Made by a program: the position numbers and the translations under genes
The notes under the pieces: generated by a model
The model's database searches: none
What the model was told of the DNA's origin: nothing
What the model saw: only the letters and a program-made list of their open reading frames with translations
NCBI GenBank assembly: GCA_020152595.1
Contig: JAIGNY010000589.1
Location: forward strand, 102,501 to 166,500
Direction: 5' to 3'
Origin: Chiridota heheva
Taxonomy: Eukaryota; Echinodermata; Holothuroidea; Apodida; Chiridotidae
DNA length: 64,000 nt
Shown: piece after piece, positions 1 through 64,000 of the stretch
Layout: each line of letters begins with the position of its first letter
Numbering within the stretch: the first letter of the stretch is position 1

Positions 1-844
1 AGGATTTCTATCTCAGAACAAAGTTAGTGGACATGCTTACTAAAGAATCAACTCCTGAAACAATAATTAAACTTATGAAAGATATTGAGAAAAATATGAA
101 CATATTTTTTAACAGTCTGGTAGTATAATTTTTGATATCAGACACATCTATATAGATATTGTTCAATGTAAACCAGTATATGGTTCAAAATTTATTTCAA
201 CCCCAAAATTTATATATAATACAAAATGTGCATTAAATATCCAAAATAAAGATATTAATGTTTTCTTTGGTCAATTCTTCACATCGTTTTCGGTAGAAAT
301 TAATAAAAGTAGAGTCTCAAATTACAAAAAAACATGTGCACAAAATAAAAATATCCAATTTTCCCGTGGTGCTAAAGGATATTCCAAATATAGAAAGTGA
401 TATTGCTGTAAATGTGTATAAATGTCCGACTAGTATAAAACCATTGAATGATATACATCATATAATTAGAGTAAACAAATCCTACCATCAAACGAATTAG
501 TCTGTTATTTTTATATGACGAAGGTGCATCGAAAGATGGTCTCATTGCGCCTGAGATGGTCACTATATTCTCATAAGTAAATTTAGTAGTTTATTTTATT
601 CTATTCCTAAAGCTGGTCAGCAAAAATATTTTTGCGATTTATGTAATAAACATTTCCCTTCTGAAAGAATACAAGTTGATATCGTGAGAACTGTGTAAAC
701 ATAACAACTCCAGCTTACAAAGAACGTTGACCAACCAAAAAGATCTCGAAAACGGGTATACAAGAAAGCGTACTTAAATTTTCAAACTACAGAAATATGG
801 GAAAAGCACCATTTGTCATATATGCAGATTTTAAATGCATTCTT

Positions 845-950
845 CAACGGAGCCGTCAGGCCCCTGAATCCTTTGAGTCGGAGCCGGCAGACGACTCAAT
901 GCGAGGATCCCATGAGTCAACAGGCTCCTGTGCCAAAACTAAAATAAGCC
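845..950. repeat. GAGTCG/GGCTCC-type GC-rich module inside polymerase reading frame
   Basis: A GC-rich insert made of the words GAGTCG, GGAGCC, GACTC, ATGAGTC and GGCTCC lies within the open segment 797-1129 just after the ExoI motif. It stays open in that frame. The same insert is at 12,055-12,140 in the inverted right copy, so it predates the duplication of the arm. The words are those of the 18-bp minisatellites at 3,855 and 10,640. Confidence 0.75.
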
Positions 951-1135
951 ATGAGCACAAGGTTTGTAGTTATGTTTATATAGTTGTGTTTAATGGTGGG
1001 ATATTCTTTCAGGAATCATTCACAGCTACAACAGAAGAGGAATCGGAAAATCTTGAATCAAAGTTTTTGCAATCATTATCCACAACTCATAAGAAAATAA
1101 GAAACCACATAATAGCAAATGGAAAATAATTATCA

Positions 1136-1357
1136 ATGACTCCAGAGGATGAAAGAATATTTATCAAAACAACAGCTTGCTGGATATGTAAGAAAAGATT
1201 TTTTGGAGGTAAATTAGAACAAGACAGCCCCCATCGTAAAGTGAGAGATCATAATCACTGTACTGCCAAGTTCAGCGGAGCAACGCATGATAGATGTAAT
1301 AGAAAACTTCGTATAGAAAAAGATTATTTAAATATACCAGTATTTTTTCACACCTAA
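1136..1357 (+). pseudogene. EndoVII-like zinc module of the polymerase B relic (left)
   Basis: This 73-codon open segment shows C-x2-C (CWIC), then RDHNH, then a downstream C-N pair, the pattern of recombination endonuclease VII-type treble-clef domains. Such a module is embedded in many Polinton-type polymerases. A near-identical open segment is in the right copy (11,630-11,851, minus strand). It is a surviving block of a larger broken gene, not an independent gene. Confidence 0.75.
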
Positions 1358-3854
1358 AAGGTTATAATTCTCACATTATCATTTCTTCTTTACAAAATGG
1401 GAAAAAAGTAACCTGCATTCCTCACAACTACGAAAAATATCTGGGATTTAAAACTTACTATCCAAATGGTGCACTGGTATTCAAAGACACTCTCCAGTTT
1501 ATGTCGTCTTCTTTGGACCAACTTGTGAAAAACCTGTATGAAAATGGTAAAGGTGAGGAGAAGTTCTATTTTCTTGATTAGTGGCGTAGCCAATCTGCAA
1601 CATCGGCTGACTTTGATCAATTGAATTTATTGTACCGCAAAGGCGTATACCCTTATGAATATACGGATTCTTTAAAAAAATTAAACAAATATCACCTGCC
1701 TCCAATCAAAGATTTTTATGACGGTTTGAATAATAAAGAATGTAAACCAGATGGCTATAAACATGAAAAAAAAGTATGAGAAACATTTCAATGTGTAATT
1801 ATGAAAGATTATCACGATCTATACCTAAAGACAGATGTTTATCTTCTAGCAGATGTGTTTGAAAATTTCAGATGAAAGATTTAACTTGATCCTGCTCATT
1901 ACTTTACAGGTCCAAATTTATCATGGGATTCATTGCTCAAAACATCGAAGTACAACTTGAATTGTTCTCAGAAGATCAAATAGATATGTATCATTTCATT
2001 AACGAGGAATTCGAGATGGTATCAGTACAGTATGTGCTTCTCGCTACTGCGAGGCAAAGAACAAGTATTCAGATGAAAAAGTGGAGAATCCAAACTATAC
2101 ACAATACTCTGATGTGAACAGTCTATACCCAACTGTTATGACTCGCAAATTACCTGTTGGCGATTTTAGGTAGGCAGAACTATCAAATGATGACAAAAAA
2201 AAAGTTTTTAGATATATGTTATAATAGGAAATTTATCAAACGTGGTAGTTGTGATGACTTTCCCACTGGGTGTATATTTGAAGTGGACCTATAACCTTCT
2301 GAGGACGTTCTCAAAAGCGGAAAACTCAATGATTACCCCAGCTCCAGAAAAGATTAAAGTTAATGAAAAATGGTTATCAGATTATCAAAAGAAGAAAAAA
2401 TGATAGAGAAAATAACATTCCAGTACTTACATAGAGAAATTAGTTCCACATCTAATGAAACGCGACAAATACATTATCCATGAACAAACTTGTTATAGAT
2501 ACATATACTCTGGTTTTAAAGTCACTAAAATACATATAATTTTAAACTTCAAGTAAGATGCATATCGAAAGTAATATCGCAAGAAGGGCTCAAGCAAAAA
2601 ACATATTTAAAGAAGGCTTCTACAAGGGTATGTGTAATTCCGTGTATCGTAAAACATTGGAAAACATTCGTAATAAGAAACATATACGAATCATTGAAAC
2701 AAAACAGAAGCTGGTAAGTAAAGAGCTTCAAAGCTTTTCAATAAACCCAACTTTGCTGGTATCAAAATATTCAATAAAAATCTTTTCGGAATCGAGATGT
2801 ACAAACAAAACCTCTTATGAACAAACCAATTTTGGTGGGAATGAGTATAATTAATCTCTCTAAAGAATATATGTATTAGTTCTTTTATGATATGTACAAC
2901 AAAATATACCCTAACCCAATCGGTTAGCCGCGCAGTTGCCAACTATTATATACTGAGGCACATTCTTTTATCATGAATGTCTATACAGAAGATATTTATC
3001 GTGATATGCTTCCCAGTTCGCTAAAAGGGACGGCATTCTCAATATATATGACACAAGTGATTATCCCACAGAACATTTTCTCTCTTGAAATCAAAACAAA
3101 AAGGTACTCGGCAAATTAAATGATGGCAGACCTATTCAGAAATTTGTGGGCATCAGAAATAAGATGTATAGTGTTCTTATTGCAGTGGAGCCCAGCGGTG
3201 CCTCGCGACTCGGGCGACTCAAGGGAACAGATAACCTCAAGAAAGCAAAAGGAGTTAAAAAATGCGTAGTCGATAGAAATCTTACGCATGAAATGTAGAA
3301 AGATTGTATCTCTAATTCAGAACAGTTCACAAACAAACCAAAAAACAAATAGAATTAAGTAATCATAATCTTCAGCCAGTAGAAGTTGATAAAGTCTCTC
3401 TCAACCCACTTGATAATAAACGCTATATTTGTGAAGACAAAATAACTACACTATCATGCGGCGCAGGGCCGCAAATGTAACATTACCTAAGCCCAATGAA
3501 ATAAAAATGATTTCTGTAATATTTTGGTCATCGCTTGGAGTATAGAAATCACTCAGTTTTGGCTCATTCTTTGTTTGAAGTTAAGTGGAAAATCGAATTG
3601 ATTACCAGTCATTATATAATATTCTTTTAAGGCGATATCAATATCAACAAATGTTTGTTCTGCGTGAGCTTCTTTTTGCAATCTATCATTTAAATAATCG
3701 AGATATTCTGTTCTTTTTCTGCTCCATTTATTTCTTGCTTTGGTTAACTGTTATAATGCTAATTCATGTCTCTTTCGTTCCTCATCTGCTTGTTTTGAAC
3801 GCAAACTACTAAATATATAATTAGAACCACTAAAAGCAAGTGCGTTGATAACTG

Positions 3855-4300
3855 CACCTTGAGTCGCATGGCTCCCTTGAGTCGCATGGCTCGCTTGAGT
3901 CTCATGGTTCCCTTGAGTCGCATGGCTCCCTTGAGTCGCATGGCTCGCTTGAGTCGCATGGCTCGCTTGAGTCTCATGGTTCCCTTGAGTCGCATGGCTC
4001 CCTTGAGTCGCATGGCTCCCTTGAGTCGCATGGCTCGCTTGAGTCCGCGCATGGCTCCCTTGAGTCCGCGCATGGCTCCCTTCAGTCGCATGGCTCTCTT
4101 GAGTCGCATGGCTCCCTTCAGTCGCATGGCTCTCTTGAGTCGCATGGCTCCCTTCAGTCGCATGGCTCCATTGAGTCGCATGGCCCGCTTGAGTCGCATG
4201 ATTCGCTTGAGTCGCATGGCACCCTTCAGTCGCATGGCTCCCCTCGGTCGCATGACTCCCTTCAGTTGCATGACTCCCTTCAATCGCGAGGCTCCGCTTA
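3855..4300. repeat. 18-bp minisatellite, left copy
   Basis: Tandem 18-bp units of the type gagtcgcatggctccctt, about 24 copies with many point variants and two units enlarged by CCGC insertions (4,045-4,075). Because 18 is divisible by 3, several frames stay open on both strands and give false repetitive ORFs. It lies between the end of the polymerase relic and the small membrane-protein gene, at the equivalent place to the longer array at 10,640-11,350. Confidence 0.95.
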
Positions 4301-4526
4301 TTTATCATTTACTATGCTTAACGGTAAAATTCCTTGATTAACAAGCCAGTTCTGCGTCATTAAGGCAGAAGCAGATATAAGGGTCAACTTAACACCATCT
4401 TCAACATTTTCCGAGATCCGGAGGTTTCATTTTGAGCAACTTCTTAGAAAGAATGCTATATGCTACACTTATTCAACCAATAACAGCGCCATGATATGCG
4501 GTATTCACAATATTATTTGTATCCAT
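4300..4526 (-). pseudogene. Polinton small membrane protein, left copy, nonsense mutation
   Basis: Reading leftward from an ATG at 4,526, the start MDTNNIVNTAYHGAVIG is followed by a TGA where the right copy (10,410-10,636) has GGA. Past the stop the frame continues through a short hydrophobic stretch and a KPPDLGK block. The left copy keeps the adenine that the right copy has lost, so the two copies are broken at different places. I recognise the general look of a small hydrophobic Polinton ORF; no function is known to me. Confidence 0.65.
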
Positions 4527-4599
4527 TTTTATCTATATACCAAAATTTCTTTTTTTTAATTAATTCATATCAAAAAGATTTTTTTTTAGTTTTTTTGTG

Positions 4600-4690
4600 T
4601 TGTCTCGGGCCGCCTGTCGGCTCCCCGGGATCCCTCAGGTTACGTGTTACTTAACGGGGCTCCCTAGGATCACATGGTTTCCTGGGCTCC
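4600..4690. repeat. Degenerate GC-rich GGCTCC module
   Basis: A short patch with repeated GGCTCCC and GGGATCC(C) words in otherwise AT-rich sequence. It matches the vocabulary of the Polinton minisatellites but is not a regular array. Confidence 0.55.
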
Positions 4691-4744
4691 CTTTGTTTTT
4701 ATTCATACGTTTAAGCCTTGTACCATCTATTTAATTAAATTCCT

Positions 4745-5027
4745 GCAACAATAACAGCTGCACCGAAACCAATAATTGTGGGTGAAAAAGAAGGAGCCAT
4801 TGAGTCGCCTCGCGGCTCCCTTTAGTCACCTCGCGGCTCCCTTGAGTCGCCTCGGGGCTCCCTTGAGTCGCCTCGGGGCTCCGACTCAATGGATGGTTAC
4901 CATGGGTTTGAGCCATGCGACTCAATGGATTCGACAGCCGGCCCAATGGATAGCTCCCATGAGTCGTCGCCGCGAGGCAACTTAATGAATGGCTTCCCCT
5001 TAGGTGGTGAATGATATTTTGATTCAT
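4745..5027 (-). pseudogene. Small Polinton membrane protein interrupted by a GC-rich module
   Basis: Reading leftward from an ATG at 5,027 are a short N-terminus (MNQNIIHHLRG), an in-frame GC-rich insert (about 4,790-4,990), and then, in another frame, a hydrophobic tail (SPTIIGFGAAVIVAGI) that ends near 4,745. I infer one small membrane protein split by the insert. It lies immediately downstream of the 5,037-5,743 gene on the same strand, as in a Polinton gene block. Function unknown. Confidence 0.5.
4790..4990. repeat. GC-rich GAGTCGCCTCG minisatellite module
   Basis: About four near-tandem units with GAGTCGCCTCG(C/G)GGCTCC followed by more irregular CAATGGAT and GACTCAATGG words. It shares its core with the 18-bp arrays and interrupts the small membrane-protein frame here. 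Confidence 0.75.
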
Positions 5028-5036
5028 ATTATTTCA

Positions 5037-5743
5037 ACTTTTCTTTCTGCTTTCTGTTGTATTCGGCAAGCTTTTTACCTGCAGCAACTCTATTCGGATT
5101 CTTTTCTTTAACTGCTTTATTAACTTTATAAACTTCTTTAATCTGTATCTCTTCTTGTTCATCTGTTGTATTAAATGTATCATTTAATTTTAATTTACGT
5201 GTTTTGTTGTTATAAGTGCGACCGTAACACGAGCCAAATAGTTGCCAAAGTTATAATACATACCACATAAAATAAAATTCAAAGCATTTGTGATAAAAGG
5301 ATCCTCTTTTATATCCTTGATTAGGTCATTTTCATCGTCGACTTCATATAAGTGTTCCACGAACTTGACATCAAGCGAAATTATACAAGAACCTAAGGAT
5401 TTGATTATATTTGGCCTAACCTTGCTTCATATCATCATACAATTGAATAATATCCTAAATTTTTTAGTTTCTCAACACCCTCAATAGTGTAAAGTTTACC
5501 AAAATATTTTAGAGTCACCACCAGCTGTTATGCTGGCTAATCTACATCTTATCGTTTCTATGAAATCATCACATTTTTCTGAGCAGCCTGTTGTTTCGGC
5601 TCAATGCTGGGCTTCCATGAGTTCAGTTGGAACCATGCCGACTCAAGGGAGTCGACAGGCGATTTAAGGGGGCCGCAATGCCCATATTGAGGCAACTCAA
5701 GGGATGGCTCCTGTTCTTTAAAAATTTCAATCATCTGTTCCAT
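5037..5743 (-). pseudogene. Polinton ORF with basic C-terminus, frameshifted and module-interrupted
   Basis: Reading leftward from an ATG at 5,743, the frame opens as MEQMIEIFKEQ, is interrupted by a GC-rich GAGTC module (about 5,590-5,715), and resumes in another frame (SEKCDDFIETIRCRLAS). It then passes an acidic and hydrophobic middle and ends in a lysine-rich tail (NPNRVAAGKKLAEYNRKQKE) with a stop near 5,037. The layout resembles a conserved but uncharacterised Polinton/adintovirus protein. At least two breaks are present. No enzymatic motif is seen. Confidence 0.6.
5590..5715. repeat. GC-rich GACTCAAGGGA module inside Polinton ORF
   Basis: Contains GACTCAAGGGAGTCGACAGG, GGCAACTCAAGGGATGGCTCC and related words. 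It sits inside the start of the minus-strand ORF 5,037-5,743, right after its first eleven codons. Confidence 0.7.
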
Positions 5744-5759
5744 GTTTTTATTTAGTTAT

Positions 5760-5905
5760 TTATTTTCTCAAAACTTTAAATTCATTTTCTAGTCTATTTT
5801 TGAATTTCCTATACTGGTAATAACCGTACCATGTATATCCGCCGAAGAAAACAATAATAATAACAGAATTTAGAGTATGTTATGGCATAATGATTTCCAT
5901 TGTGA
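5760..5905 (-). pseudogene. Short single-span membrane protein, Polinton-borne
   Basis: From an ATG near 5,899 the minus strand reads a short peptide with one hydrophobic segment (SVIIIVFFGGYTWYGYYQY) and a charged tail (KFKNRLENEFKVLRK), ending near 5,762. An in-frame TAA after six codons breaks it unless initiation is downstream. It lies between the integrase C-terminus and the basic-tail ORF, in the same direction. Confidence 0.45.
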
Positions 5906-5959
5906 AGATCTTTACATATAATTGCAATTGCAAGTTACTTGTAGGTTACTTATATATTA

Positions 5960-6979
5960 CTGAGGTAACTCGGTATTAAAGGGCACAATTTGTAATTCCT
6001 CTCTTACTAATTAATGATCGTTTAGGGAAACCATTTCCTGGACAATCTAAATAATACAGTACAGAATGATTTCCATTAATAGTGTATGCTTTGATGTTTT
6101 AAGTTTTGATAAACCAAATATGATCTGTGGCTCTTTTTCGCATAGGACTATCGTTTTCAGCTTCCCCATGCCGGAGCATATAAATATCTTACTAGGTCTG
6201 TGACTGGGATGATTTCTTCATCATAACCAACTTTTCGCCTTTTTCTGAGAAAGCAGCGATGGGCTCTGGTTCACCAATTTCATTTTAATTAAATCTTTAG
6301 GTTTAGAGTCAATTAATCCAGTTCCTTCGTTGTTTAATGCTTTTACAACTTCAGGTAACCTTTTAATCCACTCCGTTAACCTCCCCTGAGCCGGAGCTGG
6401 AATCAGAGCGCAAAGCGACCCAATGTGAGGCTCGCCATTTCCTTAGCATACTGATGAGAGAATAACCGTTCAGCTAAAGTTCTATTAAATTGCTCTACAA
6501 TCGCTTGCGCCAAATGATTCACAACTTCACCCCTCTGAATAATAACATTGTGGTTTTTCATTAAAGTGTTTACACTAGCCATAAATTCTTTCCTGTGTCA
6601 ACCTTTATTATTTTTGGAAAGACCAACGGTCCTGACGATCCCCTTTTGTAGATTTTCTCAAAAGCATCAGCTACTTGAACTGCTGTTTTATCAGTAAGGG
6701 GTTCGACTCCCTTGAACCTGCTTGCCACATTGACAATCTAAGTGTATATTTGTAGGTTTTCTTACCAATTTTATCATGTGACAAAAATGATAAATCGGCT
6801 TCATACAAGTCATTAGGTTTTGCGCTGTTACTGTTCATACTCGTTGGCCGTGGAATATATTTTGGAGGAGCCCTATAAATTTGCAACAAAGCTTGTTTTG
6901 TTAAACATTCCCTAACGACTTTATCTGTAACTCTTGCTTGTTTAGCTAGTTTCTTTATTACGGCATCTTCTTTCCACAT
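5960..6979 (-). pseudogene. Polinton integrase (retrovirus-type, rve), frameshifted
   Basis: Reading leftward, 6,979-6,671 is open and carries the N-terminal region and the block NDLYEADLSFLSHDKIGKK with the first catalytic aspartate. Further left in shifted frames come KVDTGK (second aspartate region), then VEQFNRTLAERLF (glutamate region) at about 6,450-6,500. A C-terminal block similar to the Polinton integrase tail (LYYLDCPGNGF, about 6,010-6,060) follows. This is the DDE pattern of Polinton c-integrases, which insert the element DNA into the host chromosome. At least three breaks, plus a GC-rich module at 6,375-6,432, make it non-functional. Confidence 0.85.
6375..6432. repeat. Short GC-rich module inside integrase relic
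   Basis: A short GC-rich patch with CCGGAGC, GCGACCCAATG and GAGGCTCGCC words lies just after the integrase glutamate block and brings a stop into that frame. It is a weaker member of the GAGTCG/GGCTCC module family. Confidence 0.5.
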
Positions 6980-7056
6980 TTCAGTACTACTATAGTAATT
7001 TTTCTTGATTTGCTTTTTGTTCTGTGATTCCTTCTCTTTTTGGTTCTGTGATTCTT

Positions 7057-7315
<259 letters not shown>

Positions 7316-7384
7316 CCAAAGTTAATTTTACGGGTATTTGTATATATATATATATATATACAAAGTTAATTTTATGGGTAGAGG

Positions 7385-7994
7385 CTGTGGTTGTTGATTT
7401 CTTGTCTTTGGAATCTTTGATGCTGAACTTAAATTCACTAATTGGGCCTGGTATCAAAGGTTTTTCTTTACAAACGCTGCCGCAGTAATCATTATGCATA
7501 CTACCCCTGAAAGGTTTTTCGTCAAGAGGAATAATTTCTAAAAGATTTGAGGTTTTCCTTTTCTTTTAATGCGAAAATATGATCGCAGTGCAAATAAATA
7601 GTTTTGAATGGTTAAAAATGTATCTTTCCAATGTGTTCTCCATCTGACAACCATCCATAATCCATACTAGATTAATTTGCAAGATTTTCAGAAAATTTAA
7701 GTGAATTAAACTTCTCTGGTGGAATTACAATGGCTACTCGTCCTGTTTTTCTATTGTCTGGTTATTATGTCATACAACTGCAGAAAGTTATAAAGGCCGG
7801 CTTCTAATTGTATTTACGTAATTATATTTATTGTTTCTAATTTGTATTCTTTCTATTTTTGGAACTTTATAGTACCCTACCCAATATGTGACTGATTTCA
7901 CGACTATGAAAACCTCTTTTGAATTCTGATTATCAGTAGGTTGCTCTAATATTATTACTTTATCCAAAAAAAATATTTCAAATGTAAGATTCAT
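7385..7994 (-). pseudogene. Possible Polinton minor-capsid-like ORF, degraded
   Basis: The minus strand has an open block from 7,994 to 7,788 (start MNLTFEIFFLDKVIILE, with a TYWVGYYKVPK patch) and further left, in shifted frames, a patch reading [11 protein letters not shown] and another reading [14 protein letters not shown]. The latter two resemble the C-terminal half of Polinton minor-capsid (penton-like) proteins. This is a tentative structural guess. Several stops and frameshifts are present. Confidence 0.4.
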
Positions 7995-8091
7995 TTTTAT
8001 TTTATATGAAAAAGATCAATGACAACATTACCAATAGCATTTCGAAGTAATTTTTTCAAAAAGATATAAAGTAAGCGGCGCGCACGTCAAT

Positions 8092-8879
8092 ATGTATATA
8101 CCAGGAATTAGTGAGGCAGATTCTACACAACCTGACAACAGGGAAAATACATATTTGATAGTAAGAGTTTCAGCGCTATTTTTACAAACATTTAAAACAA
8201 AATACAAGTTACCTCATGTTACATCTGATAAAATTGTTAATTTGTGGAGTAGCCAGCCTATGGGTTTTTTTTTGGCAAAATCAAATAAATTGTGTTATAT
8301 GGATGGTGACGACGGGTTGTGGGATATCTTATGTACATCTACATCATGAAAATCCTATGTTTAAAACTGTCTATAGATTTCACGTGTATTATCAGGCCAG
8401 AAGGTTATTACAAGAAATGGGCTGTCCTGCTACATTGCAAAATCATCGGTCGGCTTTCGAGAACAGCATAGATATGCCTGCCTATGAAAATATATATATG
8501 GACAATTTCATGTTTCTCCTCGTTCCATGTGGAAACAACACGAAGATAATCACAGCAATGGGTTGGGACTGCATACTATTATGATGGTGGCTGGCGAATT
8601 TCAGTGCCTGACAATGATTATGATAATTCTAGCCTAAACAACCCATATGATAAATGGAATGATTATTCGAGTGCTACAGAGATGAGTTTTGGTGATCATC
8701 CAACTAAGTATACCGTTGCATATATAGCTCAGAGTAATAGTGTAAGTAATTTTTGGAAAGGGTATATTCTTGATAAAGGTAAAGAAATATACAATGAGGA
8801 TGAGGAGATGTATCATGTCATAGGAGGACCTGACGAATATACATATATCGTCGTAGAAATGATCAATAATTCTATCTGA
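8092..8879 (+). pseudogene. Unassigned Polinton-borne ORF, frameshifted
   Basis: Three overlapping open segments in different frames (8,092-8,349; 8,216-8,584; 8,604-8,879) appear to be one ancestral ORF. The last encodes a polar, Asn/Asp/Tyr-rich segment (VPDNDYDNSSLNNPYDKW). It is transcribed divergently from the 7,994 minus-strand ORF. I do not recognise a domain. It could be a capsid or other virion-type protein given the context, but nothing in the sequence proves this. Confidence 0.45.
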
Positions 8880-9195
8880 ACATGTATTTATGCTATACTA
8901 GGAGCCCAAGCTCAGACAAAACAAGCATGCTCGCCCCAGGAACCGGAAATGATGCGCGACAACAGTTTTTGAAGATTGTATTAACTCACCTGTTGATTTA
9001 AAAGGCAGCATAGATCGCTATCAAGCTTCTTTACCTGTTTACAATATGCACGAAGTAGTCTAAACTTCATACTTTGGGAAAATGTGTGCCTCATACTTTC
9101 GTATATGAATTTACACATTGGGAATACGAAGGCTATAACAACAATATCCAAATAGCAGAATTATCAGAGAGGCTGGTTTAGGTTTTCACCCACAT
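8880..9195. other. Degraded Polinton interior, no clear gene
   Basis: About 300 bp with no extended open frame. Patches of coding-like sequence on the plus strand may continue the preceding relic. A GC-richer spot at 8,900-8,960 might be another worn GAGTCG-type module. Confidence 0.4.
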
Positions 9196-9425
9196 GATAA
9201 TTCCAACCCCGGGCGGCCCCATGGACTCGAGGGAGCCATGTGGCCCCAGTGACCCGAGGGAGCCATGTGACCCCAGGGACCCGAGGGAGCCAGCAACCCC
9301 AGAGATCAGAGGGATCAATGCGACCCCAGGGACTCAAGGGAGCCATACGAGCCCAGGGACTCAAGGGAGCCATACGACCCCAGGGACTCGAGGGAGCCAT
9401 GCGACCCGAGAAAACCATGCCAGCC
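9196..9425. repeat. 27-bp minisatellite related to the 18-bp family
   Basis: Tandem units of about 27 bp made of a core GACTCAAGGGAGCCATGCGA and a linker CCCCAGG, roughly eight copies that become more regular towards 9,300-9,410. The core is the reverse-strand form of the 18-bp unit in the other Polinton arrays. Confidence 0.9.
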
Positions 9426-9439
9426 CCGCTTTTTCCCCC

Positions 9440-9740
9440 GTCTCGGTTTACCCGCAGATGCAATAAATCATGAAAATGAAAAGGCAGCCCTATTTGTCGG
9501 AATTCTAAGCATTGCTGGAATTGTGTATATGTTTTACTAAAAAGATAGTTCTTTTTATAGATACATAAAAAAACAAAAAACCGTCATCAGCAATGAGGGC
9601 CCAGACATGTTCAGCTAGCCATCAAACAGAAGCGCTTAACAGATTAAATAACCACGATGCTGCGGATCTGATGATACCCGGAAGCGCTTCTACTGTCATT
9701 GCTCCTAATTTCTTTTGAAAAGATCTAAAAGATATTTTGA
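9440..9740 (+). pseudogene. Plus-strand Polinton ORF remnant with hydrophobic segment
   Basis: Just after the 27-bp array the plus strand reads NHENEKAALFVGILSIAGIV, a short membrane-type segment that ends at a TAA near 9,540. A second coding-like block (ALNRLNNHDAADLMIPGS) lies at about 9,630-9,690. They may be tails of one or two element genes. No function assigned. Confidence 0.35.
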
Positions 9741-9760
9741 TTTATGTTTTATCCATTGTT

Positions 9761-10355
9761 CTATACTATATCTGGGCCAGGTTTCGGACTGGGTTTTGGT
9801 GTATGCTTCGGATCGGGCCCCGGACTAGGAGGCGGAGCTATACGGCCACCGGCAATGATAGATGCGACAATAGTGCTTATAGCTAAAGCCATAGCAAATA
9901 AAATACTAACAATGGTAATGCCTTCTTCTCTAAAATATCGTTGTTATTTTTTCTCTCAATGTAGTATCATCTTGTCTTATTCTCTTAATAGTTTCTTGTA
10001 TTCAATTTATTTGACTTCGTAAACCTTCACTGTTTTGGCTAGCAATTTCCAGTCTTACCTCTCTCTCTCTCTCTCAGCTTCTAGGGATTGCAACCTATCT
10101 CTTATCTCTTTCTCTTGCTCTTCATTCCCAGACTTTTCATATTTAGCGAGATTTGTACGCTCTGCAAGAATTTCCTTATCTAAGCTAGTCAACTTGCCTA
10201 GATTATTTAATAGTTCTCCTCTTGTTCGATTTAAAGCTTCATCTGATGGTAGCTTTCTCTTCAGTTTGAATTAATGCTTCTTTTGCACATATAAGTTCAT
10301 TTAATTCTTCTATTACCTGTTCAATCGTAAGAACAGTTTGTGGTAAATCTTGCAT
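9761..10355 (-). pseudogene. Polinton coiled-coil and membrane protein with Pro-rich tail, frameshifted
   Basis: Reading leftward from an ATG at 10,355, a short N-terminus (MQDLPQTVLTIEQVIEELNE) is followed after a frameshift by a heptad-rich charged block (about 10,080-10,260; for example EEQEKEIRDRLQSLEAERER). A hydrophobic segment (EGITIVSILFAMALAIST) follows, then a proline-rich tail (PPPSPGPDPKHTPKPSPKPG) with a TAG at 9,761-9,763. This coiled-coil, TM and Pro-rich layout recurs in Polinton elements of invertebrates, where its role is unknown. A CT-dinucleotide run at 10,061-10,076 (GA on the coding strand) underlies the ERERER stretch. Confidence 0.6.
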
Positions 10356-10409
10356 TGGTATTTCTTCTGATTGTGTTCGTAGACTGATTTATTTTCGTAT
10401 ATAGATAAA

Positions 10410-10636
10410 ATGGATACAAATAATATTGTGAATACCGCATATCATGGCGCTGTTATTGGTGGAATAAGTGTAGCATATAGCATTCTTTCCAAGAAGTTGC
10501 TCAAATGAAACCTCCGGATCTCGGAAAATGTTGAAGATGGTGTTAAGTTGACCCTTATAACTGCTTCTGCCCCAATGACGCAGAGCTGGCTTGTTAATTA
10601 AGGAATTTTACCGCCAACCATAGTAAATGATAAATA
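10410..10636 (+). pseudogene. Polinton small membrane protein, right copy, one-base deletion
   Basis: This is the inverted duplicate of 4,300-4,526. From the ATG at 10,410 it reads MDTNNIVNTAYHGAVIGG and a hydrophobic helix, then hits TGA because one adenine is missing relative to the left copy. It lacks the nonsense codon seen in the left copy. The two copies therefore decayed independently after duplication. Confidence 0.65.
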
Positions 10637-10639
10637 AGC

Positions 10640-11350
10640 GGAGACTCGCGGCTGAAGAGAGCCATGCGGCTGAAGGAAGCCATGCGACTGAAAGAGGCCA
10701 TGCGATTGAAGGGAGCCATGCGACTGAAGGGAGCCATGCGACTTAAGCGAGCCATGCGACTCAAGCGAGCCATGCGACTCAAGCGAGCCATGCGACTCAA
10801 GCGAGCCATGCGACTCAAGCGAGCCATGCGACTCAAGCGAGCCATGCGACTCAAGCGAGCCATGCGACTCAAGCGAGCCATGCGATACAAGGAAACCATG
10901 CGATACAAGGGAACCATGCGACTCAAGCGAGCCATGCGACTCAAGCGAGCCATGCGACTCAAGCGAGCCATGCGACTCAAGCGAGCCATGCGACTCAAGC
11001 GAGCCATGCGACTCAAGCGAGCCATGCGACTCAAGCGAGCCATGCGACTCAAGCGAGCCATGCGACTCAAGCGAGCCATGCGACTCAAGCGAGCCATGCG
11101 ACTCAAGCGAGCCATGCGACTCAAGCGAGCCATGCGACTCAAGCGAGCCATGCGACTCAAGCGAGCCATGCGACTCAAGCGAGCCATGCGACTCAAGCGA
11201 GCCATGCGACTCAAGCGAGCCATGCGACTCAAGCGAGCCATGCGACTCAAGCGAGCCATGCGACTCAAGCGAGCCATGCGACTCAAGCGAGCCATGCGAC
11301 TCAAGCGAGCCATGCGACTCAAGCGAGCCATGCGATACAAGGGAACCATG
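10640..11350. repeat. 18-bp minisatellite, right copy, expanded and homogenised
   Basis: About 39 tandem units of gcgactcaagcgagccat, the reverse complement of the unit at 3,855-4,300. Most units from 10,740 to 11,330 are identical, with two tacaagga/g variants at 10,883-10,910. It is longer and far more homogeneous than the left array and runs directly into the polymerase gene at about 11,349. The large repetitive ORFs on both strands are artefacts of the unit length. Confidence 0.97.
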
Positions 11351-13514
11351 CGGTACAATAAATCCAATTGATCAAAGTCAGCCGATGTTGCAGATTGGCT
11401 ACGCCACTGATCAAGAAAATGAAACTTCACCTTACCTTTATCCTATTCATACAGGTTTTTCACATGTTGGTCCAAAGGAGACGACATAAACTGAAGGAGT
11501 CTTTGAATACCAGTGCACCATTTGGATAGTAAGTTTTAAATCCCAGATATTTTTCGTAGTTGTGAGGAATGCAAGTTACCTTTTCTCCATTTTATAAAGA
11601 AGAAATGATAATGTGAGAATCATAATCTTTTAGGTTTTTAAAAATACCGGTATATTTAAATAATCTTTTTCTATACGAAGTTTTCTATTACATCTATCAT
11701 GCGCTGCTCCGCTGAACTTGGCAGTAAAGTGATTATGATCTCTCACTTTACAGTGAGGGCTGTCTTGTTCTAATTTACCTCCAAAAAATCTTTTCTGACA
11801 TACCCAGCAGGCTGTCGCTTTGTTGAATATTCTTTCATCCTCTGTAGTCATTACTAATTATTTTCCATTTGCTATTATGTGGTTTCTTACTTTCTTATGA
11901 GTTGTTGATAATGATTATAAAAACTTTGATTCCAGATTTTCCGATTCCTCTTCTGTTGTAGCTGTGAATGATTCCTGAGAGAATATCCCCCCATTAAACA
12001 CAACTATATAAAAAATAACTACAAACCTTGTGCTCATGGCTTATTCAAGTTTTGGCACTGGAGCCTGTCGACTCATGGGAGCCTCGCATTGAGTCGTCTG
12101 CCGGCTCCAACTCAAGGGATTCAGGGGTCTGTCTGCCTCGTTGAAGAATGCATTCAAAATCTGCATAAATGACAAATTGTGCTTTTTTCTGTAGATTGAA
12201 AATCTAAATATGTTTTCTGGTATACCCGTTTTCGAGATCTTTTTGGTTGGTCAACATTCTTTTTAAGCTGGAGTTGTTATGTTTATACAGTTCTCACGAT
12301 GATCAACTTGTATTCTTTCAGAAGTGAAATGTTTATTACATAAATCGCAAAAGTATTTTTGCTGACCAGCTTTAGGAGTAGAATAAAATAAACTACTAAA
12401 TTTACTTATGAGAATATAGTGACCATTTTGGGGCGCAATGGGACCATCTTTTGATGCAACTTTGTTGTATAAAAATAACAGACTAATTCGTTAGATGGTA
12501 GGATCTTGTTTACTGTAATATATGTGATGTATATCATTCAATGATTTTTTACTAGTCAGAAATTGATACACATTTACAGCAATATCCCTTTCTATATTTG
12601 GAATATCCTATAGCGCGGTGAGAAACTTGGATATTTTTATTTTGTGTACATGTTTTTTTTGTTATTTGAGACTCTACTTTTATCAATTTCTACCGAAAAA
12701 AGATGCGCAAGAATTGACCACAGAAAACATTAATATCTTTTTTTTGGGATATTTAATGCACATTTTTTATTATATATACATTTTGGGGTAGGAATAAATT
12801 TCGAACCACATATTGGTTTATATTGTACAATATCTATATAGATATTTTTGATATCAAAAATTATACTACCAGACTGTTAAAAAATATATTCATATTTTTC
12901 CTCAATATCTTTCATAAGTTTAATCATTGTTTCAGGAGTTGATTCTTTAGTAAGCATGTCCACTAGCTTTGTTCTGAAATAGAAATCCTTTGTCTGAATG
13001 TGTTGATTTCCATTTTCATATATAGTGTTTTTTCCTTCTACAATTTTTAATGCAAATTGTGTTTTAAATGCTCCTAATTCACCATATTGTTTAGACAGAG
13101 CGTCTTCAAACCTTTGCCTATTCTCTTTATAAAAAAATTCTCAATGGTTTTTGGGAAAACTAATTCTTTATTATGGACAAATTTACCCATTTTTTTTGGA
13201 TTTCCCTTATAAGTAAAAAATATTCCTCGATTTAGTTTCAACCAAAGTTAGTCTGCTAAGGCTGTTATTGGTTGCAGCCCTACCAACCTTCACCTCTGTG
13301 AATTAGGAAGGCTCAAAAATATCTTTGAGGGGTCGTGAGGTTTCATTAATTCTCTTTAAAGTTTTTTTCTAAAGCTTTTATCTGTAGTAAGCTTCATTAT
13401 CTGTTGACGTAACTGACTTGATCTTATTTTCTTGTTTATAAAATCTTGTGTGTCATCATTGATAATTTCATCATAAACACTATCATTTTTTTGAAGTCTA
13501 TTTGATCCAGCCAT
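11349..13514 (-). pseudogene. Polinton family-B DNA polymerase, right copy, N-terminal part only
   Basis: From an ATG at 13,514 the minus strand carries the polymerase N-terminus (MAGSNRLQKNDSVYDEI), the C-x2-C zinc-like piece, an ExoI motif that keeps its acid (YADFE, glutamate codon at 12,153-12,155), the same GC-rich module as the left copy (12,055-12,140), and the EndoVII-like block (11,630-11,851). It stops near 11,349 where the 18-bp array begins, so the palm motifs A, B and C are absent. Several stops and frameshifts are present. The segment from about 12,989 leftward is an inverted duplicate of 1-1,640. Confidence 0.85.
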
Positions 13515-14464
13515 TTATTTTTAATTAAAAAAACAACTCTTTGGATCATATTTTGAAATATTGGATATATTGAACGATACACACAACCAAAGATATCGAA
13601 TCAAGATATTAAACAAGCAATTGCTATGGCAACCTTTGTGTATGTGAAATGCAAGTGAATATTCATTGTTTGATTGCAAAAATATATTTATATGCAAAAA
13701 TAGAGTATCCAGGATACCCATTTAAGATTTACTTTAAAGAAACTTAATACTTTAATAAAGTTAATTTTTAGGTGCAATAAATAACTAAACAATTTGTTAT
13801 GCAAAATCAGCAATTATTAAGTATGAAAATATTAGCAGATTGTTATAATGGTGTTTCTGAATAACCGCAATTGTGTACACCGCTAATATTAATATTGTAT
13901 AATAGTATGTAATAATTACGAATCTTAATACAATAATAATTGCCCCGGCGCATGCGAGATCTCAGTAGCGGTATGGAGAAGGAGAAGGGCTAAATGCGTT
14001 TGATGGTCAATGGTGACATGTTGAACTTGATGCCACGTGGCAGAGGTTACTTAGTATGTTAGCGAGTGGTATATATAGGTGTACCTAAATATAAGATAGG
14101 CCTGTGATAGGAAATGTGAACAGGAGCGAACAGAGGTTGAAGTTAAGAAGTTGATTGTGGGTCCTACCTTTTTCGTACGGGACGTGAGTTTAAAAATGAA
14201 AAGAAACTTTTTTGACCCCAAATTCCTCAGAGAGAAATTCATTTCAAAAGTGCTTGCAAGAAAATGATGTTATTCCTGATGCGGAGGCTCGGGGAAAAGT
14301 TGTTGGTGCACTGAGAAAAACAAAACATTCAAAATTGATTTTAAAAACAAATCAACCAAGTGATTATTGTATTATTCATACTTGCCAGGGAAATTTGGCT
14401 TAAACAATGTTTAGTTAGAAAAAGAAGATTTGCTAATCTTCTGTCTGATTTTTCAGCAAGCGTA
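13515..14464. other. Right flank of Polinton, no gene recognised
   Basis: AT-rich sequence up to about 13,940, then a more GC-balanced stretch. The outer Polinton end and target-site duplication should lie somewhere here, but the left end is outside the window, so no terminal inverted repeat can be matched. A 63-codon open stretch at 14,212-14,403 has no recognisable features. Confidence 0.5.
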
Positions 14465-14652
14465 GTATAGTAAGTTAGTTGTACTGATCTCCTGTTTAAT
14501 CTACCTAAAATTTGCTGTTAAATTTAAGGGAGATTAATTAAACAGAAAATCAGTGCTAATGCCAATTAGCACTGATCTTCTGTCTAAATCTCTCTTAAAT
14601 TTAACAGTAAATTTTAGATTAATCAGGAGACAGTACAACTAACTTACTATAC
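14465..14652. repeat. 188-bp near-perfect palindrome (foldback/MITE-like)
   Basis: The left arm begins GTATAGTAAGTTAGTTGTAC and the right arm ends with its exact reverse complement. The arms remain alignable, with a few mismatches and short gaps, down to a centre near 14,558 with a loop of only a few bases (ATTAGC/GCTAAT-type centre). No coding capacity. A snapback MITE is the simplest reading. Confidence 0.85.
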
Positions 14653-14659
14653 TTCTGGC

Positions 14660-14970
14660 TCGTTCATAAATTTACAATTATTCTGCCAAGTCTGTGCGTC
14701 CATACAGTTCAAACTGTTTATACTTTTAAGAAGGCCCTTAAGACTCATCTTTTTCCTACTGATTAAGTTTTATGCTGTCTATAATATTTAATTTCTTGTT
14801 TTATCTATCTAGTTTTTGATTTTTACCATTTCTTTTATGCTTGTATATTGTCCTGCAATTTTTTTTACTTTTTAATATTGTATATTAACAGTTTGATTAT
14901 GTATCATTAATTTTATTGTAAATCGCTTCCACCCACGGGATAGGCGCTATATAAATAAGTGCAATAATAA
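14660..14970 (+). mobile_element. 3' tail of a CR1/L2-type LINE
   Basis: The plus strand reads FKKALKTHLFPTD followed by a stop, a C-terminal motif typical of CR1/L2-group non-LTR retrotransposon proteins. After a 3' UTR of about 190 bp comes the phrase GGCGCTATATAAATAAGTG and then a trinucleotide microsatellite. Ending in a short-word microsatellite is normal for this LINE group. Only the 3' end is present. Confidence 0.65.
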
Positions 14971-15356
<386 letters not shown>

Positions 15357-15712
15357 ATAAAGAAAATCACATTCTCCCAAACTTAATTTATTAGGACTAA
15401 AAATGTATTGCTGCAATTTTACTTCTAATTTATCTACTTCTGTAAGGAATAACCTTCAGGTAACTGAAAGTATGAAGTCGTGTATTCGGAAGGAATTGTC
15501 TTAGCAGTGTACATCCACTAGAATTACCCTTTCGGCATTGCGTAATACGAGATACTTTGGTGATGCCATATGGTAAATTGAGCAATTACTTTCTCCTGGC
15601 TCATTGGTGTTTAACAAGACAAAGAATGAAAGATGCGAGTAAGTTTAACATCATAGTCATACTTCCGACTTAGACCCACAGAGAATGCTTTGATTTTCGT
15701 TGCTTTGCATGT

Positions 15713-15730
15713 GGGCCTAACGTTAGGCCC
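15713..15730. promoter_or_regulatory. 18-bp perfect palindrome, copy 1
   Basis: GGGCCTAACGTTAGGCCC is fully self-complementary and lies about 330 bp upstream of the first-exon ATG. It is conserved in all three units. A role as a binding site for a dimeric factor is inference. Confidence 0.5.
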
Positions 15731-16062
15731 GCTGAAGTGGATTTGCTGTCGTACACGTAACGTACACCTTGGAGCTGCAAATTGTAGACTGTTATTTAAC
15801 GTAATACAGTCTTAACTGTACACACAGTACACTTCAAGTACTCTAAAAGCTACTTTGGATGAATTGGATCAATTTGTTGTACAAGTAGGTCTATATCAGA
15901 TGTGAACTATTTCCAGGTTCCTACTTATGGACAGTTCTGAGTTCAGAGCTAGACTAGAGAAACAACTAGATAGTCATCAGTCTTATTTCAAGTCTGAAGA
16001 AGGAGGAAAATCATAATTCGCACTCGCAGGATTTGTTAAAAGTGAATGCAATTAAAAGAAAC

Positions 16063-16147
16063 ATGTCTTATTCATTTTGGCTAAAGTGCTATGTGTATGC
16101 CATTGTTTTTGCTAAGTGTCTGTTAACAAAGAATTTAATACTGCCAG
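16063..16147 (+). CDS. Alternative first coding exon, copy 1 (signal-peptide-like)
   Basis: The ATG has A at -3. The exon encodes 28 residues starting MSYSFWLKCYVYAIVFAKCL and ends CCAG|GTAAGT with one base of the next codon (phase 1). The basic and hydrophobic composition fits a signal peptide. Copies 2 and 3 differ in the exon by a single base (Ser2 to Pro). Phase 1 matches the start of exon 2 at 23,684. Which copy is transcribed is not visible from sequence. Confidence 0.6.
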
Positions 16148-17616
16148 GTAAGTAAATCTTTTCAATGCATTTACAGTAATTGAAATTCAGTGTGGTTGTG
16201 GTAAAGTTGAACATTTCACTCAATCGAGTGACTGAACTTCCTTTTTGTAAGACAAAAGGGCATTTTAGTATTGTTTAGTTTAGTAACCATTCATACCCCA
16301 TGTTTTCCATTTTTTTCAAAGATTAAAGTTCCCTATTCTAAATATGATTTAGGCAGCAATATACATTATTTGGTATGTATATTTTTGTACAACCTCTTTT
16401 ATATGGACATACTGTATATCTGTAATTTGTTTTGTCAAACTTATCATTTCATGATAAATCTATATTATCATTTAGCATTACAGTATAATCACAAAAAACC
16501 ACCTCCTTGGTAAGAAACAGTAAGAGACAGTTCGAGCACATGAAGGATATCCTAACCATGCTTAGAATATCATAACATTGCCTTTGTAAGGTCATCCTCA
16601 AATCATCACATAAATTACAGAATAGGAACGTGCAGAAATCCAAAAGAATAATCTGCTAACAAGAAAGCAATCTATGTAGTTGCTGACCTCATCACCAATA
16701 AGCATAGTAAGAAGGTGGGGGGGTAACTATGGAGGGAAATGCTTAAAAGGGGTCACTAGCTGCTCGACCTTTGAGCATATGACCCTACAGTTTATGACAC
16801 ACAGGTTCATGTACTATGTGGTACAAACATGATTGGTATAGGTCTTGCACTTTTGGAATTTAAATTGGCCCAAAAATTGTATAAATTAGTACATAATTAC
16901 CCCTAAAATCACATATTTGACCTCTAAGCTTTGACCCTAATCACTGTAACAACTTACTATACTGTATATGACATCATTCATGCTCACGTCACACTTGCCA
17001 TTCCATAACTATAGGGGGAAATGGTGTAATTGTGAAAAGTGGGTAATAGTTCTGTGACCTTCGACCTTTTAATTGGTATCATGCAGACCCCTAGCTTAAT
17101 TTAAATAGGGGCAGGGTGCTAGACTTGTTGAGGGAAACATATGCGCACGCGAAGCGCTGCGTCTTTTTGGCATGGAGTCCATGGGCCCCTTTACAAGCAG
17201 GACAATTGGTTACTATGCTATCATTCTGTGTTCTGTATTTATTTATGGGGTTAATTAAGATCATTAAGTTTAAAAAAAAAAATATTTGTTTTTAATTGTT
17301 TTTTCATGAGGGGCAGGGAGGACCTCAGAAGGTAGGGCGGACGTCCAGGGGTAGGGCGGATCCTAGGGGCAGGGTGGGCCCATGGAGTGGTTGGGTGGGA
17401 CACTAGGGGTATGTCATGGTTTATGGTACTACATAGGGTTGGTATAGATCTTGTATCTTTTGAGCTTAGAATGGTGCAAAATTTTGCATAAAAACACTAA
17501 TTTGACCTTTGACCCATGACTTTTTGTCCTCCAATCATTTCTAATTTTTCTTAGCTTATGTTAAATTCCACCCACCTGTGCAATTTGTAAAGATATCAAG
17601 CAATTCCTTCAAAAGA

Positions 17617-18055
<439 letters not shown>

Positions 18056-18771
18056 GAAAATCACATCCTCCCAAACTTAATTTATTAGGACTAAAAATGT
18101 ATTGCTGTCATTTTACTTCTAATTTTTTTTACTTCTGTAAGGAATAACCTTCAGGTCACTGAAAGTATGAAGTCGTGTATTCAAAAAAAATTGTCTTAGC
18201 AGTGTACATCCATTAGAAATACCCTTTCGGCAATGCGTAATACGGGATACTTTGATGATGCCACTGAGGTGGTAGGTTTGACGTAACCGTGTACGGGCTC
18301 AGTACGGTTTTGCCAAGTTGAAGGGGAAACTTTATCATTACAGTCAATGGAATATTTTTCATGAATACTTGTGTCGCCTCAGCCAGTCTTCAAAAATTAA
18401 TGGTACTCCTATATATTAGAAACTACTGTCTAATACACAACATTTGTTAAAAAACATTTTTATGTCGAGTATCTTTAGCAAAATGACCAAAAATATGTTT
18501 TTTTTCCCGTTGACTGCAATGATAAGTGACTGTTTGTTTTTCCCCTTTGACTGAAGTTCGAGATCGTCAAAAAAACATTGTTACATCGCCGTGCATCACA
18601 ACATTCCCGGATGTCAGACCTCCTCAATATGGTAAATTAAGCAATTACTTCCTCCTGGCTCTTTGGTGTTTAACAATACAAAGAATGAAAGATGCGAGTA
18701 AGTTCAACATCATAGTCATACTTCCGACTTAGACCCACAGAGAATGCTTTGATTTTCGTTGCTTTGCATGT

Positions 18772-18789
18772 GGGCCTAACGTTAGGCCC
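18772..18789. promoter_or_regulatory. 18-bp perfect palindrome, copy 2
   Basis: Same self-complementary 18-mer as at 15,713, at a similar distance upstream of the copy 2 ATG. Confidence 0.5.
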
Positions 18790-19126
18790 GCTGAAGTGGA
18801 TTTGCTGTCGTACACGTAACGTACACCTTGGAGCTGCAAATCGTAGACTGTTATTTAACGTAATACAGTCTTAACTGTACACACAGTACAGTTCAACTAC
18901 TCTTAAAGCTACTCTGGATGAATTGGATCAATTAATTGTACAACTAGGCCTATGTCAGATGTGAACTTTTTCCAGGTTCCTACTTATGGACAGTTCTGAA
19001 TTTAGAGCTAGACTAGAGGAAGAACTAGATACTGTAGTCATCAGTCTTATTTAAAGTCTGAAGAAGGAGGAAAATCATAATTCGCACTCGCAGGATTTGT
19101 TGAAAGTGAATGCAATTGAAAGAAAC

Positions 19127-19211
19127 ATGCCTTATTCATTTTGGCTAAAGTGCTATGTGTATGCCATTGTTTTTGCTAAGTGTCTGTTAACAAAGAATTT
19201 AATACTGCCAG
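19127..19211 (+). CDS. Alternative first coding exon, copy 2 (signal-peptide-like)
   Basis: Encodes MPYSFWLKCYVYAIVFAKCL and eight more residues, ending in phase 1 at CCAG|GTAAGT. It is identical in protein to copy 3. Its context and donor are intact, so it could serve as a first exon for the downstream gene at 23,684-50,957 under its own upstream region. Confidence 0.6.
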
Positions 19212-20680
19212 GTAAGTAAATCTCTTCAATGCATTTACAGTAATTGAAATTCAGTGTGGTTGTGGTAAAGGTGAACATTTCACTCAATCGAGTGACTCAA
19301 CTTCCTTTTTGTAAGACAAAAGGGCATTTTAGTATTGTTTAGTTTAGTAACCATTCATACCCCATGTTTTCCATTTTTTTTTCAAAGATTAAAGTTCCAT
19401 ATTCTAAATATAATTTAGGCAGCAATATACAGTATTTGGTATGTACATTTTTGTACAATCTATTTTATATTGACATACTGTATATCTGTAATTTGTTTTG
19501 TCAAACTTATCATTTCATGATAACTTTATATTATCATTTAGCATTGCACTATAATCACAAGAAAACCCACCTCCTTGGTAAGAAACAGTAAGAGACAGTT
19601 CGAGCACAAGAAGAGTATCCTAACCATGCTTAGAATATCATAACATTGCCTTTTGTAAGGTCATCCTTAAATCATCACATAAATTACAGAATAGGAACGT
19701 GCAGATATTCAAAAGAATAATCTGCTAACAAGAAAGCAATCTATGGAGTTGCTCACCTCATCACCAATAAGCCTAGTTGGGGAATAACTATGGAGGGAAA
19801 TGGTTAAAAGGGGTCACTAGCTGCTCGACCTTTGAGCATATGACCCTACAATTTATGGGACACAAGTTCATGTACCATGTGGTACAAATATGATTGGTAT
19901 AGGTCTTGCACTTTTGGAATTTAAATTGGCCCAAAAATTGTACAAATTAGTACGTAATTACCCCTAAAATCACATATTTGACCTCTAAGCCTTGACCCTA
20001 ATCACTGTAACAACTTGCTATACTGTATATGACATCATTCATGCTCACGTCACACTTGCCATTCCATAACTATAGGGGGAAATGGTGTAATTGTGAAAAG
20101 TGGTTAATAGTTCTGTGACCTTCGACCTTTTAATTGGTATCATGCAGACCCCTAGCTTAATTTGAATAGGGGCAGGGTGCTAGACTTGTTGAGGGAAACA
20201 TATGCGCACGCGAAGCGCTGCGTCTTTTTGGCATGGAGTCCAGGGGCCCCTTTACAAGCAGGACAATTGGGTACTATGCTATTATTCTGTGTTCTGTATT
20301 TATTTATGGGGTTAATTAAGATTATCAAGTTTAAAAAAAAAAAAAAAAATGTTTTTAATTGTTTTTTCATGAGGGGCAGGGAGGACCCCAGAAGGCAGGG
20401 CGGACGTCCAGGGGTAGGGCGGACCCCAGGGGCAGGGTGGGCCCATGGAGGGGTTGGGTGGGCCACTAGGGGTATGTCATGGTTTATGGTACTACATAGG
20501 GTTGGTATAGATCTTGTATCTTTTGAGCTTAGAATGGTGCAAAATTTTGCATAAAAAACACTAATTTGACCTTTGACCCATGACTTTTTGACCTCCAATT
20601 ATTTCTAATTTTTCTTAGCATATGTTAAACCCCACCCACCTGTGCAATTTGTAAAGATATCAAGCAATTCCTTCAAAAGA

Positions 20681-21196
<516 letters not shown>

Positions 21197-21911
21197 GAAA
21201 ATCACATCCTCCCAAACTTAATTTATTAGGACTAGAAATTTATTGCTGTCATTTTACTTCTAATTTATTTACTTCTGTAAGGAATAATCTTCAGGTCACT
21301 GAAAGTATGAAGTCGTGTATTCGAAAAAAATTGTCTTAGCAGTGTACATCCATTAGAAATACCCTTTCGGCAATGCGTAATACGGGATACACCGATGATG
21401 CCATTGAGGTGGTAGGTTTGACGTAACCGTGTACGGGCTCAGTACGGTTTTGCCAAGTTGAAGGGGAAACTTTATCATTACAGTCAATGGGATATTTTTC
21501 ATGAATACTTGTGTCGCCTCAGCCAGTCTTCAAAAATTAATGGTACTCCTATATATTGGAAACTACTGTCTAATACACAACATTTGTTAAAAAAAAAAAA
21601 TTATGTCGAGTATCTTTAGCAAAATGACCAAAAATATGTTTTTTTTCCCGTTGACTGCAATGATAACTGACTGTTTGTTTTCCCCTTTGACTGAAGTTCG
21701 AGATCGTCATAAAAACATTGTTACATCGCCGTGCATCACAACATTCCCGGATGTCAGACCTCCTCAATATGGTAAATTAAGCAATTACTTTCTCCTGGCT
21801 CATTGGTGCTAAACAAGACAAAGAATGAAAGATGCGAGTAAGTTCAACATCATAGTTATACTTCCGACTTAGACCCACAGAGAATGCTTTGATTTTCGTT
21901 GCTTTGCATGT

Positions 21912-21929
21912 GGGCCTAACGTTAGGCCC
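21912..21929. promoter_or_regulatory. 18-bp perfect palindrome, copy 3
   Basis: Same self-complementary 18-mer as at 15,713 and 18,772, upstream of first exon copy 3. Confidence 0.5.
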
Positions 21930-22248
21930 GCTGAAGTGGATTTGCTGTCGTACACGTAACGTACACCTTAGAGCTGCAAATCGTAGACTGTTATTTAACG
22001 TAATACAGTCTTAACTGTACACACAGTACAGTTCAACTACTCTTAAAGCTACTCTGGATGAATTGGATCAATTTGTTGTACAACTAGGCCTATGTCAGAT
22101 GTGAACTATTTCCAGGTTCCTACTTATGGACAGTTCTGAGTTTAGAGCTAGACTAGAGGAAGAACTAGATACTGTAGTCATCAGTCTTATTTGAAGTCTG
22201 AATTCGCACTCGCAGGATTTGTTGAAAGTGAATGCAATTGAAAGAAAC

Positions 22249-22333
22249 ATGCCTTATTCATTTTGGCTAAAGTGCTATGTGTATGCCATTGTTTTTGCTA
22301 AGTGTCTGTTAACAAAGAATTTAATACTGCCAG
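22249..22333 (+). CDS. First coding exon, copy 3, of the tandem-exon gene
   Basis: Encodes MPYSFWLKCYVYAIVFAKCL plus eight residues, a signal-peptide-like leader. It ends CCAG|GTAAGT in phase 1. It is the copy closest to exon 2 (intron of 1,350 bp), so it is the default first exon in the gene model. Joining its last G to exon 2 makes an Ala codon and keeps the frame open. Confidence 0.65.
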
Positions 22334-23683
22334 GTAAGTAAATCTCTTCAATGCATTTACAGTAATTGAAATTCAGTGTGGCTGTGGTAAAGGTGAACAT
22401 TTCACTCAATCGAGTGACTCAACTTCCTTTTTGTAAGACAAAAGGGCATTTTAGTATTGTTTAGTTTAGTAACCATTCATACCCCATGTTTTCCATTTTT
22501 TTTCAAAGATTAAAGTTCCAATTCTAAATATAATTTAGGCAGCAATATACATTATTTGGTATGTACATTTTTGTACAATCTATTTTATATTGACATACTG
22601 TATATCTGTAATTTGTTTTGTCAAACTTATCATTTCATGATAACTTTATATTATCATTTAGCATTGCACTATAATCACAAGAAAAACCACCTCCTTGGTA
22701 AGAAACAATAAGAGACACTTCGAGCACATGAAGGATATCCTAACCATGCTTAGAATATCATAACATTGCCTTTGTAAGGTCATCCTCACATCATCACATA
22801 AATTACAGAATAGGAACGTGCAGAAATTCAAAAGAATAATCTGCTAACAAGAAAGCAATCTATGGAGTTCCTGACCTTATCACCAATAAGCATAGTGGGG
22901 GGGGGGGGGAATAAATATGGAGGGAAATGGTTAAAAGGGGTCACTAGCTGCTCGACCTTTGAGCATATGACCCTACAGTTTATGGGACACAAGTTCATGT
23001 ATCATGTGGTACAAACATGATTGGCATAGGTCTTGCACTTTTGGAATTTAAATTGGCCCAAAAATTGAACAAGTTAGTACATAATTACCCCTAAAATCAC
23101 ATATTTGACCTCTGACCCTTGACCCTGATCACTGTAACAGCTTACTACACTTTCTATGACACCATTCATGCTCACGTCACACTTGTTATTCTATATCTAT
23201 AGGAGAAAATGGTGAAATTTTGAAAGTGGTTAATAGTTCTGTGACCTTTGACCTTTTAATTGGTATCATGCAGACCTCTAGCTTCATTTAAATTTGGAGC
23301 ATGGAGTCCAGGAGCCCTTTACAAGCAGGATAATTGCTTACTATGCTATCATTCTGTGTTCTGTATTCATTTATGGGGTTAATTAAGATTATTAAGTTAA
23401 AAACAAATCTATTTTTTTAAATTGTTTTCTCATGAGGGGCAGGGCGGACCCCAGGACGCAGGGCGGACCTCCAGGGGGTAAGGCGGACCCCATGGGCAGG
23501 GTGGGCCCATGGAGGGGTGGGGAAGGCCACTAGGGGTATGTCATGGTTTATGGTACAACATAGGGTTGGTATAGGTCTTGTATCTTTTGAGCTTAGAATG
23601 GTGCAAAATTGTGCATAAAAAAACACTTATTTGACCTTTGACCCATGACCTTTTGACCTGCAATTATTTCTAATTTTTGTTAG

Positions 23684-23908
23684 CATATGTTAACATTGTC
23701 CTGGCAAATTGCTCAGAAGGGGTAAACAGAGTAATAAAGCAGTCAAGTCTGAGCATGGCATACAACACTACACATCAGTACATGCTCCAAACTACATTTG
23801 AACCTGTGCTTTTGAACTCTACTGAAAATGTCACCTTTGGTGTGTATTTGAGTCCTGGAGCAACCTGCAGTAATGGTTCATTCATACAAACTTTTGTTGT
23901 AACACAAG
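23684..23908 (+). CDS. Exon 2: N-glycosylated ectodomain of the tandem-exon gene
   Basis: The acceptor TTTTTGTTAG precedes 225 bp ending CAAG|GTGAGT, phase 1 on both sides. It encodes 75 residues with two cysteines (VLANCSEG and GATCSNGS) that could form a disulphide and four N-glycosylation sequons (NTT, NST, NVT, NGS), a strong sign of an extracellular domain. I do not recognise the fold. A beta-sandwich domain is conceivable. Its first bases are shared with units 1 and 2, so the segmental duplication broke inside this exon. Confidence 0.7.
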
Positions 23909-25150
23909 GTGAGTTCAAGTTATTAGAGAGCAATTGATTGGCATGTTTTTTTTATAGGCTACTAATAAATTAGCTCCCTCAAAAGTTTCTTCATTACCTC
24001 AACCAACATAGTTGAATGGGGGTTGTGTTTTCACCTCCGTTTGTATGTCTGTTTGTCATCGACATATCTCAAGAACTGATGATTGGATTTTGATTAAATT
24101 TGCTGTATGGTTTTGTTATGGCTTAACTTTATGGAAAAAGTGAATTTTGGCACATAATGAAACAGGGAGGGAAAATGGAGGGTGGTTACATTTTAGGGTG
24201 AGATCTGTCAAGACAACTTTCCACTGGAATGTGCTAAACATTGAATTCACGCGATGAAGGAAATCCAAGCAATCAGATTTTTGGGCTGTAAGGAAATCAA
24301 ATCAAGTGGTACCGGTATCTGGTATCAATAAAATCATAACAATTGGTTTCTGCCATGAACTGAAAATGGTGGAATGGAATTTTGTGGACTTTAGAAAAAT
24401 AAAATCCAGTGGTCTCTGATATCAATAAATATCAATGCAATTGCTTTCTGCCGTGAAGGGAAAATGATAGAATGTGAAACTTGCCAAAAAAGAGCTCAAG
24501 TAATAGACGCTTAGCCTAAATAAAGCTGAAAACAATGATATTACCTTGGAAGAAATCAGTCGGATAATCTTGAAGTATTTAGAATGTAAATGATCATTAC
24601 AGATCAAAAGGTTTAAATATATTCTTTGGGGATAAAATTTAAAGACCTAGGATTTCTTAGTACTCCTGTAGCACCGTCGGACTGATGTCACCCGTGTTAG
24701 TATGGCTGCCGCTAGTGCTGGCTGGCCATCCTTGTACAGCAATACCAATGTCAACTGGACCAAGGGATGTGTATAATAACTAAAATTTCTGAGGTAGATT
24801 ACTGTATTTCGGGAATAGGGAATAAACTGGGGCAGAGATATCAGAGATATGAATCTAAAGAGTGCTGTAATTCTAGATATGGCATCCACACAGTGGGTGG
24901 ATCTTTGACCTGCAGAACAGTGGGATCTAGAATACAGGTACTTCGATTGCACATTGTGTTATGCATCAAAATATTGAACACAAGCTACGTTTGTACTATT
25001 TATTCCAATGTTTTGTTTTTTACGTTATTTAGAATCGACTCTTTTAATTTAATCCTTGTATGGTATGAAAATCTACAGTGTTATGCATAATGGCATGTAC
25101 ATGTTTTGATTAACATTTTTCGGGAAAATAGCTGGCACATGTATATATTT
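23909..25150. other. Intronic sequence with dispersed repeats
   Basis: Between exon 2 and the exon array. Contains a common marine-invertebrate dispersed repeat phrase near 24,010-24,130 (ATCTCAAGAACTGATGATTGG) and no convincing further exon. Confidence 0.5.
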
Positions 25151-25235
25151 AACCAACTGGTTAGCTCAATTGGTAGAGTACCTACTTTTCAGCTGAAAGG
25201 TCTTAGGTTCAATACCCAGTCAAGTCATACCAAAG
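25150..25235 (+). repeat. tRNA-derived SINE head
   Basis: An A-box-like TTAGCTCAATTGGTAGAG (25,161-25,178) and a B-box-like AGGTTCAATACCC (25,205-25,217) are spaced as in a tRNA gene. The acceptor stem does not pair, so it is a tRNA-derived SINE or pseudo-tRNA, not a working tRNA. Confidence 0.65.
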
Positions 25236-25414
25236 ACTTTCAAAATGGAACCTGCTGTCCTGTCGTTTGGTGCCCAGCATAAATAAGAGATCAGAATTCC
25301 AAAATGAAGTAATTTTTTGGTTCCGATGCTGATAGCATAAGGAATCTATGCAGTCATGCTGGCGTGTATATATGTGTGCATGTATGTATGAATGTATGCT
25401 TGCCTGTGACAGCA

Positions 25415-26400
25415 AGCTTGTAAGCATGATATCTCAAGAACAATTTACTGGATTCATGTTATATGTGATACACATCCAGATATCCCATGGTCTCTAAATG
25501 TACCCTAACATTTTTGGTGTCATGCATATTAATGAGTAAGTGGGGCTTAATGTCAAAATCTTGAAATGCTCTTATTTTAACACCGAATGTCTTTTTTGTT
25601 TCACATGTGGTATAATTATGATGCTAGCTAGTGTGTACATGTTCATGGTTTAAAGACATTGAATTTCATTAATATGCATAGTGGGCTGGGCTTAATATCA
25701 TTTTGCTGAAAAGAGCTTGTAAGTACAGTATCTCAAGAACGGTAACCTCGATTCATGCCACATTTCCCCTACGAAAATGCCAGATCTGGCCATATATAAA
25801 TCCCAGATCAGGATTTGATATCAAATGAAGAATAAGGCAGATATAAATTCAAATTTTATCTGGCCAGATCAAAGTTGATTTGTGTATCAAATTGACTTTG
25901 ATCAAGGTTATGTCCGGCTTAATCTGGCCTGATCTAACTTTATTTGTGTATCAAATTGACTTTAATCAAAATTTATATCTGCTTTTATCTGGCCAGATCA
26001 AACTTTATTTACCCAGATATAAACTTTATTAAAGCCAAATCTGGACTTTTTGTAAGGGCTGGTACACAGATAGCCATAGACTGTATATGTGCCCTATTGT
26101 TTTGTTTTTTTGGTGATGTCATGCATATCAATTAGTAGGCAGGGCTTATTTAAAAAATCTCGTAATGCTCATATTTTAACAATCACATGTCTGTTTTGTT
26201 TCATAATTGGTATAATTACGTTGCTAGCTAGTTTGTATGTGTTCATTGTATAAACACGTTCAATTTCATATAATATGCAAAGTGGGCAAGGCTTAATATG
26301 AATTTGCTCAAAAGAGCTGGTAAACACGATATCTAAAGGACGATCAACTGGAATCATGTGGTACACAAATAGCCCATGGTCTGTATATGTGCCCTATTAG
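25415..26400. repeat. About 300-bp tandem repeat, roughly three units
   Basis: The phrase AGCTTGTAAGCATGATATCTC recurs in variant form at about 25,423, 25,715 and 26,314, with GCTAGCTAGT, TCATGCATAT and GGGCTTA landmarks between. Spacing is about 290-305 bp once the MITE at 25,767-26,058 is removed. Confidence 0.75.
25767..26058. mobile_element. MITE with about 25-bp terminal inverted repeats
   Basis: Left end CCCTACGAAAATGCCAGATC and right end, reverse-complemented, CCCTTACAAAAAGTCCAGAT match over roughly 25 bp with a few differences. The interior has repeated TCTGGCCAGATCAAA palindromic words. It interrupts a 300-bp tandem unit, giving a before/after picture of insertion. No coding capacity. 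Confidence 0.65.
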
Positions 26401-27829
26401 CCCATGCTTCGTATACAGTCCTATTGGTTTTGGTGGTATTGTCATGCATTTGCTTCTCTTGAAAAAGTTGTCAACAGATTTTATTTTATTGATGTAATCA
26501 TGTACATGGTGGGCATGGCTTATAAATGTGTATTATTAATCATATTTCGTAATATAATATGCAATGCCAGTTAGTATAAATCAACCAAAATGAAAGTATA
26601 CATCAGGACCACTAAGCGTTTTTGGTTTTCTGGTTACTCATTGTTGGGGTTGACCTCTTTCTTTTTATTAGTTTTCAAAAGGGTTTGAAATTAGGGGGAA
26701 ATTTTCGGAAAGAAATAATGATTTTTTTTGGAAAATGTACAAATTCTTCAAAATAATTTTAAGTCAGTGTTTCCACTGACTTAAAAAAATTAGTTCAGTG
26801 AAAAGAAAAAAAAAGAGAAATTCAACTTTATAAAAAAGGACTTGGAAAGTAAAATATTTTGAAGAAAGCATTCTAAAACAATATATCTCTGAGGAGATTA
26901 TTCAGTTAAAGATTGGGTATCATTTATATAGAAAAGGCTGTAATTACTAATCAGACTAGTTGTTTGGGTTTTCTGAGAGCCTGGATTTGAATTTTTAGGA
27001 GATTGAGAGCCCGGTTTGGAATTAAAAATCAAAAATTTGTGAGAGGTGGGGAAAGGGGGAGGGGGTCTGTAAGCCCATATCCAGATTTTGTTTGGGGGTG
27101 AGGGGAAGCAGGTACTGAGCAGGTACCGTAAAGGGTAATATGAAGGGGTTAAGCATGATCATGTTTCCTAATAAGGGCGGAAAAATTAAACAATGGTGAA
27201 GAACTGGATTATTTTATTCCATGAAGCAAATATTGAATTTCATGGCTTTCATGAATTGAAAAAATGATTTTAAGAATGACTTATTAAAAAGATATACCAT
27301 ATTTGACGTAATAAGCACCCTAGGCGCTTATAAAATATAATTATGTCACTTTTTAGTCCCAAAGTTTCTTTCTAATAAACACCCATGCTTGGGGCGGTGT
27401 ACAGTGTGATATTTTGTGTATACTGGTTTTATACTAGCCTCACAATAACCACCACAAAGACAATTGTGAGCATCAGACACAAAATAATGAAAGAATGTAA
27501 CAACAAGTTTTCCAAAGCTTTCTGCACCATTTTGTTTCTTTTAAAGTCTTCTTTCATATAAGATGAACATGCTTTACCCTGAACTAATCCTTGAATGCTT
27601 TCTTCACCATGCTGTTTCTTTTGCAGTCCTCTTTCATATAAGATGAGCATGCTTTACCCTGAACTAATCCTTGAATGCTTTCTTCACCATGCTGTTTCTT
27701 TTGCAGTCCTCTTTCATATACATGTAAGCTGTACATGCTTAACCACTAAAGTAATTCTTTAAATATCATGAAGGTAAAAATTGTCAACCTATTCATGGGC
27801 CTTTCTTTGTATCCTTTGTGCACACACAG

Positions 27830-27901
27830 ATGAAACCGAAACATCAACTATCTTGCAATTTCCTGATTCTACTTCTCTTTCCTGGACAACCAAAGCTCAA
27901 G
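27830..27901 (+). CDS. Repeat exon 1 of 17
   Basis: Acceptor CACACACAG, donor CAAG|GTGTGT, 72 bp, phase 1-1. Encodes 24 residues on the consensus ETETSTISQFPDSTPLSW followed by TTKAQ, with Ser9 to Leu and Pro16 to Ser. Ser/Thr-rich, no cysteine, likely an extracellular O-glycosylated stalk repeat. Confidence 0.75.
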
Positions 27902-28933
27902 GTGTGTCATATTTTAATCATTGTACGAAATGCTGAACATGTGTTTCCACTGACATTAAGAAATTAGTTCAGTAAAAAAAAAAAAAAAAATTCAACTTTA
28001 TGAAAAAGGACTGGAAAAGTAACAATATTGTGAAGAAAGCATTCTAAAATATGATATCTTTGAGGAGATTATTCAATTAAAGATTGGGTATCCCTTATAT
28101 AGAAAAGGCTGTAATTACTAATCAGACTAGTTGTTGGGTTTTCTGAGAGCCTGGATTTGAAATTTTGGGAGTTTGTGATCCCTTATTGAATTTTAAGACT
28201 ACAAACTTGTGAGAGGTGGGGAAAGGGTGGGGGGAGGTCTGTGAGCCCATATCCAGATTTTTTGGAAAGGGGAGAGGTTGGGGTTGGGGGGAAGCAGGTA
28301 CTGAGCAGGTAGCGTAAAGGGTAATGTAAAAGGGTTAAGCATGATCATGTTTCCTAATAAGAGCAGAAAACAAAAAAAATGGTGAAGAACTGGATTATTT
28401 TATTCCATGAAGCAAATATTAAATTTCATAGCTTTCATAAATTAAAAAAAAATGATTTTAAAAATGACTTATTAAAAAGATATACCATATTTTACGTAAT
28501 AAGCACCCTAGACGCTTATAAAATATAATTATGTTACTTTTTAGTCCCAAAGTTTCTTTCTAATAAGCACCTATGCTTGAGGCGGTGTAGAGTGTGCTAT
28601 ATTGTGTATACTGGTTTTATACTAGCCTCACAATAACCAACTACAAAAACAATTGTGAGCATCAGACACAAAATAAGGAAAGAATGTAACAAAAGAATCT
28701 CCAATGCTTTCTTCACCATTTTGTTTCTTTTGCAGTCCTCTTTCATATAAGATGAACATGCTTGACCACTGTACTAATCCTTGAATGCTTTCTTCACCAT
28801 GCTGTTTCTTTTGCAGTCCTCTTTCATATAAGCTGTACATGCTTAACCACTGAAGTAATTCTTTAAATATCATGAAGGTAAAAATTGTCTACCTATTCAT
28901 GGGCCTTTCTTTTTATCCTTTGTGCACACACAG

Positions 28934-29005
28934 ATGAAACCGAAACATCAACTATCTTGCAATTTCCTGATTCTACTTCTCTTTCCTGGACAACCAAAGC
29001 TCAAG
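28934..29005 (+). CDS. Repeat exon 2 of 17
   Basis: 72 bp, phase 1-1, same splice sites as exon 1 and an identical peptide (Leu9, Ser16). Confidence 0.75.
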
Positions 29006-30023
29006 GTGTGTCATATTTTAATCATTGTACGAAATGCTGAACATGTGTTTCCACTGACATTAAGAAATTAGTTCAGTAAAAATTTTTTAAAAATCCAACT
29101 TTATGAAAAAGGACTGGAAAAGTAACAATATTGTGAAGAAAGCATTCTAAAATATGATATCTTTGAGGAGATTATTCAATTAAAGATTGGGTATCCCTTA
29201 TATAGAAAAGGCTGTAATTACTAATCAGACTAGTTGTTGGGTTTTCTGAGAGCCTGGATTTGAAATTTTGGGAGTTTGTGATCCCTTATTGAATTTTAAG
29301 ACTACAAACTTGTGAGAGGTGGGGAAAGGGTGGGGGGAGGTCTGTGAGCCCATATCCAGATTTTTTGAAAAGGGGGAGGGGGAAGCAGGTATTGAGCAGG
29401 TAGCGTAAAGGGTAATATAAAAGGGTTAAGCATGATCATGTTTCCTAATAAGAGCAGAAAACCAAAAAAATGGTGAAGAACTGGATTATTTTATTCCATG
29501 AAGCAAATATTAAATTTCATAGCTTTCATGAAATAAAAAAAATGATTTTAAAAATGACTTATTAAAAAGATATACCATATTTTACGTAATAAGCACCCTA
29601 GACGCTTATAAAATATAATTATGTTACTTTTTAGTCCCAAAGTTTCTTTCTAATAAGCACCTATGCTTAAGGCGGTGTAGAGTGTGCTATATTGTGTATA
29701 CTGGTTTTATACTAGCCTCACAATAACCAACTACAAAAACAATTGTGAGCATCAGACACAAAATAAGGAAAGAATGTAACAAAAGAATCTCCAATGCTTT
29801 CTTCACCATTTTGTTTCTTTTGCAGTCCTCTTTCATATAAGATGAACATGCTTGACCACTGTACTAATCCTTGAATGCTTTCTTCACCATGCTGTTTCTT
29901 TTGCAGTCCTCTTTCATATAAGCTGTACATGCTTAACCACTGAAGTAATTCTTTAAATATCATGAAGGTAAAAATTGTCTACCTATTCATGGGCTTTTCT
30001 TTTTATCCTTTGTGCACACACAG

Positions 30024-30095
30024 ATGAAACCGAATCATCAAGTATCTCGCAGTTTCCTGATTCTACTCCTCTTTCCTGGACAACCAAAGCTCAAG
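30024..30095 (+). CDS. Repeat exon 3 of 17
   Basis: 72 bp, phase 1-1. Peptide differs from consensus by Thr5 to Ser and Thr7 to Ser, both conservative. Confidence 0.75.
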
Positions 30096-31358
30096 GTGTG
30101 TCATATTTTAAGTATTGTACAAAATGCTGAACATGTGTTTCCACTGACATAATGAAATTAGTTCAGTGAAATTACAAAAATGAAATTTCAACTTTATAAA
30201 AGAGGACTTCAAAATTAACAATATGGTGAAAAAAGCATTAAAAAATGTTATCTTTGAGGAGATATTTCAGTTAAAGATTGGGTATCCCTTATATAGAAAA
30301 AGCTGTAATTAAAAACTTAAAAAATGGTAAAGAACTGGATTATTTTATTTTATGAAGCAAATATTGAATTTCATAGATTTCATAAATTGAAAAAATGATT
30401 TTAAAAATGACTTATTAAAAAGATATACCATATTTTACGTAATAAGCACCCTAGACGCTTATAAAATATAATTATGTCACTTTTTAGTTCCAAAGTTTCT
30501 TTCTAAAAAGCACCCATGCTTGGGGCGGTGTAGAGTGTGCTATATTGTGTACACTGGTTTTATGCTAGCTTAACAATAACCACCACAAAAACAATTGTGA
30601 GCATCAGACACAAAAGAAGGAAAGAATGTAACAACAGATTCTCCAATTGTTTCTTCACCATTTTGTTTCTTTTGCAGCCCTCTTTCATATAAAATGAAAA
30701 TGCTTAACCACTGAACTAATCCTTGAATGCTTTCTTTACCGTTCTGTTTCTTTTGTAGTCCTCTTTCATATAAGATGAACATGCTTAACCACTGAACTAA
30801 TCCTTGAATGCTTTCTTTACCATTCTGTTTCTTTTGTAGTCCTCTTTCATATAAGATGAACATGTTTGACCACTGTACAAATCCTTGAATGCTTTCTTTA
30901 CCATTCCGTTTTTTTTTTGAAGTCCTCTTTCATATGAGTATAAAAATGACTTACTAAGAAAATATACCATATTTGACGTAATAAGCACCCTAGACGCTAA
31001 TAAAAATATTTATGTCACTTTTTAGTCCCAAAGTTTCTTTCTAATAAACACCCATGCTTGAGGCGGGGTAGAGTGTGCTATATTGTGTATACTGGTTTTA
31101 TACTAGCTTTACAATAATACATTCTCCAATGCTTTCTTTACCATTTTGTTTGTTTTGTAATCCTCTTTCTTATAAGATGACTATGCTTAACCACTGAAGT
31201 ACTCCTTAAATGCTTTCTTCACCATGCTGTTTCTTTTGCAGTCCTCTTTCATACAAGCTGTACATGCTTAACCACTAAGATAATCCTTTAAATATCATGA
31301 AGGCAAAAATTGTTTACCTGTCCATGGACCTTTCTTTTTATCCTTTGTGCACACACAG

Positions 31359-31430
31359 ATGAAATCGAAACATCAACTACCACGCAATTTCCTGATTCTA
31401 CTCCTCTTTCATGGACAACCAAAGCTCAAG
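31359..31430 (+). CDS. Repeat exon 4 of 17
   Basis: 72 bp, phase 1-1. Differences from consensus: Thr3 to Ile, Ile8 to Thr, Ser9 to Thr. Confidence 0.75.
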
Positions 31431-32465
31431 GTGTGTCATATTTTAAGTATTGTACAAAATCCTAAACATGTATTTTAACTGACATTAAGAATTTACTTCA
31501 GCAAAAAGAAGAAAAAGAAAAATTCAACTTTATGAAAGAGGATTTCAAAAGTAACAATACTGTGAAGAAAGCATTGAAAAATGTTATATCTTTGAGGAGA
31601 TGATTCAGTTAAAGATTGGGAATCATTTATATAGAATACGCTGTATTTACTAATCAGACTAATTGTTGGGTTTTCTGGAAGCCTAAACTTGAAATTTTAG
31701 GAGTATGCGAGCCCTCATTGAATTTAAAGACTACAAATTTGTGAGAGGTGGGGAAAGGGGGAATGGTGGGGTCTGTAAGCCCATATCCATATTTTTTTTT
31801 TGTGGCGTGGGGGTAAGCAGGTACTGAGCAGGTACCGTAAAGGGCAATATGGAGGGGTTAAGCATGATCATGTTTCCTGATAAGGGCAGAAAAATTAAAC
31901 AATGGTGAAGAACTGGATTATTTTATTCCATAAAGCAAGTATTGAATTTCATAGCTTTCATATATTGACAAAATATCTTTAAAAATGACTTATTAATAAG
32001 ATATACAATATTTGACGTAATTAGCACCCTGGGCGCTTATAAAATATAATTATGTCACTTTGTAGTCCCAAAGTGTTTTCCTAATAAGCACCCATGCTTG
32101 GCGCGGTGTACAGTGTGATATTTTGTGTATACTTCTTAAAACATGCCTTACAATGACCACCACAAAGACAATTGTAAGCATTAGACACGAGAAGAAATAC
32201 AAAAAGAAAAGAAAAAAAAAGAAAAAAAAAATTCAATGCTTTCTTCACTATTCTGTTGTTTTTGAAGTCCTCTTTCATATAAGATGAACATGTTTAACCA
32301 CTGAACTAATCCTTAAATGCTTTCTTCATCATGCTGTTTCTTTTGCAGTCCTGTTTTATAAACGATGAACATGCTTAACCACTAAACTAATCCTTTAGAT
32401 ATCATGAAGGTAAAAATTGTTTACCTGTCCATGGGCTTTTCTTTTCATCCTTTGTGCACACACAG

Positions 32466-32537
32466 ATGAAACTGAAACATCAACTATCTCGCAATTTCTT
32501 GCTTCTACTCCTCTTTCCCGGACTACCAAAGCTCAAG
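32466..32537 (+). CDS. Repeat exon 5 of 17
   Basis: 72 bp, phase 1-1, donor GTTTGT. Differences: Pro12 to Leu, Asp13 to Ala, Trp19 to Arg. Confidence 0.75.
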
Positions 32538-33537
32538 GTTTGTCATATTTTAAGTATTGTACAAAATGTTGAACGTGTGTTTCCACCGACATTAAGAAAT
32601 TAGCTCAGTATAAATCAAGAAAAAACCATCAATTTTATGAAAAAGGACTTTAAAAGTAACAATATGGTGAAAAAAGTATTCAAAAATGTGTTTTTTTGGA
32701 GGAGATACTTCAGATAAAGATTGCTTATCATTTATATAGAAAAGGCTGTAATTACTAATCAGACTACTTGTTGGGTTTTCTGAGAGCCTGGATTTGAATT
32801 TTTAGGAGTTTAAGAGCCCGAGCTGGATTGGAAAATTAAAAACTTGTGAGAGGTGGGGGTGGGGGGTCTGTAAGCCCATATCCAGATTTTTTTGAAAGTG
32901 GGGGGAAGCAGGTACTGAGCAGGCACCGTAAAGAATAATATGAAGTGGTTAAGCATGATTATGTTTTCTGATAAAGGCAGAAAACTTAAACATCGGTGAA
33001 GAACTGGATTTTTTTATTCCATGAAGCAAATATTGAATTTCATAGCTTTCATCAATTTAAAAAAAAGATTTTAAAAATGACTTACTAGAAAAATATACCA
33101 TGTTTGACGTAATAAGAACCTTAGGCGCTTATAAAATGTAATTATGTCACTTTATAGTTCCAAACTTTCTTTCTAATAAGCACCCATGCTTGGGGCGGTG
33201 TACATTGTGATATTTTGTGTATGCTGGTTTTATACTAGCCTCACCATAGCCACCATAAAAACAATTGTGAGCATCAGACACAAAATAAGGAAAGAATGTA
33301 ACAAAAGATTTTCCAATGCTTTCTTCACCATTTTGTTTCTTTTGAAATCTCTTTCACATAAGATAAAGATGCTAAACCACTGTACTAATCCTTGAATGCT
33401 TTCTTCACCATTTCGTTTCTTTTGAAGGCTTCTTTTATATAAGATGAACATGCTTAACCACTGAACTAACGGTTTAGATATCATGAAGGTAGAAATTGTC
33501 TACCTGTCCGTTCTTTTCATCTTTTGTGCACACACAG

Positions 33538-33609
33538 ATGAAACCGAAACATCAACTATCACGCATTTTCCTGATTCTACTCCTCTTTCCTGGACAACCA
33601 AAGCTCAAG
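33538..33609 (+). CDS. Repeat exon 6 of 17
   Basis: 72 bp, phase 1-1. Differences: Ser9 to Thr, Gln10 to His. Confidence 0.75.
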
Positions 33610-34702
33610 GTGTGTCATATCTTAAGTATTGTACAAAATGCTGAACATGTGTTTTCACTAACATTATGAAATTAGTGCAGTATAAATAAAAAAATAAAAA
33701 TTCAAGTTTATGAAAAAGGACTCTAAAATTAACAATATGGTGAAGAAAGCATTCGAAAATGTTATATCTTTGAGAAGATATTTCAGTTAATGATTGGGTA
33801 TCCCTTATATAGGAAAGGCTGTAATTACTAATCAGACTAGTTGTTGGGTTTTCTGGGAGCCTGGATTTGAATTTGTAGGGGTTCGAGAGCCCGGATTGGA
33901 TTTAAAAATTAAAAGTTTGTGGGATTTGGGGGGAGGTGGGAACTGTGAGCCCATATCCAGATTATTTTCGTGGGGTGGGAAGAAGCAGGTACTGAGCAGG
34001 TAGCGTAAAGGGTAATATAAAAGGGTTAAGCATGATCATGTTTCCTGATAAGGGCAGAAAACTTAAAAAATGGTGAAGAACTTGATTATTTTAATCCATG
34101 AAGCAAATATTAAATTTCATAGATTTCATAAATTGAAAAAATGATTTTAAAAATGACTTATTAAAAAGATATACCATATTTTACGTAATAAGCACCCTAG
34201 ACGCTTATAAAATATAGTTATGTCACTTTTTAGTCCCAAAGTTTCTTTCTAATAAGCACCCTTGCTTGGGGCGGTGTAGAGTGTGCTATATTGTGTATAC
34301 TGGTTTTATACTAGCTTAACAATAACCACCACAAAAACAATTGTGAGCATCAGACACAAAATAATGAAAGAATGTAACAACAGATTCTCCAATTGTTTCT
34401 TCACCATTTTGTTTCTTTTGAAATCCTCTTTCATATAAGATGAACATGCTTAACCACTGAACTAATCCTTGAATGCTTTTTTCACCATGCTGTTTCTTTT
34501 GCAGTCCTCTTACATATAAGATGAGCATGTTTAACCACTGAAGTAATCCTTAAATGCTTTATTCACCATGCTGTTTCTTTTGCAGTCCTCTTTCATATAA
34601 GATGTACATGCTTAACCACTGCACTAACCCTTTAAATATCATGAAGGTAAAAATTGTCTACCTATCCATGTGCCTTTCTTTTTATCCTTTGTGCACACAC
34701 AG

Positions 34703-34774
34703 ATGAAACCAAAACATCAACTATCTCGCAATTTCTTGATTCTACTCCTCTTTCCTGGACAATCAAAGCTCAAG
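34703..34774 (+). CDS. Repeat exon 7 of 17
   Basis: 72 bp, phase 1-1. Differences: Glu4 to Lys, Pro12 to Leu, Thr21 to Ile. Confidence 0.75.
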
Positions 34775-36342
34775 GTGTGTCATATTTTAAGTATTGTACA
34801 AAATGCTGCACATGTGTTTTTACTGACATTAGTGCAGTTAAAATAAAAGAATACAAATTCAACTTTATGAAAGAGGACTTCAAAATTAACAATATGGTGA
34901 AGAAAGCATTAAAAAAAATTATATCTTTGAGAAGATATTTTAGTTAATGATTGGGTATCCCTTATATAGAAAAGGCTGTAATTACTAATCAGACTAGTTG
35001 TTAAGTTTTTTGGGAGCCTGGATTTGAATTTGTAGGGGTTTGAGAGCCCGGTTTGAATTTAAAAATTAAACGTTTCTGAGAGTTGGGAGGTGGTAGGGTC
35101 TGTAAGCCCATATCCAGATTTTTTTTTTGTGGAGTGGGGGGAAGCAGGTATTGAGCAGGTACCGTAAAGAGTAATATGAAGTGGTTAAGCATGATCATGT
35201 TTCTTGATAAGGGCAGAAAAATTGAACAATGGTAAAGACCTGGATTATTTTATTCCATGAAGCAAATATTGAATTTCATAGATTTCATAAATTGAAAAAA
35301 TAATTTTAAGAATGACTTATTAAAAAGATATACCATATTTGACGTAATGAGCACCCTAGACGCTTATAAAATATAATTATGTCACTTTTTAGTCCCAAAG
35401 TTTCTTTCTAATAAGCACCCATGCTTGGGGCGGTGTAGAGTGTGCTATATTGTGTACACTGGTTTTATGCTAGCCTCACAATAACTACCACAAAAACAAT
35501 TGTGAGCATCAGACACAAAATAAGGAAAGATTGTAACAACAGATTCTCCAATTGTTTCTTCACCATTTTGTTTCTTTTGAAGTCCTCTTTCATATAAGAT
35601 GAAGATGCTTAACCACTGAACTAATCCTTGAATGCTTTCTTTACCATTCTGTTTCTTTTGTAGTCCTCTTTCATATAAGATGAACATGCTTAACCACTGA
35701 ACTAATCCTTGAATGCTTTCTTTACCATTCTGTTTCTTTTGTAGTCCTCTTTCATATAAGATGAACATGTTTGACCACTGTACAAATCCTTGAATGCTTT
35801 CTTCACCATTCCGTTTCTTTTGAAGTCCTCTTTCATATGAGTTTAAAAATGACTTACTAAAAAAATATACCCTATTTGACGTAATAAGCACCCTAGACGC
35901 TAATAAAAATATTTATGTCACTTTTTAGTCCCAAAGTTTCTTTCTAATAAGCACCCATGCTTGAGGCGGGGTAGAGTGTGCTATATTGTGTACACTGGTT
36001 TTATACTAGCCTCACAATAATACATTCTCCAATGCTTTCTTCACCATTTTGTTTGTTTTGTAATCCTCTTTCATATAAGATGAACATGCTTAACCACTGA
36101 ACTAATTCTTGAATGCTTTCTTCACCATTCTGTTTCTTTTGCAGTCCTCTTTCATATAAGATGAGCATGCTTAACCACTGAACTAATCCTTAAATGCTTT
36201 CTTCGCCATGCTGTTTCTTTTGCAGTCCTCTTTCACATAAGCTGTACATGCTTAACCACTAAGGTAATCCTTTAAATATCATGAAGGCAAAAATTGTTTA
36301 CCTGTCCATGGACCTTTCTTTTTATCCTTTGTGCACACACAG

Positions 36343-36414
36343 ATGAAACCGAAACATCAACTACCACGCAATTTCCTGATCCTACTCTTCTTTCCTGGAC
36401 AACCAAAGCTCAAG
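36343..36414 (+). CDS. Repeat exon 8 of 17
   Basis: 72 bp, phase 1-1, donor GTTTGT. Differences: Ile8 to Thr, Ser9 to Thr, Ser14 to Pro, Pro16 to Leu. The unit before it resembles the one before exon 4, pointing to duplication of a multi-unit block. Confidence 0.75.
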
Positions 36415-37358
36415 GTTTGTCATATTTAAAGTATAGTACAAAATGCTAAACATGTATTTTAACTGACATTAAGAATTTACTTCAGTAAAAAGAATAAAAA
36501 GAAAAATTCAACTTTATGAAAGAGGATTTCAAAAGTAACAGTATTGTGAAGAAAGCATTGAAAAAGTTATATCTTTGAGGAGATTATTCAGTTAAAGATT
36601 GGGAATCATTTAAATAGAAAAGGCTGTAATTACTAATTAGACTAATTGTTGGGTTTTCTGGAAGCCTATATTTGAAATTTTAGGAGTATGCGAGCCCTTA
36701 TTAAATTTAAAGACTACTAATTTGTGAGAGGTGGGACAAGGGGGGATGGTGGGGTCTGTAAGCCCATATCTGGATTTTTTTTTTCTGGCGTGGGGGTAAG
36801 CAGGTACTGAGCAGGTACCGTAAAGCGCAATATGAAGGAGTTAAGCATGATCATGATTCCTGATAAGGGCAGAAAAATTAAACAATGGTAAAGAACTGGA
36901 TTATTTCATTCCATAAAGCAAGTATTGAATTTCATAGCTTTCATATATTGACAAAATATCTTTAAAAATGACTTATTAAAAAGATATACAATATTTGACG
37001 TAAATAGCACCCTGGGCGCTTATAAATTATAATTATGTCACTTTGTAGTTCCAAAGTGTTTTCCTAATAAGCACCCATGCTTGGCGCGGTGTACAGTGTG
37101 ATATTTTGTGTATACTTGTTAAAACAAGCCTCACAATAACCACCACAAAGACAATTGTAAGCATTAGACACGAGGAAAAATAAAGAAAAAATCAAACAAA
37201 AGATTTTCCAATGCTTTCTTCACTATTCTATTTTTTTCAAGTCCTTTTTCATATAAGATGAACATGCTTAACCACTGAACTAATCCTTTAAATATCATGA
37301 AGGTAAAAATTGTCTACCTATCCATGTGCCTTTCTTTTTATCCTTTGTGCACACACAG

Positions 37359-37430
37359 ATGAAACTGAAACATCAATTATCTCGCAATTTTCTGATTCTA
37401 CTTCTCTTTCCTGGACAACCAAAGCTCAAG
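37359..37430 (+). CDS. Repeat exon 9 of 17
   Basis: 72 bp, phase 1-1. Differences: Thr7 to Ile, Pro12 to Ser, Pro16 to Ser. Confidence 0.75.
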
Positions 37431-38525
37431 GTGTGTCATATTTTAAGTATTGTACAAAATGCTGAACATGTGTTTGAACTGACATTTAGAAATTAGTTCA
37501 GTGAAAAAAGAAAGAAAAAAAATCAACTTTATGAAAAAGGACTTGAAAAGTAACAAAATTGTGAAGAAAGCATTCTAAAATATTATACCTTTGAGGAGAT
37601 TATTCAGTTAAAGATTGGGTATCATTTATATAGAAAAGGCTGTAATTACTAATCAGACTAACTGTTGGGTTTTCTGATAGCCTGGATTTGAATTTTTAGG
37701 GGTTGGAGAGCCCGGTTTGGATTTAAAAATTAAGAATTTGTGACAGGTGGGAAAAGAGGGGGAGGTCTGTAAGCCCATAGCCAGATTTGTTGTGGGGTGG
37801 GGGGAAGCAGGTACTGAGCAGGTACCGTAAAGGGTAATATGAAGGGGTTAAGCATGATCATGTTTCCTCAAAAGGGCAGAAAACTTAGACAATGGTGAAG
37901 AACTGGATTATTTTATTCCATGAAGCAAATATTGAATTTCATAGCTTTCATAAATTGAAAAAATGATTTTAAGAATGACTTATTAAAAAGATATACCATA
38001 TTTGACGTTATAAGCACCCTAGGCGCTTATAAAATATAATTATGTCACTTTTTAGTCCCAAAGTTTCTTTCTAATAAGCACCCATGCTTGGGGCGGTGTA
38101 CAGTGTGATATTTTGTGTATACTGGTTTTATACTAGCCTCACAATAACCACCACAAAAACAATTGTGATTACAGACACAAAATAAGGAAAGAATGTAACA
38201 AAAGATTTTCCAATGCTTTCTGCACCATTTTGTTTCTTTTGCAGTCCTCCTACATATAAGATGAGCATGCTTAATCACTGAACTAATCCATGAATGCTTT
38301 CTTCACACATTCTGTTTTTTTCGCAGTCCTCTTTCATATAAGATGAGCATGCTTAACCACTGAACTAATCCTTAAATGCTTTCTTCACCATACTGTTTCT
38401 TTTGCAGTCCTACTTTCATATAAGATGAACATGCTTAACCACTGAAGTAATTCTTTAAATATCATGAAGGTAAAAATTGTCTACCTATTCATGGGCCTTT
38501 CTTTTTATCCTTTGTGCACACACAG

Positions 38526-38597
38526 ATGAAACCGAAACATCAACTATCACGCAATTTCCTGATTCTACTCCTCTTTCCTGGACAACCAAAGCTCAAG
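38526..38597 (+). CDS. Repeat exon 10 of 17
   Basis: 72 bp, phase 1-1. One difference from consensus: Ser9 to Thr. Confidence 0.75.
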
Positions 38598-39619
38598 GTG
38601 TGTCATATTTTAATTATTGTACGAAATGCTGAACATGTGTTTCCACTAACATTAAGAAATTAGTTTAGTGAAAAGAAAAAAGAAAAAAAAATAAACTTTA
38701 TGAAAAAGGACTTGAAAAGTCACAATATTGTGAAGAAAGCATTCTAAAATATGATATCTTTGAGGAGTTTATTCAATTAAAGATTAGGTATCCCTTATAT
38801 AGAAAAGGCTGTAATTACTAATCAGACTAGTTGTTGGGTTTTCTGAGAGCCTGGATTTGAAATTTTAGGAGTTTGCGATCCCTTATTGAAAATAAAGACT
38901 ACAAATTTGTGAGAAGTGGGGAAAGGGTGGGGGGATCTGTGAGCCCATATCCAGATTTGTTTGGAAGGGGGGGGGAGGGGGAAGCAGGTACTGAGCAGGT
39001 ACCGTAAAGGGTAATATAAAAGGCTTAAGCATGGTCATGTTTCCTAATAAGGGCAGAAAACCTAAAAAATGGTGAAGAACTGGATTATTTTATTCCATGA
39101 AGCAAATATTAAAATTCATAGCTTTCATAAATTGAAAAAATGATTTTAAAAATGACTAATTAAAAAAAAATACCATATTTGACGTAATAAGCACCCTAGA
39201 CGCTTATGAAATATAATTATGTCACTTTTTAGTCCCAAAGTTTCTTTCTAATAAGCACCCATGCTTGGGGCGGTGTAGAGTGTGATATTTTGTGTACACT
39301 GGTTTTATGCTAGCCTCACAATAACCACCACAAAAACAATTGTAATTACAGACACAAAATAAGGAAAGAATGTAACAAAAGATTTTCCAATTGTTTCTTC
39401 ACCATTTTGTTTCTTTTGCAGTCCTCTTTCATATAAGATGAAGATGCTTAACCACTGAACTAATCCTTTAATGCTTTCTTCATCATGCTGTTTCTTTTGC
39501 AGTCCTCTTTTATAAACGATGAACATGCTTAACCACTGAACTAATCCTTTAGATATCATGAAGGTAAAAATTGAATACCTGTCCATGGGCTTTTCTTTTC
39601 ATCCGTTGTGCACACACAG

Positions 39620-39691
39620 ATGAAACTGAAACATTAACTATCTTGCAATTTCCTGCTTCTACTCCTCTTTCCTGGACAACCAAAGCTCAAG
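39620..39691 (+). CDS. Repeat exon 11 of 17
   Basis: 72 bp, phase 1-1, donor GTTTGT. Differences: Ser6 to Leu, Ser9 to Leu, Asp13 to Ala. Its flanks resemble those of exon 5. Confidence 0.75.
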
Positions 39692-40615
39692 GTTTGTCAT
39701 ATTTTAAGTATTTTACAAAATGGTGAACGTGTGTTTCCACCGACATTAAGAAATTAGCTCAGTATAAATCAAGAAAAAACATTCAATTTTATGAAAAAGG
39801 ACTTTAAAAGTAACAATATGGTGAAAAAAGCATTCAAAAATGTTTTTTCTTCTGAGGAGATACTTCAGATAAAGATTGCTTATCATTTATATAGAAAAGG
39901 CTGTAATTACTAATCAGACTAGTTGTTGAGTTTTTTGAGAGCCTGGATTTGAATTTTTAGGAGTTTGAGAGCCTGGGCTGGATTGGAAAATTAAAAACTT
40001 GTGAGAGGTGGGGGTGGGGGTTCTGTAAGCCCATATCCAGTTTTTTTTTTTAAAGTGGGGGAAAGCAGGTACTGAGCAAGTCCCGTAAAGTATAATATGA
40101 AGTGGTTAAGCATGATCATGTTTCCTGATAAAGGCAGAAAACTTAAACATCGGTGAAGAACTGGATTTTTTTTATTCCATGAAGCAAATATTGAATTTCA
40201 TAGCTTTCATGAATTTTAAAAAATGATTTTAAAAATGACTTATTAAAAAGATATACCATGTTTGACGTAATAAGAACCTTAGGCGCTTATAAAATATAAT
40301 TATGTCACTTTATAGTCCCAAAGTTTCTTTCTAATAAACACCCATGCTTGGAGCGGTGTACAGTGTGATATTTTGTGTATACTGGTTTTATACTAGCCTC
40401 ACCATAGCCACCACAAAAACAATTGTGAGAATCAGACACAAAATAGGGAAAGAATGTAACAACAGATTTTCCAATGCTTTCTTCACCATTCCGTTTCTTT
40501 TGAAGTCCTCTTTTATATAAGATGAACATGCTTAACCACTGAACTAACGCTTTAAATATCATGAAAGTAAAAATTGTCTACCTGTTCATTCTTTTTATCC
40601 CTTGTGCACACACAG

Positions 40616-40687
40616 ATGAAACCGAAACATCAACTATCACGCAATTTCCTGATTCTACTCCTCTTTCCTGGACAACCAAAGCTCAAG
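40616..40687 (+). CDS. Repeat exon 12 of 17
   Basis: 72 bp, phase 1-1. Same peptide as exon 10 (Ser9 to Thr). Confidence 0.75.
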
Positions 40688-41859
40688 GTGTGTTTTATTT
40701 TAGGTATTGTACAAAATGCCAACCATGTGTTTCCACTGACATTAAGAAATTAGTTCTGTGAAAAGAAGAAAAAAGAAAAAATCAACTTTATGAAAAAGGA
40801 CTTCAAAAGTAACAATATTGTGAAGAAAGCCCTCAAAAATGTTTTGTCTTTAAGGAGATTATTCAGTTAAAGATTGGTTATCATTTATATAGAAAAGGCT
40901 GTAATTACTAATCGAACTAGTTGTTGGGTTTTCTGAGAGCCTGGATTTGAATTTTTAGAGCTTTGAGAGCCCGCTTTGGATTTGAAAATTAGAAATTTGT
41001 GAGAGGTGGAGGAGGGTGGGGGTCTGTGAGCCCATATTCAGATTTTTCTTTGGGGTGGTGGTGGGGGAAGCAGGTACTGAGCAGGCACCGTAAAGGGCAA
41101 TATGAAGGGGTTAAGCATGATCATGTTTCCTGATAAGGGCAGAAAAATTAAACAATGGTGAAGAACTGAATTATTTTATTCCAAAAGGCAAGTATTGAAT
41201 TTCATAGCTTTCATATATTGAAAAAATAACTTTAAAAATGACTTATTTAAAAAATATACAATATTTGACGTAATAAGCACCCTAGGCGCTTATAAAATAT
41301 AATTATGTCACTTTATAGTCCCAAAGTTTCTTTCTAGTAAGCACCCATGCTTGGCGCGGTGTGCAGTGTGATATTTTGTGTATACTTGTTAAAACAAGCC
41401 TTACAATAGCCACCACAAAGACAATTGTAAGCATCAGACACAAAATAAGGAAAGAATGTAACAAAAGATTTTTCAATGCTTTCTTCACCATTTTGTTTCT
41501 TTTGAAATCTCTTTCACATAAGATAAAGATGCTAAACCACTGAACTAATCCTTGAATGCTTTCTTCACCATTCCGTTTCTTTTGAAGGCCTCTTTTATAT
41601 AAGATGAACATGCTTAATCAGTGAAGTAATCCTTGAATGCTTTTTTTACCATTCTGTTTCTTTTGTAGTCCTCTTTCGTATAAGATGAACATGCTTAGCC
41701 ACTCTACTAATCCTTGAATGCTTTCTTCACCATTTCGTTTCTTTTGAAGGCTTCTTTTATATAAGATGAACATGCTTAACCACTGAACTAACGGTTTAGA
41801 TATCATGAAGGTAGAAATTGTCTACCTGTCCGTTCTTTTCATCTTTTGTGCACACACAG

Positions 41860-41931
41860 ATGAAACCGAAACATCAACTATCTCGCAATTTCCTGATTCT
41901 ACTCCTCTTTCCTGGACAACCAAAGCTCAAG
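41860..41931 (+). CDS. Repeat exon 13 of 17
   Basis: 72 bp, phase 1-1. Matches the consensus peptide exactly. Confidence 0.75.
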
Positions 41932-43108
41932 GTGTGTCATATTTTAAGTAATGTACAAAATGCTGAACATGTGTTTCCACTGACCTTAAGAAATTAGTTC
42001 AGTAAAAATAAAAAAATATAAAAAATATTCAACTTTATGAAAGAGGATTTCAAAAGTAACAATATTGTGAAAAAAACATTCTAAAATAATATATCTTTGA
42101 GGAGATATTTCATATAAAGATTGGGTATCATTTATATAGAAAAGGCTGTAATTACTAATCAGACTAATTGTTAAGTTTTCTGGGAGCCTTGATATGAATT
42201 TTTAGGGGTTTGAGAGCCCGAATTAGACTTAAAAATTAAAAGTTTGTGAGAGTTGAGGGGTGGTGGGGTCTGTAAGCCCATATCCATATTTTTTTGTGGG
42301 GTGGGGGGAAGCAGGTACTGGGCAGGTACCGTAAAGGGTAGTATGAAGGGGTTAAGCATGATCATGTTTCCTGATAAGGGCAGAAAAATTAAACAATGGT
42401 GAAGAACTGGATTAATTTATTCCAAAAAGCAATTATTGAATTTCATAGCTTTCATATATTGACAAAATATCTTTAAAAAATGACTTATTAAAAAGATATA
42501 CAATATTTGACGTAATAAGCACCCTGGACGCGTATAAAATATAAGTATGTCACTTTATAGTCCCAAAGTTTCTTTCTAATAAGCATCCATGCTTGGCGCG
42601 GTGTACAGTGTAATATTTTGTGTATACTTGTTAAAACAAGCCTCATAATAGCCACCACAAAGACAATTGTAAGCATTAGACACAAAATAAGGAAAGAATG
42701 TAACAAAAGATTTTCCAATGCTTTCTTCACCATTTTGTTTCTTTTGAAATCTCTTTCATATAAGATGAAGATGCTTTACCACTGAACTAATCCTTGAACG
42801 CTTTCCTCACCATTCCGTTTCTTTTGAAGGCCTCTTTCATATAAGATGAACATGCTTAATCAGTGAAGTAATCCTTGAATGCTTTCTTCACCATTCCGTT
42901 TCTTTTGAAGGCCTCTTTCATATAAGATAAACATGCTTAACCACTCTACTAATCCTTGAATGCTTTCTTCACCATTCCGTTTCTTTTTAAGGCCTCTTTT
43001 ATATAAGATGAACATGATTAACCACTGAACTAATGCTTTAAATAACATACAGGTAAAAAATGTCTACCTGCCCATGGGTTTTTCTTTTCATCCTTTGTGC
43101 ACACACAG

Positions 43109-43180
43109 ATGAAACTGAAACATCAACTATCTCGCAATTTCCTGATTCTACTCCTCTTTCCTGGACAACCAAAGCTCAAG
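43109..43180 (+). CDS. Repeat exon 14 of 17
   Basis: 72 bp, phase 1-1. Matches the consensus peptide exactly. Confidence 0.75.
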
Positions 43181-44278
43181 GTGTGTCATATTTTAAGTAT
43201 TGTACAAAATGCTGAACATGTGTTTCCACTGACATTAAGAAATTAGTAAAAATCATAAAATAAAAAAAAAACATTATGAAAGAGGACTTCCAAAGTAACA
43301 ATATGGTGAAAAAAGCATTCAAAAATGTTATATCTTTGAGGAGATAATTTAGTAAAAGAGTGGGTATCATTTAAATAGAAAAGGCTGTAATTACTAATCA
43401 GACTAGTTGTTGGGTTTTCTGAGAAGCTGGATTTAAATTTCTAGGCGTTTGAGAGCCCGGATTAGATTTAAAAAGTAATAATCAGTAGGGGGTGAGGGTG
43501 GGAAGGGGGTCTGTGAGCCCATATCCAGATTTTTTTGGCGGATTGGGGGGAAGCAGGTACTGAGCAGGTACAGTAAAGGGTAATATGAAGGGGTTAAGCG
43601 TGATCATGTTTCCTGATAAGGGCAGAAAACTTAAACAATGGTAAGGAACTGAATTATTTTATTCCATGAAGCAAATATTGATTTTCATAGCTTTTATCAA
43701 TTGAAAAGAATACTTTAAAAATGATTTAGTAAAAAGATATACCAAAATTGACGTAATAAGGGCCAGGACGCTTTTAAATATACTTATGTCACTTTTTAGT
43801 CCCATTTTTTTTCTTCTAATAAGCACCCATGCCTGGGGCGGTGTAGAATGTGCTGTATTGTGTATACTGGTTTTATACTAGCCTCACAATAACCACCACA
43901 AAAGCAATTGTGAGCATCAGACACAAAATAAGGAAAGAATGTAACAAAAGATTTTCTAATGCTTTCTTCACCACTTTGTTTCTTTTAAATCTCTTTCACA
44001 TAAGATGAAGATCTTAACCACTGAACTAATCCTTGAATGCTTTCTTCACCATTTTGTTTCTTTTGAAGTCCTTTTTTCAAATAAGATGAACTTGCTTAAG
44101 ATTTACATGCTCAACTGAACACATCCTTGAATGCTCTCTTCACTATTTTATTACTTTTAAAGTTCCCTTCATATAAGATGAGCATGCTTTACCACTGCAC
44201 TAACCCTTTAAATATCATTGAGGTAAAAATTGTCTACTTGTCCATGGGCCTTTCTTTTCATCCTTTGTGCACACACAG

Positions 44279-44350
44279 ATGAAACTGAAACATCAACTAT
44301 CTCGCAATTTCCTGATTCTACTCCTCTTTCCTGGACAACCAAAGCTCAAG
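44279..44350 (+). CDS. Repeat exon 15 of 17
   Basis: 72 bp, phase 1-1. Matches the consensus peptide exactly. Confidence 0.75.
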
Positions 44351-45271
44351 GTGTGTCATATTTTAAGTATTGTACAAAATGCTGAACTTGTGTTTCCACA
44401 ATGATATTAAGAAATTAGTTTAGAGCAAATCAAAAACAAATTTCAACTTTATAAAAGAGGACTTAAAAAGTAACAATATGGTAAAGAAAGCTTTCAAAAA
44501 TGCTATAACTTTGAGGAGATATTTAAGTTTGGGTATCATTTATATAGAAAAGGCTGTAATTACTAATTAGACTAGTTGTTGGGTTTTCTGAGAGCCTGGA
44601 TTTAAATTTTTAGGTGTTTGAGAGCCCAAAATAGATTTTGAAAATAATAATTTGTGGAAGGTGGGGGGTCTGTAATCCCATATCCACTTTTTTTTAGGGG
44701 GTTGGGGTGGGGGGAAGCAGGTACTGAGCAGGTACAGTAAAGGGTAATATGGAGGGGTTAAGCATGATCATGTTTTCTGATAAGGGCAGAAAAATTAAAC
44801 AATGGTAAAGAACTGGAATATTTTATTCCATGAAGCAAATAATGATTTTCATAGCTTTCATAAATTGAAAAGAATACTTTAAAAATGATTTAGTATAAAG
44901 ATATACCATAATTGACGTAATAGGCGCCCGGGCGCTTATAAAATATAGTTATGTCTCTTTTTAGTCCCAAAGTTTCTTTCTAATAAGCACCCATGCTTGG
45001 GGCAGTGTAGAATGTGCTATATTGTGTATACTGGTTTTATACTAGCCTTACAATAACCACCACAAAAGCAATTGTGAGCATCAGACACAAAATAAGGAAA
45101 GAATGTAACAAACAAAATTCCAATGCTTTCTTCACCATTTTGTATCTTTTGAAGTCCTCTTTCATATAAGATAAACATGCTTAACCACTGAACTAACGCT
45201 TTAAATATCGTGAAGGTAATATTTTTTTACTTGTCCATGGGCCTTTCTTTTTATCGTTTTTGCACACATAG

Positions 45272-45343
45272 AGGAAACCGAAACATCAACTATCACGCAA
45301 TTTCCTGATTCTACTCTTTCTTCCCGGACTACCAAAGCTCAAG
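45272..45343 (+). CDS. Repeat exon 16 of 17
   Basis: 72 bp, phase 1-1. Acceptor changed to CACACATAG, still a valid AG. Differences: Asp1 to Glu (split codon G+AG), Ser9 to Thr, Pro16 to Leu, Leu17 to Ser, Trp19 to Arg. Confidence 0.7.
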
Positions 45344-46505
45344 GTTTGTCATACTTTAAGTATTGTACAAAATGCTAAACTTGTGTTTCCACACTGACAT
45401 TAAGAATTAGTTCAGAGAAAATCAAAAACAAAAATTAACTTTATTAAAGAGGACTTCAAAAGTAACAATTTGGTAAAAAAATCATACAAAAATGTTATAT
45501 CTTTAAGGAGATGATTCAGTTAAAGATTGGCTATCATTTATATAGAAAAGGCTGTAATTATTAATCAGACTAGTTGTTGCGTTTTCTGAGAGCCGGGATT
45601 TGAATTTTTAGGAGTTTGACAGCCTGGGTTAGATTTAAAAAGTAATAGTTTGTAGAAATTTAGGAAGGAAAAGGGTTTGTGAGCCCATATCCAGATTTTT
45701 TTTTTTTTTTTTGGAGGGGGCTGGGGAAGCAGGTACTGAGCAGGTACAGTAAAGGGTAATATGAAGGGGTTAAGCATGACCATATTTTCTGATAAGGGCA
45801 GAAAAATTAAAGAATGATGAAAAACTGGATAATTTTATTCCGTGAAGCAAATATTGAATTTCATAGCTTCATAAATTGAAAAAATAACTTTAAAAATGAC
45901 TTATCAAAAAGATATACCATAATTGACGTAATAAGCACCCTGGCCGCTTATAAAATATAGTTATGTCACTTTTTTAGTAAGCACCCTTGGGGCGGTGTAG
46001 AGTAAAGTATACTGGTTTTTCTAATAAGCACTAACCACCACAAAAACAATTGTGAGCATCAGACACAAATTAAGGAAAGAATGTAACAAAAGATTCTCCA
46101 ATGCTTTCTTCACCGTTTTGTTTCTTTTGAAGTCCTCTTTTATATAAGATGAACATGCTTAACCACTAAACTAATCCTTGAATGCTTTTTTCACCATTTT
46201 GTTTCTTTTGAAGTCTTTTTTTCAAATAAGATTAAGATGCATAAGATCAACATGCTTAACTGAACTAATCCTTGAATGATTTCTTCACTATTTTGTTACT
46301 TTTAAAGTCCCCTTTCATATAAGATGAACATGCTTTACCACTGCACTGATCCTTGCGTGCTTTCTTCACCATTATGTTTATTTTGAAGTCCTCTTTTATA
46401 TAAGATGAACATTCTTAACCACTGAACTAACCCTTTAAATATCATGAAGGTAAAAATTGTCTACCTGTTCATGGGCCTTTCTTTTCATCTGTTTTGCACA
46501 CACAG

Positions 46506-46577
46506 GTAAAACAGAAAGATCAACTATCACGCAAGTTCTTGATTCTACTCCTCCTTCCCGGACAACCAAGTCTCAAG
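46506..46577 (+). CDS. Repeat exon 17 of 17, most divergent
   Basis: 72 bp, phase 1-1, donor GTTTGT. Nine-residue divergence from consensus including Asp1 to Gly, Glu2 to Lys, Thr5 to Arg, Phe11 to Val, Leu17 to Pro and Trp19 to Arg, but no stop and no length change. The DIRS-like element starts about 40 bp after its donor. Confidence 0.7.
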
Positions 46578-46612
46578 GTTTGTCATATTCTAAGTATTGT
46601 ACAAAATGCTAA

Positions 46613-47110
46613 ACATTTGCTCGACGCGACAGTCCACCAACCCTTCCGAGTCTCCACAAAGGTAGTCATGGAGATGCTCGAGAATGTTCTCCTTGTCCTT
46701 GGACTCTCTAAAGCCACTCTAACGGACCTTCGGCACTTACCAACAGAAGGCCCGGACTTCTTTGCATGTCACTTCCGAGATGTCCTATCGCGCCACGCTG
46801 TCCGACAGGACGATCTTCGGAAGACTTAAGAAGCTGCTTGCGAGAACGAAGCGTTTATTTTCTCCTCTCGCAGGTCGCTATCCTCCTGCCCTTGTACGGG
46901 GCTGTGGTACGCCTGCCCAGCGAACGGCCAATTATTGCCGTAACGCAGTAACGAGGCCCAATACAACTTCTTCCTCTTGCCAGGGGTCCATTTTGTGGAC
47001 GGCAGAGTGAATGTGGCAGAGAGCGGTCAACGCTCCTTCCCCTCTGCATGCAGAGTGGGTGCCTCTTCCTCCTGAGGGTGTGGAAGGGCAAGGGGCAGCG
47101 ATTCTTACCC
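46613..47110 (+). pseudogene. DIRS gag-like C-terminal fragment
   Basis: Open from about 46,617 to 46,829 (FRVSTKVVMEMLENVLLVLG then RHLPTEGPDFFACHF), followed by shifted frames. Resembles the coding region upstream of RT in animal DIRS elements. No catalytic motif expected. Confidence 0.5.
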
Positions 47111-47159
47111 CTCCTCCTCCCACCCACGCCCCCGTTGACGGACGGTCCAGTCGAGGTGG

Positions 47160-48023
47160 GTTTGGGAAAATTTTAGAGGTGTGGGAGAGAGTCACTACAA
47201 ACCAATGGGTGCTACGAACCATTCGACAAGGTTACCGTCTAAAGTTCATGACCCCCTCGCCCCAAGGGGGGTCTTTCGCTCCACCCCCACGCCTCGTTTG
47301 AGCAACTACGCAGAGTTGTTGAGGACAGAGATCGGAGAGCTGTCGGCGAAGAACGCCATCACCCCCATCCCGAATCCTTTTTATGAATCTCGTCATGTCC
47401 ACGTTTTTCCTGGCCCACAAGAAGGGGAACAAGTGGCGCTCAATCATCAATCTGAGACCACTCAACAGGTTCATTCGGCCATTGAAGTTCAAGATAGAGA
47501 CTCTACACTCCATCCTCCCTCAGTTGACGAGGGGCCTGTGGGCCACCTCTGTCGACCTCGCGGAAGCATTTTTTCATGTGCCGATGCTCGAGGAACACAG
47601 GCGTTTTCTGTCGTTTAAGTTCGAGGGACTTATGTACACATTCAGGGTGTTACTCTCCGGGCTTTCGACTGCTCCAGGGTCTTCACACAGATTATGAGAG
47701 TTCTAGCAGCCTTCCTGCGAAAGCAAGGCATCAAAATGTGTATGTACCTAGACGACTGGCTGATCGTCGCAGTAGACCTAGCCACCGTCGCGGAACGTAC
47801 GAACATAGTAATAAGAGTGGTTTGGGACTTAGGGTGGGTGATCAACCTTGCCAAGTCCAATTTAGTTCCTTCTCAGATTCCCACCTTTCTGGGAGCAGTC
47901 CTGGAGTTTACACAAGGTCGTATACGACCGACGGGGGAGCGGATCCTAGCCATTAGGGCGGGAGCGGACGTCCTTCTCTCACAACCGGCGTCACCGGCGA
48001 GAGCTTGGCTGGTATTCCTATGA
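47160..48023 (+). pseudogene. DIRS reverse transcriptase, frameshifted
   Basis: Blocks in successive frames: a leading segment ending near 47,380; 47,383-47,697 with KGNKWRSIINLRPLN and the motif A region VDLAEAFFHVPM; 47,694-48,023 with the catalytic motif YLDDW. The catalytic aspartates are retained although the frame changes at about 47,385 and 47,680. Confidence 0.85.
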
Positions 48024-48139
48024 TACCTAGCCAGCTTAGTAGATGTAGTCCCTATGTGCAGGTTTCACATCCGGGATCTACGTCTTTATCTACTGGATCC
48101 TTTCGTCCCATCCAGCAGGGACCTCAGTGTCCTCGTTCC

Positions 48140-48608
48140 CCTTGCACAGACGGTGGTCCTCCACATTTGGTGGTAGTGCTTCCACTCTCACTTGTCACAG
48201 GGAGCGATTTTTCAACCTGTCAGACATTCAGTATCAGTGGTGACCGATGCGTCTTTGACGGGGTAGGGAGCGCATTTAGCGTGGTCCCAAATCGCAGGAT
48301 TTTGGACGGACACTTGGTGCGGTCAGCACATAAATTTGTTGAAACTGGAGGCAATACGCCGGGCTCTTGTTCATATCCTACCACAAGTACGTAACAAGAC
48401 TGTTCTCATATGCACCGACAACACCATGGTAGTGGCGTATATCAACAGACAGGGAGGCACGAGATTCAGGAGTCTCTGGATCCTAGCCAAGTCCCTTCTG
48501 TCTTGGTGCATGACAAACAAGGTCACACTCCAGGCAGTCCACCTGCCAGGCAAAGAGAACACGACCGCGGATTTGTTATCTCGCCTCCAAGGAGCCCCCG
48601 CAGAATGA
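48140..48608 (+). pseudogene. DIRS RNase H
   Basis: The open block 48,336-48,608 reads ICTDNTMVVAYINRQGG and ends with GKENTTADLLSR, matching the central aspartate and C-terminal motifs of DIRS and caulimovirus-type RNase H. The N-terminal part lies upstream in another frame. Confidence 0.75.
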
Positions 48609-48609
48609 G

Positions 48610-49517
48610 CCCTCCTTCCGCAGGTGACCGAGGCGATCTGGTTAACCTTCGATCTCCCGGACGTAGATCTGTTCGCGTCCGTGGACAACCACAAGCTACC
48701 AATTTGTTGCGCTCTAACACCCGACCCGAGATCAGGTGGACCCACTTCATGGACTACGCCTCACCACCGTTCGCACTGGTACCAAAATTACTGGGCGAGG
48801 TGATGTATGATCAGTGTCACATGTTTTTTCTGGTAGCTCCCAATTGGCCCAGCCAACTGTGGTTCCCTTAGCTGCTCAATCTTATCGCAGGTTTCCCGTA
48901 CGAGCCTCTGGTCACGGACGAGTTAGTCTCAATCCCGGGCTCCGGCAAACTGCACCACAATCCAAGAGCACTCCATTTGACTGTGTGGCCTCTATCCGCG
49001 AATCCCTTGTGTTGCAGGGTCTTTTGGATGCAGCCGCCCAAATGGCAGCCCGAAGCCGGAGACCTTCCACTTTGGGGATGTATGCTTCCAGATTCGGGAT
49101 GTTCTGAGACTGGTGCCAGGATAGATCAGTTTCTCCGCATACGGCGCCTCTTGGCGACGTAGCAGACTTTTTGTTGGTTCAGCTTAACCTGAATAAGTCC
49201 ATCAATACAGTTAAGGAGCTCAGGACAGCAAAAGCAGCTCTTCACCGGGGCTTTCCAAATGGTTCGACTGTCACCGACACGCAGCCTCTGGAAAGATTAA
49301 TTAAAAGAATGTTCTTACAAAGACCTTCAGTTCGGAAACTCGCTTCCCCTTGGGATACGCAGGTGATTCTAGAGACATTAGCACAGGCTCCGTTTGAGCC
49401 TTTGTCGGAATGTCTACTCAAGGAACTGACGATCAAAATGGTATGTGTACTCTCCGCGGCCTCTGCCAGACGCAGAGGTGCCTGCGTCCTTAAGAGTAGA
49501 GGGAGTTTAGTCCTGTA
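48610..49517 (+). pseudogene. DIRS region after RNase H and truncated tyrosine recombinase
   Basis: Includes LFASVDNHKLP-type and VAPNWPSQLWFP blocks, then 49,171-49,518 with the recombinase core-binding region (LERLIKRMFLQRP, APFEPLSECLLKELTIKMV) and the first-arginine block SAASARRRG. It ends before the H-x2-R and tyrosine motifs, so the catalytic domain is incomplete. Confidence 0.75.
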
Positions 49518-49550
49518 AGTAGGATAAAACTAGTGCGAGTATTAGGACCA

Positions 49551-50265
49551 GCCTTTAGAAAATTGTGCTGCGACCTGAACTCCCTTCCTTCCTACCATCG
49601 GTTGCAATCTGAATGCAAATTTATAATAACTAATCCTTTAAGCACCAATCATTCTTTCTCGCTAACAAAGAGGCAAACAAACAAAGGTAAAATCATGATC
49701 TGTGCTAAAGCAGACATAAGTATGTCTTTTGATTAATTTTATATGATAGAAATAATACTTATAAGCTATCTGAAGAAAATTCACATCATACCAAACAATA
49801 TAGCATAATTTTTCTAATATATTAAAATAGTAATTCTGTCAATATAAGCTTACATGGCCATTTTGTTCATACGCCCTCTAAAAAATGATTTTATACACCC
49901 AGTACAGATTAGGATATTAATGTATTTTGTTGCTTCAAGCCCTTCAAATTTCATTTCAAAGCATTTTGGAAAAGTATTCAAAGACAATTTTAAATAGATA
50001 CATTATGTGTGCTAGTATATAGGGAAAATAATGACATTGGCATGGTATGATTTCAACACAAAACTGCAGCAACATGACAAAATGGCAGCATCCATGAACT
50101 ACATTACAGCTTCAAACTTGGATAACTTGAGAAGGGATTAAGATTGTATGATGGGGTTTTTGTCAGTTGGCTTACTTTTTAATCCTCTATCACATAGCAA
50201 GTTAGAATACTTGACTGTATGTCTCCTCTAAACTTTGTTGGTGGAGGAAGCAACCCAAACTATTG
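49551..50265. other. Intronic sequence, no gene seen
   Basis: AT-rich sequence between the DIRS relic and the 15-bp satellite, with no recognisable repeat or exon. Confidence 0.5.
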
Positions 50266-50267
50266 CA

Positions 50268-50705
50268 AAGCGCACATTAGCAAGCGCACATTAGCAAGTG
50301 CACACAAGCAAAGCGCACACTAGCAAAGCGCACACTAGCTAAACGCACACTAGCAAAGCGCACACTAACAAAGCGCAAACTAGCAAAGCGCACACTAGCA
50401 AAACTAACACTAGCAAAGCACACACTAGCAAAGCGCACACTAGCAAAGCGCACACTAGCAAAGCGCACACTAGCAAAGCGCACACTAGAAAAGCGCACAC
50501 TAGCAAAGCGCACACTAGCAAAGCGTAAACTAGAAAAACGCACACTAGCAATGTGCATGCTAGCAAAGAGCACACTAGCAAAGCACACATTAGCAAAGCG
50601 CACTCTAGAAAAGCCCACACTAGCAAAACGCACATTAGCAAAGCACACACTAGCAAAGCGCACACAAGGAAAACGCACATTAGCAAAGCGCACATTAGCA
50701 AAGGA
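50268..50705. repeat. 15-bp satellite
   Basis: About 29 units of agcgcacactagcaa with point variants. The unit is a multiple of three, giving spurious ORFs on both strands. It lies about 120 bp before the acceptor of the terminal exon. Confidence 0.95.
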
Positions 50706-50823
50706 TTGAATGATGTTGGAGTGAGAGATTACTGCCTAGCTAAATGAGTGAACTTATGTGAAAGTAAACAACAAGTACACTTCACAAATGTTAAGATTCC
50801 CATTTTCCTCGTATTTTTTGTAG

Positions 50824-50957
50824 GGTCAAAAGAATTAGTAACCAACCAATATGAGAAGGAAAGTGCTGTGGAAGGGATGTCTGATGGTGCTGTCCAAAGG
50901 ATGTCTGTTGCCCTAGTCCGGATATCCATTGCTGCTGTTTTCCTACTGCATGTGTGA
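50824..50957 (+). CDS. Terminal coding exon with hydrophobic (GPI-anchor-like) C-terminus
   Basis: A strong pyrimidine tract and acceptor (TCGTATTTTTTGTAG) precede 134 bp open in phase 1, the phase left by every repeat exon. It encodes 43 residues plus TGA. A polar segment (KELVTNQYEKESAVEGMSDG) is followed by a hydrophobic end (MSVALVRISIAAVFLLHV) that stops abruptly, as in GPI-attachment signals, with SDGA as a plausible cleavage site. The alternative is a tail-less membrane span. Membership in the same gene rests on strand, phase and composition. Confidence 0.6.
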
Positions 50958-52365
50958 TCATATTGTTAATAATTTACTTAAGCTCCATGATAGGTATGTA
51001 TTTGAAGATACTATGTGAAGTACAGAAACAAAGATTGTACCAACCAGCAAATTTCGCTCACCCAAAAATGTTTATTGGTATTAGGGGGCGGGTGTGGCAA
51101 AATATTTGTGTGTGGATTGGGAATCTCCCTGGTGCATTAACTGTACAGTGGAATTACCTTGCAGGAAGAGCATTTCTGTGTGGATGGGGGATACTCACCA
51201 AGTACAGCCATAGGGTGGGAGCTATATATGGGAACTATGGTGTGATGTCATATGATTTGGGATGTCATATGATACATGGGGTAAGATACTATGTGGGCCA
51301 TATGGTTGGATACCATGTGGGACATCAGATGGGTGGGACATATGGTGGGATGCCCTGTGGGACGCCGTGTTGGACATCAAATATGATGTCTTATGGGACA
51401 CGGGGGCTTTAGCCATCACTCCCCTACCCATAAAATTGAAACATTGATGAAAAAAAAACGTTAAACAAAAATTTGGGACAATTAATTAAGATTTTCTTCA
51501 AATTTGTCAAGAAATTTGGAGAAAATTGACAACAATTTCTTCAAAATTGAAGAAAATTGCCTAATAATGAGGGAAGTTTCATGAAAATTAAAAAAAAAAA
51601 AAAATTCCCTCAAATAGACAAACCGTTCACCTTATGTAAAGAAATTGCCCGAAAATGAACAATAGTTGTTCTGCGCCCCAAATTTTCAAACAATCAGAGC
51701 CGACCTCATAAATCAGCATATCGGGTCAGTCTTTTACTTTTTTATTTTCTTCATTCTGAAAACCACAAGTAATTAGGATCAAATTTCCTTTATCAATGGT
51801 TCCATTGTATTTGTTTCCCTGTTGGTCCTGAGCTGTTGTGGAAGTTGGTGTTATGTATCATATAAGAGAGCTTTAGAATTCACGACGCGGACCTCTCTAC
51901 TTTTTCATATATATGATAGAGGACTATGTAAGAAACAAACTGGTCAAAAACCACGTTGATTCCTTATTCTGTCTATAAGTTATCGGATTCAAAAGTTTGA
52001 CCAGTGTGTTGAAAAGTGATCTTGTAATTAATTGCTTTTTTCTAAATTGTTGGGAATATTTGTTTGTTTAACTATATTGAAATTGGGTATTAAATGCATT
52101 TTGCAAGAGCATGCTTTGCCTATATCTGCTCATATACCTTACACTCTAAATAAAAAAATCTTTTTTTATTTTGTAGAAATACATAAAGAATTATTTTAAA
52201 TCTGCGATTATGACATCACACATTTAGACTGCAATGTCACTTTCCAACATACTGGTGAAATATTTCAAATTTAAAAACTCATTACAGGATTAGGATACCA
52301 ACGTAGATTTTCCACCAATTTGTTTCTTTAGTGATCTTGTATAAATAAAAATGAAAATTTATGGG
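50958..52365. other. Downstream of the terminal exon; degenerate short repeats
   Basis: 51,230-51,400 has degenerate GGGACATATGG/CATATGGT-type words, about 18 bp apart. AATAAA-like sequences occur at about 52,147 and 52,344. No convincing gene. Confidence 0.45.
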
Positions 52366-52369
52366 AATA

Positions 52370-52850
52370 TTCCTTCAAAGGATGTAAAGTAATTTTAACA
52401 ACAAGAAAGATATTTGATTTTTGAGAATATTTCCTTTAAGGGATGAAAAGTGATTTCAACAACAAGAGAGATATTTGATTTCTAAGAATATTCCTTTAGA
52501 GATGTAAAGTGATTTTAACCACAAGAGAGATATTTAATTTTTAAGAATATTCCTTTAAGGAATGACAAGTGATTTTAACAACAAAAGAGATATTTGATTT
52601 CTGAGAATATTCCATTAAGGGATGTAAAGTGATTTCAACCACAAGAGAGATATTTGATTTCTGAGTATATTCCTTTAAGGGATGTAAAGTGATTTTAACC
52701 ACAAGAGAGATATTTGATTTCTGAGAATATTCCTTTAACGGGTGAAAAGTGATTTTAACCACACGAGAGATATTTGATTTTTGAAAATATTACTTTCAGG
52801 GATGAAAAGTGATTTCAACCACAAGAGAGATATTTTATTTCTGAACATTA
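52370..52850. repeat. 60-bp satellite, about 8 units
   Basis: Units contain GATGTAAAGTGATTTTAACC and AAGAGAGATATTTGATTTCT. The period is 60 bp, with point variants and small indels. Confidence 0.93.
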
Positions 52851-53059
52851 AAGAATGGAATTGAAGCAGTTGAAATTCAATATGAAAGCCATCTGTATAA
52901 TGCTAAAATTGTTGAGTTTTGTAATAAATTTACTTACAAAATATCACATTTTTAGTGACCTAATTTTGTGTTAATTATTGGAGTTGGGCATCTAAAATGA
53001 ACTCAAATACTCCCAGATACAATTGAGCTAATCTAGTACACATATATTGACATAAACAA

Positions 53060-53135
53060 ATTCGTTTGGTTGGTTGGTTGTTTATTGAAGCTTAACGGCA
53101 CTGCGACAGTTAAATGTGCCAAGAGGGTATTAGAA
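53060..53135. repeat. Dispersed repeat fragment, shared with 60,075
   Basis: The phrase TTATTGAAGCTTAACGGCAC here matches TTGTTGAAGTTTAACGGCAC at about 60,083-60,102. Both are followed by loosely similar sequence, so they are probably fragments of one interspersed repeat family. Confidence 0.5.
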
Positions 53136-53249
53136 AATCATGATAATGGAATAAAGTAAGAGTAATAAAGAAAATGAATTTTAGAAGAGGAATTGGGAGA
53201 GTTGAGAGGAGGAAGACATCGTGGTAAGGAGATGAAGATCAGAGAAGGA

Positions 53250-55715
53250 GCAGGAAAGAGGACATTAACAAGAGACATGAAGAAGAACGTGAAGGAGGAC
53301 CCAAACAAGAGACACGAAGAAAAAAGTAGAGGACCCAAACAAGAGACATGAAGAAGAACGTAGGCCCCAAACAAAAGACATGAAAAAGAATGTCAAGGAG
53401 GACCCAAACAAGAGACATAAATAAGAACGTAAAGGACGACCCAAACAAGAGACATGAAAAAGAACGTAAAGGAGTATCCATGCAAGAGACATGAAGAAGA
53501 ACGTAGAGAACCCAAACAAGAGACATGAAGAAGAACGTAAAGGAGGACCCAAACAAAAGACATGAAGAAGAACGTAAAGGAGGACCCCAACAAGAGACAT
53601 GAAGAAGAATGTAAAGGAGGACACAAACAAAAGACATGAAGAAGAACGTAAAGAAGGACTTAAACAAGAGACATGAAGAAGAGCGTAACAGAGGACCCAA
53701 ACAGGAGACATGAAGAAGAACGTAAAGGAGGACTCAAACAAGAGACGTGAAGAAAAACGTAGAGAACCCAAACAAGAGACATAAAGAAGAACGTAGAGAA
53801 CCTAAACAAAAAACATGAAGAAGAACGTAAAGGGGGACCCAAACAAGAGACATAAAGATGAATGTAAAGGAGGATTAATACAAGAGACATGAAGAAGAAC
53901 ATAAAAGAGGACCCAAACAAGAGATATGAAGAAGAACGTAAAAGAGAACCCAAACAAGAAACATGAAGAAGAGCGTACAGCAGGACACAAACAAGAGACA
54001 TAAAAAAGAACGTAAATAAGGACCCAAACAAGAGACATGAAGAAAAACGTAAAGGAGGACCCAAACAAGAGACATGAAGAAGAACGTAGGCCCAAAACAA
54101 CAGCAATGAAGAAGAAAGTAAAGGAGGACCCAAACAAGAGACATAAAGAAGAACGTAAATGAGGACCTAAACAAAAGACACGAAGAAGAACGTAAAGGAA
54201 TATCCATATAAGAGACATGAAGAAGAACGTAGCGGACCCAAGCAAGAGACGTGAAGAAGAACGTAAAGGTTTTAAACAAAAGACATGGAAAAACGTAAAC
54301 ACGACCCAAACAAAAGACATGAAGAAGAACGTAAAGGAGGACCCAAACAAGAGACATGAATAAGAATGTAAAGGAAGACCCAAACAAGAGACATGAAGGA
54401 GAATGTAAAGGACCCAAACAAGAGACATGAAGAAGAATGTAAAGGAGGACCCAAACAAGAGACATGGAGAAGAACGTAGAGGACCCAAACAAGAGACATG
54501 AAGAAGAATGTAAAGGAGGATCTATACAAGAGACATGAAGAAGAACGTAAAAGAAGACCCAAACAAGAGACATGAAGAAGAACGTAAAGGAGAACCCAAA
54601 CAAGAAACATGAAGAAGTGCGAAAGCAGGACCCAAAAAAGAAACATAAAAAAAGAACGTAAAGAAGGACCTAAACAAGAGACATGATGAAGAACGTAAAG
54701 GACGACCAAAACAAGAGACATGAAGAAGAATGTAAAGTAGGACCCAAACAAGTGACAAATAGAAGAACGTAAAGGAGAACCCAAACAAGAGACATGAAGA
54801 AGAACGTAAAGGAGGACCCAAACAAGAGACATGAAGAAAAACATAGAGGACGACCCAAACAAGAGACATGATGAAGAACGTAAAGGAGGACCCATACAAG
54901 AGACATGAAGAAGAACGCAAGGGAGGACCCAAGCAAGAGACATGATGAAGAACGTAAAGGAGGACCCAAACAAAAGACATGAAGAAGAAGGTAAAGGACG
55001 ACCTAAACAAGAGACATGTAGAAGAATGTAAAGGAGGACCCAAACAAGTGACAAAAAGAAAACGTAAAGGAGGATCCATACAAGAGACATGTAGAAGAAT
55101 GTAAAGTAGGACCCAAACAAGTGACAAATAGAAGAACGTAAAGGAGGATCCATACAAGAGACATGTAGAAGAATGTAAAGTAGGACCCAAACAAGTGACA
55201 TGAAGAAGAATGTAAAGGACGACCCAAACAAGAGACATAAAAAAGAACGTAAAGGATGATCCATACAAGGGACATGAAGAAGAACGCAAGGGAGGACCCA
55301 AGCAAGAGACATGATGAAGAACGTAAAGGAGGACCCAAGCAAGAGACATGATGAAGAACGTAAAGGAGGACCCAAACAAAAGACATGAAGAAGAACGTAA
55401 AGGAGGACCCCAACAAGAGACATAAAGAAGAACGTAAAGGAGGACCCAAACAAAAGACATGAAGAAGAACGTAAAGGAGGACCCCAACAAGAGACATGAA
55501 GAAGAATGTAAAGGAGGACACAAACAAAAGACATAAAGAAGAACGTAAAGGAGGACCCAAACATGAGACATGAAGAAGAGCGAAGAGGACCCAAAGAAAA
55601 GACATGAAGAAGAACGTAGAGGAACCAATTAAGAGACATGAAGAAGAACGTAGATGACCCAAAGAAGAGACATGAAGAAGAATGTAAAGGAGGACCCAAA
55701 CAAAAGACACGAAAA
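53250..55715. repeat. 37-bp satellite, about 65 units
   Basis: Tandem units containing GACATGAAGAAGAACGTAAA followed by GGAGGACCCAAACAAGA, purine-rich on the plus strand. The period is 37 bp, with frequent small deletions that shorten units to about 31-34 bp. On the minus strand all three frames stay open for long stretches (up to 487 codons), which is a repeat artefact. Confidence 0.96.
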
Positions 55716-55750
55716 TATTTTGCCTTTTTTCGCAATCATTTTTTGGATAT

Positions 55751-56514
55751 TATATTTTTACAAGAGACTCATTCTACCCACAGTGATATTAAATACTGAA
55801 GCAATGAGTGGAGTGGCAAGGTTCTGTCTGCACACGGCTCCAGTAATAGCTGTGGTATTATGATTTTATTTAAACCCTCATTAAATATTTGCATTGATGA
55901 TATTACGTGTGATGTTAATAGTAGATACGTTGTAACTGATTGTCATATAGAGAACACTCCTTATCTTTTAATTAATATTTACGCTTCTAATATTGATCAA
56001 CTTATTTTTATCCTTAATAGTGGCAATATTATTAGTAAGTCTAGCAATATCAATATAATTTGGGGCGGTGATTTCAGCCTTGTTTTCGATTTTGATTTAG
56101 ATCAAAAAGGGGGAAATAGGGTAACTAATTTCAATGCGAAAAATTCTGTGTTGGAACTAATTAGCAGGTTTGACCTTTTAGACATCTGGAGAGAATGGCA
56201 TCCTAGTTATTCTAACTATACTTGGCATTCTACTATTGACAAAACTATACACTGCAGGCTTGACTTTTTCCTTATCTCCACATGTCTAATCCATCTTGTT
56301 GACGATGCTTTTTCTTATCCTTTGTTTAATTCTGATCATGATATTGTTACCATCAAATTACTTTCTTCATTAGAACGCGGTCCAGGTACCTGGAAATCTA
56401 ATGCCTCCTTACTCAAAGATAATGATTATGTAAGTCTTATCAATGACATCATCACTACCATTACTGTTAATTATTCTTATTTGAATGCTTCTTTGTTGTG
56501 GGAATTTTTAAAAT
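55751..56514 (+). pseudogene. LINE ORF2 APE endonuclease domain
   Basis: Begins LQETHSTHSD, with the catalytic QE(T)H-type motif, then an in-frame TGA at 55,797-55,799 in place of Trp. The rest is open for 218 codons, including WGGDF, a C-RLDFFLIS block and SDHDIV near the end, the standard APE motifs. The nicking domain is largely preserved apart from the one stop and a GGDFN-to-GGDFS change. Confidence 0.8.
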
Positions 56515-56570
56515 GAAATTCAGATCTGTAATTTCTCCCCTCCCCTCCCCATCTTTCTCATTCTAATATC

Positions 56571-57794
56571 ATAGAAGTTAACACAATTTTGTATAAGTTT
56601 ATTTAAAATGGTAAACCACATAAAGTTAAAAGTTCTTTACTTATGTATGACTATTATGAGGGCGGGCTTCGTATGTTGCATGTTGAATCTTTTGTTTTTA
56701 CTCTAAATTGTTCTTGGATTTGTCGCTATTGTTCACCTATTTCAAATAATTGAAATGTCTTTTTTGATTTAGCTGTACGTAATTTTGGAAATATGTTTCT
56801 ATTTAAATGTAATATGAGTCCACGTAATTTTTTTAATAATAAGAACTGTTTCGTAAAACAGGTATGTGAAGCTTGGTTCTCTTTTTTACTTTTTTATGTC
56901 GCTTGATCATTTTGATAATCAAATTATTCTAAACAACTCACTTCTTAAAATTGGGAATAAGACATTTTTTTGATAAGAATATTTTAAACGCTAGAAGCAT
57001 TTCGGGTCCGTGACTTTTCCTGCATTGATGGTTCCCCGAAAAGTTATATTGACTTTATAAAAGAGTTCAAGCTTACATCCTTACCTTTCACCCGTTATTT
57101 TGGTATTATTTCTTGCATACCTGCCTCTTGGAAAGATAATTTATCTCCCCATGTTGCCAACTCTGTTAATGTTACCCGTAATGGATCAAATTTATCACTT
57201 TATTGTTCCAATTGCAATTCCAAGAGATCAATCTATTATTATATTGTAAAACAGTACAAGAAGTCACCATCCTGTTTAGATAAGTGGAAAACGATTTTCC
57301 CTATGATACTGATTGGAACAAAATCTTTGCTATCTTTTAAAGCTGTTAAGAATTCTATTCTTCATCATTTCCAATTCCGTTTTATTCACAGGATACTAGG
57401 TACCAATTATTTTTTTAATAAGATAGGTTTGTTAGTTTCACTCTTGTGTACATTTTGTAATGCCTCAGATGAGACTTTATCTCATCTCTTTTGGGATTGC
57501 CTAATTGTTACTTGTTTCTGGAGTGGTGCTGTGAAGCTTATTATTTCAAACCTCGTTGTTCTTAATAAAGTCATTGTATTCTTCAGACAACTAGATAATA
57601 TGAAAGCCCCTTTAAATTGTTTCCTAATTCATGCTAAAACTTACATTTATAATTGCATGCGTAAGTCTGTTTTACCCCAAATTATAATTTTCATCGCATT
57701 ATGTTATTTAATCTTCAAGTTGATGGGTATATCAATCGTCATGGCAACCCAAATAGCAACCTTTATAATTCATTTAAGTAACACTAGTATGTAG
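56571..57794 (+). pseudogene. LINE ORF2 C-terminal region with zinc knuckle
   Basis: Starts with KPHKVKSSLLMYDYYEGGLR, a block that lies after the RT palm in L1/Tx1 elements, passes several stops, and is open again at 57,303-57,794 with C-x2-C (CTFC) and SHLFWDC, the C-terminal zinc-binding motif of this LINE group. Confidence 0.75.
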
Positions 57795-58424
57795 ACTAAA
57801 CTACTGCATTCTTTGCATTTATACTTGCATGTATTCTATATTCAATTTACTCATTTTGTATGTGGTTGAGGCTATTATGTATCTCAACTCAACAATTCTC
57901 TACTTTGACGCTGTGAAATTTGCTTTGTTTAACTTTATAAACAGAGACCTGTTACCTATTTGTCTTTTTTGTACTGTTCACATTCTCTGACGGTTGATAT
58001 TCATTGCGTCTCATTGCGTCATATTGTGTTACTTATTCCTTTACCCCCGTTAATGTATATTTTATTATGAATATAGAAAGACAAGGTACTTCTGTGTATT
58101 TTGTGCTTTTCTTGGTTATCTTCTTCTTTGATTGTTTTTACTATGTTAGCTAGCGTTTGCTAATTTTTCGCTTAGTTGTGTTTTTATCGAGTTTTTTGTT
58201 ATTCACTTATCACTCTATGAAGTCGCAGAATACACAGATGTGATTTTTTCATTATTTTCAATTGATTGTATTGTACATTATATCATTATCTACTCTGAGT
58301 TATGTTAAAAAGTAATCTAATATTTGTTAATATTCATTATGTGAGGTTTCTTTTAAAAATGTATGAATTGTTATTGGTATTGTGAAAGATGTCAATAAAC
58401 GGAGTAAAAAAACAACTAGATGTA

Positions 58425-58870
58425 TATATTAATAACAATATAATAATAACAATATATTGATAACAATATATCACTAACAATATAATAATAACAGTATATT
58501 AATAATAATATATTAAGAACAAAATATTAATAACAATATATTAATAACAATATATCAATAACAATATATTAATAACAATATATTAATAACAATATATTAA
58601 TAACATTATATTAATAACAATATATTAATAACAATATAGTTATAACAATATAGTAATAACAATATAGTAATAACAATATATTAATAACAATATAGTAATA
58701 ACAATATATTAATAACAATATATTAATAACAATATAGTAATAACAATATATTAATAACAATATATTAATAACAATATAATAACAATATATTAGTAACAAT
58801 ATATTAATAACAATATATTGATAACGATATATTAATAACGATATATTAATAGCAATATATTGATAATATA
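58425..58870. repeat. 14-bp AT-rich satellite
   Basis: About 31 units of aacaatatattaat with variants (aacaatatagtaat and deletions). It starts right after the LINE A-run, so the LINE tail may have seeded it. Confidence 0.95.
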
Positions 58871-59860
58871 ATATAAGATAACTTATATTAATATAGAATA
58901 ACATAAAAGTAGAGATATAATCTACTTCTGTAAATGTAATATAGAACAGGTTGGGGATAGAGATGATGATTAGCTGCAAGTGTTTCGGCTCATATTTCAG
59001 TGCCCCTCTTAAATGCACTCGCTGCAATATTTCTGAGAGGAACAATGGAAATGATTTGTCATGACTACTGCTTTGTAATATTCACTTCGTTGGTGCCACC
59101 TCACTTCCGCAAGATGACGTCATTTGCTGGAGTGAAAACAAAGCTTTGCGCGGTACAAGTGAGCAAGTCTGTATGTGTTTACTGTGTGCGGTATGTATGC
59201 CAATTAAACAAACACAGCTGATCGCTTTGTTTTTACTCCAATGCGCGCATTTACTATGCGGTCTGATGACGTTGGGTCATGAAGTTCCTGGATAATCAAC
59301 CAAGTAAATACTGTATGACGCTATTTAACAGGTCTCAACTTATCGAAGATAAAACAATGTACAAAATATTACTTTTTACTGAATGGTGATGGGAAGATAA
59401 TGCTTTTATCAAGACATTGCGGGGAACTTTCAATAGGGATAATCAATTTTAATTAGCATCTATATGGTGTATGAGCACGTAATAAACTAACTTGAAAGGT
59501 GTATGGACTGGTAGAGGCAACACTAACTAAAATGATTTACAATCTACTAAAAACATGAAGAAAGCAGAAATCTTCATCAAAATCGCTTAAAAATTGGACA
59601 TTTTACAGCTTTTTGGGGAAATATGCAAATTTTTGTGTTACTCTTGTGATGTATGAATGGGACATAGTCTTGATTTTCTTGTATAAATCTATTATTTTTA
59701 AGCCTCTGCCATTTCTCTTGAAAAAGGAATGATCCTTCTGAAGAGGATTTGATCTTTACCATACCCCCAACCAATCTCGAGCTGGAGAAGATATTTTGAA
59801 CAATTGTAATGTCTGAAATTTGTAAGCGCCATGGTACTTTGGTGAATGGTGTATTTAAAT
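58871..59860. other. Non-coding, no gene recognised
   Basis: Contains a short inverted pair (GGAGTGAAAACAAAGC at about 59,129 and GCTTTGTTTTTACTCC at about 59,224). A LINE-like tail phrase (AAGCGCCATGGTAC, then TTATTATTATTATT) lies at 59,825-59,883. No exon of the neighbouring gene is evident. Confidence 0.45.
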
Positions 59861-60325
59861 AACATTTATTATTATTATTATTAAATTAAGAGAAGATTTA
59901 TAAAGAAAAACAACAGAATTTTGGGGTGTTTTTCTATTGGTACATCACATATTTCCAATATATTAAAAAAAAATCACACTTTAATCATTCATAACTTGAA
60001 AACTAGTCATGCTATTTAATAAATTCAAAGACTGTTAAACTCAGAATTTAATGCTCATTTGGTTAAACAGAAAACCTTTGTTTGTTGAAGTTTAACGGCA
60101 CCAACGACAATGATGGTCAAGTTGGTCATTAGATTATGTCAGAGATGAAAGGAGAATGAAGAAGTCGGGTAGAGTGCAGTACGTAGGTACTTTTGTCCAC
60201 TTTTCTACCTGTCCATGGACCTTAAAGTTCTGTTGATTGGAGGAAATAGATTTCTTCATTTCAGGATGTCAAATGCAAGAAGCAAGCCCTTTAAAGCATA
60301 AAACGTGAACTTGGTCTAAACCTAC

Positions 60326-60461
60326 TTGTTGAAAACACGATTTACAGGTCAAGTCAAACTTGTACTCTTTGGCCTTCTCAGCACTGAAAATGATATCCAA
60401 CTCAATGGTCTCCAGTAGCAGAAGGGTGTTAAAACCACCATTAGGCTGAACATCAACAAAC
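60326..60461 (-). CDS. CFAP74: CFAP74-like exon C (approximate 3' end)
   Basis: On the minus strand the acceptor TGTGTTTGCAG is followed in phase 0 by FVDVQPNGGFNTLLLLETIE, then a lysine-rich stretch ending FDLTCKS. This block follows directly on the exon B block in CFAP74, a cilia/flagella-associated protein with Ig-like (ASH/PapD-type) domains that works in the axonemal central apparatus. Possible donors are at 60,345, 60,338 and 60,325; the last (CAACAA|GTAGGT) is the best by sequence. Later exons lie left of here and were not found. Confidence 0.7.
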
Positions 60462-61474
60462 TGCAAACACATGCAAAAACAATTAACAATTATTAATGAT
60501 AATAACAAATAACAATTATATATTAATTGTCATTAATAATAACAATTATATTATCTTGTTATTAACAATTATTGCCATTTAATAAATAAAACACGTAACA
60601 ATCTTTAGGGAGAATATAGGCTGATTATTAAAAGGAAATGCAAATGTGATGGTCCCAGATTAAGCTTAAAGGATTAGTTCAGAGGTCAGGCAAGTTTATC
60701 TCACTTGAAAAAACGACTTCAAAAGAAACAATTTTACATCAAGTCTAAAGTTTCGTATCATTTGTGTAGAAATCTGACTAATTGTGACATCACAGCCTCA
60801 GATTCTTTAAAATCTTATGTATTCTATCATATTTTGTCCGGCATTTTTTTTTTTTTGGCTAAAAGACCATTGGATATGTCAGGAAAGTTGTAAAACAGAA
60901 TCTAGTAAGGGTAATTATAATATGCCATCTGAAGGAAGTTTGAGGAAAAATATTCAAAATAGATCAAATTTTGTGAGGAATTTATCACTCAATTCTTGAG
61001 ATACTAATTGTAGAAATCAAAGGTCACAGACATGGTCGCAGACTTATTTGCATTTTTACATCTTTCCTTGCTTCAAAAATTTTGAGAGTAGTAGCAGTGA
61101 AAAAAAAAATTCAAATGACAATCCAAAATTAATTAGAGTAACTTGACAGCCTATTTCCACAAGAAAGCACAAAACACAAGATGAGCAATTTTTTTATACT
61201 GACCTTTTATATTTAATTAGGTACTTTGAATATATTTGAATATTGCAGTTAAAAATGATGTCAGTCAATATAAAGATCAAAGTCTTAGTTTTGATTTGAT
61301 GCATACTTATAATGATAATAGGAAAGTGAAGAAAATTAAGCGTGATGTAAAAAGTTTCTTAGAATTGCTACATTTCTAAACGGGAGCTCTCAGTCTTAAA
61401 TGTGAAAATGCAATTAAGAATGGTTTGGCAATATGTCCTGAAATAGTGACAGCATGTTGATAGAATAAGGTAGT

Positions 61475-61654
61475 TGTGTCTTCAGGTAGCTCCACAAATC
61501 CAAATTTCTGAGAGAGAATGGATTTATTCGTCAGTCGCACCGAGTAAATGACAGATTCATGAATAGTGCAGCAGCCAAAGTCCAAGTTTGTCAGGTCAAA
61601 CTCAAGGTCGGAGGAAGTGATGACAGCATGCACTGTGTACAGCACTGGAGCAGT
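61475..61654 (-). CDS. CFAP74: CFAP74-like exon B
   Basis: Acceptor TTATTTTCAG, phase 0. It reads TAPVLYTVHAVITSSDLEFD, then LDFGCCTIHESV and SQKFGFVELPE. DFG-C-TI and QKFGFVELP are recognisable CFAP74 blocks that in homologues run straight into FVDVQPN, here exon C. No GT donor exists at the expected end (sequence CTACCTGAAGACAC), so the 3' boundary is uncertain. The open frame continues to a stop at 61,376. Confidence 0.7.
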
Positions 61655-61980
61655 CTGAAAATAACAACAAAAATATCAGTTGGCTCTAAATGAATGAAGA
61701 GAAAGTCATTTTTGAGCACCATGGCTCTGTTAAGGCATTTGGTTTAAAGTTTGGTGCAAATGGTCAGATGCTCAGAAGAAAACGAGTCAGGTATACTCTA
61801 CAATGTTTATACTTGTAAATGTAAAAGGCAATTAGAAGAGCGATCTCAGCATACAGACATTTTTTTTCCGTTCTAATTTTTTGATTGCTTCAAATTGCAA
61901 CCAATTGCTACACGCATCTCTTTCGACCATATTCCACGCTATGATACTAATAAATCAACCCACTCCTTTAAGCGCTCATG

Positions 61981-62050
61981 TGGCCCAGTAGATAAGTCTG
62001 TAGCCTCCGGGTGATTTGCTTTTGTGCCGAACGTAACAAGTTCAAATCTC
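61981..62050 (+). repeat. tRNA-derived SINE head 2
   Basis: A-box-like TGGCCCAGTAGATAAG (61,981-61,996) and B-box-like AAGTTCAAATCTC (62,038-62,050), at tRNA-like spacing, on the plus strand within the CFAP74-like intron. It cannot fold as a functional tRNA. Confidence 0.55.
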
Positions 62051-63085
62051 ATCAAGACAACAATTCATTCCCCCCCCCCCTCCCTTTTTCTCTCATTTGA
62101 ATTTTTAGAATCTGACTAAATGTTTGGTATGCTTTTACAGTTCTATTATCTATTAAACTAACAGCGAATTGGCACAGCTCTGTTCAACTCGGCTGTTTCA
62201 TGTGACCATACCGTACATGCATGTACCTTAGTATAAATCTCCATACACACAAAGTATAATATACTCTTCTCTGAACAACTGTAGACCCTAATCGATTTTT
62301 GATGATGTGTGTAAGTACTAACCCTGTACTTACTGATGTCACTGCAATTTGTTTTGAGACCAGACCACCTCTTTAAAGCAGAGTATTGCATATGTACTAT
62401 TCTTATGCTGGACTGGAGTATAATACACAGGGATTCTCTCACACTCATGCCGAAAAGTTTCTCTTCAACCCTACCCACACCCACCACCTGACTTAATCCT
62501 GAAAACTCAGGTATGGCAATTACCAACCCGACTTCCTGTTCAGTGTATTGTGCTTCCACTCAAACAATGATTGTTTATCTGCCATTCCCATGCACACCAC
62601 AGCCAATTAGCCCAAGGTTATTTGTACGTATATGATTACAGAAGTCAGTGCTGAGTAATTAGGGAACTTCTGTGATTGAAATCACTCAATTGTCTTAGTG
62701 GGAGAAGTTTGTTTGCAAATCGGTGATAAAAATAGCTATGCCTGACGTGATGTGTACAATAACTGTGAATGATTGACGGACCATTTCTCCTAAGAAAAGA
62801 TATTGCTCCATGCTGCCCTTCTCATTTGGTCTCACATTATTTTCATCAAGGATGAAAATCTTCCAAAATACTTTATCATTTTTGCATTTGATTGTACTTT
62901 TCTCAGTGCTAAGAAGCAAGACAAATTGTGTATACCTACAGCGCAATATTTGGCAAATTAAGCCTGATTTTTGTGTTAAGTGCCTTGTTTACCTATGTAA
63001 TGACCACGGTTAGATGAGAAAATTGGTTTGTTTCCTTAATGATACAGTTTGTTCTGGATAACTTAATCTATTTAAATACAGTTTT
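62051..63085. other. Intron of the CFAP74-like gene, nothing recognised
   Basis: Holds a C-run at 62,070-62,079 and several short open frames without features. A 133-codon minus-strand frame (62,158-62,559) shows no domain and is treated as chance. Confidence 0.45.
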
Positions 63086-63089
63086 AGTT

Positions 63090-63384
63090 TACTTGTTTGA
63101 CGTGGGGCCCTTACGAAAATAGAATTGCACCACTTTTTAGGCCCAAAGTTTTTGCTCGGGGCCGCGTACAGTATGTTATTCGAACTGCATTGTACATCCA
63201 TGTGAATTTATTCTATACTAGCTTCACAATAACCACCACAAAAGCACTGTGAGCATCAGACACAAAATAAGCAAATAATGTGACAAAACATATTTTGAGT
63301 CTTTAGATAGATTATGTTATCTGTCAAAAAATGTTGGATGGGTGCTTATTAGAGCAGGGACACTTAATACGTCAAATACGGTAT
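63090..63384. mobile_element. MITE related to the exon-array intron sequence
   Basis: The body (TTTAGGCCCAAAGTTT, CTAGCTTCACAATAACCACC, GAGCATCAGACACAAAATAA) matches the intronic segment present in each unit of the 27-46 kb array. The right end (TTAATACGTCAAATACGGTA) is the inverse of the TACCATATTTGACGTAATAA start seen in the array. This copy is full length, while the array copies keep only the left part. Confidence 0.75.
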
Positions 63385-63456
63385 TACTTAATATCTATCA
63401 ATTGTAGTTAGTATCATTATCTTACACACCTGAAGCTGTAAAAATATCGTCCCTCG

Positions 63457-63778
63457 TTTCGCGTAGTGACGAATGTCATTTGTGTAGTGACAAATGTGAA
63501 AATTAAATTAATGATTAATTCCGCATACTGACAAATGTTCGGAACTTTTTAAAGCATGATGAAATAAGATTTAAGAAACGTATTATGTAGCTTTATATAT
63601 CATTGGAAAGAGAAAATGCTAATCTTTTGACGCGTATGCTTACAATACAGATATTCTAAGCAAAATCTTATTTCATGCAGCTTCAAAGACGTTCGTCAGT
63701 ATGCGGAAATAATCATTCAGTATTTCACGCCAATTTTCGTTTTACCTATTAAATAAGACATTCGTCAGTACGCGGAAA
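63457..63778. mobile_element. MITE with nested inverted repeats
   Basis: Outer inverted repeats TTTCGCGTAGTGACGAATGT (63,457) and the complement of ACATTCGTCAGTACGCGGAA (to 63,778). Inner pairs lie at 63,521/63,706 (CCGCATACTGACAAATG) and 63,554/63,682 (GATGAAATAAGATTT). The whole element folds back on itself. It lies in the CFAP74-like intron. Confidence 0.75.
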
Positions 63779-63831
63779 GAGAGACAATATGATGAGTCAA
63801 TAAATATTGACATTAGATTGATGTTACACAC

Positions 63832-63919
63832 CTGATCAACCACCTTGAGCACCATTGGCAACTTAAGAACCCCAGTCTCAGGATCAAAGCACTCTTTGGC
63901 TTCTTCTATGAAGGTGTGC
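63832..63919 (-). CDS. CFAP74: CFAP74-like exon A
   Basis: On the minus strand, acceptor TTTCTTTCCACAG and donor GATCAG|GTGTGT bound 88 bp. The first base completes a codon, then 29 residues are read: HTFIEEAKECFDPETGVLKL followed by PMVLKVVDQ. It ends in phase 0, which matches the phase 0 start of exon B. Upstream exons lie beyond the right edge. Confidence 0.65.
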
Positions 63920-64000
63920 CTGTGGAAAGAAAAACATGACATATACAGTAGTATAGTAGGTGACCTGACATCTACAGTAGTATAGTAAGTGACCTAACAT

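Follow-up and report, generated by a model that had tools for sequence, protein, structure and literature searches.

The locus described here raises the question of whether a run of short exons of equal length in the holothuroid Chiridota heheva belongs to one gene, and how one member of a gene pair could have come to hold so many copies of an exon that the other holds once. The window, that is, the whole stretch of DNA analyzed, comprises 64,000 nucleotides (GCA_020152595.1, contig JAIGNY010000589.1, positions 102,501 to 166,500 of the forward strand). In a scripted reproduction of the coordinates from a preliminary description of this DNA, exon 1 (85 nt), exon 2 (225 nt), 17 exons of 72 nt each and a last exon (134 nt) were joined into a single open frame of 1,668 nt without stops, encoding 555 amino acids, with every exon junction in phase 1. 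The exon model proposed there was thus borne out at the level of the sequence. All 17 repeat exons are preceded by AG, followed by GT and free of stops in phase 1, while the same exons contain 36 stops in phase 2 and one in phase 0.

Splice sites were scored with consensus frequencies. The donor of exon 1 ranked within the top 0.1% of 3,218 GTs, and this donor, that of exon 2 and the acceptor of the last exon all scored within the top 0.1–0.3%; the acceptor of exon 2 was mediocre (top 7% among 3,687 AGs), and low-scoring GTTTGT donors were found in five of the 17 stalk exons. Candidate phase 1-1 exons of 150–400 nt with both splice scores of at least 3 were sought and none was returned, a result that does not serve as a control, as exon 2 lies below the score threshold and the 72-nt exons outside the length range.

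Features of the window gene and its surroundings (window coordinates).
Feature	Position	Strand	Remarks
Exon 1, first copy	16063..16147	+	Pro2Ser; inside 3.1-kb tandem unit
Exon 1, second copy	19127..19211	+	Sequence identical to 22249-22333
Putative promoter	21846..21985	+	One of the best-conserved stretches in the three 5' units
Exon 1, third copy	22249..22333	+	28 codons + 1 nt; candidate signal peptide by hydropathy; good donor
Exon 2	23684..23908	+	225 nt; 5'-truncated relative to the sister's exon 2
Array, 17 tandem units	26767..46619	+	0.99-1.64 kb exon to exon; one 72-nt exon near each 3' end
Stalk exon 1	27830..27901	+	
Stalk exon 2	28934..29005	+	Identical to stalk exon 1
Stalk exon 3	30024..30095	+	
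Stalk exon 4	31359..31430	+	
Example array intron	31431..32465	+	5' part complementary to 81-bp subrepeats in 3' part
Stalk exon 5	32466..32537	+	GTTTGT donor
Stalk exon 6	33538..33609	+	
Stalk exon 7	34703..34774	+	
Stalk exon 8	36343..36414	+	GTTTGT donor
Stalk exon 9	37359..37430	+	
Stalk exon 10	38526..38597	+	
Stalk exon 11	39620..39691	+	GTTTGT donor
Stalk exon 12	40616..40687	+	
Stalk exon 13	41860..41931	+	
Stalk exon 14	43109..43180	+	
Stalk exon 15	44279..44350	+	
Stalk exon 16	45272..45343	+	Diverged; GTTTGT donor
Stalk exon 17	46506..46577	+	Diverged; GTTTGT donor; STPPSRTTKSQ in common with sister's single stalk exon
Reverse-transcriptase pieces of a retroelement	47383..48023	+	Last intron; collinear place occupied in sister
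Last exon with stop	50824..50957	+	134 nt; hydrophobic C-terminus, cytoplasmic tail absent

A search of the window's own 1.1-Gb genome revealed a sister gene, inverted and on the same contig, in which exon 2, a single stalk exon and the last exon are collinear with the window gene. The two genes share 86% amino acid identity over the common part of exon 2 and 93% over the last exon, and the stalk exon, present 17 times in the window gene, occurs once in the sister, where it is frameshifted. The common exon order suggests that exon 2, the stalk exon and the last exon are parts of one gene. This supports the claim of a single gene with an amplified array of symmetric exons for a Ser/Thr-rich stalk. 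When the whole genome was searched with the last exon, both matches were convincing (window and sister), and a 144-nt stalk-exon query gave 17 matches, corresponding to 16 of the window's 17 exons plus that of the sister. For exon 2, two of the five listed matches were convincing copies. The other three were taken as chance: C3338 (E 0.12) contains two stops, C3634 (E 0.81), which we take to resemble the N-terminus of a membrane receptor, contains one, and C1484 (E 5.3) is a match of 56 residues only. A search of the assembly for COX1 gave no match.

Comparison with the sister also altered the picture of exon 2. Positions 23684-23693 are common to exon 2 and the 5' units, and 23694-23908 (215 nt) match the final 218 nt of exon 2 in the sister, where this exon is 369 nt long. 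The window exon is a 5'-truncated form of this larger exon, whose first 151 nt are gone together with a strong acceptor, and its present acceptor was recruited at a position that is intron sequence in the sister. Its frame and coordinates stand as described, but the exon is a shortened one; it also encodes five N-glycosylation sequons rather than the four counted earlier. Predicted structures of exon 2 were uninformative (mean pLDDT 41 alone and 34 with the sister). Separately, a stretch of intron 2 (26362-26527) showed low divergence, with 2 changes per 150 aligned columns, and was considered as a possible extra exon.

Protein and structure database searches retrieved no sequence relative of the protein, and no papers about the locus were found in the open-licence literature. 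The sister's exon 2 gave a weak Pfam match to WD40_APC4_C-half (E=0.0068, 17 bits vs. a cut-off of 27.6), and over overlapping residues a PDB match to chain 5bpt_A (E=0.82), which we take to be APC4. Exon 2 might accordingly be read as a fragment of APC4 (anaphase-promoting complex subunit 4), in which case the gene would not encode a surface protein. However, a genome locus that narrowly exceeds the model cut-off (C1435, 28 bits) is no closer, with only 14 aligned columns in the matching exon, at 43% identity, and was not among the matches listed by the whole-genome exon 2 search to E=10. Given the sub-cut-off score and the distance of this locus, an APC4 origin was rejected as very improbable.

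At the 5' end, exon 1 and the region upstream of it are triplicated in the window, so that the coordinates given for exon 1 stand but the earlier single-copy picture does not. The whole-genome search with exon 1 gave three matches, all inside the window, and none near the sister gene or anywhere else. That exon 1 is part of the gene is suggested by its phase, splice sites and position. Its N-terminal segment has a short hydrophobic core by hydropathy and is a candidate signal peptide. Across the three 5' units, all 85 columns of 21861-21945 are invariant, and the surrounding conserved stretch may be a promoter.

The stalk encoded by the array amounts to 408 residues, of which Ser, Thr and Pro make up 48% (S+T 41%, P 7%). 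These are tandem Ser/Thr-rich repeats of the kind seen in mucin-type stalks, with proline low for a mucin domain. At the opposite end of the protein, a hydrophobic tail of 16 residues was recognized by hydropathy; it includes a single Arg in the window copy and a Trp in the sister. Taken together, the product is likely to be a secreted or GPI-anchored glycoprotein with a small head on an O-glycosylated stalk.

We then asked whether the array exons are under constraint. Alignment of the units gave no gap columns in the stalk exon, whereas the two adjoining blocks of 72 columns contained 7 and 32. For the first 15 copies, 29 changes were inferred; the two flanks together would predict 71 (Poisson p about 1e-8) and the upstream flank by itself 53 (p 2e-4); for all 17 copies, the corresponding values were 48 vs. 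78 (p 1.5e-4) and 62 (p 0.04). Against a sharp exon signal counts that the minimum of change sits 29–30 nt 3' of the stalk exon window, which, among 497 windows, ranked only 39th from the lowest with 15 copies and 59th with 17. Because the array, whose exons show less change than the flanking sequence, exists only in the window copy, this constraint acted after the duplication. The ratio N/S among the array copies was 1.28–1.37, and purifying selection on stalk residues was not seen. The copy differences thus look neutral and not clearly diversifying, and selection lends no support to a recognition role, one of the options named in the preliminary description.

Between the window gene and the sister, non-synonymous sites of exon 2 and the last exon differed less than non-coding DNA (10/262 vs. 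378/4154, p=0.002), with no such difference at synonymous sites (6/87, p=0.57); for exon 2 alone against intron 2, p was only 0.066. This test excluded the retroelement in the last intron, the stalk exon, and 119 columns upstream of it with 46 differences, which are not truly alignable because the sister is without that part of the unit. Between stalk exon 17 and the sister's stalk exon, 8/71 sites differed and a 1-nt indel was present, a divergence not below that of non-coding DNA.

These data also bear on the reading that the window copy is decaying, its array being only a young satellite that is still exon-like and the 5' deletion in exon 2 having removed the original acceptor. The mediocre replacement acceptor, the neutral N/S, the divergence of the two most 3' stalk copies, the frameshifted and diverged stalk exon of the sister and the extension of low change past the exon would all be in line with it. 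Nevertheless, we consider decay unlikely, as neither stops nor indels occur across the 17 exons, constraint was at work after the duplication, and the new start of exon 2 is in phase with exon 1, which has a one-in-three chance.

The account that we favor instead, and hold to be fairly probable as a whole, is that the window and sister genes form an animal orphan family of two copies, the transcription of which is inferred. The ancestor would have contained a cysteine-bearing exon with N-glycosylation sites, a single symmetric 72-nt exon for 24 Ser/Thr-rich residues and a last exon ending in a hydrophobic stretch, and an inverted duplication would have given rise to the window and sister copies. 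In the window copy, unequal crossing-over between units some 1.1 kb long may then have raised the number of stalk exons from one to 17, the upstream region and first exon may have tripled, and the 5' part of exon 2 may have been lost. Within the array, 26767-29875 and 37470-40555 are 89.9% identical, a duplication of several units at once.

All 16 array introns carry complementary 5' and 3' arms, with predicted pairing over about 90–130 nt, including mismatches, and z values of -2.7 to -11.0 against 30 mononucleotide shuffles of each 5' arm. Competing complementary intron elements, as in mutually exclusive exon clusters, are therefore present in 16/16 introns. The arms derive from a dispersed repeat, other copies of which occur in both orientations across the 296.5 kb examined. 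Pairing within the same intron was no better than between introns (-63.3 vs. -63.4 kcal/mol), so there is no sign of selection on specific pairs. Both observations would suit constitutive splicing into one fixed long stalk, with the arms as carried-along remnants of dispersed inverted repeats; this shares the gene model of the favored account, does not exclude it, and has in our estimate just short of an even chance. Conversely, with 17 symmetric exons and uneven donors, some skipping is plausible. Given exons in phase 1-1 and extended complementary arms in each intron, changes in copy number probably allow the stalk to vary in length, and skipping or repetition of exons may do so too, though with less certainty. 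A stronger version, which we find doubtful, is that the array is a length-switching device in which any intron arm pairs with any other, looping out or repeating stalk exons, and which three equivalent copies of the first exon would feed. If true, one orphan gene would yield graded stalk lengths, some of which might even exceed what the 17 genomic exons encode, as has been reported for the polymorphic mucins of Schistosoma mansoni (SmPoMuc).

An adjoining pair of genes with one and 17 copies of the same symmetric exon constitutes a natural experiment on exon-array growth. Further, with arms from a dispersed repeat in every unit, the locus is suited to asking whether complementarity of repeat origin causes exons to be skipped, repeated or circularised.

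Several known systems resemble parts of this arrangement. The STP exons of CD46 are likewise small in-frame exons, which code for stretches of O-glycosylated Ser/Thr/Pro stalk in a surface protein; they differ in being few and divergent, with known alternative splicing, and in belonging to a transmembrane complement regulator. Docker-selector arrays such as Dscam, as far as the accessible text describes them, also combine tandem exon duplication with complementary intron elements that form competing RNA pairings (PMC6071210). In contrast to these, the array introns all have both arms, the symmetric exons can be joined in any number and exclusive choice is not required. In teleost piccolo b, the available portion of the report describes a zinc-finger exon of a synaptic protein in 8–16 copies, with repeats of diverse length, for which growth by unequal crossing-over was proposed (PMC3484663). 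There too, an exon was amplified many-fold in one of two paralogues and not in the other; those are whole-genome duplicates, whereas ours are an inverted local pair with a Ser/Thr-rich exon. In that portion, the author knew of no other pair of teleost ohnologues with a domain extensively amplified in one partner only, and considered the case very rare among characterised zebrafish genes (PMC3484663).

A close parallel in plan is SmPoMuc, for which the accessible part of the paper reports a signal peptide and, after it, a repeat domain whose small in-frame exon lies within tandem genomic units some 1 kb long, with as many as about 20 of them per gene, and no similar genomic sequences in databases at publication (PMC2576457). 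The exon there is 27 bp and encodes 9 residues, compared to 72 nt and 24 residues in 17/17 exons here, and the intronic parts of its units are >93% identical, while the window units are much more diverged. A 15-exon SmPoMuc gene has an intronic hammerhead ribozyme (PMC2576457), for which Rfam gave no matches at gathering threshold in the window. The complementary sequences beside its repeated exon span 12–13 nt, far shorter than the pairing predicted here, and we liken the two by plan only. That plan comprises a small in-frame exon in some 1-kb tandem units, a relative with one repeat (here, the sister) and complementary intron sequences around the repeated exon (PMC2576457).

Scripted extraction reproduced the exon model that the preliminary description had proposed for the candidate orphan gene, including its exon borders, 17 stalk exons (72-nt, phase 1-1, Ser/Thr-rich repeat exons, numbered from the 5' end) with AG/GT borders, and a total of 1,668 nt. 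The joined exons encode 555 residues without internal stops. Across the stalk exons, 36 stops were found in phase 2, one in phase 0 and none in the used frame; taken alone, this last value is weak evidence of constraint, since about 5% of random changes create a stop and the 32 distinct changes predict only about 1.6. Exon 2 carries five sequons (NCS, NTT, NST, NVT and NGS) instead of the four originally counted. We consider the locus probably a real gene. The plus-strand exon model is confirmed, the interpretation given in the preliminary description finds support in part, and the function proposed for the product, a variable surface stalk, is one that we infer.

Features of the candidate gene, in window coordinates
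Feature	Position	Strand	Description
Exon 1	22249-22333	+	85 nt
Exon 2	23684-23908	+	225 nt
Array of 17 tandem units	26767-46619	+	sequence repeats
Last exon	50824-50957	+	134 nt including stop

The window belongs to contig C584 of the 1.1-Gb assembly, which carries a sister gene upstream of the window on the opposite strand. Its parts are collinear with those of the window gene: exon 2, which is 369 nt long, has a better acceptor than the window's and shares its GTGAGT donor, then a single stalk exon, a retroelement at the corresponding position of the last intron, and finally the last exon. Homology to window positions 23694-26644 reached 85.8% identity (BLAST), and the final homology block stops at 51898. 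Among the best candidates scored in whole-genome searches, two of the five exon 2 matches listed were convincing copies (the other three had E values of 0.12 to 5.3), both last-exon matches were genuine copies, all three exon 1 matches fell in the window, and the 17 stalk-exon matches comprised 16 of the window's 17 plus that of the sister. The 1-versus-17 difference stands as a copy-number contrast. The sister's stalk exon is 71 nt long and frameshifted, and skipping it would preserve the reading frame, so this gene may encode a stalkless product or none.

The shared retroelement (46620-49640 in the window, borders approximate) shows RVT_1 matches in broken frames and is, we assume, DIRS-like. 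As it occupies the collinear place in both genes, its insertion predates their duplication. Inverted repeats of 1.6 kb (1-1639 and 11349-12989, 91.5% identical) bracket an interval whose ORFs we take to resemble Polinton/Maverick genes and which is located between the two sisters; the two ORFs tried gave no Pfam match. LINE-like pieces at 55860-57794 include a zf-RVT match and an ORF, presumably endonuclease-like, without a Pfam match. Minisatellites with periods of 37, 15, 60 and 18 bp lie at 53267-55713, 50265-50703, 52357-52844, 3857-4295 and 10655-11352, and some of them stay open over long distances in one strand or in both; a near-pure TA array of 255 bp lies at 7059-7313.

The sister's exon 2 encodes 49 additional N-terminal residues, including three cysteines; a search of 296.5 kb (part of which reads N) matched these only in the sister, and not in the window gene. 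Homology breaks at 23693/23694. The sequence 5' of the break, to which the acceptor and the first 10 bases of the exon belong, comes from the 5' units (3.1-kb tandem units), and the corresponding site in the sister is intronic; for these reasons the window's exon 2 is a truncated form whose acceptor was recruited, with the frame kept. The 5' units are present three times, each with an exon 1 and a well-conserved upstream block. In the two upstream units (at 17555-17610 and 20615-20690), an acceptor-like TTCTTAG precedes a short open tail with an early stop, so the upstream exon 1 copies would have to be joined to exon 2 further downstream.

Between the sisters, substitutions numbered 10/215 in exon 2 (plus one 3-nt indel) and 6/134 in the last exon, versus 220/2659 in intron 2, 63/572 in part of the last intron, 10/119 in the flank preceding the last exon and 85/804 in the 3' flank. 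Exon 2 alone differed from intron 2 with p=0.066, and both exons together from these non-coding parts with p=0.003. Divergence was reduced at non-synonymous sites (10/262 vs. 378/4154 non-coding; p=0.002) and not at synonymous ones (6/87; p=0.57), the 10/6 split being assigned by hand from the alignment and the site totals approximate. The stalk exon was left out of this test; stalk exon 17 and its sister counterpart differ at 8/71 positions and by a 1-nt indel, a divergence not below that of non-coding DNA, which counts against coding constraint. Within intron 2, the stretch 26362-26527 shows only two changes per 150 aligned columns vs. about 8% intron-wide.

Changes within the array were mapped on a tree built from the flanks. 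The first 15 stalk exons required 29 changes over 72 columns, compared with 103 over the 140 columns upstream and 385 over the 356 columns downstream; for all 17, the values were 48, 121 and 419. The deficit was significant against both flanks (p=1.5e-8 for 15 copies, 1.5e-4 for 17) and against the upstream flank alone (p=2e-4 and 0.04). Gap columns numbered zero in the exon, and 7 and 32 on its two sides. Among 497 sliding windows, the exon ranked 39th (15 copies) or 59th (17 copies) lowest in change; the minimum begins 29-30 nt inside the exon and extends across the donor, which fits splicing constraint and is not a sharp exon signature. The amino-acid identity of stalk residues is not conserved across copies, as shown by pN/pS values of 1.37 (17 copies) and 1.28 (15 copies) and by 21, 21 and 13 differences from the consensus at codon positions 1, 2 and 3.

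Identity to stalk exon 6 was 87-100% among the stalk exons; for the last two, the alignment covered 70 and 69 nt of the 72. Larger duplicated blocks (26767-29875 vs. 37470-40555, 89.9%; 30312-31291 vs. 35217-36194, 94.9%) and the identity of stalk exons 1 and 2 suggest that the array grew by multi-unit duplication.

In all 16 array introns, bases 61-190 are predicted to pair with 81-bp subrepeats close to the 3' end (mean -63.3 kcal/mol, against means of -26 to -41 kcal/mol for 30 mononucleotide shuffles; z -2.7 to -11.0). Pairing was equal on average between introns (-63.4 kcal/mol) and across an exon (-63.3 kcal/mol). Both arms match dispersed repeats elsewhere in the region; their origin is therefore mundane, and they show no sign of selection. 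In one published study, duplicated complementary intron elements are proposed to give competing structures (PMC6071210); another proposes complementary introns as a possible basis of exon repetition in SmPoMuc, the polymorphic mucins of Schistosoma mansoni (PMC2576457).

Pfam returned no match for the exon 1-2-stalk query and a below-threshold APC4 match for the sister's exon 2; an APC4 identity was rejected after the exon had been compared with another locus in this genome, one that does match the APC4 model. No protein relatives were found in 5.8 billion clustered sequences, a collection possibly poor in animal proteins, where one search scored the 8,000 candidates with the most words in common and the other all 39 candidates. 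The PDB gave no match for the window's exon 2 and three for the sister's (E 0.8 or worse), and predicted structure models were uninformative.

SmPoMuc is the nearest working analogue found, with the same gene plan and some of the tested features shared, and the window gene is not a member of it. The nearest evolutionary analogue is piccolo b, a teleost gene with a zinc-finger exon array. Given these two analogues, the gene plan is of a known kind; new here are the protein family, the pair of sisters with 1 versus 17 stalk exons and the presence, in each of the array introns, of long arms derived from repeats.
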